From contig KV748224.1 of the NCBI GenBank assembly GCA_001692895.1, forward strand, positions 62,001 through 126,000: a stretch of DNA of 64,000 nucleotides. The letters run 5' to 3'. This document shows, one piece after another, positions 1 through 64,000 of this stretch. Below the pieces are notes generated by a model that did no database searches, was not told the DNA's origin, and saw only the letters and a program-made list of their open reading frames with translations. The DNA is from Cenococcum geophilum 1.58. Its lineage: Eukaryota > Ascomycota > Dothideomycetes > Gloniales > Gloniaceae. The first letter of the stretch is position 1; each line of letters starts with the position of its first letter. The position numbers were made by a program, and so were the translations under genes.

Positions 1-1466
1 ACTAAAAGGTAAAATAGTCGTCTTCTTCTACGTCAACAATATTGTCTTCTGCTACTGTAAGATAGATAAGAAGAAAGCTTAAGAAGTGATTAAGGAGCTA
101 AGTAAGGAATACTAGATAAGTACCCTTAGCGAGCTAAAATGGTTCCTAAGAATCTATATGCTACGCAATTATAGCTAGAGGCTCCTATAGCTATCCCAGG
201 AAGCCTATATTAAGAAGATAGCTAACTAGTATAAGATAGATCTTACAGGGCGTCTTTTAGATACTCCTATAGCAGAATCTAAACTCCTCCCTACTAATTA
301 CCGATTAATCCGTCTAACGCTTCTAACCCCTAATATAGATCTACTAGTTCGTCCTAAGTCTCTACCAAGAGAAGCAGCTTCTATGATGCTATATTAGAGA
401 AAAATGGGTTTAATATTTTATACAGCCACTATAACGCGTCCGGATATTGCTTTCGCAGTATTATAGCTAGTAAGATTTAATTAGGACCCTAGCCAGGAGC
501 ACCATTAAGCGGTAAATAGAGTTATTTAATACCTATATAGCACGAGGGGCAGAGCAATCTACTATGGAAGAGATATGGAAGGAACGAACGGTAAAGGGAG
601 AGATATAAGTGATAAAGGTTAAGATAATAGAGACGGTAGAGGTAAAGCGTAATTATTTATCTATGCTAGTAATGCATTATTTACGGATAACTCCATTAAC
701 AGAAAGAGCTTATAAGAATATATTATAAAGCTATTTAGGGGACTAATCGCATAGAGAGCGAATAAGCAGGATATGGTAATAACGTTAAGCATAGAAGCCG
801 AGTTGTTAGCCCTATCTTAAATAGTAAAGGAAGCTATCTTTATTAGTAGGCTATTTAAAGCAATAACGTTATAGCTAAATAAGCCCTTAATTATTAACTG
901 TAACAACACCTAGACACTCTAACTAATTATAGAAGACACGGTAAAACTAATTACAAAGCTCTAATACGTTAATATCTATTAACACTAGCTACGTTAGGAA
1001 TACGCAAGGAGACGAGTACTATTTCAATGGACAGCAACAAAGGAAATAATCGCTAATAGACTTACGAAGGCCCTGCCCAAGTAGAGGTTTTAAAGCTTTG
1101 TTAATATAATTGGGATAGTAGATATTAAGGAGCGGCTAAATAAGGAGAAGCAACTAGAGGACCTACGGGAGAAGGTTAGGGTGAGATGGAAGGATTTAGA
1201 TAAGATTATAGTTTATTTAACGCATTAACGGACATGAGAAGGTAGTTAGCTTTGTCCTTAACTAGGTCAAAGCTAAGGGGGTGTGTTAGATAATCTGTAT
1301 TCTCTGGTGGCGTAGACCGTGCACGAGTCACGTGCACGGGGCACCTGCATTGTAAATCTCTTTATCGTAGCTCGAGGGCCCCAGGTCATTAAATCAACCT
1401 TAAGACAAGATTATCAATTAATCAACCCATTTCATCAATGAATAGCTCTATATGAGTTATCTGACA
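1..1466 (+). mobile_element. Ty1/copia LTR retrotransposon, 3' part (fossil)
   Basis: Plus-strand translation shows the end of a copia reverse transcriptase (a YVNNIVF-like active-site stretch near position 30, then TRPDIAFAV near 430) followed by a copia-type RNase H to about 1200. A purine tract (about 1271-1282) leads into the 3' LTR. The 5' part lies outside the window. The element is broken in many places and heavily RIP-mutated. It is placed as copia because the TRPDI.FAV motif and the RNase H at the extreme 3' end are typical of that superfamily. Confidence 0.85.
1284..1466 (+). repeat. 3' LTR of the first copia element
   Basis: Starts TGTTAGATAA and ends TTATCTGACA, a near-perfect terminal inverted repeat, right after a purine-rich tract. 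It is 183 bp long. It keeps more CpA/TpG than the coding part, including CACGTG near 1330. Its partner LTR would lie left of the window. Confidence 0.65.
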
Positions 1467-4400
1467 CCTTAATCGGCCCCATAACTGCCCTAAAAAGCAA
1501 GTATATTACCCTGCCAATTACACAATAATTTAGACACCCGTTCCTTATATAGGGAGAGACTTTACGGACCTATATTTAGGAATCTTTTAACTATAACCCG
1601 TGCTACCTTATTAGTACGGAGATTTACCATCTGCACTGCCGTTTTGGCTACCTATTAGCCGAAAAGCTATATAGAGTCCTTAAATGCTCTAGACACGACG
1701 ACGTTAATAAGAAGGCAGTTAATTACCTAACTAAATACTGCTCCTTTTGCTAGAAATACGGATGTTCCCTAGGCCGATTTAAGTTCACCCTTTATAAGGA
1801 CCTTAACTTTAACTACTTAGTATACGTAGACATTATGTATATTAACGGCAGCCTAGTATTATATATAATTAACAAGGTAACCCGCTACTAAGCCGCCTGT
1901 TAGTTGTAAAATATATCTATAAAGCATACTTAGGATATTTTACAGACCTACTAAATTAACACGTACGTTAGACCTCCTAAGTATATTACCTACAACGCCA
2001 GTAGGAACTTTATTAGTAAGGAATTCTAGTAGTATGCTATAGCCATGGCTATATTAATAAAAGCTGTTTTAGTTGAGGCGTATTAGTCTATTAGGCTTAT
2101 TAAGCGAGCTTACCTAGCTCTACGGAGAGCTTATTAGATTATTATAGACGAGTATAAGGATATCTAAAAGGAACTGGCTTTATAGATGGCCGTAAAAGCC
2201 GTTAATAACACCGCTGGCCCTAACAGACTAGTACCTACCCTCTTAGTTTATGGAGCCTACTTAAGGATAAGCAACCTAGGCCCCTCTACCCCGTCTATTA
2301 TAGAACAAGTAGCTATAATATAGAAGGTAATGGCCAAAATAGTTAAATTACGGGCTAAATAAACTATTAATAACGCCTTATACTACTGTAACGGACCTAA
2401 TATAACCTTAGTATATAACCTCCCGCTTAACTCTAAAGTCCTTATATAGCGTGAAAGCGGTAGTTAGAATGGACCTTACTATTTACTAGCCGTAGAAAAC
2501 GAGACGTGCTGTGTATAGCTTCATAGCGGGCCAACTAGCTTTAGAAGCATGTCCGTAAAACCCTACTTTCGGCCCGAAAACACCCATAACGTTAAGCTAG
2601 ACGAATTAGAAGTAACCGCCGAACCAGATAAACTAGAAACGACTACCAAATTAGATAAACTGGAGGCATCCTTACCTACCCTAGAGGTCCCTTAGAAACC
2701 TACTAAACCTACTAAACCTGCCGTAAAGCGTGGCTAAGGACGCCCCTATAAAAATCCCATAATAGAGAACTACCTAACCTCTATAGGCATATCCGTAAAG
2801 TAATCTCCACCTATAGATATATTAGTTTTAGTATAGAAAACCCCTTTTACGGACTTACGGCGTAAAGAGATTAACGGACTACTTAAAAAGGGTATCTTTG
2901 TAATTATAACGGAGAGAGACGTTCCGTAAGGCGTCCGTATATTTAACTTACGCTTTATTAATAAGATTAAGCACCCTAGTACTAATAAAGCCTTTAAGAA
3001 ATTAAGGCTTATTGTATAAGCTTATAATAACTAGGGAAAGGACCTANTCCTTANNTAATCNCCTATAATTTAANNGGTTAGTTAACNGATTATACTTATA
3101 CTTATGCCTAGACTACAGTAAACTAAATCTATAGCCCTTTACTTATAGGATATCTTATAAGCCTACGTGCAGTCTAATACCTACCTAAGTAGGGATATCT
3201 TTATATGACTACCCTATGAGCTTAACCTATAACCAGGAATAATTTTATAGGTTATAAAACCTCTTTACAGAGTACTAAAAGCCGGAAACTATTGGTTTAA
3301 GATATACCACTAGCACTATATTAGTAAACTTAAAATGGAATAGTTAACCTATAACCCCTACCTCCTATATAGCCCATTAAATGGCCTTAGTATTATTAGA
3401 CTCTAAATAGATAATACTATTTTTTTAGTAGACCGGATATTTGCGGACGCTAAAGAGACTAAACTATAAGAAGCTAAGTTCCTAGCAAAGCCGCGAGAGT
3501 AGTTAACTAAGTAGACTCTAATTAAGTTTAATAGAGGCTTAATTATATAAAAGGGTAACTTAATTTAGCTAACCTAGGAACGCTAAGCTTAAAATCTAAA
3601 GCTTATTATAGTAAAGCTTACGGACCTTACTAGTTCCCGCGGAGAGACCTATAAGACCATAAATATAAAGGACTAATACGCTATATAGCGTGTAAGAGGC
3701 TCCTATATTATTATAGTCTGCTAACCCAAATCTGCCTATAATTTATCCTTTACGGCCCAGGTAGTAGATCTATAAGAAGAAAATATTAAGCAGCTTAATA
3801 AGCGCATTTAGTGGCAAATTAATAATGTAGTAAGGGAACTTACTTTCGTACCACTAGACCTAAGTTCCCTTAGCTTACTGGTATTTACGGATGCCTCCTT
3901 TACTAATAATAAAGACCTATTATTATAAATCGGCTTTATAATTATACTTACGGACCGTAATTAGAACGTAAATATATTATACTAGTTTTTAATTAAGTGC
4001 AAATAAGTAACCCGTAGTGTACTAGCTTCTAAACTATATACACTAGCTTATGGATTTAATATAGCAGCCGCAATTAAATTAACGGTTTAGAAGATTCTAT
4101 AACTAAAGTAGTTACCCCTAGTTTTATACACCAATTTAAAGTCCCTTTATAACTGCTTAGTTAAACTAGGTACGATATAAAAGAAGAGGCTTATAGTCGA
4201 CCTAATGTGCTTATATTAGGCCTATGAACGACGTAAGATTATAGAGGTTAAATGGATTAGTAGCGGAGATAACCTAGCGGACGCTATAACTAAGGCAAAG
4301 CTATATTAAGCCTTTAAAACCCTAATTAATATAAATAAGCTTAACCTAAAAGTTATAAAATGGGTAGAATGGGACTAATGGAGTACCTACGGTACGCCTA

Positions 4401-4550
4401 TAGCCCGTTAGAAGGCCGTACGGCTTATTATACGGCCTATTCTACGGACCGTAAGCTATTAGGTAAAAAAACAGTGGAAAGCTATAATAGAACTTAGTAG
4501 ACTTACGTGACCTGCCGAATTCTACTATATTCTACTACAGTAGTCGAATT

Positions 4551-4597
4551 AACTAATTATAATTTTCCATGCCAGGCATAGAAAATCGCCATTGGCT
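4551..4597. repeat. 47-bp hairpin, copy in the copia 3' region
   Basis: An imperfect palindrome whose arms carry ATTTTCCATGCC and GGCATAGAAAAT, about 270 bp before the candidate 3' LTR. It aligns end to end, without gaps, with copies at 8172-8218, 20565-20611 and 57108-57154. The tip of the stem differs from those copies on both arms so that pairing is kept. The following 30 bp also match the copy in element D. Confidence 0.8.
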
Positions 4598-4864
4598 CGC
4601 TTAGCACTAGCGCCTTAGCGGCCCTTAAAATCTAACTTATGGCTCATCTACTGCCTGTTAAAAGGCTATACGGTTTATTTTACGGACCGTAAGCAGGACT
4701 TACGGCCAGCTTAAGGTACCGTTTAGAAGGCAGCCTAGATAGCACCTCAGGGGAGATTTCCTATGTATTTTCCTTTATGTTTTATAGTTTTATTAAAGCA
4801 ATTACGGAGGCTGTATATAGGTGGTTTTATTTTTTAAGTACTGCTAGTGTATAATTATAGCACC

Positions 4865-5115
4865 TGTTATACTAAACGCGTGCTTACGCGTTTGGTACAC
4901 TAGGTACGCGTTTACGCGTTTAGTGCACTAACTACTTACTTACGTGTTTGGTGCACTTATAAAGCACTAACTAATTAGGGGGGAGGTGCATTAGTATATA
5001 AACCACGTAGTCTGCTTTATACAATCGACAGTTACCATCTAAACAAGTATACGACACTACATGTATTTCGTGCCCGTGGATACAACTTACTCGTACTATT
5101 AAGTTAGTACGAACA
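4865..5115 (+). repeat. Candidate 3' LTR of the second copia element
   Basis: Begins TGTTATACTAA and ends TTAGTACGAACA (imperfect inverted ends). It contains repeated ACGCGTTT/GTGCACTA blocks (4873-4960) and a TATATAAA box near 4997. No second copy is in the window, so the borders rest on the end symmetry alone. Confidence 0.45.
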
Positions 5116-7222
5116 ACTAAATATAAATAAGCTTTTAATAACCTAAAATATTATTTTATAACTACTTTAATTCTTACCTACTTTAATCTAAACCTTAAAT
5201 ATATTATTAAAATAAACTCGTCTAATTATATATTAGGAGGAGTATTATCGCAATATAATAAGAATGGTAAGCTACGCCTAGTAGCCTTTTTTTCCTAGAA
5301 ACTTACCCTTACTAAATTAAACTATAAGATATATAATAAGGAACTACTTATAATTATTAGATGCTTTAAATAATAGCATTTAGAACTTAAAGGATTGTTA
5401 TTCCTAATACGTGTATTCATAGACTATAAAACCTATAGTACTTTATAACTATAAAGTAATTAATACAGCGCTAAATTTATTAGGCTAAATACCTTTTATA
5501 ATTTAACTTTAAGATTACGTACTAACCTGGCAAACTTAATTAGAAGCCTAACTTATTAATATAATAATTATAGGACTTACTTATAAACGCCTTTAATAAA
5601 CAGATTATATATTAATTATAAATTCTACTACCCCCTAAACGCTTTAAAAAAACTATGCCCTATATTTCTAAACGCGAAGCTTAATAGGAATAAATTAGAA
5701 ATTAATAAGTGGGATATAGAAATTGATAAATTAATAGAGCACAAATATAAGAATGACCTTTAAATAGTAGATATAATAAAAGCAATTTAAATAGGGAAAT
5801 GGCAATATAAAGATATTACACTCGCTAAATGCGAAATTTGTAATAATCGGTTATACTATTAATAGAAGATAGTAGTTCCGAATTCTAAACCCTTACGATT
5901 TAAGATACTTAAATTTGTACACGATTCCCCTATAGTAGGATATCCTAGCTGTATAAAGACCTATAAGATTATCTAATAAGTATATTACTAGCCTATAATA
6001 TATAACTATATACAAAAATACATTTAAGTATATAGAATATATATATATAGGAAGACCTCTTATATAAAGAAGTAAGGAGTACTTTAACCGTTGCCAATTC
6101 TAATATAAAGACAGTAAGATATCTTAATTAACTTTATGGTTAACCTGCCTAACAGTAATAGGTTTATAAATGTTATAGTAGTTATTAATTATCTTATAAA
6201 AATGCAATATATAATTCCTATAAACTTAATTAATATAATATCAGTAGCCAAATATTTTATTAAGTACGTCTTTAAGCTATATAGACTTCCTAATTTAATA
6301 ATATCTAACTGCGGAAGCTAGTTTGTTTTAGACTTCTAGCAAGCTTTATATAAATAATTAAGTATATAAATATAACTCTTAACTATATTTTATTTAGAAA
6401 TAATTAGTTAAACTAAAATTATAAATGTAATTATAGAATAATACCTATAAATATACTGCTCCTACCTATAAGACGACTAGGAAAAGTAGCTACCTTTAGT
6501 TAAGTTTACTGTAAATAATACAAGAAATAAATTAATAGGCGTAACGCCGTTCTACGCAACCTACGGATAAAACCCTTAACTTATATCTAAACTATAACCC
6601 AAAATTAATATAATAGGACCTATAATTAAAAGGATTTAACTAATTAACGTATATAACTTTGCTAATTAAATAAAGCAGTTAACGGAATTATTATAAAGTA
6701 AATTAGCGTACGCTTAAATAGTATAGAAATAGTATATAAATAAAAAATAAGCTTCTATATAGGACTTTAGGGAAGGTAATATAGTTTACCTAAATACACG
6801 AAACCTAAAGACTTAAAAACCCTTAAAGAAACTAGACTAAAAGTTTACGGGCCTATACTAAATTAAGAAGAAACTAAGCCTATACGCTTATAAGCTTAAA
6901 CTACCAACTAAAATAAAAATATATCTAATATTTTACGTAAACTTACTATAATCTTTAAAAGGTAAACCTATAACTTATAAAGTGCCACTACTACCTTTTA
7001 TAATTATTAATAACGGTAACAGTTCTTACTTTATTAACTTAATTAATAATATATAATAGAAAATATAATCTAAATAATTTAAACTTCTTATTAAGTGGGA
7101 AGAATATAAAATATAAATTTAGGAAACCTATAACCAGATTAAGGCCAACGCGCCTTCCTTAGTAAAAGAATTCTATAAGGACCATTCTTTGCGGCCTATT
7201 TTAGCTAAATAGATATAATATA

Positions 7223-7945
7223 GGCCACTGCTAGCCATACACCCCCCAAATGATACGCGTATACCCCCTAATTGATACGCATACACCCCCTACCCTATTT
7301 GGTTTAGACGCTCCCTTATTAAGTTAGATGCTTCCTTATTAAGTTAGAATATTACGTGTGTTTGACTTATTTGCGCCTGTATCGCGAAAATTAAAGTACG
7401 CGCTATGTAAGTTTTATGACTGCAACATCACGATTAAGTCTTGATTTTAGTTATAGTTAAGTAGTAGAGTCTAAATTTGGATCGCGTATAAGTCGATTAA
7501 TTAGATTACGCAGTACTTTAAGGCGTGGCGCAAACTGATTTAGGTGCTGCTAGCTCTGCGTCGCACCGCGCCCGCGCCCACGCCCGCGCCCGCGCCTGCG
7601 CCTGCGCCCGGTAAGACCCAAATTAAACACCTCTGCTTCGCACCCAAGAGCCTATAATTGCAGAGCGTCGCGGCGGTCGGGCAGTTAACTCTATAACTAG
7701 CTCTATAATTGCCAATTACGTTAACAGATCTACTTATAGAGCCCTTAGTATTTAAGCGAAATACTATAGGCGCAAATAAGTTAAACGCACGTGATATTCT
7801 AACTTAATGAGGAAGTATCTAACTTAATAAGGGAGCGTCTAAACCAAATAGGGTAGGGGGTGTATGCGTATCAATTAGGGGGTGTATGCGTATCAATTAG
7901 GGGGTGTACGCGTATCATTTAGGGGGTGTATAGCTAGCAGTGGCC
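7223..7945. mobile_element. 723-bp non-autonomous TIR transposon (hAT-like) with iterons
   Basis: The ends are GGCCACTGCTAGC and its complement. The terminal inverted repeats run about 165 bp. An 8-bp target duplication ATAATATA flanks it at 7215-7222 and 7946-7953. Inside each TIR is a 21-22-bp unit (TACACCCCCTAATTGATACGC type), about three on the left and four on the right. The middle is non-coding and has a GCGCCC array. Unlike its surroundings it still has many CpA/TpG sites, so it is little RIP-mutated. The reversed family A element (about 57380) carries the uninterrupted site with a single ATAATATA, which proves both borders. An 8-bp duplication fits hAT (also P and KDZ types); no transposase is present, so the superfamily is an inference. 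Confidence 0.93.
7568..7610. repeat. GC-rich hexamer array (GCGCCC)n
   Basis: About seven imperfect GCGCCC/GCGCCT units inside the 723-bp TIR element. It is the most GC-rich stretch of the window apart from the host gene. Confidence 0.9.
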
Positions 7946-8066
7946 ATAATATAAAGGTAAATAACTACTACCTAATACGAATACACGAAACATAATAGCA
8001 GGAAGCTTAAAATTAAAAAGAACTTAAAATACGTTATAACGTTTGTAATACAATTACGTAATACGC

Positions 8067-8114
8067 AAGATATTAAGGAACTTTAACCACCGGTTAAAGT
8101 TGTCTAATTAGTTA
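8067..8114. repeat. Second hairpin (AACTTTAACC...GGTTAAAGTT), family A copy
   Basis: The core at 8079-8101 has perfect 10-bp arms around a 3-bp loop. The flanking bases also match copies in the reversed family A element (57225-57247 core) and in gypsy F (26492-26514 core). All copies lie in the 3' non-coding region, upstream of the 3' LTR. Confidence 0.75.
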
Positions 8115-8171
8115 GATCTGCCTTACTAAGACCTACTATAAAGATATTAGTTCTACTTACCGCCTTAACTA

Positions 8172-8218
8172 AGCCAATAGCGATTTTTTATCCTAGGGAT
8201 GGAAAATCCTAATTAGCC
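8172..8218. repeat. 47-bp hairpin, family A copy
   Basis: Aligns without gaps to copies in element D, the second copia and the reversed family A gypsy. It lies about 115 bp before the LTR. The arms pair over CGATTTTTTATCC / GGATGGAAAATC and again at the outer AGCCAAT/ATTAGCC ends. Confidence 0.8.
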
Positions 8219-8334
8219 TATTTAACGATAGAATTGGTAAAATCCTATACCGCAACCTAACGCGAAAACACACGCGATAAGTTATAAGTCTTAAATTAAA
8301 TTAAATTATTTAGACCTTCAGCTAAAAGGGGGGG

Positions 8335-8642
8335 TACTATAATAGGACTAGCTTAGTTATAGTAGGAATGTCTTAATAAAACACTTAATAGATAAATTCT
8401 AACGCTTTAACCAAATTCTACTAGATTAGTTAAATTCTACTAAAGTCTGTTAAAGACCGCGTGTATATATACGCACGCATTAACCACTAAGCCCCTAACT
8501 ATTTAATTATATAATTTTCTTGTTATTCCCTTCTCTTCTTTACGCAATGTCTTGTTTTTAGCAAGAGCTATATACCCTTAGATTTAGATAAAATTTATAT
8601 TATTCCTTTAAATCTTCCCTAAAGTCTCTTCGCGCCCTTACA
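8335..8642 (+). repeat. 3' LTR of gypsy A
   Basis: 308 bp following a run of seven G. It matches over its length the reversed LTR at 56683-56988, which fixes both ends. Contains a GTATATATACGC promoter-like stretch near 8463 and TAGAATTT-like triplets on its complement (8398-8450). Confidence 0.82.
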
Positions 8643-8959
8643 TTAAGGATATAAAAGGATAGTAAAAACTAAAAAGGTTTTTTACCTAGTTTTTTACCTA
8701 GTTTTTTTACCTAGTTTTTTACCTTTATGCTAGGAGATTGTTACGGAAGTAGGTATAAGCTATAATACAATATACTAAATGGGGTAGTAATTAAAGAATA
8801 CTACGTACGCGTAACTATATATAGTTAATATAAAGACATTTAGATACAGAAACAGAATAGGTTAGGTTAATATGGTTAAAGAAATAGAGGTAGTTATAGG
8901 ACGTGCGTAGGTGTCACGGGATAAATATGTGTAGGTAACTCCCATAACAGAGATAAGAG
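8643..8959. other. Unassigned AT-rich stretch
   Basis: No recognisable protein. It holds a short tandem array (8676-8724) and is otherwise AT-rich. It may be the 5' untranslated part of the LINE that follows, or older sequence into which gypsy A inserted. Confidence 0.4.
8676..8724. repeat. Tandem repeat of TTTTTTACCTAG, four copies
   Basis: Four copies of a 13-14-bp unit that differ only in T-run length. Possibly part of the LINE 5' untranslated region. Confidence 0.85.
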
Positions 8960-9598
8960 ACTTAAAGAGGTTATTTTCTACTAAAAAAACTAGGAAACCC
9001 CCCTATAAGCTATAAGCTTTAAAAAAATAAAATAGTAAAGGCTACTAAGCCTAAAATAAAACCTCCTATAGAGATAAGTGATGCTGAATTTTTATCTACT
9101 TCTTCTCCTCCTCTATCTTCCCCTTACCTATTTAGGAAAGATATAGAAGTAGAAAAAGTAGACAACCCGTCTCTAGCTTATACAAAAGAGAATAGAAAAA
9201 AAAGAAACCACCCCTTATTATCTCCTAAAAAAGATAACTAAAACTAAAAAAGAAATATAGTAAAAGCTAGGGCTAGTATAGCCAGTATATTCTTCCTCCC
9301 TCTTTCTTTAAAATAATACCTATAAAAGGCCTTAAAAAGCCTAACCTAGGCCTATATAAGGCTAAAAGAAAGAGAAAATAAAGAATAAGTTAAATAAATA
9401 AGGGATAACTTATAAAGTATTTTAGTAGGAGAAAATCCTACTATAAAAGAGAAAGAAAAAAGATAGGAGATAGATATCCTAAAAGGGACTAGTAGAAGAA
9501 GTAAGAGCTCTCCGTAAGGAGGTAGCCCCTAAGACCTATATAGAAAAGCTAAAGAAGAGCCTCTCTTTTTCTACTTATTCGCCTTCTTCTTCTCCTCC
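8960..9598 (+). pseudogene. LINE ORF1, first part
   Basis: A degenerate, Lys/Glu/Ser/Pro-rich reading frame, with a charged stretch ending near 9540 and a poly-Ser/Pro-like stretch (TCTTCTCCTCC) at the break. This fits the N-terminal half of a Tad1-type ORF1 (nucleic-acid-binding, Gag-like). It contains numerous TAA/TAG stops of RIP type. It is cut at 9598 by gypsy C, whose duplicated target is CCTCC, and resumes at 17542. Confidence 0.6.
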
Positions 9599-10020
9599 TA
9601 TTACGGACGCTTTAAGTACAATATTACGACTACTTGGAGAAGAGTTGGAAGAAGCTAGTTGGTTAATACAGGCACGGTCTAGGATGGAACCCGTAGAACC
9701 ATGTGACGAGGAATGGTAAGCGAGTTATATAATATTATACGCAGTATACGCAGTGTACGCGGTATACGCCTATGTATAATACGTATAACACGTATATTAT
9801 ATACAAGGAGGATTTTATAGGAGTACGGTTGTGTATTTAAGGACCCTTAGTCCCTACCTAGATAGTTCCTTCCTTATAGTAATTCTTAGAATATAATTAG
9901 AGTTAATCTATTAGGCAACTACTTTACCAGTTATTATTATGTTATTAACTTACTTGCAATACCTATATACCTAGCCTATTAATAAGTCTACCGTAGTTCC
10001 TACTATAAGGCTCCGTTATA
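9599..10020 (+). repeat. 5' LTR of gypsy C1
   Basis: 422 bp, the same length as the partner at 17120-17541. Contains alternating CGCAGTATA units near 9740-9770. Confidence 0.95.
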
Positions 10021-13000
10021 CAATTACTACTACAGTTATGGTTTTAATAAGTTAAATAACATGCTACTAAAAGCAGCCACTATAACGCTATTAATGGCGG
10101 CAACTACGTTAGGATTAGGTAACGACACTAGTATAGTAGACACTAATTTATAATAACCTATAACGGTAAGACAGTTATAAGTAATAGTTAACCAGTTAAT
10201 GGGAGATAACGTAGTACTTAAAAATAGGATTAATGGGATAGGAGTAGTAAAGGTTAAGTTACTATTAATTAAAAGATTCTTAGGAGAGAGATTAAAGCTT
10301 AAAGGATTCCTTACGTAAATATACTTTAAGGTTATGTAAGAGGGAGCAAAGCTGGTAATAACTATGGATTAAGTAGTATACGTAGGATTGTTCCTATTAG
10401 GAAGAGTACTTAAATAGTTTAAGTCTTACCTTATAGAGATATAAGTAAATAGAATAATAATAACAAACCAAGAAGTACGGTTTATATTCTTAAGTTAGGG
10501 AGGGTTTATAGAGTGACTTATATAAATATTTAGAGATTTGGAGGTAATAACTATAGCGGAAAGAAAACTCTAAGATATTACGCAATAAACCTTAGTAATT
10601 AAGTATATAACGCAGTTCTAAACGCTAGTAATATAAGTTAAGTGGAATAATAAGGCGCTTATAGCATAGTATAAATAGGGACTTAAGGCTAAAGTTTAGG
10701 ATGTAATTATTCTAATGGAAGATGCGGATATTTTAAGGGAACTAATAAACTAAGTAATAAAGATTAATAATAGGATCTACTAAAGGAAATAGGCTAAGAA
10801 AGGCTAGGATAGAGTTCTATAGTTATATAAGACGTAGAGTATATAATAACCTAAGCTAAATTAGAAAATATAGTATGGCGTAGAGCTAATAGACCTAAGT
10901 AGTACTAAAGAAACCTATAAGAGATAGAGTAAGAAACTATGGAAACTTAGAGGTTAAGGATTAAGTAATTATAGGACTAAGGAGTATAGGCTAAACTAAG
11001 GATCTTAGTAGCAGAAGATATTTAAGCGGACTCTATAATAAAAGNAATAGTTTAAAAAGGGAGCTTATATAAATTGCGGAAAATAGGGTTATTTTACTAG
11101 AGACTATAAAAGTGGTTAGAGTTATTATGTAGTAAAGGGAACTAGATTAGTAGTATATAATATAAATATATAAAGGGATAATAGTGTACTGTAAGGAATA
11201 AAAGAATGTTTAATTAGAAGTTTTGCGTTTTATTATAATAACGTATACTAAATTTATAAAGACGCTAAGTATAGTGTAAGCTATTGGCTATAAAAACTAG
11301 AGTTAAGAGGACTTAAAGGAACTAAAGAGTTAGATAAAGAATAAGATTAACTCTATAAGCTGGATTAAAATATTATAGTAATATATAGATAATAATTAGT
11401 AATAATGATAATAGAGTTAGAGTATTTATTAATTAATAGTAATAAGGATAGTAAAAGAACTAATAGGGGTATTTAAACCTTAATAATGTAATAGAAGTAA
11501 AGACTAAAACCGCTATAGAGCAAGGTTTAATAATAGGTATTATAACACTATTAAATACGGTATCTATTGCTTTATAAGACGGAAGGAGTAATATTTAGAG
11601 ATGATTAAGCAAGCAAACAACTGCTAGTGCTAGCTTACTACTTAATAAAGGTAAAAGACTAAAGGCTTAAGATTCTTAAGATGAGATAAGAGATAACTAA
11701 GATTCTTAAGATAAGATAAGGTATGCTTAAGGACCTATAATAGACGAAAACTGATGGGATAGAGTAATAGCTTAGTTTAATAATATATAAATAAGCTTAG
11801 GATGAAGTTTCCTAAAGGTATAAGACTCTTAAGACGAAATAAGGACACTAGTAAAGCCTAGTTAGACTAAGGCTGGAGTACAGCTTAAGAAAGAAGTAAG
11901 CTTAGGGTTAAAGAATCTAAGGGGTTAAGAATTTGGAGTATGAATAAGGACACCCGTAAGAAAGAAGCAAGAGACTTCGCTATAGATTAGGGAATCTATA
12001 GTATAAATAGTAGTTAGATTGGGAGATAGATATATAGACCTAAAAGATTTACTAGGTAAATAAAGTATTTAACCTAAAGATTAAAAAGTCGATATAGTAA
12101 TTAAAAAGTAAGAGAATTTTAAGGATCTAATTATAAGATGTAAGTAATAAGAAACTATAGACGAATTTAGAGTAAGAATTATTATATAGTAAGAAAAGAA
12201 ACTAGATATAAGATTTAGTATATTAGGTTGTATAAGGGATAGAGTACCTATATAAAGAATTACTAATAGGCTAAGAATAGGTATACTAAGAGCTAAGTGG
12301 CTTACTAAACTAGAAAATAAAGAGAATTTAGGGATTCCTATTAGGTTTGAAGAATAATATATAAAAGGCTATTATAACGTAGTAATAAGAAGATACTTCT
12401 TTATGGACAGACTATATATACTCTAGCAGCTGTACTAAAAGTAGTATAGGCAACGACATAATAATAAGTGGGAAGATTTCTATATATGGTTGGATAAAAA
12501 AGTTATCTAAAACTACCTAATTACGGAAAAAGCGATGAATTATATTAAGGGAGCTTTAATTATAATATTAAAGGATCTAGAGGAATAATTAGAGGACTAG
12601 AGAACTAAGAGGCGCGTTTTAATACCTACGAATAAAGTTATAACGTTTAGATTAGTATAATAGAGGTTTAAACTTAAGGATAAAAACGAGTTAAGAGTTA
12701 ACCTAAAGCACCTAGCATACTATATGCTATTATGGATTATATGCGTAGACGATATATATAAGATGTATAAGAATCTAAAGAAAAAGAACCGGAAATACCC
12801 TATAAGGATATACTAGATAATAGATAAACAATAGTATAGAAATACTAAGTATATATATAGCTAGCATCCAGCAGAAGTCTAAGAGGAAGGAAGTTTAATA
12901 CTTTAACCAGAAAGGTTCCTTATAGAAGAATGCTTAGATAGATAATAATAGTAGGAATGTCTAGAGAATACCTGTTTATAGTATATTAAAGATAAAAAAT

Positions 13001-16000
13001 AAACTAGGTATTAGCTAAAGAATAAGCTAAGTATAATAGGATTAAGCAGCTAATAGTTAGGAAAAGTAGAGGCCTATAGGATTAAAGGGAGCTAGTAGTA
13101 GAGCCTTAGACCCTTAAAGGAATTTAAGGATAATACCTAAACCTAAGAGTTAATTAGTAAGATTAATAGTTTAAAGTGTTAGTAGATAGTAGAGCGATAT
13201 AAAACTATATCTTACTAGTAGCAGTTAAAAGGATAGGGCTACTATATAGGTAAAAAGAGCACCTTTATCTATTAGTAACAATTTTAGGAGATCTAATAGC
13301 CTATAGAAGAGGCATTATTAATCTTAAAATAGGACTAATTTAGATAACTATTAAAGGAAAATAGGTTAAGATATCTTTTAATATATTACTATTAGGGAAT
13401 AATAAGGCAGTATTAGGAATGCCTTAGTTATAGGAATATAATCTAAAGATTAATTGGGTTACGGGTTAGGTTAATATTAGAGATATATAATAACGTAAAA
13501 TATAATAATAAACTAAGTTAGTATAGTACTAAGTTAAAGTGATATATAAAGAGACTAATTAAGGATTAAGTTATATACTAAAAAGATACTATAAGTATGG
13601 TAAGAAGCTATAGTTACTAGGAATAAGTTTAAGGTTCTACCTAACTTATAAGTTAATAGAAAAAGAGTTATAGGCACTTAAGGAGTTTATCTAGGAAAAT
13701 CTTTAAAAAGGATATATTAGACTATTATAGTTATTAGTAGAATATCTAGTACTATTTGTACTAAAAAAGAATGGAAAACTTAGGCTATATATTAACTATA
13801 GACAGTTAAATAGCATTACTAGGAAGAATAGGTATCCTTTACCCTTAATTAGCGAAATCTAAGATAGGATTAGTAATGCGTAAATCTTTATAAAGATAGA
13901 TCTAAGATAGGCGTACTATTAGATTAGAATTAAGGAAGGTAATAAATAAAAGGCAGCCTTTAGGTTAAAGAAAGGACTGTATAAACTATTAGTTATGTAA
14001 TTTAGGCTTATAAACGTACTAGCAATGTTTTAAAAGCGTATTAATAATATATTAAGAGAATACTTAGATAAATTTGTTATGGTATACCTTAATATTATTA
14101 TTATCTACTTAATAAGTAAGGAAGAATATGGAGAACACATTAAATAGGTTTTAAAGAAACTATAAGAAGAATAGATACTAGTAATAATTAAAAAATGCGA
14201 ATTCTTTACCAGGAAGACAGATTTTGTTAGATTTATTATTAAACTAGGCTAACTTAGTATAGATCTAAAGAAGATTGAGGCTATAGTAAATTAGCAAGAA
14301 CTAGAAAATATAATATAGTTAAGGTTATTTCTAGGGTTCTGCAACTACTGTAGAAGGTTTATAGCTTAATGGTTAAAGGATATTAAGCCACTTATAAAAT
14401 TAATAAAGAAGGAAAAACTATGGGTATAGGGAGAGGAATAAAAGGAACTATTTAAAAGAGTTAAATAGTTGTTTACCTAGGAGCTAGTTTTTAAAATCTA
14501 TTAACTATAGTTAGAGATAGTGGTTGAAACGGATATATTAGACTATATACTAGGAGCGTGCTTTCTATAGAAATATAAAGATAGATAGCACCTAGTGGCA
14601 TACTATAGTTAAAAGATAACACCACTAGAACTAAACTATAACATCTATAATAAGGAGTTATTAGGTATAGTTATAGCACTAAAAGAATAGAGATTATTCT
14701 TATAAGGTATAGAAAAACTATTTATAGTTAAGATGGATTATAAAAACCTAACAGGGTTCCTAATAATAAAAGAACTTAATTATAGATAGGTTAGATAGGC
14801 GGAGATACTTATAGAATACTATTTTAAGATTTAGTATACTAAGGGTATAAAGAATGTATAAGCAGACGCTCTAAGTAGAAAGGCTGAACTATAAAACGAT
14901 AAAAAGCTATTAGGGGCTTTATTGTGAAGGGATATAGATAGATTAATTAGGTATAATTATCTAAAGATTACAGTAATATAAGAAGAGAAGATCTATAAAT
15001 TACTAGAAAGTAATTAGATATAAAAGATCCTAAATGTATAAACAGAGGATCTAGACTTAGAGTAGTATAAAAATTAAGAAGTGATGTACGTACCAAGATC
15101 TATTGCAAAGGAGTTTATTAAGTTATTTTATAAAGGACTAACTTAAGGATATAACGGAGCTATAGGCTTAGTATTAAGACTTTAAGAGGAGTATATTATT
15201 AATGGAATTTAAGGACTAGCTAGGTAAGTTATAAAAAAATGTCTAGATTACTAAAGGAATAAACTAACAAGGCATAAGCTATATAGAGAGCTATAACCTA
15301 TTAAAATATTAGAGAGACTATAGGAGGTTATATTATAGGACTTTATTATTAAGTTACTAAAATTAAGAGATTTTATTACCGGATAAGATTATAACGTAAT
15401 TTTAGTAATAATAGACAAGCTTATAAAGTGGGGATACTTTATAGCATATTTAGAAGAAATATTAGTGGAAGATATTACTAGAATCTATATTAAAGAAGTA
15501 TTTATAAGATATAGAGTATTAAGTAAGATTATATTGGACAGAGATCTAAGATTTATAGCAGTATTTTAGGAAGTGTTCTTAGTAGAGTAAGGAGTTTAAG
15601 CAGTAACTTTTACTATATATTATCTATAGACAGACGGTTAAATAGAAAGATTAAATTAGACACTAGAATAATATCTAAGGCATTATATTAATTATGCATA
15701 GAATAATTGGGTATTGCTATTACTAGTTATATAGTTTATATATAATATAACACCACAAGAAGGAATAGGTATGTTACTATTTAAGGCGAATTATGGATAT
15801 AAGCTAAGGACCTTATTATCGCTATGTTAAGTAAAGAAGATAAGTAGTACAGCTAAGTAAAGAGTGAAGAGTTTAATAAATCTTTATATAGACCTTATAG
15901 AAATAGCTAAAGTGGTATAGTAAAGGATGAAAAAGTACTATAATGCTAAGAGATCTAAGGGACTAGATCTTAAGGAGGGAGATAAAGTGTAGCTACTATA

Positions 16001-16399
16001 TAAAAATTTTAAGAGTTAATAACTAAGTAAGAAGTTGGACTATGTTAGACTAGGACCTTTTAAAATTATATAGAAAATTTTACCGGTTATATTTAAGTTA
16101 AACCTACTAGCTAGGATAAAGATCTATTCTATATAGTATATTATAATACTAGAGCTAGTATACGGGAGTATTAAGCTACCGGTTTATAAAGCAGATATAT
16201 ATAGAGGACAAAAGGAAAATAAATAGCAAGTTTTAAAGATCGTTAGTTATAAGAACGTAGATAATAAAATATAGTATAAAGTAAAGTGGATAGGCTATAA
16301 TAAGACTACCTAGGAACTACTAGAGAACCTAAAAAACGCTATAGAAAAGGTATAGGAGTATTAGAAGGGAAAAGGTTAGGCAATATTAATAAAGAGGAA

Positions 16400-17119
16400 T
16401 TACTAAAGAATAAGTTACCTAAGGGGGACCTAGGAAGAGCGACTGCCGAACTACTTAGAGTTGTTCCCTTCTCTATTAAAAGAGAATCCGTTCTTTTATT
16501 ACTAAGTTCCTATAAACCTTGTTTTATAAGTTTTCACTCCTTAGAACAAATCTTCTTACGAATTTTCTTAAAACAAATTAACTAAGTAAACGCAGCAAGA
16601 CAAGAATTAAGAGCCCATTGTTAAGCATTAGCAGCCTCCTTCTTAGCGTCACGCGAATAACGAAGTTCCGCCAAGGCGATAGATAGTTTATTATTAAGCT
16701 TTGCAGCAGTAGATTAAATATAAGACCCTATAACAAATTACTTAGGGAACTTAAAGACTATTAAGAGTTATAGGACGCGTACACTTAGTATTAGAAATTA
16801 AGCGAACATTACAGGATAATCGAACGTTTGCTTTAGTGCACTCTAAGTAGGAAGAGGGTTATTAAGATAAAGGACTTGCCATCGCAACACATACTAACCC
16901 CGCCTTTAAACAGCGAGAATATAGAAATAGCATAATCTTACTAAGCGATAGTATTGCAGCAATAGTGCGGGCACGACGTTGCGCTTGCGAGGAAGAAGAG
17001 GCTTTAGGTATTATAAGTAACAATATTAACTAAATTAACTAGATGGACATCACACCTCTAGTAAACAACTTAGAGATGCTAGGTATCTTTAAGGACGAAG
17101 ATAAAGAGGAGGGAGATGG
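16400..17119 (-). other. 3' region of gypsy C1 with antisense frame, less RIP-mutated
   Basis: Between the integrase/chromodomain end and the 3' LTR lie about 700 bp that keep more CpA/TpG than the rest of the element. On the minus strand a frame here shares the segment AQRRARTI and a following Cys/Lys-containing part with the 89-codon antisense frame of copy C2. It belongs to the fossil element and is not a host gene. Confidence 0.6.
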
Positions 17120-17541
17120 TATTACGGACGCTTTAAGTATAATATTATAACTACTTAGAGAAGAGTTAGAAGAAACTAGTTAGTTAATATAGGCATAGTC
17201 TAGGATGGAACCCATAGAACTATATAATGAGGAATGGTAAGCGAGTTATATAATATTATACGCAGTATACGCAGTATACGCGGTATACGCCTACGTACAA
17301 TATATATAACACGTATATTACGTATAAGGAGGATTTTATAGGAGTACGGTTGTATATTTAAGGACCCTCAGTCCCTACCTAAATAGTTCCTTCCTTATAG
17401 TGATTCTTAGAATATAATTAGAGTTAATCTGTTAGGCAACCACTCCACTAGTTATTATTACGTTATTAACTTACTTGCAATACCTATATACCTAGCCTAT
17501 TAACGAGTCCACCGTAGTTCCTGCTATAAGGCTTTGTTATA
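17120..17541 (+). repeat. 3' LTR of gypsy C1
   Basis: 422 bp, the direct-repeat partner of 9599-10020. It is followed by the duplicated target CCTCC and the resumed LINE ORF1. Confidence 0.95.
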
Positions 17542-18292
17542 CCTCCTCCCTCCTCCTTATTCCCTCTTACTAGTAAAGTAACTAGTAATCTTACTAGTTC
17601 TACTTCTACTAGAGGAAAAAAGAAGTAGCTATAAGAAAGGAGACTAGTCCTAGTTACAGACTAAAAGGACTAGCCTTTAAATATTTTCTCTATATAAAAT
17701 AGAGTTAATTAACTATTTATATCTAAATTGTAAATAGAAAAGCTAGTTATAGCATCTAGAACTAGAACTAAAGAAAAGTAGAATATTTTCCTTACTACTA
17801 TAGAAGAATATAATGTAGACTTTTTAGTTAAATATAAGGAAATCTAGTCTAACTACTTCTCCTTTAAAAGGGAGAAAAAAATAGAGCCCTAGGCTTAGGT
17901 AGTAGCTTATAGCGTCTCTATTCCCCCTTTCCTAGAATTTAGAGGCTTTAAACTTCTAAAAGAAGAAATAAAAACCTTTAATCCTATTAGGGTAGAGGGA
18001 CTACCTAGATAGATTTTATTTAGTAAAAAGAGATATAATTTACAAACTACGTTTAGCTCTATAGTCTTTACTATAGAAAATAAGGAGAGAAGATAGGAAA
18101 TCCTTAAATAAAAGGAAATTCTAATTGTAGGGACAGCTATAAAGGTAGTTAAATACCTAAAAATCTCTCCTACTATATAGTATATAACTTGCTAAAAATT
18201 TGGCTATATAGGAGATAGATACTCTACTAAGGCCCGTTAATTTTACATAGTAGTACACCTATTCTATTTATAATATAATAGGTAAACCTTAT
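17542..18292 (+). pseudogene. LINE ORF1, second part with zinc knuckles
   Basis: Continues ORF1 after gypsy C1. Near 17970-18280 the frame shows FNPIRVEGLPR, then KYLKISPT and two degenerate CCHC knuckles of the form C-K-F-G-Y-I-G-D-R-Y-S-T-K-A-R, the usual end of Tad1-type ORF1 proteins that bind LINE RNA. Several RIP-type stops. Cut at 18292 by element D (duplicated target CTTAT). Confidence 0.72.
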
Positions 18293-18457
18293 TATTGGGA
18301 ATATATCACGTGTGGTTACGTGTAGCCGCGGCACTAGCGTAGCGAGGAGCCTTAAGCTCCTCGCCCTCCCTCATTCCAATTAAAAAGCTTTATTAACTAA
18401 CATCACTGTAACCTACTCGAGTAGTCGTTATTAGTAAGTTACCCTGTGTAACTAATA
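18293..18457 (+). repeat. 5' LTR of element D
   Basis: 165 bp. Contains CACGTG and a GAGGAGCCTTAAGCTCCTC palindrome at about 18334-18352. Its direct-repeat partner is at 20894-21058. Confidence 0.93.
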
Positions 18458-19297
18458 CTAATCAGTGGTTAAATATATAGTCAACTATAGAGCAGCTAGG
18501 TTTTTGAATAGAAGAAATAGTCTTATATAGGGGTGCTATATGCGCTTATATGGAATAGATCCCGGCAATACTATACTACCTTAAACTTGCGGAAAACTAG
18601 TAATAAAAGTGTCACTAAGTACTAGGAGATACTAAGTTGCGTCTATTACGTAGAATAACCGCGTTTACGAAGATTTGGTTAAGTACTTTAGGTTAGAAGT
18701 GTTACTAAACCTAGGGTCCTAAGTTAACGTCCAAAACGCGTTAAACGACGTCTAAAACGCGTNAAACAANATCTTNAATTNCCTANNTCTTNATAGNAAA
18801 CCTACGAGATCCTATAAAACNGAAAATCNTACCTACCTTNGACGTATAACACCCCGTTAATTCTATACCTACTATGGCGTTAACCTACCTAAAGAAGTAT
18901 AAGGAAGATATTAACCTAAAGATATAGAATAAAGCTATAATTAACCTTATAAACGCTAATAAATAAGACTTAAATGGATTTTTATTATACCGTATAGTAT
19001 ATTATAAGGATAGTAAATATAATAATACCGCGCTATAGGAATGTATAAAGGAGGACTTTATTAGATGGATAAAGGAAATATAAGCTCTTATAAAGAAGGT
19101 TATTATATAAGACTTCCGTAACTTCCTTTAGGAGAATAGAGTATTTGTCCCTATAGATGGGGGCATTATTAGAGATAATATTTAGGAGCATATTATTAAT
19201 GCAAAAGAAGAGCATAAATGGACTCCATAAGAGATTGAGCACTAGAAGAAGCTTAACTTACGCTGGAATTTAAGTAATACACCACTAAAGACGCTTT

Positions 19298-19396
19298 AAC
19301 CTCCGTAAGAACCTCCGCAAGAATCTCCGCAAGAATCTCCGCAAGAACCTCCGCAGTAACCTTCGTAAGAACCCCCACAGCAACCTCCGTAGCAAC
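19298..19396 (+). repeat. 12-bp tandem array (QESP-type codons)
   Basis: About eight units of CAAGAATCTCCG or variants. The length is a multiple of three, so the frame is kept. Confidence 0.85.
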
Positions 19397-19464
19397 TACT
19401 ATAGATAACCTTAGGCTATTAAACACCTTAAGTTCCTTAAGCTGCCGTATCTTAACCCGTGCCG

Positions 19465-19608
19465 TAAGCTCCGTCCGTATAAGCTCCGTCTCTATAAGCT
19501 CCGTCCATATAAGCTCCGTCCACATAAGCTCCGTCCATATAAGCTCCATCCGTATAAGCTCCGTCCGTATAAGCTCCATCCGCATAAGCTCCGTCCGCGC
19601 AAGCTTTG
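19465..19608 (+). repeat. 15-bp tandem array (QAPSV-type codons)
   Basis: About nine units of ATAAGCTCCGTCC plus two variable bases (15 bp each). Read on the plus strand they give a Gln/stop-Ala-Pro-Ser-X pentapeptide. The long open frames on the opposite strand (DGAYTDGAY-like) are by-products of the repeat. Confidence 0.88.
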
Positions 19609-19727
19609 TCCCACTTAAGCGCCGAGACGTCTCCCCTAACCCCTACCGCGCCTAGATAACTGGCATAATAAGCTAAATCTATGAACAATATCCTAACCCA
19701 CTAGTAACTTCCGTAGCAACTTTCGCA

Positions 19728-19858
19728 GCAACCTCTATAAGAATCTCTGTAGTAATATCCGCAGTAATATCCGCAGCAATATCCGCAGTAATATCCGCAG
19801 TAACCTCCGCAGTAACCTCCGTAAAAGCTTCCGTAAAAGCTTCCGTAAAAGCCTCTAC
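19728..19858 (+). repeat. 12-bp tandem array (QYPQ-type codons)
   Basis: About ten units of CCGCAGTAATAT or variants. It is the third array in the same gag-like frame. Confidence 0.85.
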
Positions 19859-20564
19859 AATAACTTAGATCTACAAATAGTATCTTTAATTAGCAGCAAT
19901 AGTTACCTATTCCTCCATAAAGATTCTAAGACTTTTACGGTTCCTAAAGTAGCTACAGAGGTAGCTACTAGCGTGATTTAGATAGGGAGTTCTTATAAAG
20001 GGTACCGTGAAAAGAGAGTAATATAAGGGGGAAGCGGTTAGAACGGCATAGTTACGCTAGCAACGCCATAAGCGTAAAGAAAGAACTGTTAGTATCTACA
20101 GCAGTTATAAACCTAATAACTGTTATAACTAATATACCTATAAACCAACCCTATAATAAGATCCCGTGCCGATCTGCCAATAGAACCGACCCTATACTGG
20201 CACCGCACTACTATATACTATCGATAAACCGATAGCGTCGCTATGCCTGCTATTACGATACTGATTGCGCCAATACGCCTGCGATCTACCGACTAAATAA
20301 TTATGCCTATACGCCTACGATTAACCAACCGATTGATAGATAAGCTCTATACTTAACTACTATTACTACCGCCGCTGGTACCGTACTACTACCCGAACAG
20401 ACTTTTACTGCTTCCACCTGCAGCTAAACTAATACCTTACTGCCTTCCTACAGCACTATATCCATAAAAGAAGAATTGCCAGAAGCTTCTTATGGAACTT
20501 AGTAAGGTAGATAATGATACTAGGGTATGCTACCTGCGATATTCTATAGACCTTAACTTTAACT

Positions 20565-20611
20565 AGCCAATTAGGATTTTCCATCCCTAGGATGGAAAAT
20601 CGCTATTGGCT
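20565..20611. repeat. 47-bp hairpin, element D copy (best preserved)
   Basis: AGCCAAT, three bases, GATTTTCCATCC, a tiny loop, then GGATGGAAAATC, three bases, ATTGGCT. It is a nearly perfect long palindrome about 280 bp before the 3' LTR. Confidence 0.88.
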
Positions 20612-20893
20612 CGCTTACCACTAGCGCCTTGGCGGCCTTTGCAAGATATCCGCTTACTACTTCTAAACGATTCTTTCTCCTTTCTCTTCTTCTCCTTAGT
20701 TTAGTATTTTTACTAAATAGTAATCTATAAGCTTTGGTTTAGAGGCATTTGTATAAGCCGCTATAAGAGGCAAATTTTTGGACAGCGAGACTTATATTAT
20801 AATGGCAATAGTAAGTAAGAAGGATTGATATTTCTTACGCTAGTTAAGCGGTATTTTATATGTAAATGGCAACTATAAAAGAAGAGTTACTAG

Positions 20894-21058
20894 TGTTGGG
20901 AATATATTACGTGTGGTCACGTATAGCCGCGGCACTAGCGTGGCGAGGAGCCTTAAGCTCCTCGCCCTCCCTCATTCTAATTAAAAAGCTTTATTAACCA
21001 ATATCACTGTAACCTACTCAAGTAGTCGTTATTGGTGAGTCACCCTGTGTGACCAACA
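20894..21058 (+). repeat. 3' LTR of element D
   Basis: 165 bp with ends TGTTGG/CCAACA, followed by the duplicated target CTTAT. Confidence 0.93.
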
Positions 21059-23026
21059 CTTATAAGTATACTACCCCTCTTTATATTAATTATAAAGAAA
21101 AATACTTTACTAATAGTAAAGACTATAAGTCTCTTAAAGCAGCTAAACTGGTATATTAATAAGTATAAGCTTAGAAGATTCTATATATAGGAAGAAGAAA
21201 AGATCTCTCTAGTTTCTAAAGCTAAAGGAGAAATCTCCTTTATATAATATAATATAGGAAAAAGATAAGAAATATAGCAAACCCTACTAGAAATAAGATT
21301 TAGGAGAAAATAGATATTATCCTAGTATAATAACCTAGTACCTAGAAAGATAGATAAAAAGGATCCTACTTCTTTGTTCTATATCCTATACCTAACCCTA
21401 TCCTCCCTAATAATCTAGCTATTTGCCCTAGAGTAGCTATCTATATAAGGAAAACTAGTTCTAGTATTCTATAATATAGAAATAAGGAGGATATCTGCAA
21501 AGATATAGATATTGTAGTATTAGAAATCTATAGTTAATTTAAAAGATTTCTATTATTTAATATCTATAATAAGAGATAACTAAATAAGAACTCTAGGAAC
21601 TAAAGAAATAGTAAAACTACTATCTCTAGGGCTATTCTGGAACTAGAAATAGACCTCCCTATTATCTTAATAGGAGACTATAACCTATACTATATATAGT
21701 AAAACGCGCTAGCTAGAAATCTAACCAAAGAGGCTAAAGAACTAATAGACTAGCCAGATAAATATAACTACTAACTACTAAATTTAGATAAATAGGAAGG
21801 GGCCTTTTATAGATCTAATATAAGGGAAAAGTCTATTATGGACCTAGCCTTCTACTTAGGAAACTTTTAAGAAAATGCCTAGGACAATTAGACTATAATA
21901 AAAGAAATAGAATCTAATTATAAGACTATAACATTCTCTCTATTTACTAGAGAGATATAAAGATACCTATACCCTCTTTAAAAAAAAACTCCTTTCTTTA
22001 TTAAAAAGGTAAACTAGGAGCTTTTTTCTACTTCTTTAATAGAATAAGTTTAAGAACTAGAACTAGAAGGGGAAAACCCCTATATAGAGATAGGGGGAAA
22101 AGGTCCTCTAGCCTTTTGAGAAGATTTATATAGACTTACGGATAGGAGCTTAAGTACACTAGCCAATAACCTAGTAGTAGAGAAAGCTATCTCTAAGTTT
22201 AGAATCTACGAATTCTCTAAACTATAGTAGAATAAAGAGCTTCTATAGAAAAGACAAAAAATAGTAAAACTAGAAAGACTTTAAAAAGAATAACTGACTA
22301 GAAGCTCTAGACTAGAAGCCTATAAAAAAAGTTAAAAATTAATACTTCTATATAATAAGAGAAGCTAAAACTAGCTGCTAGAATAGTTTTCTAAAAAAAG
22401 TATAAGGAAAGGAGGTCTTTACTACCTTAAAATATATAAAGGAGGAAACACTATAAATAATCCTTAGTCTATAGTATAGTAAAGATAGGACTACTAGATT
22501 AGTACAAAGCTTTTATTACTACTCTATTCCCTAAACCCCCTCCTACTAGCCGTATAGAGTAGAAGGACTATATAATAGATAATAAATAGAAATAGCTAGA
22601 AATAGAGAAAATAGAAGTTAAATAAGTAATTTTCTCTAGCTTCAATAAAAAAGCTCTAGGGCTAGATAGGATATCTTTTATAATTTATAAAAGGCCTACC
22701 CTATTATAGAAGATATTCTATATAGAATCTATAGGATTTTATTTATCGTAGGCTATTAGCTAAAGGCCTAGAGAGAAGCTTAAGGAGTTATTCTCCCTAA
22801 AGTAAATAAGAAGGACTATTTTTTAGTAAAGTCCTATAGACCTATCTCTTTATTAAATTATCTAGAAAAGACTCTAGAGAAGATCCTTACTACTAGATTA
22901 GGATATCTAGCTAGTACTACTAGCTTACTTTAAGATTTATAATTAGGAGAAAGAAAACAGCAGTCTATAATAGATATAGTCCTATTACTTCTAAATAATA
23001 TCTAATCTAAAAATAGTAGGAAAAAA
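21059..23026 (+). pseudogene. LINE ORF2: end of ORF1, endonuclease and RT start
   Basis: After element D the LINE continues with an apurinic-type endonuclease (about 21170-21900, with LIGDYNLYY near 21670 matching the GDFN-H motif and DLAFYLGN near 21841) and then the N-terminal part of the reverse transcriptase (KVNKKDYFLVKSYRPISLL-like region near 22800-22860). The endonuclease nicks target DNA and the RT copies LINE RNA at the nick. RIP-type stops throughout. Cut at 23026 by a solo LTR with an AAAAA duplication. Confidence 0.8.
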
Positions 23027-23251
23027 TGTAACCGACTACTAACACTGTGCTAAGACACAAGATTACCGCTTGGAAGGATCCAAGACAGCGTTAACGCCAC
23101 CCTATATATTGATTGCAGATCAATATTACTTGCAGATCACCGTTTCCATTTTATCTTATTACCTACACCATTTTATATATATATACCTCTTGATTTCTAT
23201 AGCTTTATAATTAAGTCGCTCGTTTAATTCCTACACACTATAAAGCTTACA
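23027..23251 (-). repeat. Solo LTR related to element E
   Basis: 225 bp ending TGTAACC...GCTTACA and flanked by AAAAA on both sides. In reverse orientation its first about 75 bp and last about 14 bp match the LTRs of element E, while the middle differs. It is therefore a solo LTR of a related subfamily. It keeps many CpA/TpG sites. Confidence 0.82.
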
Positions 23252-23974
23252 AAAAAGCTAGATAAAGAATAGCTACTATATTATTCCTAGACATAAAAGG
23301 AGCCTTTAACTATATCTCTAAAAGCCAGCTTCTATCTATCTATAAGGAACTAGGCCTACCTATAGTGTTTATATAATAGGTAGCTACCTTCCTTAGTAAT
23401 AGAAAGCTATATCTTTCCTTTAATAAGTAAATATAAGAAAAAGTAGAACTAGAGATAGGGATACTATAAGGTTCGCCTATATCCCCTATTTTATTTCTAC
23501 TATATATATACAATATCTGTAGCCTAAAGATAGAAGAAGCCTATTCCCTTAGCTATATAGACAATTTTACAATTACGGTTACTTTAAATTTAGCTAAATC
23601 TAATTATAAAAAGCTTAAGGGAATAGCGCTAGAGCTAATATCTAGAGCTAAAGAAGCTACTATTAGTTTTAATATTAGTAAAATAAAGCTTATATACTTT
23701 ATAATAAACGTACTATTATAGAAGAAGGGCTAAAGCTAGGAGATATAGAAATATCCCCTAAACCCTAATTAGGTGGCTAGGAGTATTTCTAGACTCTAAG
23801 CTTATATTTAGATAATATATAGAAATAAAAATTTCTAAAGTAAAAGCAACCTTCTATTTAATTAGAAGACTAGGCAATATATAAAGAGGTCTATCTTTAT
23901 AAGCCCTATAGCAGCTCCATATAGCCTATATTACTACTATAGCAGACTATAGTATATAATGCTAGTAGAAAAGC
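23252..23974 (+). pseudogene. LINE ORF2: reverse transcriptase core
   Basis: Continues the RT: LFLDIKGAFNYIS near 23290, GSPISPILFLLYI near 23470 and YIDNFTITV near 23555 (the degenerate YxDD active site). Stops of RIP type. Cut at 23974 by element E, which duplicated AAAGC. Confidence 0.85.
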
Positions 23975-24156
23975 TGTAAGCTTTTGCAGTGTGGGAATTG
24001 AACGAGCGACTTGATTTGAAATCTATGGAAATCAAGTGATATAAATACATAAAGGTAGACCCCTGAACTCCGAAGTCTATGACTCATTTTGACCATATCC
24101 GAGACATACGAGGGTAGTGCTGACGCTAGTGAAACAGGGTCTGGTAGTCGGTTACA
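23975..24156 (+). repeat. LTR 1 of element E
   Basis: 182 bp, TGTAAGC...GGTTACA. Direct-repeat partner at 25375-25557. Confidence 0.92.
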
Positions 24157-24329
24157 CACACCCCCAGATTTGACGGTGTAGTCAAAGCTGTAGAAAGAAA
24201 AATAAAGGCAGAAACTATACTCCCCAGCTTTATATCTCTGGACATAGAGCTGTATTCAGAGAGATGTCCTCCGTAGCCTCTTAGGAGACTATATTTGAAA
24301 AGGTGTCGTAATTTAATCTGCATTTAAGG

Positions 24330-24450
24330 CAGTCAATTAATCTGTGCTCGCGGTAGACCTTTTTAATCTATAGTCGAGGTAGATGTTTAATCTGTGTTCG
24401 AGGTAGTTATTTAAGCTGTAGCCATATGAGCTGTAATCGAGGTAGATCTG
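24330..24450. repeat. Degenerate 24-27-bp tandem repeat in element E
   Basis: About four units built on TAATCTGTGNTCGAGGTAGA. Confidence 0.6.
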
Positions 24451-24562
24451 GAAGTAGTCACTTGGTGACTCTGGTGACGTTAAGACGTCGAATTTGGTGA
24501 CGTTGCGGTCGTCGCAACTGGTGCCGATGAGGCTGGTGCCAATGTAGGCTGGCGTTTTGGAA

Positions 24563-24740
24563 GGGCGTCTACAGCGTAATGGCTGCGACTGGTTGTCTGT
24601 GGTAGACTGGTTTTTGGTAGGGCGTCTGCAGCGTGACGGCTGCGACTGGTTGTAGCGGAAGGCGTCTACAGCGTAATAGCTGCGACTGGTTATAACGGAA
24701 GGCGTCTACAGCGTAATAGCTGCGACTGATTATAGTGTTG
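24563..24740. repeat. Tandem repeat of about 41 bp in element E
   Basis: Four units sharing GGCGTCTACAGCGTAATAGC followed by TGCGACTGGTT. The last two are nearly identical. Confidence 0.9.
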
Positions 24741-24948
24741 GTGCCTCCCTAAGAGGCCTTGATTTGATTTGGTGACAGGCCTATATTAAGGCTCTAGTTT
24801 GGTTTAATCTGATATTCGCTAGCTGGTTGTTCGAACAGTTGTCTAGTTTTGGCGACGGTCCTTTGCTGGCTGCCGTCGGTCTAGTGCCTTCCTTATGTCT
24901 ACCTAATATCCTTGTCTCTTACCATTAGTATATCCAAGCTAGCTTCTA

Positions 24949-25027
24949 CTCTGGCTCCGTGCTCTGGCATCTCGCTCTAGCTCTGTACTCTGGCATCTCG
25001 CTCTGGCTCTATGCTCGGGCTATCGCG
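24949..25027. repeat. 26-bp tandem repeat in element E
   Basis: Three units of a CTCTGGCTCCGTGCTCTGGC-type sequence, each 26-27 bp. Confidence 0.85.
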
Positions 25028-25374
25028 CTGGCTAGGCTCTTACTTGGACGCCATATAAGGTCGTTACGCTGTGGCGGATAAGTCGATTTTGTTAATTGAT
25101 TGTATATCTGGGTTAAAGAAGGTCAGGGTCGTACGGTTGGGTTTGTACAGTCGGGTTCGGTTCGATCGATGTTTAATGTGTTTAATGTTCGATTGTCCGT
25201 CCGTTTGGTAAATAAAGGTAATTATAAGTACAACAGCGGTACCCAAAAGAAGCTCTAAACACTTATAAAGGTGGAAGAAGTAGTGACTTCTTAAACAAGG
25301 TAGCAGATTAATTGCTTAGTAAGCGCTGAATGTACAGATTAGATGCAGTACGGTAGGCAGGCCGGGCTCATAAC

Positions 25375-25557
25375 TATAAGCTTTACAGTGTGTGGGAATT
25401 AAATAAGCAACTTAATTGCAAATCTATGGAAATCAAGTAGTATAAATATATGAAAGTAGACTAAGTTAGTGAGCGAGTTAAGGGCTAGGCAACTAAAACA
25501 AGGTGGTACGCTAGTGAGATAAATAACGTTTTAATATGGTACTGGTAGTCGGTTACA
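25375..25557 (+). repeat. LTR 2 of element E
   Basis: 183 bp, followed directly by the duplicated AAAGC and the resumed LINE. It is more AT-rich than LTR 1. Confidence 0.92.
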
Positions 25558-26134
25558 AAAGCAAATCTAAAGACTACCTACTAGCTAGGTACTAATCTCT
25601 ATAAAATAAGGCCCTAAAACTAGTTTTAGGAGGGTTTAAAGGGTTTTCTAACCAAGCTATAGAGATTAAGGCCTCTATTCCTCCTCCCAGAAATTAGATT
25701 TAAAAAGCTTTATAATAGCTATATAATAAAAATCTTAAAATTTAAGAAAAACTATATAATTAAGAAAGCCTATATAGAAGAGAATAATAAAGATAGAGAC
25801 GAATTAGTAGCTAGTTCTAGCTCTAGTTTTAGCTCTAGAAACTCTACTATAAGGTACCTATTATAGCTTAAACTATAGCTATTATCCTTAGTCTCTAGGG
25901 TTAAATAGCTAGTCTAAAACTAGAAAATAGAGAGAATCTCTTTAGAATAGCAAAAACTGTAATTTCCTCCCATTTCTACATTCTTTTCTATCTCTAGAAG
26001 TAGTAAGGAAAAAGCTATATAAGAGTATTTAAGACTAGTAAAAGATCTATAGGAGGCTCTAGAATGAGACCTAATAAATATATACTATATAGATAGCTTT
26101 AAAGATAATAAATCTAATATAGTAGCTATATATA
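25558..26134 (+). pseudogene. LINE ORF2: post-RT linker and start of RNase H
   Basis: The frame after element E gives the RT thumb/linker (a GGFKGFSNQAIEI-like stretch near 25630, EASIPPPEIRFKKL near 25670) and enters RNase H at about 26085 (YYIDSFKDNKSNI, the first catalytic strand). Gypsy F cuts inside the RNase H, leaving TATA on both sides. Confidence 0.82.
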
Positions 26135-26327
26135 TGTCACGGAACGGGGGTAGTAGCTATAGAGCGTATATATTCAAGGAGTCTATAAGATATTACGCGA
26201 TTAATTATAAGGGCCGAGGGCGTAAGGAGGTAATATACCTACGTATAGCTAATATAAGCTATACGCGAGGTGTATATAAAAGCACGGGGCTCTCCTATAG
26301 AGGCCCCTATAGTAGGGTTCTATAAAA
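26135..26327 (-). repeat. 3' LTR of gypsy F1
   Basis: 193 bp, TGTCACGGAAC at its left edge. Partner at 32268-32460; a third copy, reversed, is at 45015-45207. Confidence 0.9.
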
Positions 26328-26491
26328 CTACCCCCCCTCCTATAAAGGCGGAGCTTCGGTAACGCTATGGTTACTATATATATATAAAAGGGACACTTAA
26401 GGTATAAAAAAGAAGAAAGGGGGGTATTACTAAAGGCTTAAAATAACGTTATATAATAGGGCTTGGCATTTAAAAATCCGACTAATTAGAT

Positions 26492-26514
26492 AACTTTAAC
26501 CGCTAGTTAAAGTT
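26492..26514. repeat. Second hairpin, gypsy F copy
   Basis: AACTTTAAC...GTTAAAGTT, 9-bp arms, about 165 bp inside the 3' LTR. About 46 bp around it match the reversed gypsy A copy at 57214-57260 in the same orientation relative to the element. Confidence 0.75.
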
Positions 26515-29500
26515 CCTAGATATCTTAACAATATTCCGGTTATATAATCGCACTTTACTATAATTTAATAGTAATTTGCCCTTACGTAATAATATATAAC
26601 GGTTTAACTCTATAAGGGCTCCTATAGAGAATTAGGTATAAAATCTCTACTTAGGCCTAGTTTGTGTAGGTTCGTATAGTAAAAGTCGCTAATTAGATTC
26701 TTCGCATTTTCAAAATCTTCCTATAGTTGCTATTCTGGCTAATCTATGTTAAATTCTATATATATAGCTCTGTAGTAAAGCCGTCGTCCTCTACCTTTGC
26801 TAAAGTATTTAGAGTTAATAATTCGTTTAACGGTCCACTCCTTATAGTTCTTATCTTTGTTCTTATCTTAAATTAGTACTAATAGGGGTTTAGGCTATAT
26901 CTATCCTAGTAAAGGGTTAGGCTAATAGAGGTATAGTAGCTATGGGTAAAATATAGGCTATATCCTATAGGTGGCTAGGGTAAGTAGAAGTTCTAGCTTA
27001 TATACAGCTCCCATATTAATAACTCGTTTAATTAAATAGGGGCCAAGGTTCTTATAATTAAGTAACTTTATAGGCCTCTANNTANANATATTANNTNNAT
27101 CTAGCTATACCTANTCGCNAACACGCATNTCTAGTAGTGGCGTTCTATNACGGTNNGCGAAGTAGGCCTACTTTACTTAAGCCTAGGCCATTTCTCCCTT
27201 ATAGTAGTTAAGTAGATTTTTTATATAATCTATATACTAGTTAATAAGTAGCATCTTAAGGCGTTTTCTATATAGCAGTTTTTTATTAATAGGTTCTAGT
27301 GGCTCTATGCCAGATTAGGGGTAATAACCCTTATTCGCGAAGAATAGGGTAAGTCCTATAGTGGTTAAGATATAGTTATTTACTTTAAATTAACTTAGTA
27401 GAAGGTAATCTACCTAGTTACTTTAACTATAGGCGACTACCTATTATAGGTACGCTTTTATACTAGTATTAGCGTTTTTTAGTTACTTAGCAGTTTTATA
27501 ATAAAAGGATATAAACATCTTAACGGAGATGCTAAGGCGTTAGTGGATTCGTCTCTATATATTAAAGTTAAATTATATACCTTAGTTAAACGTAATTAAG
27601 TTAGGTAACCTATATAGTTAGTAAAATTTACGGAAAAAGGCGTTAGTAATATCGCTAACAGCTACGCCTTTAGTTAGGACGTAGTGGCGCTCTTTTATAA
27701 GTTAGTATATTATTATAAGAATGTTCTTATAGGTACGGCCGTGTTATTTATAAGGTAGTAGGTTAATAACAAAATCTATAGTAATATCTGCCTATTATTA
27801 TATAAGTACTAGTAGAAGGTATAGTAGTCCTTAATACTTTATATTAAAGGCCTTAGCGCGCTTATAACTATAGTAGGCGCCTATAAAGCGTTTAACTAAG
27901 TCTATTATTTTTAGCTAGAAGTAATATTAGCTAAGAAGCTTATAGGTTCCTTCTTTACCTAGGTGGCCGCTTAATTAGAGGTTATAGGCTATTTAGATTA
28001 GTTGCTATTATAAATTTTCTAAGTTAGGGATAAATAGGCGGCCTCTATAATAGAGCCTATTCTCTTTTACTTTTAAGGCTGCTATATTAATCTAGCCTAA
28101 GCTTTAGAGGTTAGTAGGTAGTATATAGGCGCTAGCGGTTTTTGTAGCAATAAGTTAATATAGTAATAGGTTAATAGAGGTATTATATACTGTAGTAATA
28201 AGCTTATTAATTTTAGGAGGTAACTTTAGTTCTATAGTATAAAGCTAAGGTACAGTTAGCTCTATTATAGGTAGTATACCTAAGGCTAAATTTCGTGCTT
28301 TTAGGATCGTCTATTATTGGAGCTAATTATAAGGGTTATCTTTAGACTAAGAAAGGTCTTATAAGCGGCGTGTTAGGCTATTAGGTTTAGTACCTTATAC
28401 TTTTAGTCTATATATAATTTTAAAGTTAAAACTAGAGAGGAACTCGTTCTAGTATACTTAGCGTTAGTTTAGCTACTTGATAGTTATAAAGTATTTAAAA
28501 TTGCGATAGTCCGTAAGGACTTTAGTTGGCTAATTAGGTTNTACTAAGGAGAGTTCTAGTTAGAATTCCTTAAACGCTTATATAATTGCAAGAAGTTCCT
28601 TATTATAGATCTTATAGTTATACCCTTATAGTATAAGCTTAGACAAGTAAAATACGACTAGGTAGAGGAGGCCGTTATCGCCTATCTAGAAGAGGACGCC
28701 TGCGTTAACGTAGTCTAAGGAGTTAGTTTTAAGGTAGAGTTATTATCCTAGTATAAAGTAAGCTAGAATAGGTGCTTTAGTAAAAGCGTTTTTAAGGTCT
28801 TAGAACGCCTTCTTATATTTAGGCGTCTAGGTAAATTATAGGTACGTTTTCCTTCCTTTTATAAAAAGGCCCTTTGTTTATATTATTACTATAAATAGTG
28901 CTACTATACCTAAGAAGTTGTATATAAATTTTTAATAGAAGTTAGTAAAACTAAGGAAGGCTTATACGTCCTTAATACAGTTAAGGGCTTGCTATTTAGT
29001 AATTATATATAATTTCTTAGGGTCTATACAGACACCCTTAATAGTAATAATTAGTTTAAGGTATTTTACTTCTATAACTAAGAATTTACACTTCTTTAAA
29101 TTAATATAAAGTCCTATGTCCTTAAGGCGCTCTAGGACTTTTTAAATATACTTAGTATACTTAAAAGGGTTATTGCTATAAATAAGTATATTATCTAGGT
29201 ACGCAGAGTAGAAGTTATTAAGGTAGTCCTATAAGGCGTTATTAATATAGCTTTAGAAGGTACCTAGGCCATTATATACGCTAAAGGGCATAATAGTATA
29301 TTTAAATTGGCCGAAGCGTAATACAAATGCGGTTTTCTATTCGTTACCTTCCCGTATTTAAAAATAGTTAAAGGCGGCAATAATATTAAGCTTAGTATAG
29401 ATTTTAGCTTAACTAAGCCGCTTTAAAGTCTTATATATAAGCTGTACAGAGTATTAGTTCTTAATTATAATAGCGTTAAGTTCTCTATAGTTAACGCAGA

Positions 29501-32267
29501 ATTAAATACCTCCTTTTAACTTCTTAGTAAGAAGAATAGGGGCAGCTACTAAAGATATACTAGGGCGGATAAATTCTTTATTAAGGTATTCGTTAATATA
29601 CTTTTTTATAACTAAAAGTTCGTTTTTAGATATTAGGTAGGGTCTATTATAAAGTAGCATTTTTCCTTATTTAATATTAATAGTATAGTTATCGGGTTAA
29701 TATAGGGGGAGTATATCTACGCTCTTTTATAAGCATATATTAGTACAGTTATAGTACCTCTTAGGGAGGAGCTTATAGAGTTCCTTATTAGTAAGTCCTT
29801 TTTTAAGCTTTATAAACTTCTTAAAGTCTAAAGGTAAAAGTCTATAGAGTTCTATAGGGGCGTTATCTTTTAAAAGGTTAAGTATGTCTATCCTATTACT
29901 ATAGAGGACATAGTCTTATTCTTTATTAAGCTTATATAGTTATAATTAGGAGGCTGTAGTAATAGTCTAGCCTTTCCTATATACTATACGGTAGAAGGCC
30001 GCGGCACTTATATAATAGCAGTTAGTCGTAGGTAGAGTAATAAGAGGTTTCTTAGGTTAATATTCTAGTAAGTAAATAGAGGCGGCTGGGCTATATCCTA
30101 GGCAAGTCTCTCTATAGTATTTAAAGTTAAAGGTTGCTTCTCTCTTTTCCTAGTTAATGGCGGAATTATATTATTTAAGCTAGCTTATTCTAAGGATAAT
30201 AGGGTAGTTAGTAAGTAGTATAATATAGGCCTAAAGCTCTTTCTAGTGCCCGTTTATATCTAAGTAGAGTTATACTACGTAGGTAATCTTCTATACGGTA
30301 AAACTGCTGTTAGCGAGTTATAGGGCACGGGCTTTAGTAAGGGGTAAGGTAGGTAAACTATAAGTACGTACGAATTAGGTATCTATAAATTTATTAGTAG
30401 CTCCGCAGTTAATTATAAAACGGCTTTTATATTATTTTTCGGCAGTAGTTCCTATTATAGGTAAAATTATCTATTTCTATCCGTTTATCTTTACTAAGTT
30501 ATTTATTAAGTAGGCTAATATATAGATCCCTTTATTATTAGGGCGTCCCAACCTATAACTTAGGGTAAGAACTTAGTGTTTTCCGCTTTTGTATCTAATT
30601 CTACTGCTATTACTACGTCTTTGTTTTATACAGTAGTGGCATATAGTAACGTATTTAGTATTTAGGGCATTAGGTTAAGTATTAGGCGGTAGGTACTAAA
30701 CCTAGCTATTAGGTAGTTTAGGTTATTATAATAATAGCCTTTTTAACGGCATCTATAGCAGCGTCCTAGTTTTTAGAGTAGCTCGCGCTCTCCATCTAGG
30801 AGTTTTTATAAAAAGGTTAGTATAGAGAGGCTAATATTAGCTCTAGTGGTACTTAAGGTAGTAGGCGTTAGTGGCTTAGTATATATAGGTTTAGTAGGCC
30901 CAGAGGGCTTTTATAGAGAGGCTTTTAGGTAAAAGTTAGTAGTAGTAATTTAATTTAGTTGTTGTTTAATCTTTTATAGGACTACTACCATCTTATAAAC
31001 ATTGTTATAGTTATAGCTGGCAGCTGCGTAACTAAGGCAATAAGTAACTTTTTTAAAGAGATCCTCTTAGCCTTTAGTATTGTCTTAGGTAAGGGCTCTG
31101 GTGTATTGATAGAATTTAATAGGGCTTATCTTTAGGGTACGTAGTTTAGCTTAGTTGGTGGCTAGTAGGTTATAGTCGCGGTATATTAGGTTAAGATTAT
31201 TAAAGACTTTTTAGTAAGACTACTACTTTTAGGGGCTACTAGTCTTCTATTAGGCGAAGAGTCTATTAAATAGTATACCCTTTATTCGCCTAATAATGTA
31301 GCCAATCTTAATATCTTCCGTAGGAAAAAGGTAGGCGCTCTAAGTTAGTTTCTCGCAGATTTACATCTTTTAGTAGCTATATTTCTTGCGGTTTCCCTAA
31401 AAAAACTAGGGGATTAGAATAGCGTATATTAAACCCTATGGTAGCAGTTTAGGTCTAATTATTATAGCTTTTATTATCGCTGCTTTAGTAGGGGTTTCTA
31501 TTAGATAAAGCTACTTAGCGCTAACCCTTTATTAAGCGTTAAGTAGGTAAAGTTGCCGGGGGCGTAGAGACTTAAGTGGTGTTATATATAGTAAAGAGGT
31601 GTCTAGCGTTATTACAAATATACTTATTAAGCTAAGATTATAAGTATTTAATTATAATTTCTTTTTTAGTAACTATAGCAATTAGTATAATCTTATTCTT
31701 CTTTAACTATTAGACGTCGCGTTTAGACATATAGAGGTTATCTTTGGTTTCTTAATATATATTATCGGTAAGCGCCTTACAAGCTTATAGGTCTTAGATA
31801 ATATCGCGATCTTAGGTAGTACGTATCTTAGCTTATATAAGCTTTAGGTAGTAGTTCTATAGAAGGCAATAGTATTTATTAAGGTCTTGTGCTACTATTT
31901 TTACAAACGTCTCGGCGTCTTATATTTTAATTTTAATAAGTAATAGCTCTTCCGTTTACTTGTCTGTAGTTATATAGTTAATAAAAGATAAGATATTATT
32001 AGTGTCTATCTCCTTAGGGGCTAAGGCTAGGGCTAATAAATTGAATTCTTTTAGGATTAATTGGCGTTGTAGGTTAAGTATAGGTATTAGATTATTCTTT
32101 AGGTTTAATATAGTGCTAGTAAGGAATATTGTCTTACTATTGTAGGTTCCTTAGAAGTATAAAGTAAGGTAATTTATAAACACGCTGCTTTTAGCAGCGC
32201 CTATAGTATTATAAAGACGTAGAATTAGTTGTAGGCTAAGTATTAGTGGTAAAAAGGCGTAACGTAA

Positions 32268-32460
32268 TGTTATGGAACGGGGGCAGTGGCTATAGAGCGT
32301 ATGTATTTAAGGAGTCTATAAGACGTTACGCGATCGATTATAAGGGTCAAGGGCGTAAGGAGGTAATATACCTACGCGTAGCTAATATAAGCTATACGCG
32401 AGGTATACGCGAGAGCACGGGGCTCTCCTATGGAGGCCTCTGTAGTAGGGTTCCGTAATA
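32268..32460 (-). repeat. 5' LTR of gypsy F1
   Basis: 193 bp. The open frames that span the LTRs are by-products of the repeat. Confidence 0.9.
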
Positions 32461-33565
32461 TATAAAATAGGAAAGAGAAATATAATTAAATATATAATAA
32501 ACTAGAATCTAGGACCTTATATAGAAATTATAGATATAAAGCTCTACGTAGTCTATAGGGCCCTAGAATACTTAAAATAATAAAGACTAAAAGAGAAATA
32601 GGTTTATATTTTTATAAATAACTAAGCCGCTATTAAAAGACTATAGGTTAATTCTCTTATAGGAGGGCAAGAACTAGTTTTTAAAACTATATAAAGCTAC
32701 TCCTATCTAGCTAGTAAGAGTATCTCTATTAATTTCTATTAGGTTCCTAGCTACTTAGAAATCTATAAAGATAAAATAATAGATAATTTAGTAAAGAAGG
32801 GCCTTTTTAGAAGAAAAATATAATCTTTTTATATCTCTCTAGCCTATATAGGGAGATTAGCAAGAGAAAAGGTACTAGAATAATAGAAAAATAATTAGTA
32901 ATAGAATAAAAGTAAAGGAAAGTACTCCTTTTTTCTTAAAGCCCCTAAGGGTAAATATCCTAAAAGGCTATAATTAGCTTTCTTTTAACAAAAACTAGGA
33001 AAAAGGTTCTTTAAATCCTTCTCTAAAATAATAAGGAAGGATAAAGAAGGTAAATGCTTTAGGGATTATAGTGCTTTATAAACCCCTAAGCACCTCTTAC
33101 TAGAATATAAACTATATTAGAAAGAAAGAAAAGAAATACAAAGATAACTAGGCTATTCTCTCTCCCTAAAGAAGCTTTTTCTATTTTTAAGTAGGATAAG
33201 AATAATACTAGAAAGTAGCTAATAGCGATAGGATCTTTAAAAGGAGGTAACTCCTACTAGATTTTTAATAAATAGATAGTAGTAAGTAAAAGGGTAGAAA
33301 TAAAACTATAAAAAAAAGGATTGGGACAGGCATTAGGATCTCTATTTTTACTATTTTCCTACTATTTTCTTACTATATAATAGTTGCTAGCAACCTAGTA
33401 TTTTTACTAGGAAGTAGTAAATCTCTAGTTTAGAGGTTTATAAACTACTAAGATATAGCTACTAGTATATATTAAGCTATCTAGAAAGGATTTATATATA
33501 TAGAACTATAGCGCTATAGCCTAGAGGCTATATGCGTAGTATTGTATATAGTATAATATAATAGA
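32461..33565 (+). pseudogene. LINE ORF2: RNase H end, C-terminus and start of 3' UTR
   Basis: RNase H resumes (IYTNNQAAIKRL near 32613, then WVPSYLEIYKDKIIDNLVKK near 32740, with the catalytic-region His/Asp pattern degenerate) and is followed by the Cys-containing C-terminal tail (PKHLLLEYKLY near 33087). About 33290-33565 is non-coding. RIP-type stops. Cut at 33565 by gypsy C2 (ATAGA duplication). Confidence 0.8.
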
Positions 33566-33988
33566 TATAACGGAACCTTGTAGTAGGTACTACGGTAGGC
33601 TTATTATTAGGCTAGGTATATAGGTAATACAAGTTAAAGTTAACAATGTAATAATAACTGGTGGAGTGGTTGCCTAATAGATTAACTTTAATTATATTCT
33701 AAGAATCACTATAAGGAAGGAACTATCTAGGTAGGGACTAAGGGTCCTTAAATACACAACCATACTTCTATAAAATCCTTCTTATATATAATATACGTCT
33801 TATATATAAGGTATATAGGTTTCTCTTATTCCTCTTATTTAATACATAGCATATTATATAACCTTAGTTACTATTCCTTATTATATAATTCTATTGGTTC
33901 CATTCTAGACCGTGCCTATATTAACTAACTAGCTTTTTCCAACTCTTCCCTAAGTAGTTATAATATTATACTTAAAGCGTCCGTAACA
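33566..33988 (-). repeat. 3' LTR of gypsy C2
   Basis: 423 bp, the reverse complement of the C1 LTRs. Confidence 0.94.
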
Positions 33989-34096
33989 CTATCTCCCTCC
34001 TCTTCATTTTTGTTCTTAAAGATTCTAAATATCTCTAAGTTATTTACTAGAGGTGTAATATCCGTTTAATTAATTTAGTTAATATTATTACTTATT

Positions 34097-34366
34097 ATGC
34101 CTAAAGCAATTTCTTCTTTATACGCCCAACGTCGTGCTCGCACTATTACTGTAATATTATCTCTTAGTAAGATTATACCGTCTTTATATTCTTATTATTT
34201 GAAAAAGGGGTTAGTTTATATTGCGTTGGTAAACCTATCTTCGCGACAACTATTCTTTTATTTAGAGTGCACTAAAGCAAATATTCATTCGTCCTGTGAC
34301 GTTTACTCTACCTTTAATACTAAATATGCGCGATTTATTACTCTTAATAGTTATCTGGTTCCCTAA
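34097..34366 (+). other. Antisense open frame in gypsy C2 (fossil part)
   Basis: An 89-codon frame running opposite to the element's coding strand, in the 3' region just inside the LTR. It begins MPKAISSLYAQRRARTI and later contains LECTKANIHSSCDV. The corresponding antisense region of C1 (about 16840-17010) shares AQRRARTI and LECTKAN. From memory it resembles the small Cys-containing, coiled-coil proteins encoded antisense at the end of some fungal gypsy elements. That family link is an inference. No function can be assigned. Confidence 0.5.
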
Positions 34367-37300
34367 TTAATTTATCTTAGGGTTTTATATTTAATCTGCT
34401 GCTGCGCGGCTAGATAGTAAACTGTCTTAAGCCCTTACTAAGTTAGAACGTTCTTAGGATGCGAAATAAAAGGCCCTAGATACTCGCATTACGGCGTCTA
34501 CTCGTCTGCTCTATCTTAAAAAGGTTTATAAAAAGGTTTGTTTTAAGGAGTAGAAACTTATAAAATAGGGTCTATAGGAACTTAGTAATAAAAGAACAGA
34601 TTCTCCTCTAATAGAGAAGGAAATAAATCCGAGTAGTTCGGCAACTGCTCTTCTTAGGTCCCCCTTAGGTACTTATTCTTTAGTAATCCTTCTTTATTAA
34701 TACTACCTGACCTAATCTCTTCTAATACTCCTATACCTTTCTTATAGCATTCTTTAAATTTTTTAGTAGCTCCTAGGTAGTCTTATTATAGCCTATCTAC
34801 TTAACCTTATACTATATTTTATTATTAATATCCTTATAATTAACAATCTTTAAAACTTACTACTTATCTTCTTCTTGTCCTTTATACGTGTTTGCTTTAT
34901 AAACTAGTGGCTTAATATTTCTATATACTGGCTCTAGTATTATAATATGCTATATAGGGTAGATCTTTATCTTAGCTAGTAGGTTTAACTTAAATATAAC
35001 TAGTAAAATTCTCTATTTAATTTTAAAAGGTCCTAGTTTAACGTAGTCTAACTTCTTACTTAGTTGTTAACTCTTGAAATTTTTATATAGTAGCTATACT
35101 TTATCTCCCTTCTTAAGATCTAGTCCCTTAAATCTTCTAGTATTATAGTACTTTTTTATTCTCTTTTATACCTTTTTTACTAATTCTATAAGGTCTATAT
35201 AAAAATTTATTAACGTCTTTATTCTTTCTTTAGCTATACTACTCGTTTTCTTTACTTACTATAGTAATAATAATGTTCTTAGCTTATATCTGTAATTTGC
35301 CTTAAATAGTAATATACCTATTCCTTCTTAAGGTGTTGTATTATATATAAACTATATAACTAGTAATAATAATACCTAATTATTCTGTGTATAATTAATA
35401 TAATGCCTTAGATACTGTTCTAGCGTCTAATTTAGTCTTTTTATTTAACTATTTGTCTGCGGATAATATACGGTAGAAGTTGCTGCTCTAACTCCTTATT
35501 CCGCTAAGAATACCTCCTAAAATGCTACTATAAATCTTAGATCTCTATCCAATATAATCTTACTTAGTGCTCTATGTCTTATAAACACTTCTTTAATATA
35601 GATTCTAGCAATATCCTCTACTAATATTTCTTCTGTATATGCTATAAAGTATCCCTACTTTGTAAGCTTGTCTACTATTACTAAGATTATATTATAATCT
35701 TATCCGGTAATAGGATCTCTTAATTTTAGTAACTTAATAATAAAGTTCTATAATATAACCTCCTATAGTCTCTCTGGTATTTTAATAGGTTATAGCCCTC
35801 TGTATAGCTTATACCTTATTAGTTTATTTCTCTAGTAATCTAAATATTCCTTTATAACTTTTTACGCTAAGCCCTAGATTCTATTAATAATATACTCCTT
35901 CTAAAGTCTTAACACTAAGCCCGTAGCTCTACTATGTCCTTAAGTTAATCCCTTATAGAAATCCCCTATAAATTATTTTGCTATGCTTCTTAGGATATAC
36001 TTTACTTCTTAATTTTCGTATATATCCGTCTATAGATCTTCTAGCTATACTTTTAGAATTCTTTATGCCTAAAAGCTTTTTAGTAACTTATAAACTTTCT
36101 CTAGTTCTTTATCTTTCTGCGTTACTACAATTTTTAGATAATTATACCTAATTAATCCGTCTATATCTTTTTGTAGTAAAGCCCCTAATAGCTTCTCGTT
36201 ATTCTATAGTTTAGCTTTTTAACTTAGAGCGTCTACTTGCGTATTATCTATACCCTTAGTATACTAAATCTTAAAATAGTATTCTATAAGCATCTCTACC
36301 TATCTAACTTGTCTCTAGTTAAGTTCCTTTATTATTAGAAATCCTATTAGGTTCTTATAATCCGTCTTAACTATAAATAGTTTCTCTATACCTTATAAGA
36401 ATACTCTCTATTTCTTTAGTACTATAACTATACCTAATAACTCCTTATTATAGATGTTATAGTTTAACTCTAGTAGTGTTATCTTCCGACTATAGTATAC
36501 TACTAAGTGCNATTTATNTTAATATTTCTATATAAAGNACGCCCNTAGTATANANTNTAATGTATTNGTTTTTATAACCGTTTCTAGTCCTAGTTAATAG
36601 ATTTTAAGAACTAGCTCCTGGGTAAACAACCTCTTAACTTTTTTAAATAATTTCTACTATTCCTCTCCCTATGCCTATAGTTCTTCTTTCTTCGTTAATT
36701 ACGTAAATAGTTTAATATCCTTTAACTATTATGTTATAAACCTTCTATAGTAATTACAAAACCCTAAAAATAATTTTAACTACGTAACGTTCTCTAGTTT
36801 TTGCTAATTTACTATAGCCTTAATCTTCTTTAGATCTATGCTAAGTTGGCCTAGTTTAATAATAAATTTAACAAAATTGGTCTTCCTAGTAAAGAACTCG
36901 CATTTCTTAATTACTACTAGTATCTATTCTTCTTATAGTCTCCTTAAGACCCATTTAACGTATTCTCCGTGTTCTTTCTTAGTTATTAAGTAGATAATAT
37001 TATTATTAAGATATACCATAATAAATTCATTTAAGTATCCTCCTAATATGTTGTTAATACGCTTCTAAAACGTTACTAGTGCGTTTATAAGCCTAAATTA
37101 TATAACTAATAGCTTATATAGTCCTTTCTTTAACCTAAAAGCTGCCTTTTATTTGTTACCTTCCTTAATCCTAATTTAATAGTACGCCTATCTTAGATCT
37201 ATCTTTGTAAAGATTTACGCATTACCTATTCTGTTTTAAATTTCGCTAATTAAGGGTAAAGGATACCTATCCTTCCGAGTAATACTGTTTAACTATCTAT

Positions 37301-40300
37301 AGTTAATATATAACCTTAGTTTACTATTTTTTTGGTATAAATAGTACTAGATAACCCGCTAATAACTGCGATAGTCTAATATATCCCTTTTATAGGTTTT
37401 CCTAGATAAACTCTTTTAATGCTTTACCTTCTTCTTTAGTAAGCTTATAGATTAGAAAGAACCTTAGACTTATTTCTAGTTCTAATTCTATCTTATAGTT
37501 CTATACTATATACTTTAACAGCTTTTTACTTTTTAGGCTCTATAGTTCCTTACTATACTTATAGTATCCCTTTAGTATATAACTTAAGCCTTACTTAGTC
37601 TCTTTATATATTGCTCTGACTTAGTACTATACTAACTTAGTTTGTTATTATATCTTACGGCGTTAAGTATCTCTAATATTGACCTAACCTATAATCTAAT
37701 TAATCTTTAGATTATATTTCTGTAACTAAGGCATTCCTAATACTACCTTATTATTCCCTAATAGTAATATATTAAAAGACATCTTAATTTATCTCCCTTT
37801 AATAGTTAGCTAAATAGGTCCTATTTTAAGATTAATAATACCTCCTCTATAGGCTATTAGATTGCCTAAAATTGTAACTAATAGGTAAAGGTGCTCCTTT
37901 TTCCTGTATAGTAATTCTATTCTCTTAACTACTGCTAATAAGATATTGTTTCGCGTTGCTTTACTATCTATTAGTACTTTAAACTACTAATCTTGCTATT
38001 TTACTTATAAATTTAGGTGTTATCCTTAAATTCCTTTAAGGGTCTAAGGCTCTATTACTAGCTCCCTCTAGTTTTATAGGCCTCTACTTTTCCTAACTAT
38101 TAGCTGCTTAATCCTTTTTATACTTAGTCTACTTTTAGCTAATACTTAGTTTGCTTTTTATCTTTAATATACTATAGACACGTGTTTTCTAGGTATTCCT
38201 ACTACTATTATCCGTCTAAGTATTCTCCCGTAAGGAATCTTCCTAGCTAAAGTATTAAATCCCCTTAGCTTTATACTTCTACTAGGTGCTAACTATATAT
38301 ATACTTAGCGTTTTAATATTTTACCTTATCTAATAACTAGTATATCCTTACTGGGTATTTTCGGTTCTTATCTTTGGGTGCTCTATATATATTATACGCA
38401 TTATCTATATATATAATCTATGCCAATATATAATATGCTTAGTATTTTAGGTTAACTCTTAGCTTATCTTTATCTTTAAGTTTAAACCTCTCTTATATTG
38501 ATTTAAGCGTTACAACTTTATTTATAGGTACTATAATTTACCTCTCGCTTCTCTAGTCCTCTAATTACTTCTTTAGATCTTTTAACGTTATAATTAAGGC
38601 TCCTTTAATGTGATTTATAGCCTTTTCTATAATTAGGTAGTCTCAGATAACTTTCTTATCTAACTACATATAGAAATCTTCCTACTTATTATTATATCGT
38701 TACCTATACCACTTTTAGTATAGCTGCTAGAGTATATATGGCTTATCCGTAAGGAAGTATCTTCTTATTACTATATCGTAACAGCCCTTTATATATCGTT
38801 CCTTAAATCTAGTTAAAATCCCTAGATCCTCTTCTTATTCTAGTTTAGTAAGCCACTTAGCTCTTAATATGCCTATTCTAGGCCTATTAGTGATCCTTTA
38901 TATAGGTGCTCTGTCCCTTATATAACCTAGTATACTAGATCTCTTATTTAGTTTCTAATCTTGCTATAAGGTAATTCTTGCTTTAAATTCCTCTATAGTT
39001 TCTTCCCTTTTATATCTTATAAGTAGATCTTTAAAGTTATCTTACTTCTTAATCTTAGTATTAACATTTTAATTTTTAGGCTAAACACTACGTTCCCCTA
39101 GTAAGTCTTTTAGGTTTATATATCTGTCTTCTAGTCTAATTACTATTTATATTACAGATTCTCTAATTTATAAAGAAGCCTCTTATCTCTTGTTTACGGG
39201 TACTTTTATTTATACTCTAAATTTTTAGTCCCTTGGATTCTTTAATCCTAAGCTTAGCTCCTGCCTTAGTCCAACTAGGCTTAGGTGTTCTTATCTTATC
39301 TTAAAAGTCTCAAATCTCACTTATCTTATCTTAAGAGTTTTATATCTATAGGAAACTCTATCCCGAGCTTATTTGTATATCTTTAAACTAAGCTACTACT
39401 CTACTCTATTGGTTTCTATCCGTTATAAGTTTTTAAGCTTACCTTATCTTACCTTAAGAATCTTAGTTATCTCTTATCTTATCTTAAGAATCTTAAGCCT
39501 ATGGCCTTTTGCCTTTATTAAGTGCTAAAGTAGTTTACTGTCCTACTTCTCTTATGTCTTATAAAGCGATAGACATCGTATCTAGTGGGGTCTTAATCCC
39601 TACTAATATTCCCTATTCTATAGTGGAATTATCCTTTACCTCTTATATAATATCTCTAATAGCTACGTATTCCTAGTAAACCGCTTCTATTACCTTATTG
39701 TTATAAAATACTTCGCCTATATTAAATTTATCGTCCTTAATATCCGATCTGCGAGCTGGTTTATTAGTTTTTTTATATTCTACTAAATATAGCTTCTATG
39801 GCTAATAGCTTGCGCCATACTTAGCGTCTTTATAAATTTGGTATGCGTTATTATAATAAAACGCAAAACTTCTAATTAAATATTTCTTTATTCCTTATAG
39901 TATACTATTATTCCTCTATATATATATATCTTCTACTATTAGTCTAGTTCCCTTTATTACATAGTATCTCTAACCATCTTTATAATCCCTTATAAAGTAA
40001 CCTTGTTTTCCGCAATTTATATAAGCTTCGTTTTTAAACTATTAACTTTGCTATAGAGTCCGCCTAAACGTCTTCTGCTACTAAGATCCCTAATTTAACC
40101 TCTGCTCCTTAGTCCTATAATTACTAGATCCTTAACCTCTAGGTTTCTATAGTTTCTTACTCCATCTCTTATAGGCTTCTTTAGTACTACTTAGGTCCAT
40201 TAGCTTTGCGCTATACTATAGTTTCTAGCTTAATTTTGGTTGTTATATACTTTACGTCTTATATAATTATAGAACTCTATCCTAGCCTCTTTTAGCCTGT

Positions 40301-41070
40301 TCCCTTTAGTAGATCTAATTATTAATCTTAATTACTTAATCTATTAGTTCCCTTAGGGTGTCTACATCTTTTATTAGGATAATTACATCCTAGACTTTAG
40401 CCTTAAGTCCTTACTTATACTATACTATAAGCGCCTTATTATTCTACTCTACTTATATTACTAGCGTCTAGAACTACGTTATGTACTTAATTGCTAAAGT
40501 TTATTACGTAATATCTTAGAGTTTTCTTTCCGCTATAGTCACTACCTCTAAGTCTCTAAATATCTATATAAGTCTCTCTACGAACCCTTCCTAGCTTAAG
40601 AACATAAACTATACCTCTTAATTAGTGGTTGTTATTCCGTTTACCTATATTTCCGTAAGGTAAGGCTTAAACCACTTAAGCGCCTTTCTTAATAGGAATA
40701 GTCCTACATAGGCTATTTAATCTATAGGTGTTAGTAGCTTAGCTCCTTCTTACGTAACCTTAAAGTATATTTACGTAAGGAATCCTTTAAGTTTTAATCT
40801 TTCTCCTAAATACCTTTTAATTAATAGTAACTTAATTTTTACTACTTTAATTCCATTAACCCTTTCTTCTAACGCTATATTGTTTGTTATTAACTAGTTA
40901 ACTATCTCTTATAGTTGTCTAACCGTTATAGGTTGCTATAAGTTAGTATCTGCTATACTAGTATTACTTAACCTTAAAGTAGTTGCCGCCGTTAATGGCG
41001 TTATAGTGGCTGCTTTTAGTGGCATATTGTTTAACTTTCTGCACTTAATACTGTAACTAGGTAGTAATTA

Positions 41071-41493
41071 TATAACGGAACCTTATAGCAGGTACTACGG
41101 TGGGCTTATTATTAGGCTAGGTGTATAAGTAGTATAAGTTAAAGTTAATAACGTAATAATAACTGGTGGGGTGGTTGCCTAATAGATTAACTTTAATTAT
41201 ATTCTAAGAATTACTATAAGGAAGGAACTATCTAGGTAGGGACTAAAGGTCCTTAAATACACAACCGTACTCCTATAAAATCCTTCTTATACGTAATATA
41301 CGTCTTATATATAAGGTACGTGGGTTCCTTTTGTTCCTCTTATTTAATACATAGCATATTATATGACCTTGGTTACTATTCCTCGTCATATAATTCTATC
41401 GGTTCCATCCTGGACCGTGCCTGTATTAACTAACTAGCTTCTTCCGACTTTTCCCTAAGTAGTCGTAATATCGTACTTAAAGCGTCCGTAACA
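41071..41493 (-). repeat. 5' LTR of gypsy C2
   Basis: 423 bp, followed by the duplicated ATAGA. Confidence 0.94.
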
Positions 41494-41785
41494 ATAGATA
41501 TAAATAAATAAATAAAAATGTATTTAATAGTATTTTAGTATTTCTTAATCTAATTAGAAAGGTAGTAGTAGCTAACTATTATAACCCTATTACCTATATT
41601 ATATATATCTTTAACTAAAATTTTATTATTTTAAGATCTAAAATCTTATATAGGCTATTTATTTTATAATTATAAAGTATAGTACTTAATAAAGTTATAA
41701 TATAATTTTCAGCTAATTATACCTATATACTATTAAAGTAGCTTTTCTATATTAAGTCTACGTTAATAGAAATGGAATAGTAGTC
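41494..41785. other. AT-rich stretch, probable LINE 3' tail
   Basis: Very AT-rich and non-coding. It lies directly after the gypsy C2 target duplication, so it continues whatever C2 inserted into, most simply the LINE's 3' untranslated region. The composition changes sharply at about 41786, where the host island begins. Confidence 0.5.
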
Positions 41786-41927
41786 TAGACCTGGAGATTG
41801 AGTGGGTAAGGGCAACAGGTCGGAGTTTAAGAGGCTGGTGAGTTTGAGGATGAGATATGGAGGGGATTGTCAAAGATCTGCTGGTTGACCATGTGAAGGA
41901 ACCCTTGATGGAATACCTTCGATTCCA
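41786..41927 (-). other. DRE2 3' flank / 3' UTR
   Basis: Normal base composition with no RIP signature, directly downstream of the DRE2 stop. No clear AATAAA was seen on the minus strand. Confidence 0.5.
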
Positions 41928-42851
41928 CTACAGTTGTTGAACATCCTTGTTGAGAAGCCTGACTTCCTCACCCGGTTTGAATGCAGGGAACCCAATATAT
42001 GGGCAACCTGCGCACCGGAAAGCGTCGCCAAGGGCACAGTTGCCACATGAGCTAGAAGTACCGGGAACGGTGAAGTCAAGCTCATTCAACTCATCGGCCT
42101 GAAGCTTTATCGTATTCAGATCTTGGCCGGCCTTGACCTGGCGTGCCTTGTCCTCAGCCTCGAGGCGAGCGGCCAATCCACAAGTACACCCTTTACAAGC
42201 TTTTCGCCTCTTTTGGCAAGCCTTCGGTTGTTCATAGACTAAATAAACCTTTAACAAGAGAACATGACGTGGAATGTGTGGAATGGAATGAACATGGGCA
42301 GGCCGAGGGCGTGTGAAACCGGCGTGAGCTCACTTACTTTGCTGGTATGACCTCGTCAAGTCTTGCTCTGACAGCAATGTGTCCTCGTCGATCAAGTCGT
42401 CCTCATTGTCACCAAGGTTGTCCCAGTCGATATCATCGATGCGCAGCACTTTCTTTGCGCCAAGGTGTAGCGGTACAGCATCTTCCAGCTGTATCTTCTC
42501 AAGGCCGCCATCTTTTTGGACAAGTCCTGCCAGTATCGCCTCACACGTCTCAGCTTCACACAAATGGCCGCCGCCTTGTGCCTGCAATCTGCCACCAACC
42601 TTCATTGCTGGGACGACAACAGCGTAAACATTTTGACTAAGCAGTTGAGAGCCATGGTGAATGTTCTTCAAGACGACGACAACATCGTATGTCTCTCGGG
42701 GAAGGGCGACTAAGCCATCGTTGATCCGATCAAGCATCTGAAGATCTGTATTTGATCGGCCGAAAGTCGCGAAAAGATGTCGGATAGTCTCCTCTTCTGC
42801 AGAGATAGAAGGCGGTGTGAGTAGTAGCGTTCGCTTATTGGCGCTATCCAT
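41928..42851 (-). CDS. DRE2: Fe-S cluster assembly protein Dre2 (anamorsin/CIAPIN1 family)
   Basis: Two exons, 42851-42338 and 42238-41928, joined across a 99-bp intron, give a 274-residue protein. Dre2 works with the diflavin reductase Tah18 to pass electrons from NADPH into cytosolic Fe-S cluster assembly and is essential in yeast. Residues 1-135 match the methyltransferase-like N-terminal domain ([30 protein letters not shown]). An acidic linker follows ([15 protein letters not shown], 151-165). Motif A is C179-X6-C186-X2-C189-X-C191 (CKGCTCG) and motif B is C236-X2-C239-X7-C247-X2-C250 ([17 protein letters not shown]), with the usual [13 protein letters not shown] end. In most homologues the first motif A cysteine sits further upstream (CX8-11C); here it is shifted. 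The N-terminus and linker are shorter than in many fungi. The start is chosen because the homology begins within eight residues of it and upstream ATGs stop at once. The gene shows no RIP signature and looks functional. Confidence 0.94.
42239..42337 (-). other. DRE2: DRE2 intron
   Basis: Donor GTAAGT directly after codon CAA-A; acceptor TTTATTTAG. 99 bp, phase 1. The split codon reads ATC (Ile172). Splicing joins DLTRSYQQ to IYEQPKAC in frame; without it exon 1 meets TGA at once. Confidence 0.9.
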
Positions 42852-42958
42852 ATTAGGGAAGTCGGTTCAGCGCGAGAATAGTTATGAGAATAACGATTAT
42901 GGGGGCAGGTGTAGGTGTAGAGAAGAAAGACCAAGAAACCTTACCTCAGCAAGCTCAG
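42852..42958 (-). promoter_or_regulatory. DRE2 5' leader / proximal promoter
   Basis: About 105 bp of pyrimidine-rich sequence on the coding strand (TTCTTCTCTACACC) between the start codon and an upstream palindrome. No TATA box was seen. The region is short, so the promoter must overlap the palindromic element or the LTR-like sequence beyond it. Confidence 0.35.
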
Positions 42959-43040
42959 ACCATAGAATCAATTAGCGGACATACGTATATCCGCAAGCGG
43001 ATATCGCTAACCTCTTTTGTCAAAAAGTTAATTCTATGGT
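42959..43040. mobile_element. 82-bp inverted-repeat element upstream of DRE2
   Basis: Ends ACCATAGAATCAA and TTAATTCTATGGT match in 12 of 13 positions as an inverted repeat. Inside, TTAGCG...TATCCGC and GCGGATATCGCTAA form a second inverted pair. It may be a tiny MITE or a remnant. No target duplication is clear. Confidence 0.55.
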
Positions 43041-43310
43041 ATGAGAGGCCCGGCTGATCGTCGGTCAGCCGGAAAATCACGTGTTTAGCCAGCCACCTGG
43101 GGTAGATTTAAGGATCTCTATAGCGCCACCAGCGCTAAGCTGAGTAGATACGCGTATTAAGGGCCACCCACTGATTAAGCCGCTGATTAACGCCGACCGT
43201 AAGGTAATTAGGGCTATTAGGGCCCTAAGTATATATAAAAAAGTCCTTTCTACCTAATCCTTAATCGCGGTAGTACTTTTGCTATTATACCTACTATATA
43301 AGATAGCGCT
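43041..43310 (+). repeat. LTR-like sequence (possible solo LTR)
   Basis: Holds a CCGGCTGA...TCAGCCGG hairpin (43050-43072), CACGTG (43078-43083) and a TATATATAAA box near 43231 followed by a pyrimidine tract. These are features of fungal LTRs. The borders are not supported by a second copy. RIP-type composition sets in gradually across it. Confidence 0.35.
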
Positions 43311-45014
43311 AACTAACCGCGTAGAGATTAATATTACTAATAATACCGAATTACGCGCTAACGTATAGTATGTCCTTGCCCTTATATATATTACAAGGCC
43401 TATTTACTCCTAAGTTAGCTAAAGCAGAGGTTAAAACTTAATATTTATTACGGAATAAAGTATAAAGAATAGTGTAGCTGCTTCTACTAACTAGCTAACC
43501 TAGATTAATATATAACATATTAATTCCTTTTAACACTAAAGAGGAGTCTTCCTCTAGGGTTTCTCTTTTTCTAACTCTGTGCTATTTTTCTAAATTAATA
43601 GGACCTTATTTATCTTTGCTGCTATTAAGTAGTCCTTTATAAAGTGGTTTTTTTAGCTATATAAAAAGTAAGCTCCTTAATTACTAAGGGCTTATCTATA
43701 GGGTTTGCTATATATAGGCCAAGTCTATACTAGGCCTGTGGTAAGACTAGCTATATAACTAGCTACTAGATTTATAAAGGGCTAAACAGTTAGTATTATA
43801 GGAGTTACGGCCTATACTAGGGCACTCTTAGCTATTCTTATATTACTTATAGTCTAGTTTAAAGGGTTTCTAGCTTTATACTACTTAGTATATACTTTAA
43901 TTTAATAGAGGCCTTAATTAATAGCTAAGTACTAGTTTATTAGTTCCTTTAACGTCTATATAGTAGTAAAGACTAGTAATATAGCTTACTGTAAGTCTAA
44001 GGTAAGCTTATTAAATAGGTTTAGTAGTAGATCTTTTTAGGGGATTTGGGCCTAGCTAGCTAGGTGTAAAAAACGGGTCTAGAAGGCTAAAAAGGTCTCC
44101 GTTATTTTTATGTTTAGGCCTTTATAGTTAAGGCGAGCGTTCTATAACTTAAAGGGGTCCTTATAAATAAAAGATAAGTAATTAATTATTTCTTTTTTAG
44201 AGATAAAGGGTTCAGTTAAGTCCTTAGCGTATTGCGGGCGTAGGTGCGTCTAGGCGTCCCTATTAGTACGGCTAAAGACATAGGCCATTCTGGCTTAAGG
44301 GGTAGGAAAGTGGTCCGTATTAACTTTAAGCTTATCCCGTAATTAGAGCTTCTAGTTATTAAAGGTAGAATCCGTTTTATCTATAAGTAATAGGGGATCT
44401 GCGACCTTTACGGACTATAATAGTGCTATATAGGCCTTAGAGGATCTACTAAGGCGCTAGGATGAGGCCTATAGAACTATAGTAAGTCTCTAGGTGCCTA
44501 ATAGTGACTTATTATTAGATATAGGGGTATCTCTAGCTTTAGGCAGCTCTCGCAGTTATTTAATTTTAGTATTAGCTGCCGTAAGCTCCGCCTAGGGGGG
44601 TAAGATAGTAATTATTTCACTATTAGAAGTATTTAAGGGTCCTACAGCGGCTTTACCGGCTACTATATTTTTTAGTATAGTATTAAGGGTGTTAGGTAAT
44701 TTTAGGTAATTTTTTTTAGGGGTTCTAGTCTATACGTATTTAGTTCTTAGGGTTCTTTTTATATTCCTTTTATATTCTTAGGGTTTTGTCCTATCTTTAT
44801 AGTCCTAGTAATATCCTTAGGGTCCTATTCTATATCCTTGTCCTATTTATAGTCTTATAGATATATTTAAGTTCCTTCTTAGAACGAAAGAGTAAAAGGA
44901 GCTTTAGATAATATTAGCGACTTAGTTAATTAAGGTATAAGTATAGTAAGAAGGATATATGCAAGCCTATATTAGATTATTTATAAACGAGGATCTAAAG
45001 CTAGAGAAAGGAAA
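43311..45014 (-). mobile_element. LTR retrotransposon gag fragment (element H, fossil)
   Basis: The minus strand from about 44640 to 43550 reads as a gag protein: LRDKLKVNTDHFPTP and MAYVFSRTNRDA, then TRFLHLAS, ending in a degenerate zinc knuckle (NHFIKDY). This gag type is common in fungal LTR elements. Pol was not found, so this is a remnant. 44640-45014 upstream of gag is non-coding. Broken many times. The gypsy F copy on its right begins exactly at 45015. Confidence 0.7.
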
Positions 45015-45207
45015 TGTCATAGAACCCTACCGTAGGGGCCTCTATAGGAGAACCCCGTACTCTTATATACACCTCGCGTACAGCTTATATTAGCTACGCG
45101 TAGGTATATTATCTCCTTACGCCCTTAACCCTTACGATTAATTGCGTAACGTTTTGTAAACTCCTTAAATACATACGCTCTATAGCTACTGCCCCCGTCC
45201 TATAACA
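45015..45207 (+). repeat. 5' LTR of gypsy F3
   Basis: 193 bp, the reverse complement of the F1 LTRs, with ends TGTCATAGAAC/TATAACA. Confidence 0.9.
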
Positions 45208-47425
45208 TTACGTTACGCCTTTTTTACTACTAATACTTAGCCTATAACTAATTCTACATTTTTGTAATACCGTAGGCGCTACTAAAGGCAGTATGTCTAC
45301 GAGTTACCCTACTCTATACTTCTAACGAACCTATAATAGTAAGACAATATTCCTTACTAGCTATTATATTAAACCTAAAGAACAATCTAATACCTATACT
45401 TAACCTACGCCGCCAATTAACCCCAGGAGAATTTAACTTATTAGCCCTAGCCTTAACCCCTAAGGGGAAGCCTAGTGGCTTTAAAGGTTATAACGACCTT
45501 AATAAGGTAGATATTAATAATGTCTTATCCTTTATTAACTATATAACTACGGACAAGTAAGTAAAAGAGCTACTACCTATTAAAATTAAAATATAAGACG
45601 CTAAAATATTTATAAAAAAGGTAGCATAGGAACCTAATAAATACTACTACCTTTTATAGAACTACCACCTAAAGCTTATATAAGCTAAAATGTATACTGC
45701 CTAAGATCGCGATATTATCTAAGACCTATAAGCTTGTAAGGCGCTCGCTAATAACACACGTTAAGAGACTGAAGATGACCTCTATATATCTAAACGCGAC
45801 GTCTAACGGTTGAAGAAGGCTAAGATTACACTTATTATTACGGTTACTAAAAAAACGGCATAATTAAATACCTATAATCTTAGCTTAATAAGCATATTTA
45901 TAATAACGCTAGATACCTCTTTATTGTATATAACGCTACCTAAGTCTCTCTGCCCCTAGTAACTTTACCTACTTAACGCTTAATAGAGGGTTAGTGCTAA
46001 GCAGCTTTACCTAACGGGAACCCCTACTAAAGTAGCAATAATAAAAGCTATAATGATTAAACCTAAGCTACTACTGTAGGGTCTAATGTATATTACCTTA
46101 ATCCCCTAGTTTTTTAGGAAGACTATAAGGAATATAGCTACTAGAAGATATAAATCCGTAAAAAAAAATAACCTAGAGCGCCTACCTTTTTCCTATAAAA
46201 GATATTAAGATTAGTTATATTATTGGGCAAATAAAGGGTATACTATTTAATAGACTCTTCGCTTAATGGGAGACTAATAGCCCCTAAAAGTGGCAGTCCT
46301 ACTAAAAAGTTCTTAATAATCTTAACCTAATATACTATAACTACGACCTATTGACTACTAGCTAAGCTAAACTATATACCCTAAAGATAAACCCTACTAA
46401 ATGATTTAATAAATTCTATATTAAATTTTAGAAATATACTAAAGCCCTTACCTAAGATAATACTAAAGACTAAGAGGACCTCCTTAAAAAAGTTACTTAT
46501 TGCCTTAGTTACGCAGCCGCCAGCTATAACTACAACAATGTTTATAATATGGTAGCAGCTCTATAAAAGATTAAACAATAACTAAATTAGATTATTACTA
46601 CTAACCCTTACCTAAAGACCTCTCTATAGAAGCCTTTTAGGCCTACTAAACCTATATATACTAAGGCACTAACGCCTACTACCTTAAGTGCTACCGGAGC
46701 CAATATTAATTTCTTTATACTAACCTTTCCATAAAAACTCCTAAATGGAAAGCGTGAGCTACTCCAGAAACTAGGACGCTGCTATAAATACTAATAAGAA
46801 GGCTACTATTATAATAACCTAAACTACCTAATAGCTAGGTTTAGTAGCCGCCGCTTAATACCTAGCCTAATACCCTAAACACTAAATATATTATTATATA
46901 CTACTACTATATAAAATAAAGACGTAGTAATAGTAGTAGAGTTAGATACGGAAGTAGAAAACGCTAAGTCCTAGCTTTAAGTTATAGGTTAGGACGCCTT
47001 AATAATAGAGGGATTTATATATCGGCTTACTTAATAAATAACTTAGTAAAGATAAATAAACGGAAATAGATAGTTTTACCTATAATAGGAACTACTGCTA
47101 AAAAATAATATAAAAGCCATTCTATAATTAATTGCGGAGCTATTAATAAATTTATAAATACCTGATTTGTGTATACTTATAACCTACCTACCTTACCCCT
47201 TACTAAAGCCCGCGCCCTATAACTTGTAAACGGTAGTTATACTATATAGAAGATTACCTATATAGTATAACTCTACTTAGATATAAATAGGCACCAGGAA
47301 GAACTTTAGGCCTATATTACACTACTTACTAACTGCCCTATTATCCTTAAAATAAACTAGCTTAAATAATATAACCCTGCCATTAACTAGAAAAAGAGAG
47401 AAGTAACCTTTAACTCTAAATACTA

Positions 47426-47600
47426 TCCCTTAACCCGTTAATTCGCGTCCAACGGTTATCGATAAGAGCTAGCCAATCAATCGAGCTGAATTTAACGCCC
47501 GTACTGAGAAATACGAAGCTTTTGATTAGGTGCACGCGTTGTTTTGAAACTGGTATTCGCGCATGGACCACTTCTCGTTGGACACTAACGGGTTAAGGGA
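47426..47600. mobile_element. 175-bp MITE with 15-bp TIRs in gypsy F3
   Basis: Ends TCCCTTAACCCGTTA and TAACGGGTTAAGGGA are perfect inverted repeats. A looser inverted match continues inward (GTCCAACG / CGTTGGAC). TA lies on both sides. The interior keeps CpA/TpG sites, so it is hardly RIP-mutated although its host element is. F1 carries the same place uninterrupted (near 30160 on the opposite strand). Probably a Tc1/mariner-related MITE, by TA flanks and size. Confidence 0.85.
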
Positions 47601-49008
47601 TAAAGAGACTTGCCTAGGGCATAACCTAGCCACCTCTATTTACTCCCTAGGATATTAACCCACGAAACTCCTTATTACCCTACCTATAACTAACTACTAC
47701 TATATAAGTGCCCTGGCCTTCTACTATATAGTATATAGGAAAGGCTAAACTATTGCTATAGCTTCCTAATTACGACTATATAAGCTTAATAAAGAATAGG
47801 ACTATGTCCTCTATAGTAATAGGATAGATATAGTTAACCTTTTAAAAGATAACGCCCCTACGGAACTCTATGGACTTTTACCTTTAGACTTTAAGAAGTT
47901 TATAAAGCTTAAAAAAGGACTTACTAATAAAGAATTCTATAAGCTCCTTCCTAAGAGGTACTATAACTTTACTAATATATACTTATAAAAGGGCGTAGAT
48001 ATACTCCCCCCATATTAACCTAATAACTATACTATTAATATTAAATAAGGAAAAATACTACCTTATAAAAAATCCTACCTAATATTAAAAGATAAACTTC
48101 TAGTTATAAAAAAGTATATTAACGAGCACCTTAATAAAGGATTTATTCGTCCTGGTATAATACTAGCAGCCGCCCCTATCCTTCTTATTAAAAAACTAAA
48201 AGGAGGTATTTAATTCTACGTTAACTATAGAGGACTTAACACTATTATAATTAAAAACTAATACTTAGTGCCGCTTATACGTGAGACCCTTAAGCGGCTT
48301 AGTTAAGCTAAAATCTATACTAAGCTTAATATTATTGCCGCTTTTAATTATCTTTAAATTAGGAAGGTAATAAATAAAAAACCGCATTTGTATTGCGCTT
48401 TGGCCAATTTAAATATACTATTATACCCTTTAGCGTATATAACGCCTTATAGGACTACCTTAATGACTACTCTGCGTACCTAGACGATATACTTATTTAT
48501 AGTAATAACCCTTCTAAGTATACCAAACACGTTTAAAAGGTCCTACAGCGCCTTAAGGATATAGGATTTTATATCAATTTAAGGAAATGCAAATTCTTAG
48601 TTATAGAAGTAAAATACCTTAAACTAATTATTACTACTAAGGGTATCCGTATAGACCCCAAGAAAGTACGTATAATTACTAAATAGTAAGCCCCTAACTG
48701 TATTAAGGATATATAAGCCTTCCTTAGTTTTACTAACTTCTATTAGAAATTTATATACAACTTCTTAAGCGTAGTAGTACTACTTATAGTAATAATGCAA
48801 ACGAAGGGCCTTTTTATAAAAGGAAGAAAAATATACCTACGCTTTACCTAGATGCTTAAATGCAAGAAGGCGTTCTAAGACCTTAAAAACGCCTTTACTA
48901 AAGCACCTATCCTAGCTTACTTTACACTAGGATAATAACTCTATCTTAAAACCAACTCCTTAAACTACGTTAACGCAGGCGTTTTCTTCTAGATAGGTAA
49001 TAATGGTC

Positions 49009-49388
49009 TATTACGGAGTGAGTATAAGCGGCGATAATATATAGCAAGGTAGATATTATTAAGCTATATACATAAACTATATAAGGAGGTCAAGACGTTG
49101 CGTAAGGAAAGAAGGTAGGAAAATGGGAAGAAAGGGTATATATTATGGACTTAGTTGCTTAGTTAATATATACACGGAGCAGAATAGGATTTAGGTAGTA
49201 ATCCTGGCAGAACTTAGTAGGATTTGGTAAAACTTAGTAGAACTTAGTAGAATATAGTAGAATATAGCAAGTTGCCGTTAGATTGCCGTAGATTGCTATT
49301 AGATTACTATCTTATGGTTAGTCTTTAGTTATTAAGTTAGTAAAAATAGGTAAACGTATATAAGGTGTTACGGGGGTGTTTCATAACA
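49009..49388 (-). repeat. 3' LTR of gypsy G
   Basis: 380 bp. It has one more 10-bp AGAACTTAGT unit than its 370-bp partner. Confidence 0.93.
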
Positions 49389-52300
49389 GTACCCCCCCTT
49401 TAAACTTAAGCTTCTGCGAGATGGGGTTATAGTAGTTCTAGGAAGAGTTTATAAAAGTCTTCTACGGCTTATATAAGTCCTATAGAGTTAACGGGTTCCC
49501 ATAAGGGCTTAGTATAGCCTTTTTACTTTGTAAGATATATATATTGGCGTTTCCGTTTATTATACTTAATATTATTAATTTTTTTAATAAAGTACTTATC
49601 TTTACCATTTACCTTAACTAGTGGGGAAGGGTCCTATATCTATTTAGGCAGGGCGTCTAATATAGGGGTGGTAGGGTAGAGGACTAACGTATAGAATACG
49701 GGGTAAATTTTAACCGTATTAGGGAGCTTTAGTCAGTAGGCATAAGGAGGGTTAACCTTTTTAACCTTATAAGGGCCAGCATTCTTCTAATTAAGTTTCT
49801 TAGTAGGTTGTTTTATGTTCAGATTTCTTATATCTAGCCAGACAAAATTACTAATTTAGTAGGCTGGTGCTAGGGTTTGTTTCTTATTCGCTGCGGATTT
49901 ATAGACAGATTAAGCCTATATTATCTTATTAGTAAGGAACTATTATAGTTCCTCTATCTTTTTTACGAATTTATTTACTTTTATAACTTATAAGGTATAA
50001 TAAGCGGGGTAAGGAACATTACTAAAGGGTTTAAAACCCATTTATAGGTGCTAGCCGTAATTAGCTAGAAACGGGGAGACTTTTGTAGTTTTTAAGATGG
50101 AATTATTTATAGTAAACTTAGTAAATGCGAGCTAGTTAATCTAGTTATTTTATAAATATAACGTATATATCTAAATATACTATTCCATTATAGCATTTAC
50201 ACGTTCTGTTTAACTATCCATTTTTAGGTAGTATATAGTAGATAATAGTGCTTTAATACAGAGTTAGGTAGTTAGTTCTTTCTAAAATACTAAAATAAAC
50301 TGGCTACCTCTATTAGAGATAATTGTTTTAGGAAGTCTATAGAGTTTCTATATATAATCTAGGAATAGTTAAGCGACGGTAGGCGTTATTATATTAGGAT
50401 AGGTAATTAAGTGTCTTATCTTAGATAGTTAGTCTACAACTACTATAATGTTCGTGCAGCTTCTACTTTTAGGGAGGTTAATAATAAAGTTAATTAAGAT
50501 GTCCTTCTATCTTTAGTTTGGAACAGGTAGTAGCTTTAAAAGACCATTATACGTCTTATACAAGGCTTTAGCTCATTAGTAGGTATGGCAGCTAGAGACG
50601 TACCTTTATATTATATTATGCATATTCAGCCAGTAATACTCTTATTAGAGTAGTTCTAGGGTCTTTCCTTAGCCTAGGTGGCTAGTAATAGGTAGATTAT
50701 ATACGTATTTAAGGAGCTTAAGCTTAAGCTTATTATAATTAGGGATAACTAGACGGTTCTAGTAATATAAGCAGTTTCCGCAAGCTTTGTATTTACTTAA
50801 AGAAATCTTTTTAAAGCGTCTAACGCTATCTTAAATTAGCTTAAGCGTTTTTTTAGATAAACTTGTTATTTAAATATTTATTAACTATAATTTATTTAAT
50901 TGGTTAATTAGTTATTTTAAGGATGTATACCGTAAGGTCTTTGGTAGGAGGGTTAAATAGTTTAGGGCGAAGTAGGGTCTAATTTTAGTAAGAGCGTACT
51001 TTTTTTAAGGCTAGCGCGTCTTATAAGCATTAGGTTAGGGTATGAGGCTTTTAACCTTAAATGCCTAGGCAGTATATAATTAAGAAATAAAAGCGTAATA
51101 GATATTCTAACTAGTGGGCCTAATAATGACTTAGCTGTTTTGTGGTTATAAAGTACTATAAGTTCTTATAGTTGCTAAGGACCTTAATTAGAAATCCGGC
51201 GACTTTTAGTTTAGGTTACTATTACTTAAAGCATCTAATAATAGCTAGCAATTCTTTATCGTAGATCTTATAATTATATTTAGTAGGGTTTAGTTATTTT
51301 AAAAAGTATGCTATAGGGTGCAAAACTCCTTCTTTGTTGTATTAAGACAGAATGCCTCTAGTAACGTAATTAGATAAGTTGGCTTTTATAATACTTATTT
51401 GTTTTAGGTCGAAGTGTTAGAGTATAAGTATAGTAGTAAATATAACCTTTAGATAAGCAAAGGCCTTCTTATATTCCTTATTAAAGATAAAAGCTTTATC
51501 CTTTTAGGTTAAAGTAATAAGGGGTAAAACTAGGGCGGAGAAGTTATTAATAAACTGTTAATAGAAATTGGCAAATCCTATAAAGGCTCTTATATCCTTA
51601 ACGTTCTTAGGTTCTTACTAGTTTACAATTACTTTAACTTTCTTTAGGTCCATTTATATACCATTTATAGAAATAAGGAGTTTAAGGTATAGGACTTCTG
51701 TTTTATAGAACTTATATTTATCTATATCTAATTATATACTAGCTCTATATAGGGCTTATAAAATAAGGTTAACATATTTCTAATATTTAGTTAGGTTATT
51801 ACTGTATATTAGGATATTATTAATATAAGCAGTATAAAAGATATCTAGGTAGGGACATAGGGTATTATTTATATAATATTAAAACAAGCTCGGAGCATTT
51901 ATAAGGCCGAATAGCGTTACTAAGTATTTAAATAATCTATACCAAGTACAAAATGCAGTAAGCTATTTATCTTCTTTTACTATATAAAGGCGGTTAAACG
52001 TAGAGATAATATTAAGCTTTATATAGTAGCGAGCCATACTTAGTTAGTTTAATGTCTCCTATATTAGCGGAATTAGATATTAATTCTTAATGGTAACGGT
52101 ATTAAGAGCTTAGTAGTCTATATAGAAGCGTAGACCGCTACTAGGTTTCTTAATAAAGATTACTAATACGGCTATAGGCGACAAGCTTGCTCTAATAAAT
52201 CCTTTACTTAGGTTCTTATCTAAATACTTTTAAAGGACTTAAAGTTTATTTTAGGATATCCTGTATAGGGGTCTAAATCTAGGCTGCTTTCCTTCTTTAA

Positions 52301-54620
52301 GTACAATCTTATAGTTGTACGATCGGTATTCTGGTAGCTTATTAGCTTCCTTCCGTAAGAATACCTCTAGGCGGTTATAGTACTCTACTAATACCTTTAT
52401 AGTAGGGTTAGTATACTTCTTTAGTGCTAAGGCCTTCTTAATATTAGCTATAGTAACAGCGAAGATTATATATTTGGGTTTCTTAGCAAGTCGCGCTAGT
52501 AGGGTAGCTCTAATTATACGGATATCTAGGGTGCTAAGCTCGCTTGGATTGTCTATAGTTTCTTATTTAGGTTTAGGTTTAGTATTGGGTATAGAGTTGG
52601 TGTTAGATTTAGGTTTAGGTTTTTTAAGAATCCTTTTTATAGTAGAATACTAGTCCTTCTAGTATTTTTGTGTATTAAGCTTAAGCTTTTACTTAGCTTA
52701 GGGCGGTGTAGTGCTTAGTAATAACTTATAGAATTTAGTGGGGTTTTCGGATCCTTGGTGGATATTAATAGAGTTTTTATATTAATAGAATCTGGTAGAA
52801 TTTTTGGGTTGGTGGAATCTAGTAGATTCTTTAGGCGTAGGGTGGATATTGGTGGAAATCTTAGGCTAATAGATTTTAGTGGATTTTTTAGATTTTAGTT
52901 TAGGGTTAGGATGGTGTATTATAAGGTACTTCTGCTTATAATAGGAGGCAGTAAATAGAAGCTTAAGGTTGTCCTAATTAATGGTTACCTTGTGTAGCTT
53001 TATCTAGGGTTATTTAAGGATTATTAGGTAACCTAAGGTAGTAATAAAGAGCTTAATCAGTTCTTTGTGGTTTAGGTATTAGAGTTTTAGGTATATTACG
53101 TAGGTATTTTGGCCTAAGACTATGCGTTTACCATTAAATCTAAATACGTTAATATGCCGGTTAAGGGGGGTTAGGGTAAAACTATTATCTTACATAAAGA
53201 TCTTATTAATAAATCCTATACTACTAGCTCCTATATTAATTAGGACTTAAGTATTAGCCTATTAATTATTCTGCTAAAGATAACAGTTAATGGTTATACT
53301 ATAATCCTAAGAGTTAGAGTTTATAATATCTAAAGTATTTAATAAAACCCTAAGGCAGAGCCGTTCTGGAGAGCGACTTAATTCTAAGACGTGCCTTTTA
53401 GTAGTGAGTGGGAAGGGGTTCCTATAAAATGTTGGTTATAGCTTTACCCTTATAAGTGGTGCTTACTAGATATAGGGCTAAAACTAGGTAAATATTGGGG
53501 GCGGTAACCGGAAGATTAATGCGGTAAACGGTTGCTAGTGTTAGCTGTTTATAAATTGTTTTGGGGCGTAGGTAAGGGGACGAGATAGTATTTTAAGATA
53601 TAGTTTTTACTTTCGCACTTAAAGCAGAGGCCTAGCTTAATGCGTCTTTCTTATTTAGGGGACCTTAGTAGGGTGTACTTTAAGGTTCTAGTGTTAATAT
53701 CTATGGCGTTAGGGTGCTTAGGCTAAGATAATAACTTAGTAAACGTTTATAGGGTTGCCGTATTATATTAGGGGGCGGGCTTTAATATTAGGCGTAGTAT
53801 ATTATTATACCATTTATTAATGACGTTTATATAGGCATTAAAGGCTCCTAGTAGGTCTACGCCTATTAGGGAGGTTTTCAGTTTAGGGTTTAGAGATTTA
53901 ATAAGGCTGTTAATTAGTGCGGAGTTATTCTAGCCTATTTCCTTTATATAATGGTTAAATTTAGAGAAGTATATTAGGAAACTTTTTGTTTCTTAAGCTA
54001 TATAGTTTATTTTTCTCTAGGTAGTAGCTTAGCAGTTTATGTTACTATATAAGGCTTTAAGAAGTACAACTAGGCTTTATATTAAGGTTGGCTAAAGAGG
54101 TTTAATAAGGTTAGCTGCCTCTCCTTTTAGTTAACTTAGGGCGTAATAGAGTCGGTTAGCTTTAGTTAGGTAACGGATAGTATTACTAGTTAACTTATTT
54201 TTAAGCTGGCTTAGGAATAATAAGAGATTTTATTATTTACTAGTAAATACTAGGGGATCTAGTAGTTGTTCGGATTATTTTAGTATAGTAGTTAGTTTAA
54301 GGTAGACAATTACTATAGATTCGGGGCTTACGTTCCACGTGTTTATCTCTAGAGATAGTGTTTAGTCTTAGGGCCCTAATATAGGCATCTTAAGTATACG
54401 GATTTCTTCTTAGAGGTCCTTAATTAATCGCTAGTATTATACTTCTTATTCGGCTTATTATTAATTTAAAGTAGCTTAGTTTTATATAAAGGCGTCTATA
54501 AAAGACTTTTATATTTCTGCTAGTTATTTTTAGAGTACGGATATAATACCGGCGGCCGTTATAGGGGCTTTAGGGTCGTTCTGCATTTTGGAGGTAGTAT
54601 ATAAAGTTTACGCAATATAG

Positions 54621-54990
54621 TATTACAGAGTAAGTATAAGCGGCGATAATATATAGTAAGGTAGATATTATTAAGCTATATATATAAACTGTATAAGGAG
54701 GTTAAGACGTTATATAAGGAAAGAAGATAGGAAAATAAAAAGAAAGGGTATATATTATGGACTTAGTTGCTTAGTTAATATATACATAGAGTAGAATAGG
54801 ATTTAGGTGGTAGTCCTGGCAGAACTTAGTAGGATTTAGTAGAACTTGGTGGAATATGGTAGAATGTGGCAAGTTGCCGTTAGATTGCCGCAGATTGCTA
54901 TTAAATTGCCGTCTTATGGTCGGTCTTTAGTTGCTAAGTCGGTAGAAACAGGTGGACGTGTATAAGGTATTACGGGGGTGTTCTATAACA
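54621..54990 (-). repeat. 5' LTR of gypsy G
   Basis: 370 bp, followed by the duplicated target and the resumed F3 RNase H. Confidence 0.93.
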
Positions 54991-56682
54991 CGGTCTTCTT
55001 TACCTAGTTGCATTTTACTCGTCTAAGCTTATACTATAAGAGTATAACTATAAGATCTATAATAAAGAACTCCTTACAATTATATAAGCGTTTAAAGAAT
55101 TCTAACTAGAACTCTTCTTAGTAAAGCTTAATTAGCTAACTAAAGTTTTTATAAACTATCGCAACCTTAAGTACTTTATAACTATAAAGTAGCTAAACTA
55201 ACGCTAAGTATATTAGAACGAGATCCTCTCTAATTTTAACTTTAAAATTGTATATAGACTAGGAGTATAAGGTACTAAACCTAATAGCCTAATACGCCGC
55301 TTATAAGACCTTCCTTAGCCTAAAAATAACCCCTATAATTAGTTCTAATAATAGATAATCCTAAAAGTATAAAATTTAACCCTAGGTATACTACCTATAA
55401 TAGAGCTAACTATACCTTAGCTTTATACTACAGAACTAAAATTGCCTCCTAAAATTAGTGAGCTTATTACTACGGCATATAACACCTCTATTAACCTATT
55501 ACCGCAAAGACCGCTAGCGCCTATACGCTACTTATTAACCTCTAAAGCTTAGGCTAGATTAATATAGCAGCCTTAAAAGTAAAAGAAAATGGGCTCTATT
55601 ATAGAGGCCGCCTATTTATCCCCAACTTAAAAAATCTATAATAGCAACTAATCTAAATAGCCTATAACCTCCGATTAAGCGGCTACTTAGGTAAAAGAGG
55701 AACCTATAAGCTCCTTAGCTAATACTACTTCTAGCTAAAAAATAATAGACTTAGTTAAACGCTTTATAGGCGCCTGCTATGGTTATAAGCGCGCTAAGGC
55801 CTTTAATATAAAGTACTAAAGACTACTATACCCTCTATTAGTACCTATACAATAATAAGCAGATATTGCTATAGATTTCGTTATTAACCTACTACTCTAT
55901 AAATAACATAGCTGTACCTATAAAAACATCCTTATAATAATATACCAACTTATAAAAGAGCGCCACTACGTCCTAACTAAAGGTGTAGCCATTAGCGACG
56001 TTACTAACGCCTTTTTTTATAAAGTTTACCGACTACATAGGTTACCTAACTTAATTACGTCCAACTAAGGTATATAATTTAACTCCGATATATAGAGACA
56101 AATCTACTAACGCCTTAGTATCTCCGTTAAGATATTTATATCCTTTTATTATAAAACTACTAAGTAACTAGAAAATGCTAATACTAGTATAAAAGCGTAC
56201 CTATAATAGGTAGTTGCCTATAGTTAAGATAACTAAGTAGATTACCTCCCACTAGGTAAATTCGCAGCAAATAATTACGTTTTAACTACTATAGGACTTA
56301 CTCTATTTTTTATAAATAAGGGTTATTACCCCTAATCTAGTATAGAGCCACCAGAACCTATTAATAAAAAACTACTATATAGAAAACGCCTTAAAATACT
56401 ACTTACTAACTAGCATATAGACTATATAAAAAATCTACTTAACTACTATAAGGGAGAAATGGCCTAGGCTTAAGTAAAGTAGGCCTACTTCGCCGACCGT
56501 TATAGAACGCCACTACTAGAGATGCGTGTTGGCGACTAGGTATAGCTAGATATACGTAATATCTCTTTATAGAGGCCTATAAAGTCACTTAATTATAAGA
56601 ACCTTAGCCTCTATCTAATTAAATAAGTTATTAATAGGGGAGCCGTATATAAGCTAGAACTCCTACCTACCCTAGCTACCGA

Positions 56683-56988
56683 TAAGGGCGCGAAAAGACT
56701 TTAGGGAAGATTTAAAGGAATAATATAAATTCTATCTAAATCTAAGGGTATATAGCTCTCGCTAAGAATAAGACGTTACGTAAAGAAGAGAAAGGAATAA
56801 TAAGAGAATTATATAATTAAATAGTTAGGGGCTTAGTGGTTAATGCGTGCGTATATATACACGCGGTCTTTAATAGACTTTAATAAAATTTAATTAATCT
56901 AATAGAATTCTGTTAAAGCGTCGGAATTTATCTATTAAGTATTTTACTAAGATATTCCTACTATAACTAGGCTAGTCCTATTATAGTA
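56683..56988 (-). repeat. 3' LTR of family A, second copy
   Basis: 306 bp, matching the LTR at 8335-8642. The first two bases at the left edge are uncertain. Confidence 0.85.
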
Positions 56989-57107
56989 CCCCCCCTTTTA
57001 GCTAAAGGTCTAAATAATTTAATTTTAGTCAAGATTTATAACTTATTACGTGTTATATTTTCGCGTTAGGTAGCGGTATAAAGTTTTACCAATTCTATTA
57101 TTAAATA

Positions 57108-57154
57108 GGCCAATTAGGATTTTCTATCCCTAGGATAAAAAATTGCTATTAGCT
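57108..57154. repeat. 47-bp hairpin, second family A copy
   Basis: Gapless match to 8172-8218 in reverse orientation and to 20565-20611. More decayed than the copy in element D. Confidence 0.78.
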
Positions 57155-57224
57155 TAGTTAAGGCGGTAAGCAGAACTAATATCTTTATAGTAGGTCTTAG
57201 CAAAGTAAATTTAACTAATTAGAT

Positions 57225-57247
57225 AACTTTAACCGGTAGTTAAAGTT
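57225..57247. repeat. Second hairpin, second family A copy
   Basis: AACTTTAAC...GTTAAAGTT core about 235 bp inside the LTR. Flanks match gypsy F near 26482-26527. Confidence 0.75.
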
Positions 57248-60200
57248 CCTTAATATCTTATATATTACGTAATTATATTATAAATATTATAATATATTTT
57301 AAGTTCTTTTTAATTTTAAGCTTTCTGCTATTGTATTTTATATATTTGTATTAGGCGGCAGTTATTTACCTTTATATTATATCTATTTAGCTAATATAGG
57401 CTATAAAGGATAGTCTTTATAGAATTCTTTTACTAGGGAAGGCGTATTAGTTTTAATCTAGTTATAGGTTTCCTAAGTTTATATTTTATATCCTTTCTAC
57501 TTAATAAGAAGTTTAAATTATTTAAATCGTGTTTTCTATTATATATTATTAATTAAGTTAATAAAGTAAGAACCGTTACCGTTATTAATAATTATAGAAG
57601 GTAGCGGCGGTACTTTATAAGTTATAGGTTTAACCTTTAAAGGTTATAGTAAGCTTATATAAAATATTAAATTAATTTTTATTTTAGTTAGTAGTTTAAG
57701 CTTATAAGCGTATAGGCTTAGTCTTTTTTTAATTTAGTATAGGCCTATAAACTTCTAATTAAGTTTTTTAAGGGTTATTAAGTCTTTAGATTTTATATAT
57801 TTAGGTAAACTATATTACCTTTCTTAACGTCCCACGCGGGAGCTTATCCTTTATTTATATACTATTTCTATACTATTTAAGCGTATACTAATTTACTTTA
57901 TAATAGTTCCGTTAACTACTTTATTTAATTAGCAAAGTTATATACGTTAATTAGTTAAATCCTCTTAATTATAGGTTCTATTATATTAATTTTAGATTAT
58001 AGTTTAAATCTAAGTTAAGGGTTTTATCTATAGGTTATATAGAACGGCATTATACCTATTAATTTGTTTCTTATATTATTTGCAATAAACTTAGCTAAAG
58101 GTAGCCACTTTTCCTAGTTGTCTTATAGGTAGGAGTAGTATATTTATAGGTATTATTCTATAATCGCGTTCGCAATTTTAGTTTAACTATTTATCTTAAG
58201 ATAAAATATAATTAAGAGTTATATTTATATACTTAATTATTTATATAGGGCTTACTAAAAGTCTAAAACAAACTGGCTTCTATAGTTAGATATTATTAAA
58301 TTAAGAAGTCTGTATAGCTTAAAGATATACTTAATAAAACATTTAGCTACTAATATTGCATTAATTAAGTCTATAGAAATTATATATTATATTTTTATAA
58401 GACGGTTAATAACTACTATAATATTTATAAACCTATTATTATTAGGCAGGTTAACTATAAAGTTAATTAAGATATCTTACCATCTTTATATTAAAATTAG
58501 TAATAGTTAAAGTACTTCTTATTTCTTTATATAAGAGGTCTTCCCATATACGTATATTCTGTATACTTAAACGTATTTTTATATATAGTTATACATTATA
58601 AGCCAGTAATATGCTCGTTGGATAATCTTATAGGTCTTTATATAGCTAGGGTGCCCTACTATAAGGGAATTGTATACGAATTTAAGTATCTTAAATTGTA
58701 AGGGTTTGGAATTTGGGATTACTATCCTCTATTAATAGTATAACCGATTATTATAGATTTCGCATTTAGCGAGTGTAATATCCTTATATTACTATTTTTC
58801 TATTTAAATTGCTTTTATTATATCTACTATCTAGGGGTTATTCTTATATTTGTACTCTATTAATTTATTAATTTCTATATTCTACTTATTAATTTCTAAT
58901 TTATTTCTATTAAGCTCTATATTTAAAAATATAGGGCGTAGTTTCTTAAAGCGTTTAGGGGGTAGTAGAATATATAATTAATTTATAATCCGTTTGTTAG
59001 AGGCGTTTATAGATAAGTTTTATAATTATTATATTAATAAGTTAGGCTTTTAATTAAGTTTGCTAGGTTAGTATATAATCTTAAAGTTAAATTATAAAAG
59101 GTATTCGGCCTAATAAATTTAGCGCTGCGTTAATTGCTTTATAGTTATAAAGTACTATAGGTTTTTATAGTCCGTTAATACGCGTATTAGGAATAATAAT
59201 CCTTTAAGTTTTAAATGCTATTGTTTAAAGTATCTAATAATTATAAGTAGTTCCTTATTATATATCTTATAATTTAATTTAGTAAAGGTAAGTTTCCGGG
59301 AGAGAAAGGCTACTAGGCGCAGCTCGCCGTTCTTATTATATTATAATAACACTCCTCCTAGTATATAATTAAATAAGTCTGTTTTAATAATGTATTTAAG
59401 GTTTAGATTAAAGTAGGTAAGAATTAAAGTAGTTATAAAATGATATTTTAGGTTATTAAAAGCTTGTTTATATTTAGTAGTTTATTTAAATCTTATATTC
59501 TTCCTTATTAAGTTTACTAATAACTAAATAATTTTTAAGAAGTAATTAATAAATTAATAGTAGAAATTTACAAATTCTAAAAATCCTTAGATATTTTATA
59601 TACTATTAGGACTTTTCTAGTTTATAATTATAGCAATTTTCTTAGGGTTTATTTTAATTCCGTTGCGGGATATAATTAGTCCTAAGTACGTAACTTCGGA
59701 CGTATAGAACTTATATTTCTTAATATTATATTATAAGCCCGCGTCTTATAGGTATTTAAGGACTATTTAGATATGCTTTTAATGCTTAGAAAGCGAAGAT
59801 AAATAGATTAAGATATTATTAATATACGCGGTAATAAATATATTAAGGAATTTGCGAAGTATATTATTAATATATTACTAAAACGTACTAGGACCGTTCT
59901 TTATACTAAATAGCATTACTGGGTATTTAAAAAGTTCCTATTATATATAGAAAGCTATATACTTCTTATCTCCTTTATAAATACAGATTTAATTAAAGGC
60001 AGTGACTATATTAAGCTTTATAAAGTATTATACTTTTACTAAATAGTTAAGCGTTTTTTAAAGCAAAGGAATTAGATATTAGTTTTAAATTGTGATTATA
60101 TTTAGGGCTTAATAATTAATATAGAACCTTAAGCCTCCTTTAGATTTCTTAATAAATAGTATAGGTAAGGCAAATAGTAATTAACTAGGGTAAATAAATC

Positions 60201-60487
60201 CTTTCTCTAGGTGCTCTTTAAGGTATTGTTATATTATAAGTAGCTTTTCTTATAATATACTATATAACGGGCTAAACTTTAGCGTTATACTAGGTTTAGT
60301 TCTATTTTAAAATTATACTTATCTTAATACGGGGGTAGTTAGTTTATAAATCGTTTCTTAAATATATTAATTAGATTATAATATTTTTTAGATATAAGAG
60401 GTTAGGGGTCAATATATTACTTTAGTTCTAATACCTTCTTAATATCTTCTAGTGTTATAGTAAAGATCTTATAGTCTTGTTTCCCCC

Positions 60488-63239
60488 TAGATCACCAATA
60501 GGCTGCTATAGAGTCAAAAACAAGACCGCTGGCATATAGGGTCCGACCACTTTCCCATTATTACGGAGGTGGACGTAGAGATGCCGGAGGTGCCCCCCCT
60601 ACCTAGGAGACCGCTATGGAAGAAGGCCAATTGGAAGGTAGTGCAGAGCGAGCTAGAGGACCAACTCTAGCCCCTATATAGACTCCCGTGCAACACAAGA
60701 GATAAACTAAACGCACTGGCGGAGGCCATATATTAAGCAATTAAGAACACTATAGCAAAAATAATACCTAACGCGCGGCCCTTGCCGCAAGCCTTTAAAG
60801 CATGGTTAGAGGAATGCATAGAAGTAGTAAAGGAAACCCGACAGGCCTTCCAGGCGTGGAAGGTCTCTTAGTTAATGCCAGACTAGATTAACTACAGAGC
60901 CGCATAGAATAAAAAGAAAAGGGTAATCTAACGAGAGGCTAATAAGCTATAGAGGAGGACCGTTAAAAAGCTAATAAACAACCCTAAAGGGATGTAGAGG
61001 ATGGTAAAATGGGCGCGTATAGCGGATAGGAAGCCGAAGGCCCTATTATAGTTTCCTCCTATTAGCAGACTAGGAGAGAAGACCCTACACTACAATAATA
61101 AGGAGAAGGCTATTATTCTTATAGAGCAGTTCTTCCTGCTGCCGGTAGAGGCGGACCTTAGTAATATATTAGGGTTTATATACCCAGAGCCGCGAACAGT
61201 AAAGGAAGTAGTTAAAGAGGAGGATATTATTACGGCCTTAAAGGGGCTTGCCCCTAATAAGGCCCTAGGTTTAAAGAAGATTACTAACCGATTCCTTAAG
61301 ACGTGCGGAGAGCAGCTAGCCCTAGTACTGGCTAAACTCTTTAGCAGCTATATAGCAATTAGACATTACCTAAAACCGTTTAAAGACTCTATTATAGTAG
61401 TCCTCCGGAAACTATAGAAGCCATCTTATACCACGGCAAAGGCCTACCGGCCGATCGCGCTGCTTAACACCATTGGGAAGCTACTTAAGAGAATAGTAGC
61501 CAGCTAACTGTCTAAAATTGTAGAGGAGACGGGTATGCTACCGGCTAGCTAGATGAGAGTAAGGCTGGGGCGCTTAATGTAGGCAGTACTGGAGCTACTA
61601 ACCTAACAGGTATATATAGTGTGGAGGAGTAACCTAAACCTAGTAGCCTTATTACTTAGCCTTAATATTTCCGGGGCCTTTAACCAAGTCTCCTATAAAA
61701 GAATAATCCATAATATAAAGGCCTAAGCCGTACCCTACTAGATAGTATAGTTTATAAAGTCCTTTTTTAAGGATTGAATAACGAGGCTCTTAATTGGAGG
61801 ATATATGGCATAAATAATATAAACGAACACTGGTATACCCTAAGGCTTAGCGCTATTGCTAATCCTATTCCTCTTTTTTGCCTATACACTCCTACTAGAG
61901 CTATAAGGGGGAACCACTATAGTATTTGGATTTGTTGACGACTCTAATATATTAATGTATAGTAAGACTACGAAGAAAAACTACAGAACTATAGAAAGGG
62001 CGCATAAGGTATATACGGCGTAGGTACGCCGGTATAGGGTAATATTTGCCCCTAAAAAGTACTACCTTATCTATTTTACAAGGAGCTATAAGAAGTTTAA
62101 TATAAAGGCTATAGCTAATATATATAGCTTTACGGAAGGCCTAGTTAGTAACCTACGTGTATTAGGGGTATAGGTTAACTTAAAGCTTAAATGGGGACCG
62201 TACGTTAATATTATTAAGACGAAGGCGATTACCTAAATAGCCGCACTAACCTGGCTTACGGCCTCTATATAGGGCGCCTCCTTCTAAAAGGCGTGGATAA
62301 TATACTCCGCCGTAGTCCGGCCGGCAATCTTATACGGATATAGTACCTGGTACTTGCTACTAGAGTAGATAAAGCCTAAGGAGATAAGTAAAACTAAGCT
62401 ACGCTAGCTAGGCGTAGTATAGAACTTATACCTCCGCACTATTACAGGGGCGTATAAATTAACGCTAATAGTAGTACTAGAGCACGAGACGGGGTTTCCG
62501 CCGCTTTAGATATACCTTAAAGAGCTAGCTATAGCCTATACGGAGAGGACGTAGGAAGGACCGGCAAGAGAGTATATTAAGAGGGAGTGTAACACTATAC
62601 GGGCTATAATAGCCCACTAACTCCGGCCTAGAATAAAGTTATTAATACGGCCTACTAGACGGGATAAGCTTAAGAGGATGGCGGCCGCTATTTTAGGGAC
62701 AGATATACGGCTAATAGACTTATCTAAAGCGCAGTATAAGAGAAGTAGAAGGGCTAGGGTATAAGAGGCGTTTAAGGAGCGGTGGAAAAGGGAATGGGAA
62801 AAGTACTAGAGCACGCTTACCTACTATATAACGGCCTAGGCCGAGCCATAGAATAAGGAAGTCTTTAAACGCTACGCGAGGCTTATAAAGGTAGAAAGCA
62901 CGATTAATACGCTACTTAGAACTAAGTACATAGGGCTTAATAGATACTTCTACCACTGAAAAGTACTAGGGTACCTAACTCTAGCCTACCTATGCGGCTA
63001 TAGCTAACAATTAACGATATATATAGTGGTGTTCTGCCCTAGGCACGCTGCTGGCCAGGCGGAAATATATTACTATGCTAGAATATCCTTATATAAAGAG
63101 CTCCTAACTAAGCTAAAGGCTACTAAGGTAGTTACGGAATGGTTTATGCAAATAAACCTCTTACTGCACCTTTTATTTGCTAGAGAGCTGGCTAGGGTAA
63201 AGAGAGGAGGCTAAGAAGTGCTTTAAGAGGCGGAGGATA
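60488..63239 (+). pseudogene. Tad1-like LINE ORF2, 5'-truncated
   Basis: A plus-strand frame starts in the linker after the endonuclease (RPLWKKANWKVVQSELEDQL near 60610) and includes the RT: AYRPIALLNTIGKLL near 61440, LSLNISGAFNQVSYKRI near 61660 and FVDDSNILMYS, an intact-looking active-site motif, near 61930. A C-terminal Cys/His tail follows (LCGYS...VVFCPRHA, about 62990-63050) and the last 62 codons are open. The endonuclease is absent, as expected for 5'-truncated LINE insertion. Many in-frame TAG/TAA codons at former CAG/CAA/TGG positions show RIP, milder than in the neighbours. The LINE is distinct from the one at 8960-41785, and no RNase H was seen. Confidence 0.85.
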
Positions 63240-63240
63240 A

Positions 63241-63570
63241 ATACTACAGTAATGGTAGAATATAGTAGAATTTTGCAGATAGCAACCTAGCAAAAGTTGG
63301 CAGAACTCTAGCAACCTAGTAGAATTTAGTAGAACTTATTAACCTAGTAGAATTTAGCAGAATTTGGCAACCTAATAAAAGTTAGCAGAATTTTAGCAAC
63401 CTAATAGAATTTAGTAGAGTTTTGGCAGAATCTTGGCAACCTAGCAGAATCTAATAACCTAACTAAAGTTGGCAGAACTTTGGCAACTTAGTAGAATTCG
63501 ATAGAATTTGGTAACCTAGTAGAATTTAATAGAGGTTAATATCCTAATAGAACTTAATAAAACTTGGCAA
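63241..63570 (+). repeat. Repetitive LINE tail (TAGAATTT / GCAACCTA units)
   Basis: About 25 degenerate 10-13-bp units alternating GGCAGAATTTT-, AGTAGAATTTA- and GCAACCTAG-type sequence directly after the ORF2 stop. Probably the 3' untranslated tail. A similar unit repeats in the gypsy G LTR. Confidence 0.75.
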
Positions 63571-64000
63571 GGTATAGAGCTGCGTACATTAACGCAGATG
63601 TAAATGACGGAACCTTCTATACCACTATCAGCCTTATAGGCCACCGGCCTACGCCCTACCTAGATAACTAAAGCAGCTAGGAACGGAACCTAGGCCCTAG
63701 CTATATACCCCACTAGATAAACCTAGGAGTACGCATTAAGATGGCTTTCCTATAGCGCCTTAAAGAGACGTCTACTTGTGCTTAGCAGTTACTAATTAGA
63801 AGAGAGGCTATAGAGGCCGTATAATAAGCTATATAGGCCGTATAACAAGAGAAGGAGAGGTTTTACCCGGCCCTAGTAGTACGGTTCCCCTTTTATACAT
63901 GTATATATATATATACCTATATAGACCCGCTGCATGGACCCTAACGGGAGCCGCAATAGCGTAATTGAATATTAATATAGTCTTGTTTTCTTACTAATAA
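63571..64000. other. Unassigned right edge with a coding-like stretch
   Basis: Composition is less AT-biased. On the plus strand about 63650-63900 gives Gln/Arg/Lys-rich, helix-like residues (MAFLQRLKETSTC, then IRREAIEAV) interrupted by stops, followed by a TATATATA tract at 63905. It could be the start of another element's ORF or more LINE tail. No family was recognised. Confidence 0.35.

Follow-up and report, generated by a model that had tools for sequence, protein, structure and literature searches.

A conserved palindrome near the 3′ end of gypsy and copia-like LTR retrotransposons in Cenococcum geophilum, possibly a cis-acting element of their RNA

A 47-bp palindrome recurs in at least six groups of LTR retrotransposons in Cenococcum geophilum 1.58, the one genome covered here and studied by sequence analysis throughout. 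Its direction agrees with the coding sense in three groups and opposes it in three others. The palindrome appears to be the conserved heart of an exchangeable 3′-end module, and the reading that we tentatively favour, with a probability of roughly 40%, is that it may be a cis-acting element in the 3′-terminal region of the element RNA. Wherever the LTRs of a family can be placed, it occupies the final portion of the genomic RNA, either in the 3′ non-coding region or in the U3 of the 3′ LTR.

Four copies lie in the window (the whole 64-kb stretch of DNA that was analysed; Table 1), at the places given for them in an earlier note on this DNA. They align without gaps over 47 columns, and the C-G to G-C change described for the copia-like copy is present. 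The shared unit is nevertheless not limited to 47 bp, as had been proposed, because the copia-like element and element D have a longer segment in common. The first gypsy A copy is homologous to the second in reverse (score 1041 on the minus strand vs 46 on the plus strand). The sharing, between gypsy and copia-like families, of a sequence or structure that appears to be maintained by selection is supported, but element D is not an unrelated family at its 3′ end, which it has in common with the long family Copia-2 (about +199 to +500). Against the suggested placement about 115-280 bp before the 3′ LTR, the distances from the palindrome are 284 bp in element D and 116-119 bp in gypsy A (to the end of a PPT-like G run); in the copia-like element the distance would be 247 bp with the LTR taken from a TG..CA-bounded copy in L045, or about 389 bp with the LTR taken from a G-rich run.

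Table 1. Positions in the window of the palindrome, its flanking modules, the LTRs of element D and a second palindrome (PAL2)
Feature	Position	Strand	Remarks
47-bp palindrome, copia-like element	4551..4597	+	G-type apex pair, central base A; element sense presumably +, from motifs
Palindrome + class-1 right flank, common to element D	4547..4626	+	80 bp, 82.5%; counterpart in element D 20561-20640
Palindrome, gypsy A copy 1, C-type	8172..8218	-	Element sense +, palindrome reversed
Class-2 module (palindrome + flanks), gypsy A copy 1	8134..8257	-	L049 module matches 8257-8134
Palindrome, element D, C-type	20565..20611	+	Best fold among the four copies
One LTR of element D	18295..18466	+	
Other LTR of element D	20896..21067	+	Begins 284 bp past palindrome
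Palindrome, gypsy A copy 2, C-type	57108..57154	+	Element sense -, reversed relative to coding
Class-2 module, gypsy A copy 2	57069..57192	+	
PAL2, upstream of module, gypsy A copy 1	8079..8101	.	
PAL2, gypsy A copy 2	57225..57247	.	
PAL2, gypsy-like element C (26134-32453)	26492..26514	.	

A direct-repeat search puts the four copies in one group, at 72-89% relative to the copy of element D. With the C-type 27-bp core as the pattern and up to 3 mismatches allowed, the window yields three matches at two places (8182, and 20575 on both strands), where 0.00 are expected by chance (100 shuffles); the copia-like and 57108 copies differ from that pattern by more than 3 mismatches. Predicted folding differs widely among the copies. 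That of element D is stable (-26.9 kcal/mol, z -7.0). A z of -2.8 is reached both by the gypsy copy at 8172 and by the minus strand of the copia-like copy; the plus strand of the latter gives z -1.5, with a fold as good in 14 of 200 shuffles, and the copy at 57108 gives z -0.7, with a fold as good in 43 of 200.

Across the genome the 27-bp core occurs in 1,833 exact copies, and allowing as many as 3 mismatches raises the count to 3,721, whereas the backwards sequence of the core, used as a genome-wide control, gave 0 matches. Searches of viral contigs and of bacterial and archaeal genomes with the core likewise gave 0 matches, and a literature search, mostly surface-level, gave no report of this palindrome. 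The core has the consensus SCCNGGS inside GATTTTC...GAAAATC, and the stretches that were read have a single copy at each 3′ end or LTR. At all 42 sampled sites on C1 the palindrome is accompanied by a right flank of one of two types (28 class 1 and 14 class 2, two of the latter weak). Conversely, all 40 close copies found in a search with flanks alone carry the palindrome. Among 23 hand-picked representatives, and for the parts of the arms outside the search pattern, transversions per site were 0.000 in the right arm and 0.032 in the left, against 0.25-0.47 in the flanks.

These figures bear on the notion of a short DNA module, mobile or recombining, that serves no function in its host, is tolerated near the 3′ LTR and is multiplied by the elements carrying it. 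Such a passenger would account for the occurrence in both orientations, in several families and in non-coding positions, and for the gypsy-like element C, which lacks the 47-bp palindrome. It is an unlikely explanation, since the remainder of the module is less conserved than the palindrome, all 40 close copies found by their flanks retain it, a flank type is always present at the sampled C1 sites, and no target-site duplication was seen, by eye, at the ends of the palindrome or module. Given the last two points, a bare 47-bp palindromic element, as suggested in the earlier note, is not supported in that form.

At the apex pair of the stem, 936 genome copies are C-type, 811 are G-type and only 1 is half-changed. 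The switch is seen in five families. It amounts to a symmetric two-state switch with almost no intermediates. Since C/G swaps are transversions, they do not come from RIP; pure RIP was thus rejected for the apex pair, where both arms are altered, and accepted for most other variation. RIP presumably also changed the central base of the copia-like copy, which would have been G before. Because the effects of RIP on the two arms are roughly independent (one-arm hits 19 vs 24.2 expected, F 0.21; and 12 vs 11.0, F -0.10), the apex coupling probably arose in active lineages.

Compensating change is, however, narrower than the earlier note supposed. One transversion pair and some transition pairs bear it out, but double changes at pairs 12-16 and 9-19 number 0 and 0 genome-wide, and among the pairs tested the transversion swap is confined to the apex. 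Pairing alone is therefore not the constraint, and sequence matters at least as much as fold. Several outer pairs are often unpaired among 83 rows (2-46, one of those transition pairs, in 41, 10-39 in 29, 4-44 in 27 and 9-40 in 23), partly due to RIP. The overall covariation score was 0.119 vs 0.075 in shuffled alignments, a value reached by 0 of 500 shuffles under a control that ignores relatedness. Neither the number of pairs changed on both sides (4 vs 4.6 in shuffles, with 500 of 500 reaching 4) nor the number of pair types (13 vs 13.8) rises above the shuffles. The weak folds of the copia-like and 57108 copies, the broken outer pairs and element C are points against a reading in terms of RNA.

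Paired changes of this kind may also arise by mutation. Template switching can create and maintain hairpins and predicts paired changes with inversion of the loop (PMC8794818), so that recent sharing among families, together with template switching that homogenises the arms, would require no selection. Central inversion is seen in 5 of 116 copies, and two lineages that switched type account for four of these. Yet L062, L065 or L070, L063/L069, L044 and L051 switched without central inversion, template switching should affect all pairs rather than spare 12-16 and 9-19, and the flanks vary freely, all of which makes this account improbable. On the favoured reading, selection would keep the arms complementary, and hairpin template switching possibly helps by rewriting both arms in one step.

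With regard to the host families, coding sense was set by Pfam in three groups and presumptively, by motifs, in the remainder. A piece of L038 identifies gypsy-1 (RT_RNaseH_2, 9.1e-21) and a piece of L032 identifies gypsy-2 (RVT_1, 4.6e-7), and the RNase H stretches of these two groups lie on opposite strands relative to the module. For the module flanks of L038, alignment with L031 and L045 gives 41 and 43, respectively, one way round, against 5 and 7 the other way round. Among Copia-1 to Copia-4, only Copia-4 has an RVT_2 match (C1:2250158-2250820, plus strand), with a reverse-oriented palindrome roughly 1.0 kb away. Copia-1, Copia-2 and Copia-3 are taken to be copia from motifs, and Copia-1 also from its earlier label; neither Pfam on the pieces tried nor tblastn with RVT_2 pieces supported this identity. 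The palindrome is reversed relative to coding in gypsy-1, Copia-3 and Copia-4. It is placed upstream of the 3′ LTR, except in one group that has it inside the LTR: in two Copia-3 elements, which have matching 5-bp flanks (gttcc and attag), both LTRs carry it, and in the 5′ LTR it lies 56 bp inside the start. The contexts L039, L049, L051, L057/L064 and L068 did not resolve as LTR elements.

Simple common descent of the whole 3′ end was rejected, since families share module blocks. The 3′-end blocks are shared mosaically and the palindrome is inverted in some families; the common 3′ end that the earlier note had held to be fatal to a structural claim thus finds no clean fit. Plain strand transfer is at odds with the three reversed families. 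An origin from a tRNA or SINE was also dropped: the class-1 right flank read backwards resembles a tRNA D arm, but its loop varies between families and Rfam gave 0 matches in the window at gathering score.

A DNA regulatory element provides a more serious, though still rather unlikely, alternative, in which two inverted CCAAT boxes and a 27-bp dyad for a symmetric protein would constitute a captured piece of U3 promoter. The CCAAT-box consensus is RRCCAAT. The outer arms fit inverted boxes of this consensus even where an arm mismatches its partner, and bases 2 and 46 vary within it despite broken pairing. Among 86 aligned copies, RRCCAAT is found in the left arm of 45 and ATTGGYY in the right arm of 27, each rising to 85 of 86 once RIP-type changes (C to T and G to A, respectively) are allowed. 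Strict conservation of sequence, the ability of such elements to function in either orientation and the position of the Copia-3 module within the LTR agree with this explanation, as does the gypsy-2 LTR, in which the end of the right arm and the class-1 flank directly precede a TATA-like stretch. On the other hand, both boxes are intact in just 18 of 86 copies, RIP apart, and independent half-sites predict many mixed C/G copies, where 1 was found. Moreover, most placed families carry the palindrome outside the LTR, and it is therefore not copied to the 5′ promoter, several kb away.

If the palindrome instead acts as a cis element in RNA, the same hairpin would fold from either insertion orientation. 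Its partner would more likely be a host factor (for export, 3′-end processing or stability) than an element protein, because families expected to differ in Gag share it. In simian retroviruses, the constitutive transport element is a folded RNA that lies past the last gene and ahead of the 3′ LTR and acts by recruiting a host factor; the likeness considered here is one of position and of the host-factor idea.

Self-pairing is a further way in which an RNA palindrome could act. For Ty3 and Ty1, RNA dimerisation driven by palindromes has been reported or proposed (PMC11381356 and PMC4974528), and the present palindrome resembles those sites (PAL6 in Ty3) and retroviral ones (PMC516450) in its potential for self-pairing. 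Two genomic RNAs might then pair through it, the apex setting which can do so. Symmetry extends to the bases beside the centre, a clash would be expected only between strands of opposite type (C-type with G-type), and the two states are similarly common. Known Ty dimer sites are short and near the 5′ end, in contrast to the location here near the 3′ LTR or in the LTR, and both apex types occur within five families. A self-recognition tag is accordingly very improbable, and equally so its extension to a code shared by unrelated LTR elements, whose lineages would flip the apex to change partners or shed parasites.

Among the closest described parallels are the Sireviruses, plant Ty1/copia elements in which repeated palindromic motifs precede the TATA box and an inverted repeat surrounds the PPT/3′ LTR junction (PMC2829016). 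In both cases the palindromes show strong conservation although the LTR elements otherwise diverge, and they lie in LTRs and close to the PPT. The Sirevirus motifs belong to one plant copia genus and consist of short boxes in repeated copies, most of them having a CGG-CCG core, with many located upstream of TATA in the LTR. Here, by contrast, gypsy (two groups by Pfam pieces) and copia-like families share a 47-bp dyad with a different core, single per 3′ end or LTR, in both orientations and with a two-state apex. The likeness to hairpin template-switch mutations, for which loop inversion is the strongest expected footprint, is to a mutation mechanism and not to a class of element; in the rRNA in which it was studied, paired change with loop inversion is very rare (PMC8794818). 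The same paper raises for rRNA hairpins the question of selection versus template-switch mutation, and the thousands of RIP-marked, frozen copies constitute a natural record that could separate the two in hairpin evolution.

To our knowledge, gypsy and copia elements share little apart from their enzymes. A strictly conserved non-coding piece present in both, in either orientation and with such a two-state switch, would suggest that LTR elements have a host-facing requirement in common. The palindrome is not universal, since element C is without it between PAL2 and its LTR. The shared upstream block that contains PAL2, found in element C and in both gypsy A copies, is real.

The 47-bp palindrome, a hairpin sequence with a 27-bp core, occurs in the window as four copies that align without gaps at the positions first assigned to them (see table). 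With up to three mismatches allowed, two of these four places match the C-type core (C-G at the apex pair, core pair 11-17; G-C in the G-type), against 0.00 expected in the window. Across the 177-Mb genome (162 contigs, the window included), GATTTTC-N-AT-N-C-NNN-G-N-AT-N-GAAAATC occurs at 1,833 places and the near pattern, with up to three mismatches, at 3,721, and backwards-read versions of both core patterns gave no match anywhere in it. Copies were drawn from the first 42 of 50 sites listed on one contig (C1) by the exact-core search, of which 22 fell within twenty 9-kb stretches and the other 20 came with 0.5 kb of flanking DNA on either side, and from 30 loci matched by an element D query plus the window; a fuzzy scan of this 357 kb of sampled DNA recovered 80 palindromes, a few being duplicates from overlapping loci. 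Because exact-core sites are biased to an intact core, two flank-only samples (a gypsy and a copia-like family) were added with queries of 115 and 145 bases that excluded the palindrome; each search scored 40 candidates, out of 496 and 750, and from each, with the query left out, the next 20 matches were read, all close copies (95-99% identical).

The notion of a bare 47-bp element was not borne out, as all 42 C1 sites show one of two right flanks: class 1 (YGCTTAnnnCTAGYGCC...) at 28, and class 2 (...RGCGGTAARC...) at 14, two of these at only 80% of the motif. Left flanks are looser. Among local loci, which were picked for containing palindromes and whose fractions are therefore not genome-wide, the palindrome accompanies 15/15 class-2 flanks, 48/48 class-1 left flanks and 59/67 class-1 right flanks. 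In the other eight the surrounding sequence is the same, and where copies were read it is the LTR of the gypsy-2 family, where the right-arm end and class-1 flank stand directly before a TATA-like stretch. That the palindrome is simply carried along as a passenger insert is a less likely reading. Tandem repeats on TTCTGCC adjoin the module to the left of the palindrome in two loci (L039 and L049), and L065 and L070 differ by one 10-bp TTCTGCC-based unit. Read backwards, the class-1 right flank, CGCTAGTGGTAAGCG, resembles a tRNA D arm; its loop is not kept between families.

Since RIP makes no transversions, conservation was measured by transversions alone, in 23 hand-picked representatives. 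The arms outside the search pattern carry 0.000 (right) and 0.032 (left) transversions per site and the flanks 0.25-0.47 over all 23; within class 1 the right flanks carry 0.066 and the left flanks 0.295, within class 2 0.201 and 0.254. The core, by which most of those loci were selected, carries 0.007 with the apex pair excluded. In the flank-only samples the palindrome is present in 40/40 copies at 25-27 of 27 core positions, and its transversions are confined to the centre, the apex pair and, in a single copy (L079), two further positions.

The stem-preserving change from C-G to G-C near the loop, seen earlier in the window, recurs throughout the genome: pair 11-17 is C-G at 936 sites, G-C (RIP forms counted in) at 811 and half-changed at 1, under patterns slightly stricter than the 1,833-site pattern that leave about 85 sites outside all three. 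Both types occur inside gypsy-1 (L062 against the rest), gypsy-2 (L059), Copia-1 (window, L099, L112), Copia-4 (L065 against L070) and Copia-2/D. For this last group, a 41-row tree built on the flanks, with modest support (9/38 inner branches starred, two long end branches flagged), requires at least three changes. Neutral template switching could produce such paired changes. According to the available text of PMC8794818, its strongest expected signature is a paired change accompanied by an inverted loop, a combination found there to be very rare in rRNA. The central base is inverted in 5/116 copies (one read through a RIP change), four of them in two switched lineages, the Copia-1 minority and L059; the fifth, L049, is likely an apex switch as well. 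No central inversion was found in the other switched copies (L062, L065/L070, L063/L069, L044, L051), and neutral template switching is a less likely account.

Covariation was scored in 86 of 115 copies (83 distinct rows). Change beyond RIP, which the earlier note had set as a condition for its structural claim, is present at the apex pair, a transversion. The score (0.119 against 0.075 in shuffles) and the cells changed on both sides (87 against 57.8) exceed shuffles, but the number of pairs with both-sided change (4 against 4.6) does not, nor do pair types (13 against 13.8). At pairs 12-16 and 9-19, the two searched genome-wide besides the apex, 0 double changes each were found, which counts against a free hairpin. 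Pair 2-46 adds G-C (22) and A-U (20) and is unpaired in 41 of the 83 rows. A tag by which the RNA would recognise itself is a less likely explanation; the dimer palindromes of Ty3, Ty1 and retroviruses, as far as the accessible parts of PMC11381356, PMC4974528 and PMC516450 describe them, are analogues of possible mechanism only. One-arm RIP changes number 19 against 24.2 expected at pair 8-20 (50 listed C1 sites) and 12 against 11.0 at pair 11-17 (23 G-types among those listed). Decay by RIP takes no account of pairing, so the coupling of the arms most likely dates from when the elements were active. In the RVT_2 copies listed for the genome, the stops are mostly TAA and TAG, as expected of RIP.

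Chief among the rival readings is a DNA element with a putative inverted CCAAT box on each arm, scored against the RRCCAAT consensus. With RIP-type changes allowed, 85/86 copies fit it on each arm, and Copia-3 carries the palindrome inside its LTR; however, both boxes are intact in only 18/86 copies, and half-changed copies are near-absent, contrary to independent half-sites.

Host families were assigned leaving aside contexts L039, L049, L051, L057/L064 and L068. By Pfam pieces (RT_RNaseH_2 and RVT_1), gypsy-1 and gypsy-2 are gypsy-like. Counted from the palindrome, gypsy-1 has its RNase H stretch at +2117 to +2357 (minus strand) and gypsy-2 at about -2353 to -2114 (plus strand). Compared by flanks alone, L038 scores 41 with L031 and 43 with L045 when all point the same way, and 5 and 7 in the reverse orientation; the gypsy-1 module is therefore reversed relative to coding. 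In Copia-1 (the window copia and L046) and Copia-2 (L037 and others) the module is presumably forward, judging from putative protein motifs, which Pfam on pieces of these two families did not confirm. The 3' end of element D groups with Copia-2. In two Copia-3 elements the two LTR palindromes are 5,756 bp apart, the one in the 5' LTR beginning 56 bp inside it, and the 5-bp flanks match (gttcc, attag); putative protein motifs lie on the opposite strand. Copia-4 has a plus-strand RVT_2 match with a reverse-orientation palindrome about 1.0 kb downstream. A piece at the window's left edge is similar to one of the fetched copia loci in its RVT_2 domain (72% over 58 aa).

The proposed 3' non-coding site before the 3' LTR agrees with the distances in D, gypsy-1, gypsy-2 and Copia-4 but not with Copia-3. 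Element anatomy suggests that the palindrome lies near the 3' end of the RNA in these five and in Copia-1. The best fit, for a single genome read at the sequence level with copia identity partly unconfirmed, would be a palindrome that acts in cis close to the 3' end of the RNA and is common to several families. It may be recognised by a factor not tied to one Gag and may have spread between families by exchange at the DNA level, since inverted orientation is not consistent with simple strand transfer. A literature search for the 47-bp palindrome found no description; the nearest published analogue found, the Sirevirus palindromic motifs, differs clearly from it in the available portion of PMC2829016.

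Positions of the palindrome and neighbouring features
Feature	Location	Context	Distance from palindrome
47-bp palindrome	window 4551-4597	Copia-1	247 or ~389 bp to LTR or PPT-like run end (two alternatives)
47-bp palindrome	window 8172-8218, 57108-57154	gypsy-1 (gypsy A)	116-119 bp to PPT-like run end, four copies
47-bp palindrome	window 20565-20611	element D	284 bp to LTR
47-bp palindrome		gypsy-2	120 bp to LTR or run end in L031; run ends 118, 118, 89 bp in three copies
47-bp palindrome		Copia-4	59 and 69 bp to LTR or PPT-like run end
Half class-1 module (right-arm end + right flank), no palindrome	L031, L032, L045, L047, L049 (two), L050, L060
PAL2, AACTTTAACCGSCGGTTAAAGTT	window 8079-8101, 57225-57247, 26492-26514	gypsy A copies and element C
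Inverted repeat, 144 bp, 93%	window 7238-7381, 7765-7908	gypsy A copy 1
LTRs	window 18295-18466, 20896-21067	element D
Two minisatellites (12-bp, 15-bp units)	window 19273-19871	element D
RVT_2-like piece	window ~54-227	left edge

Copies of gypsy-1, gypsy-2 and Copia-2 share a second palindrome, PAL2, on the upstream side of the module. Most of its copies show RIP-type changes; with up to six mismatches allowed it has 41 local matches, of which L041:4129 is probably chance. The gypsy-like element C of the window has PAL2, which elsewhere neighbours the 47-bp palindrome, and is without the latter. The inverted repeat in gypsy A copy 1 is possibly a small foldback insertion. The LTRs of element D, and the Copia-2 stretch that matches them, contain one more perfect hairpin, GGCGAGGAGCCTTAAGCTCCTCGCC, or a close variant. 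The minisatellites take up a large part of the centre of element D, an apparently non-autonomous element.
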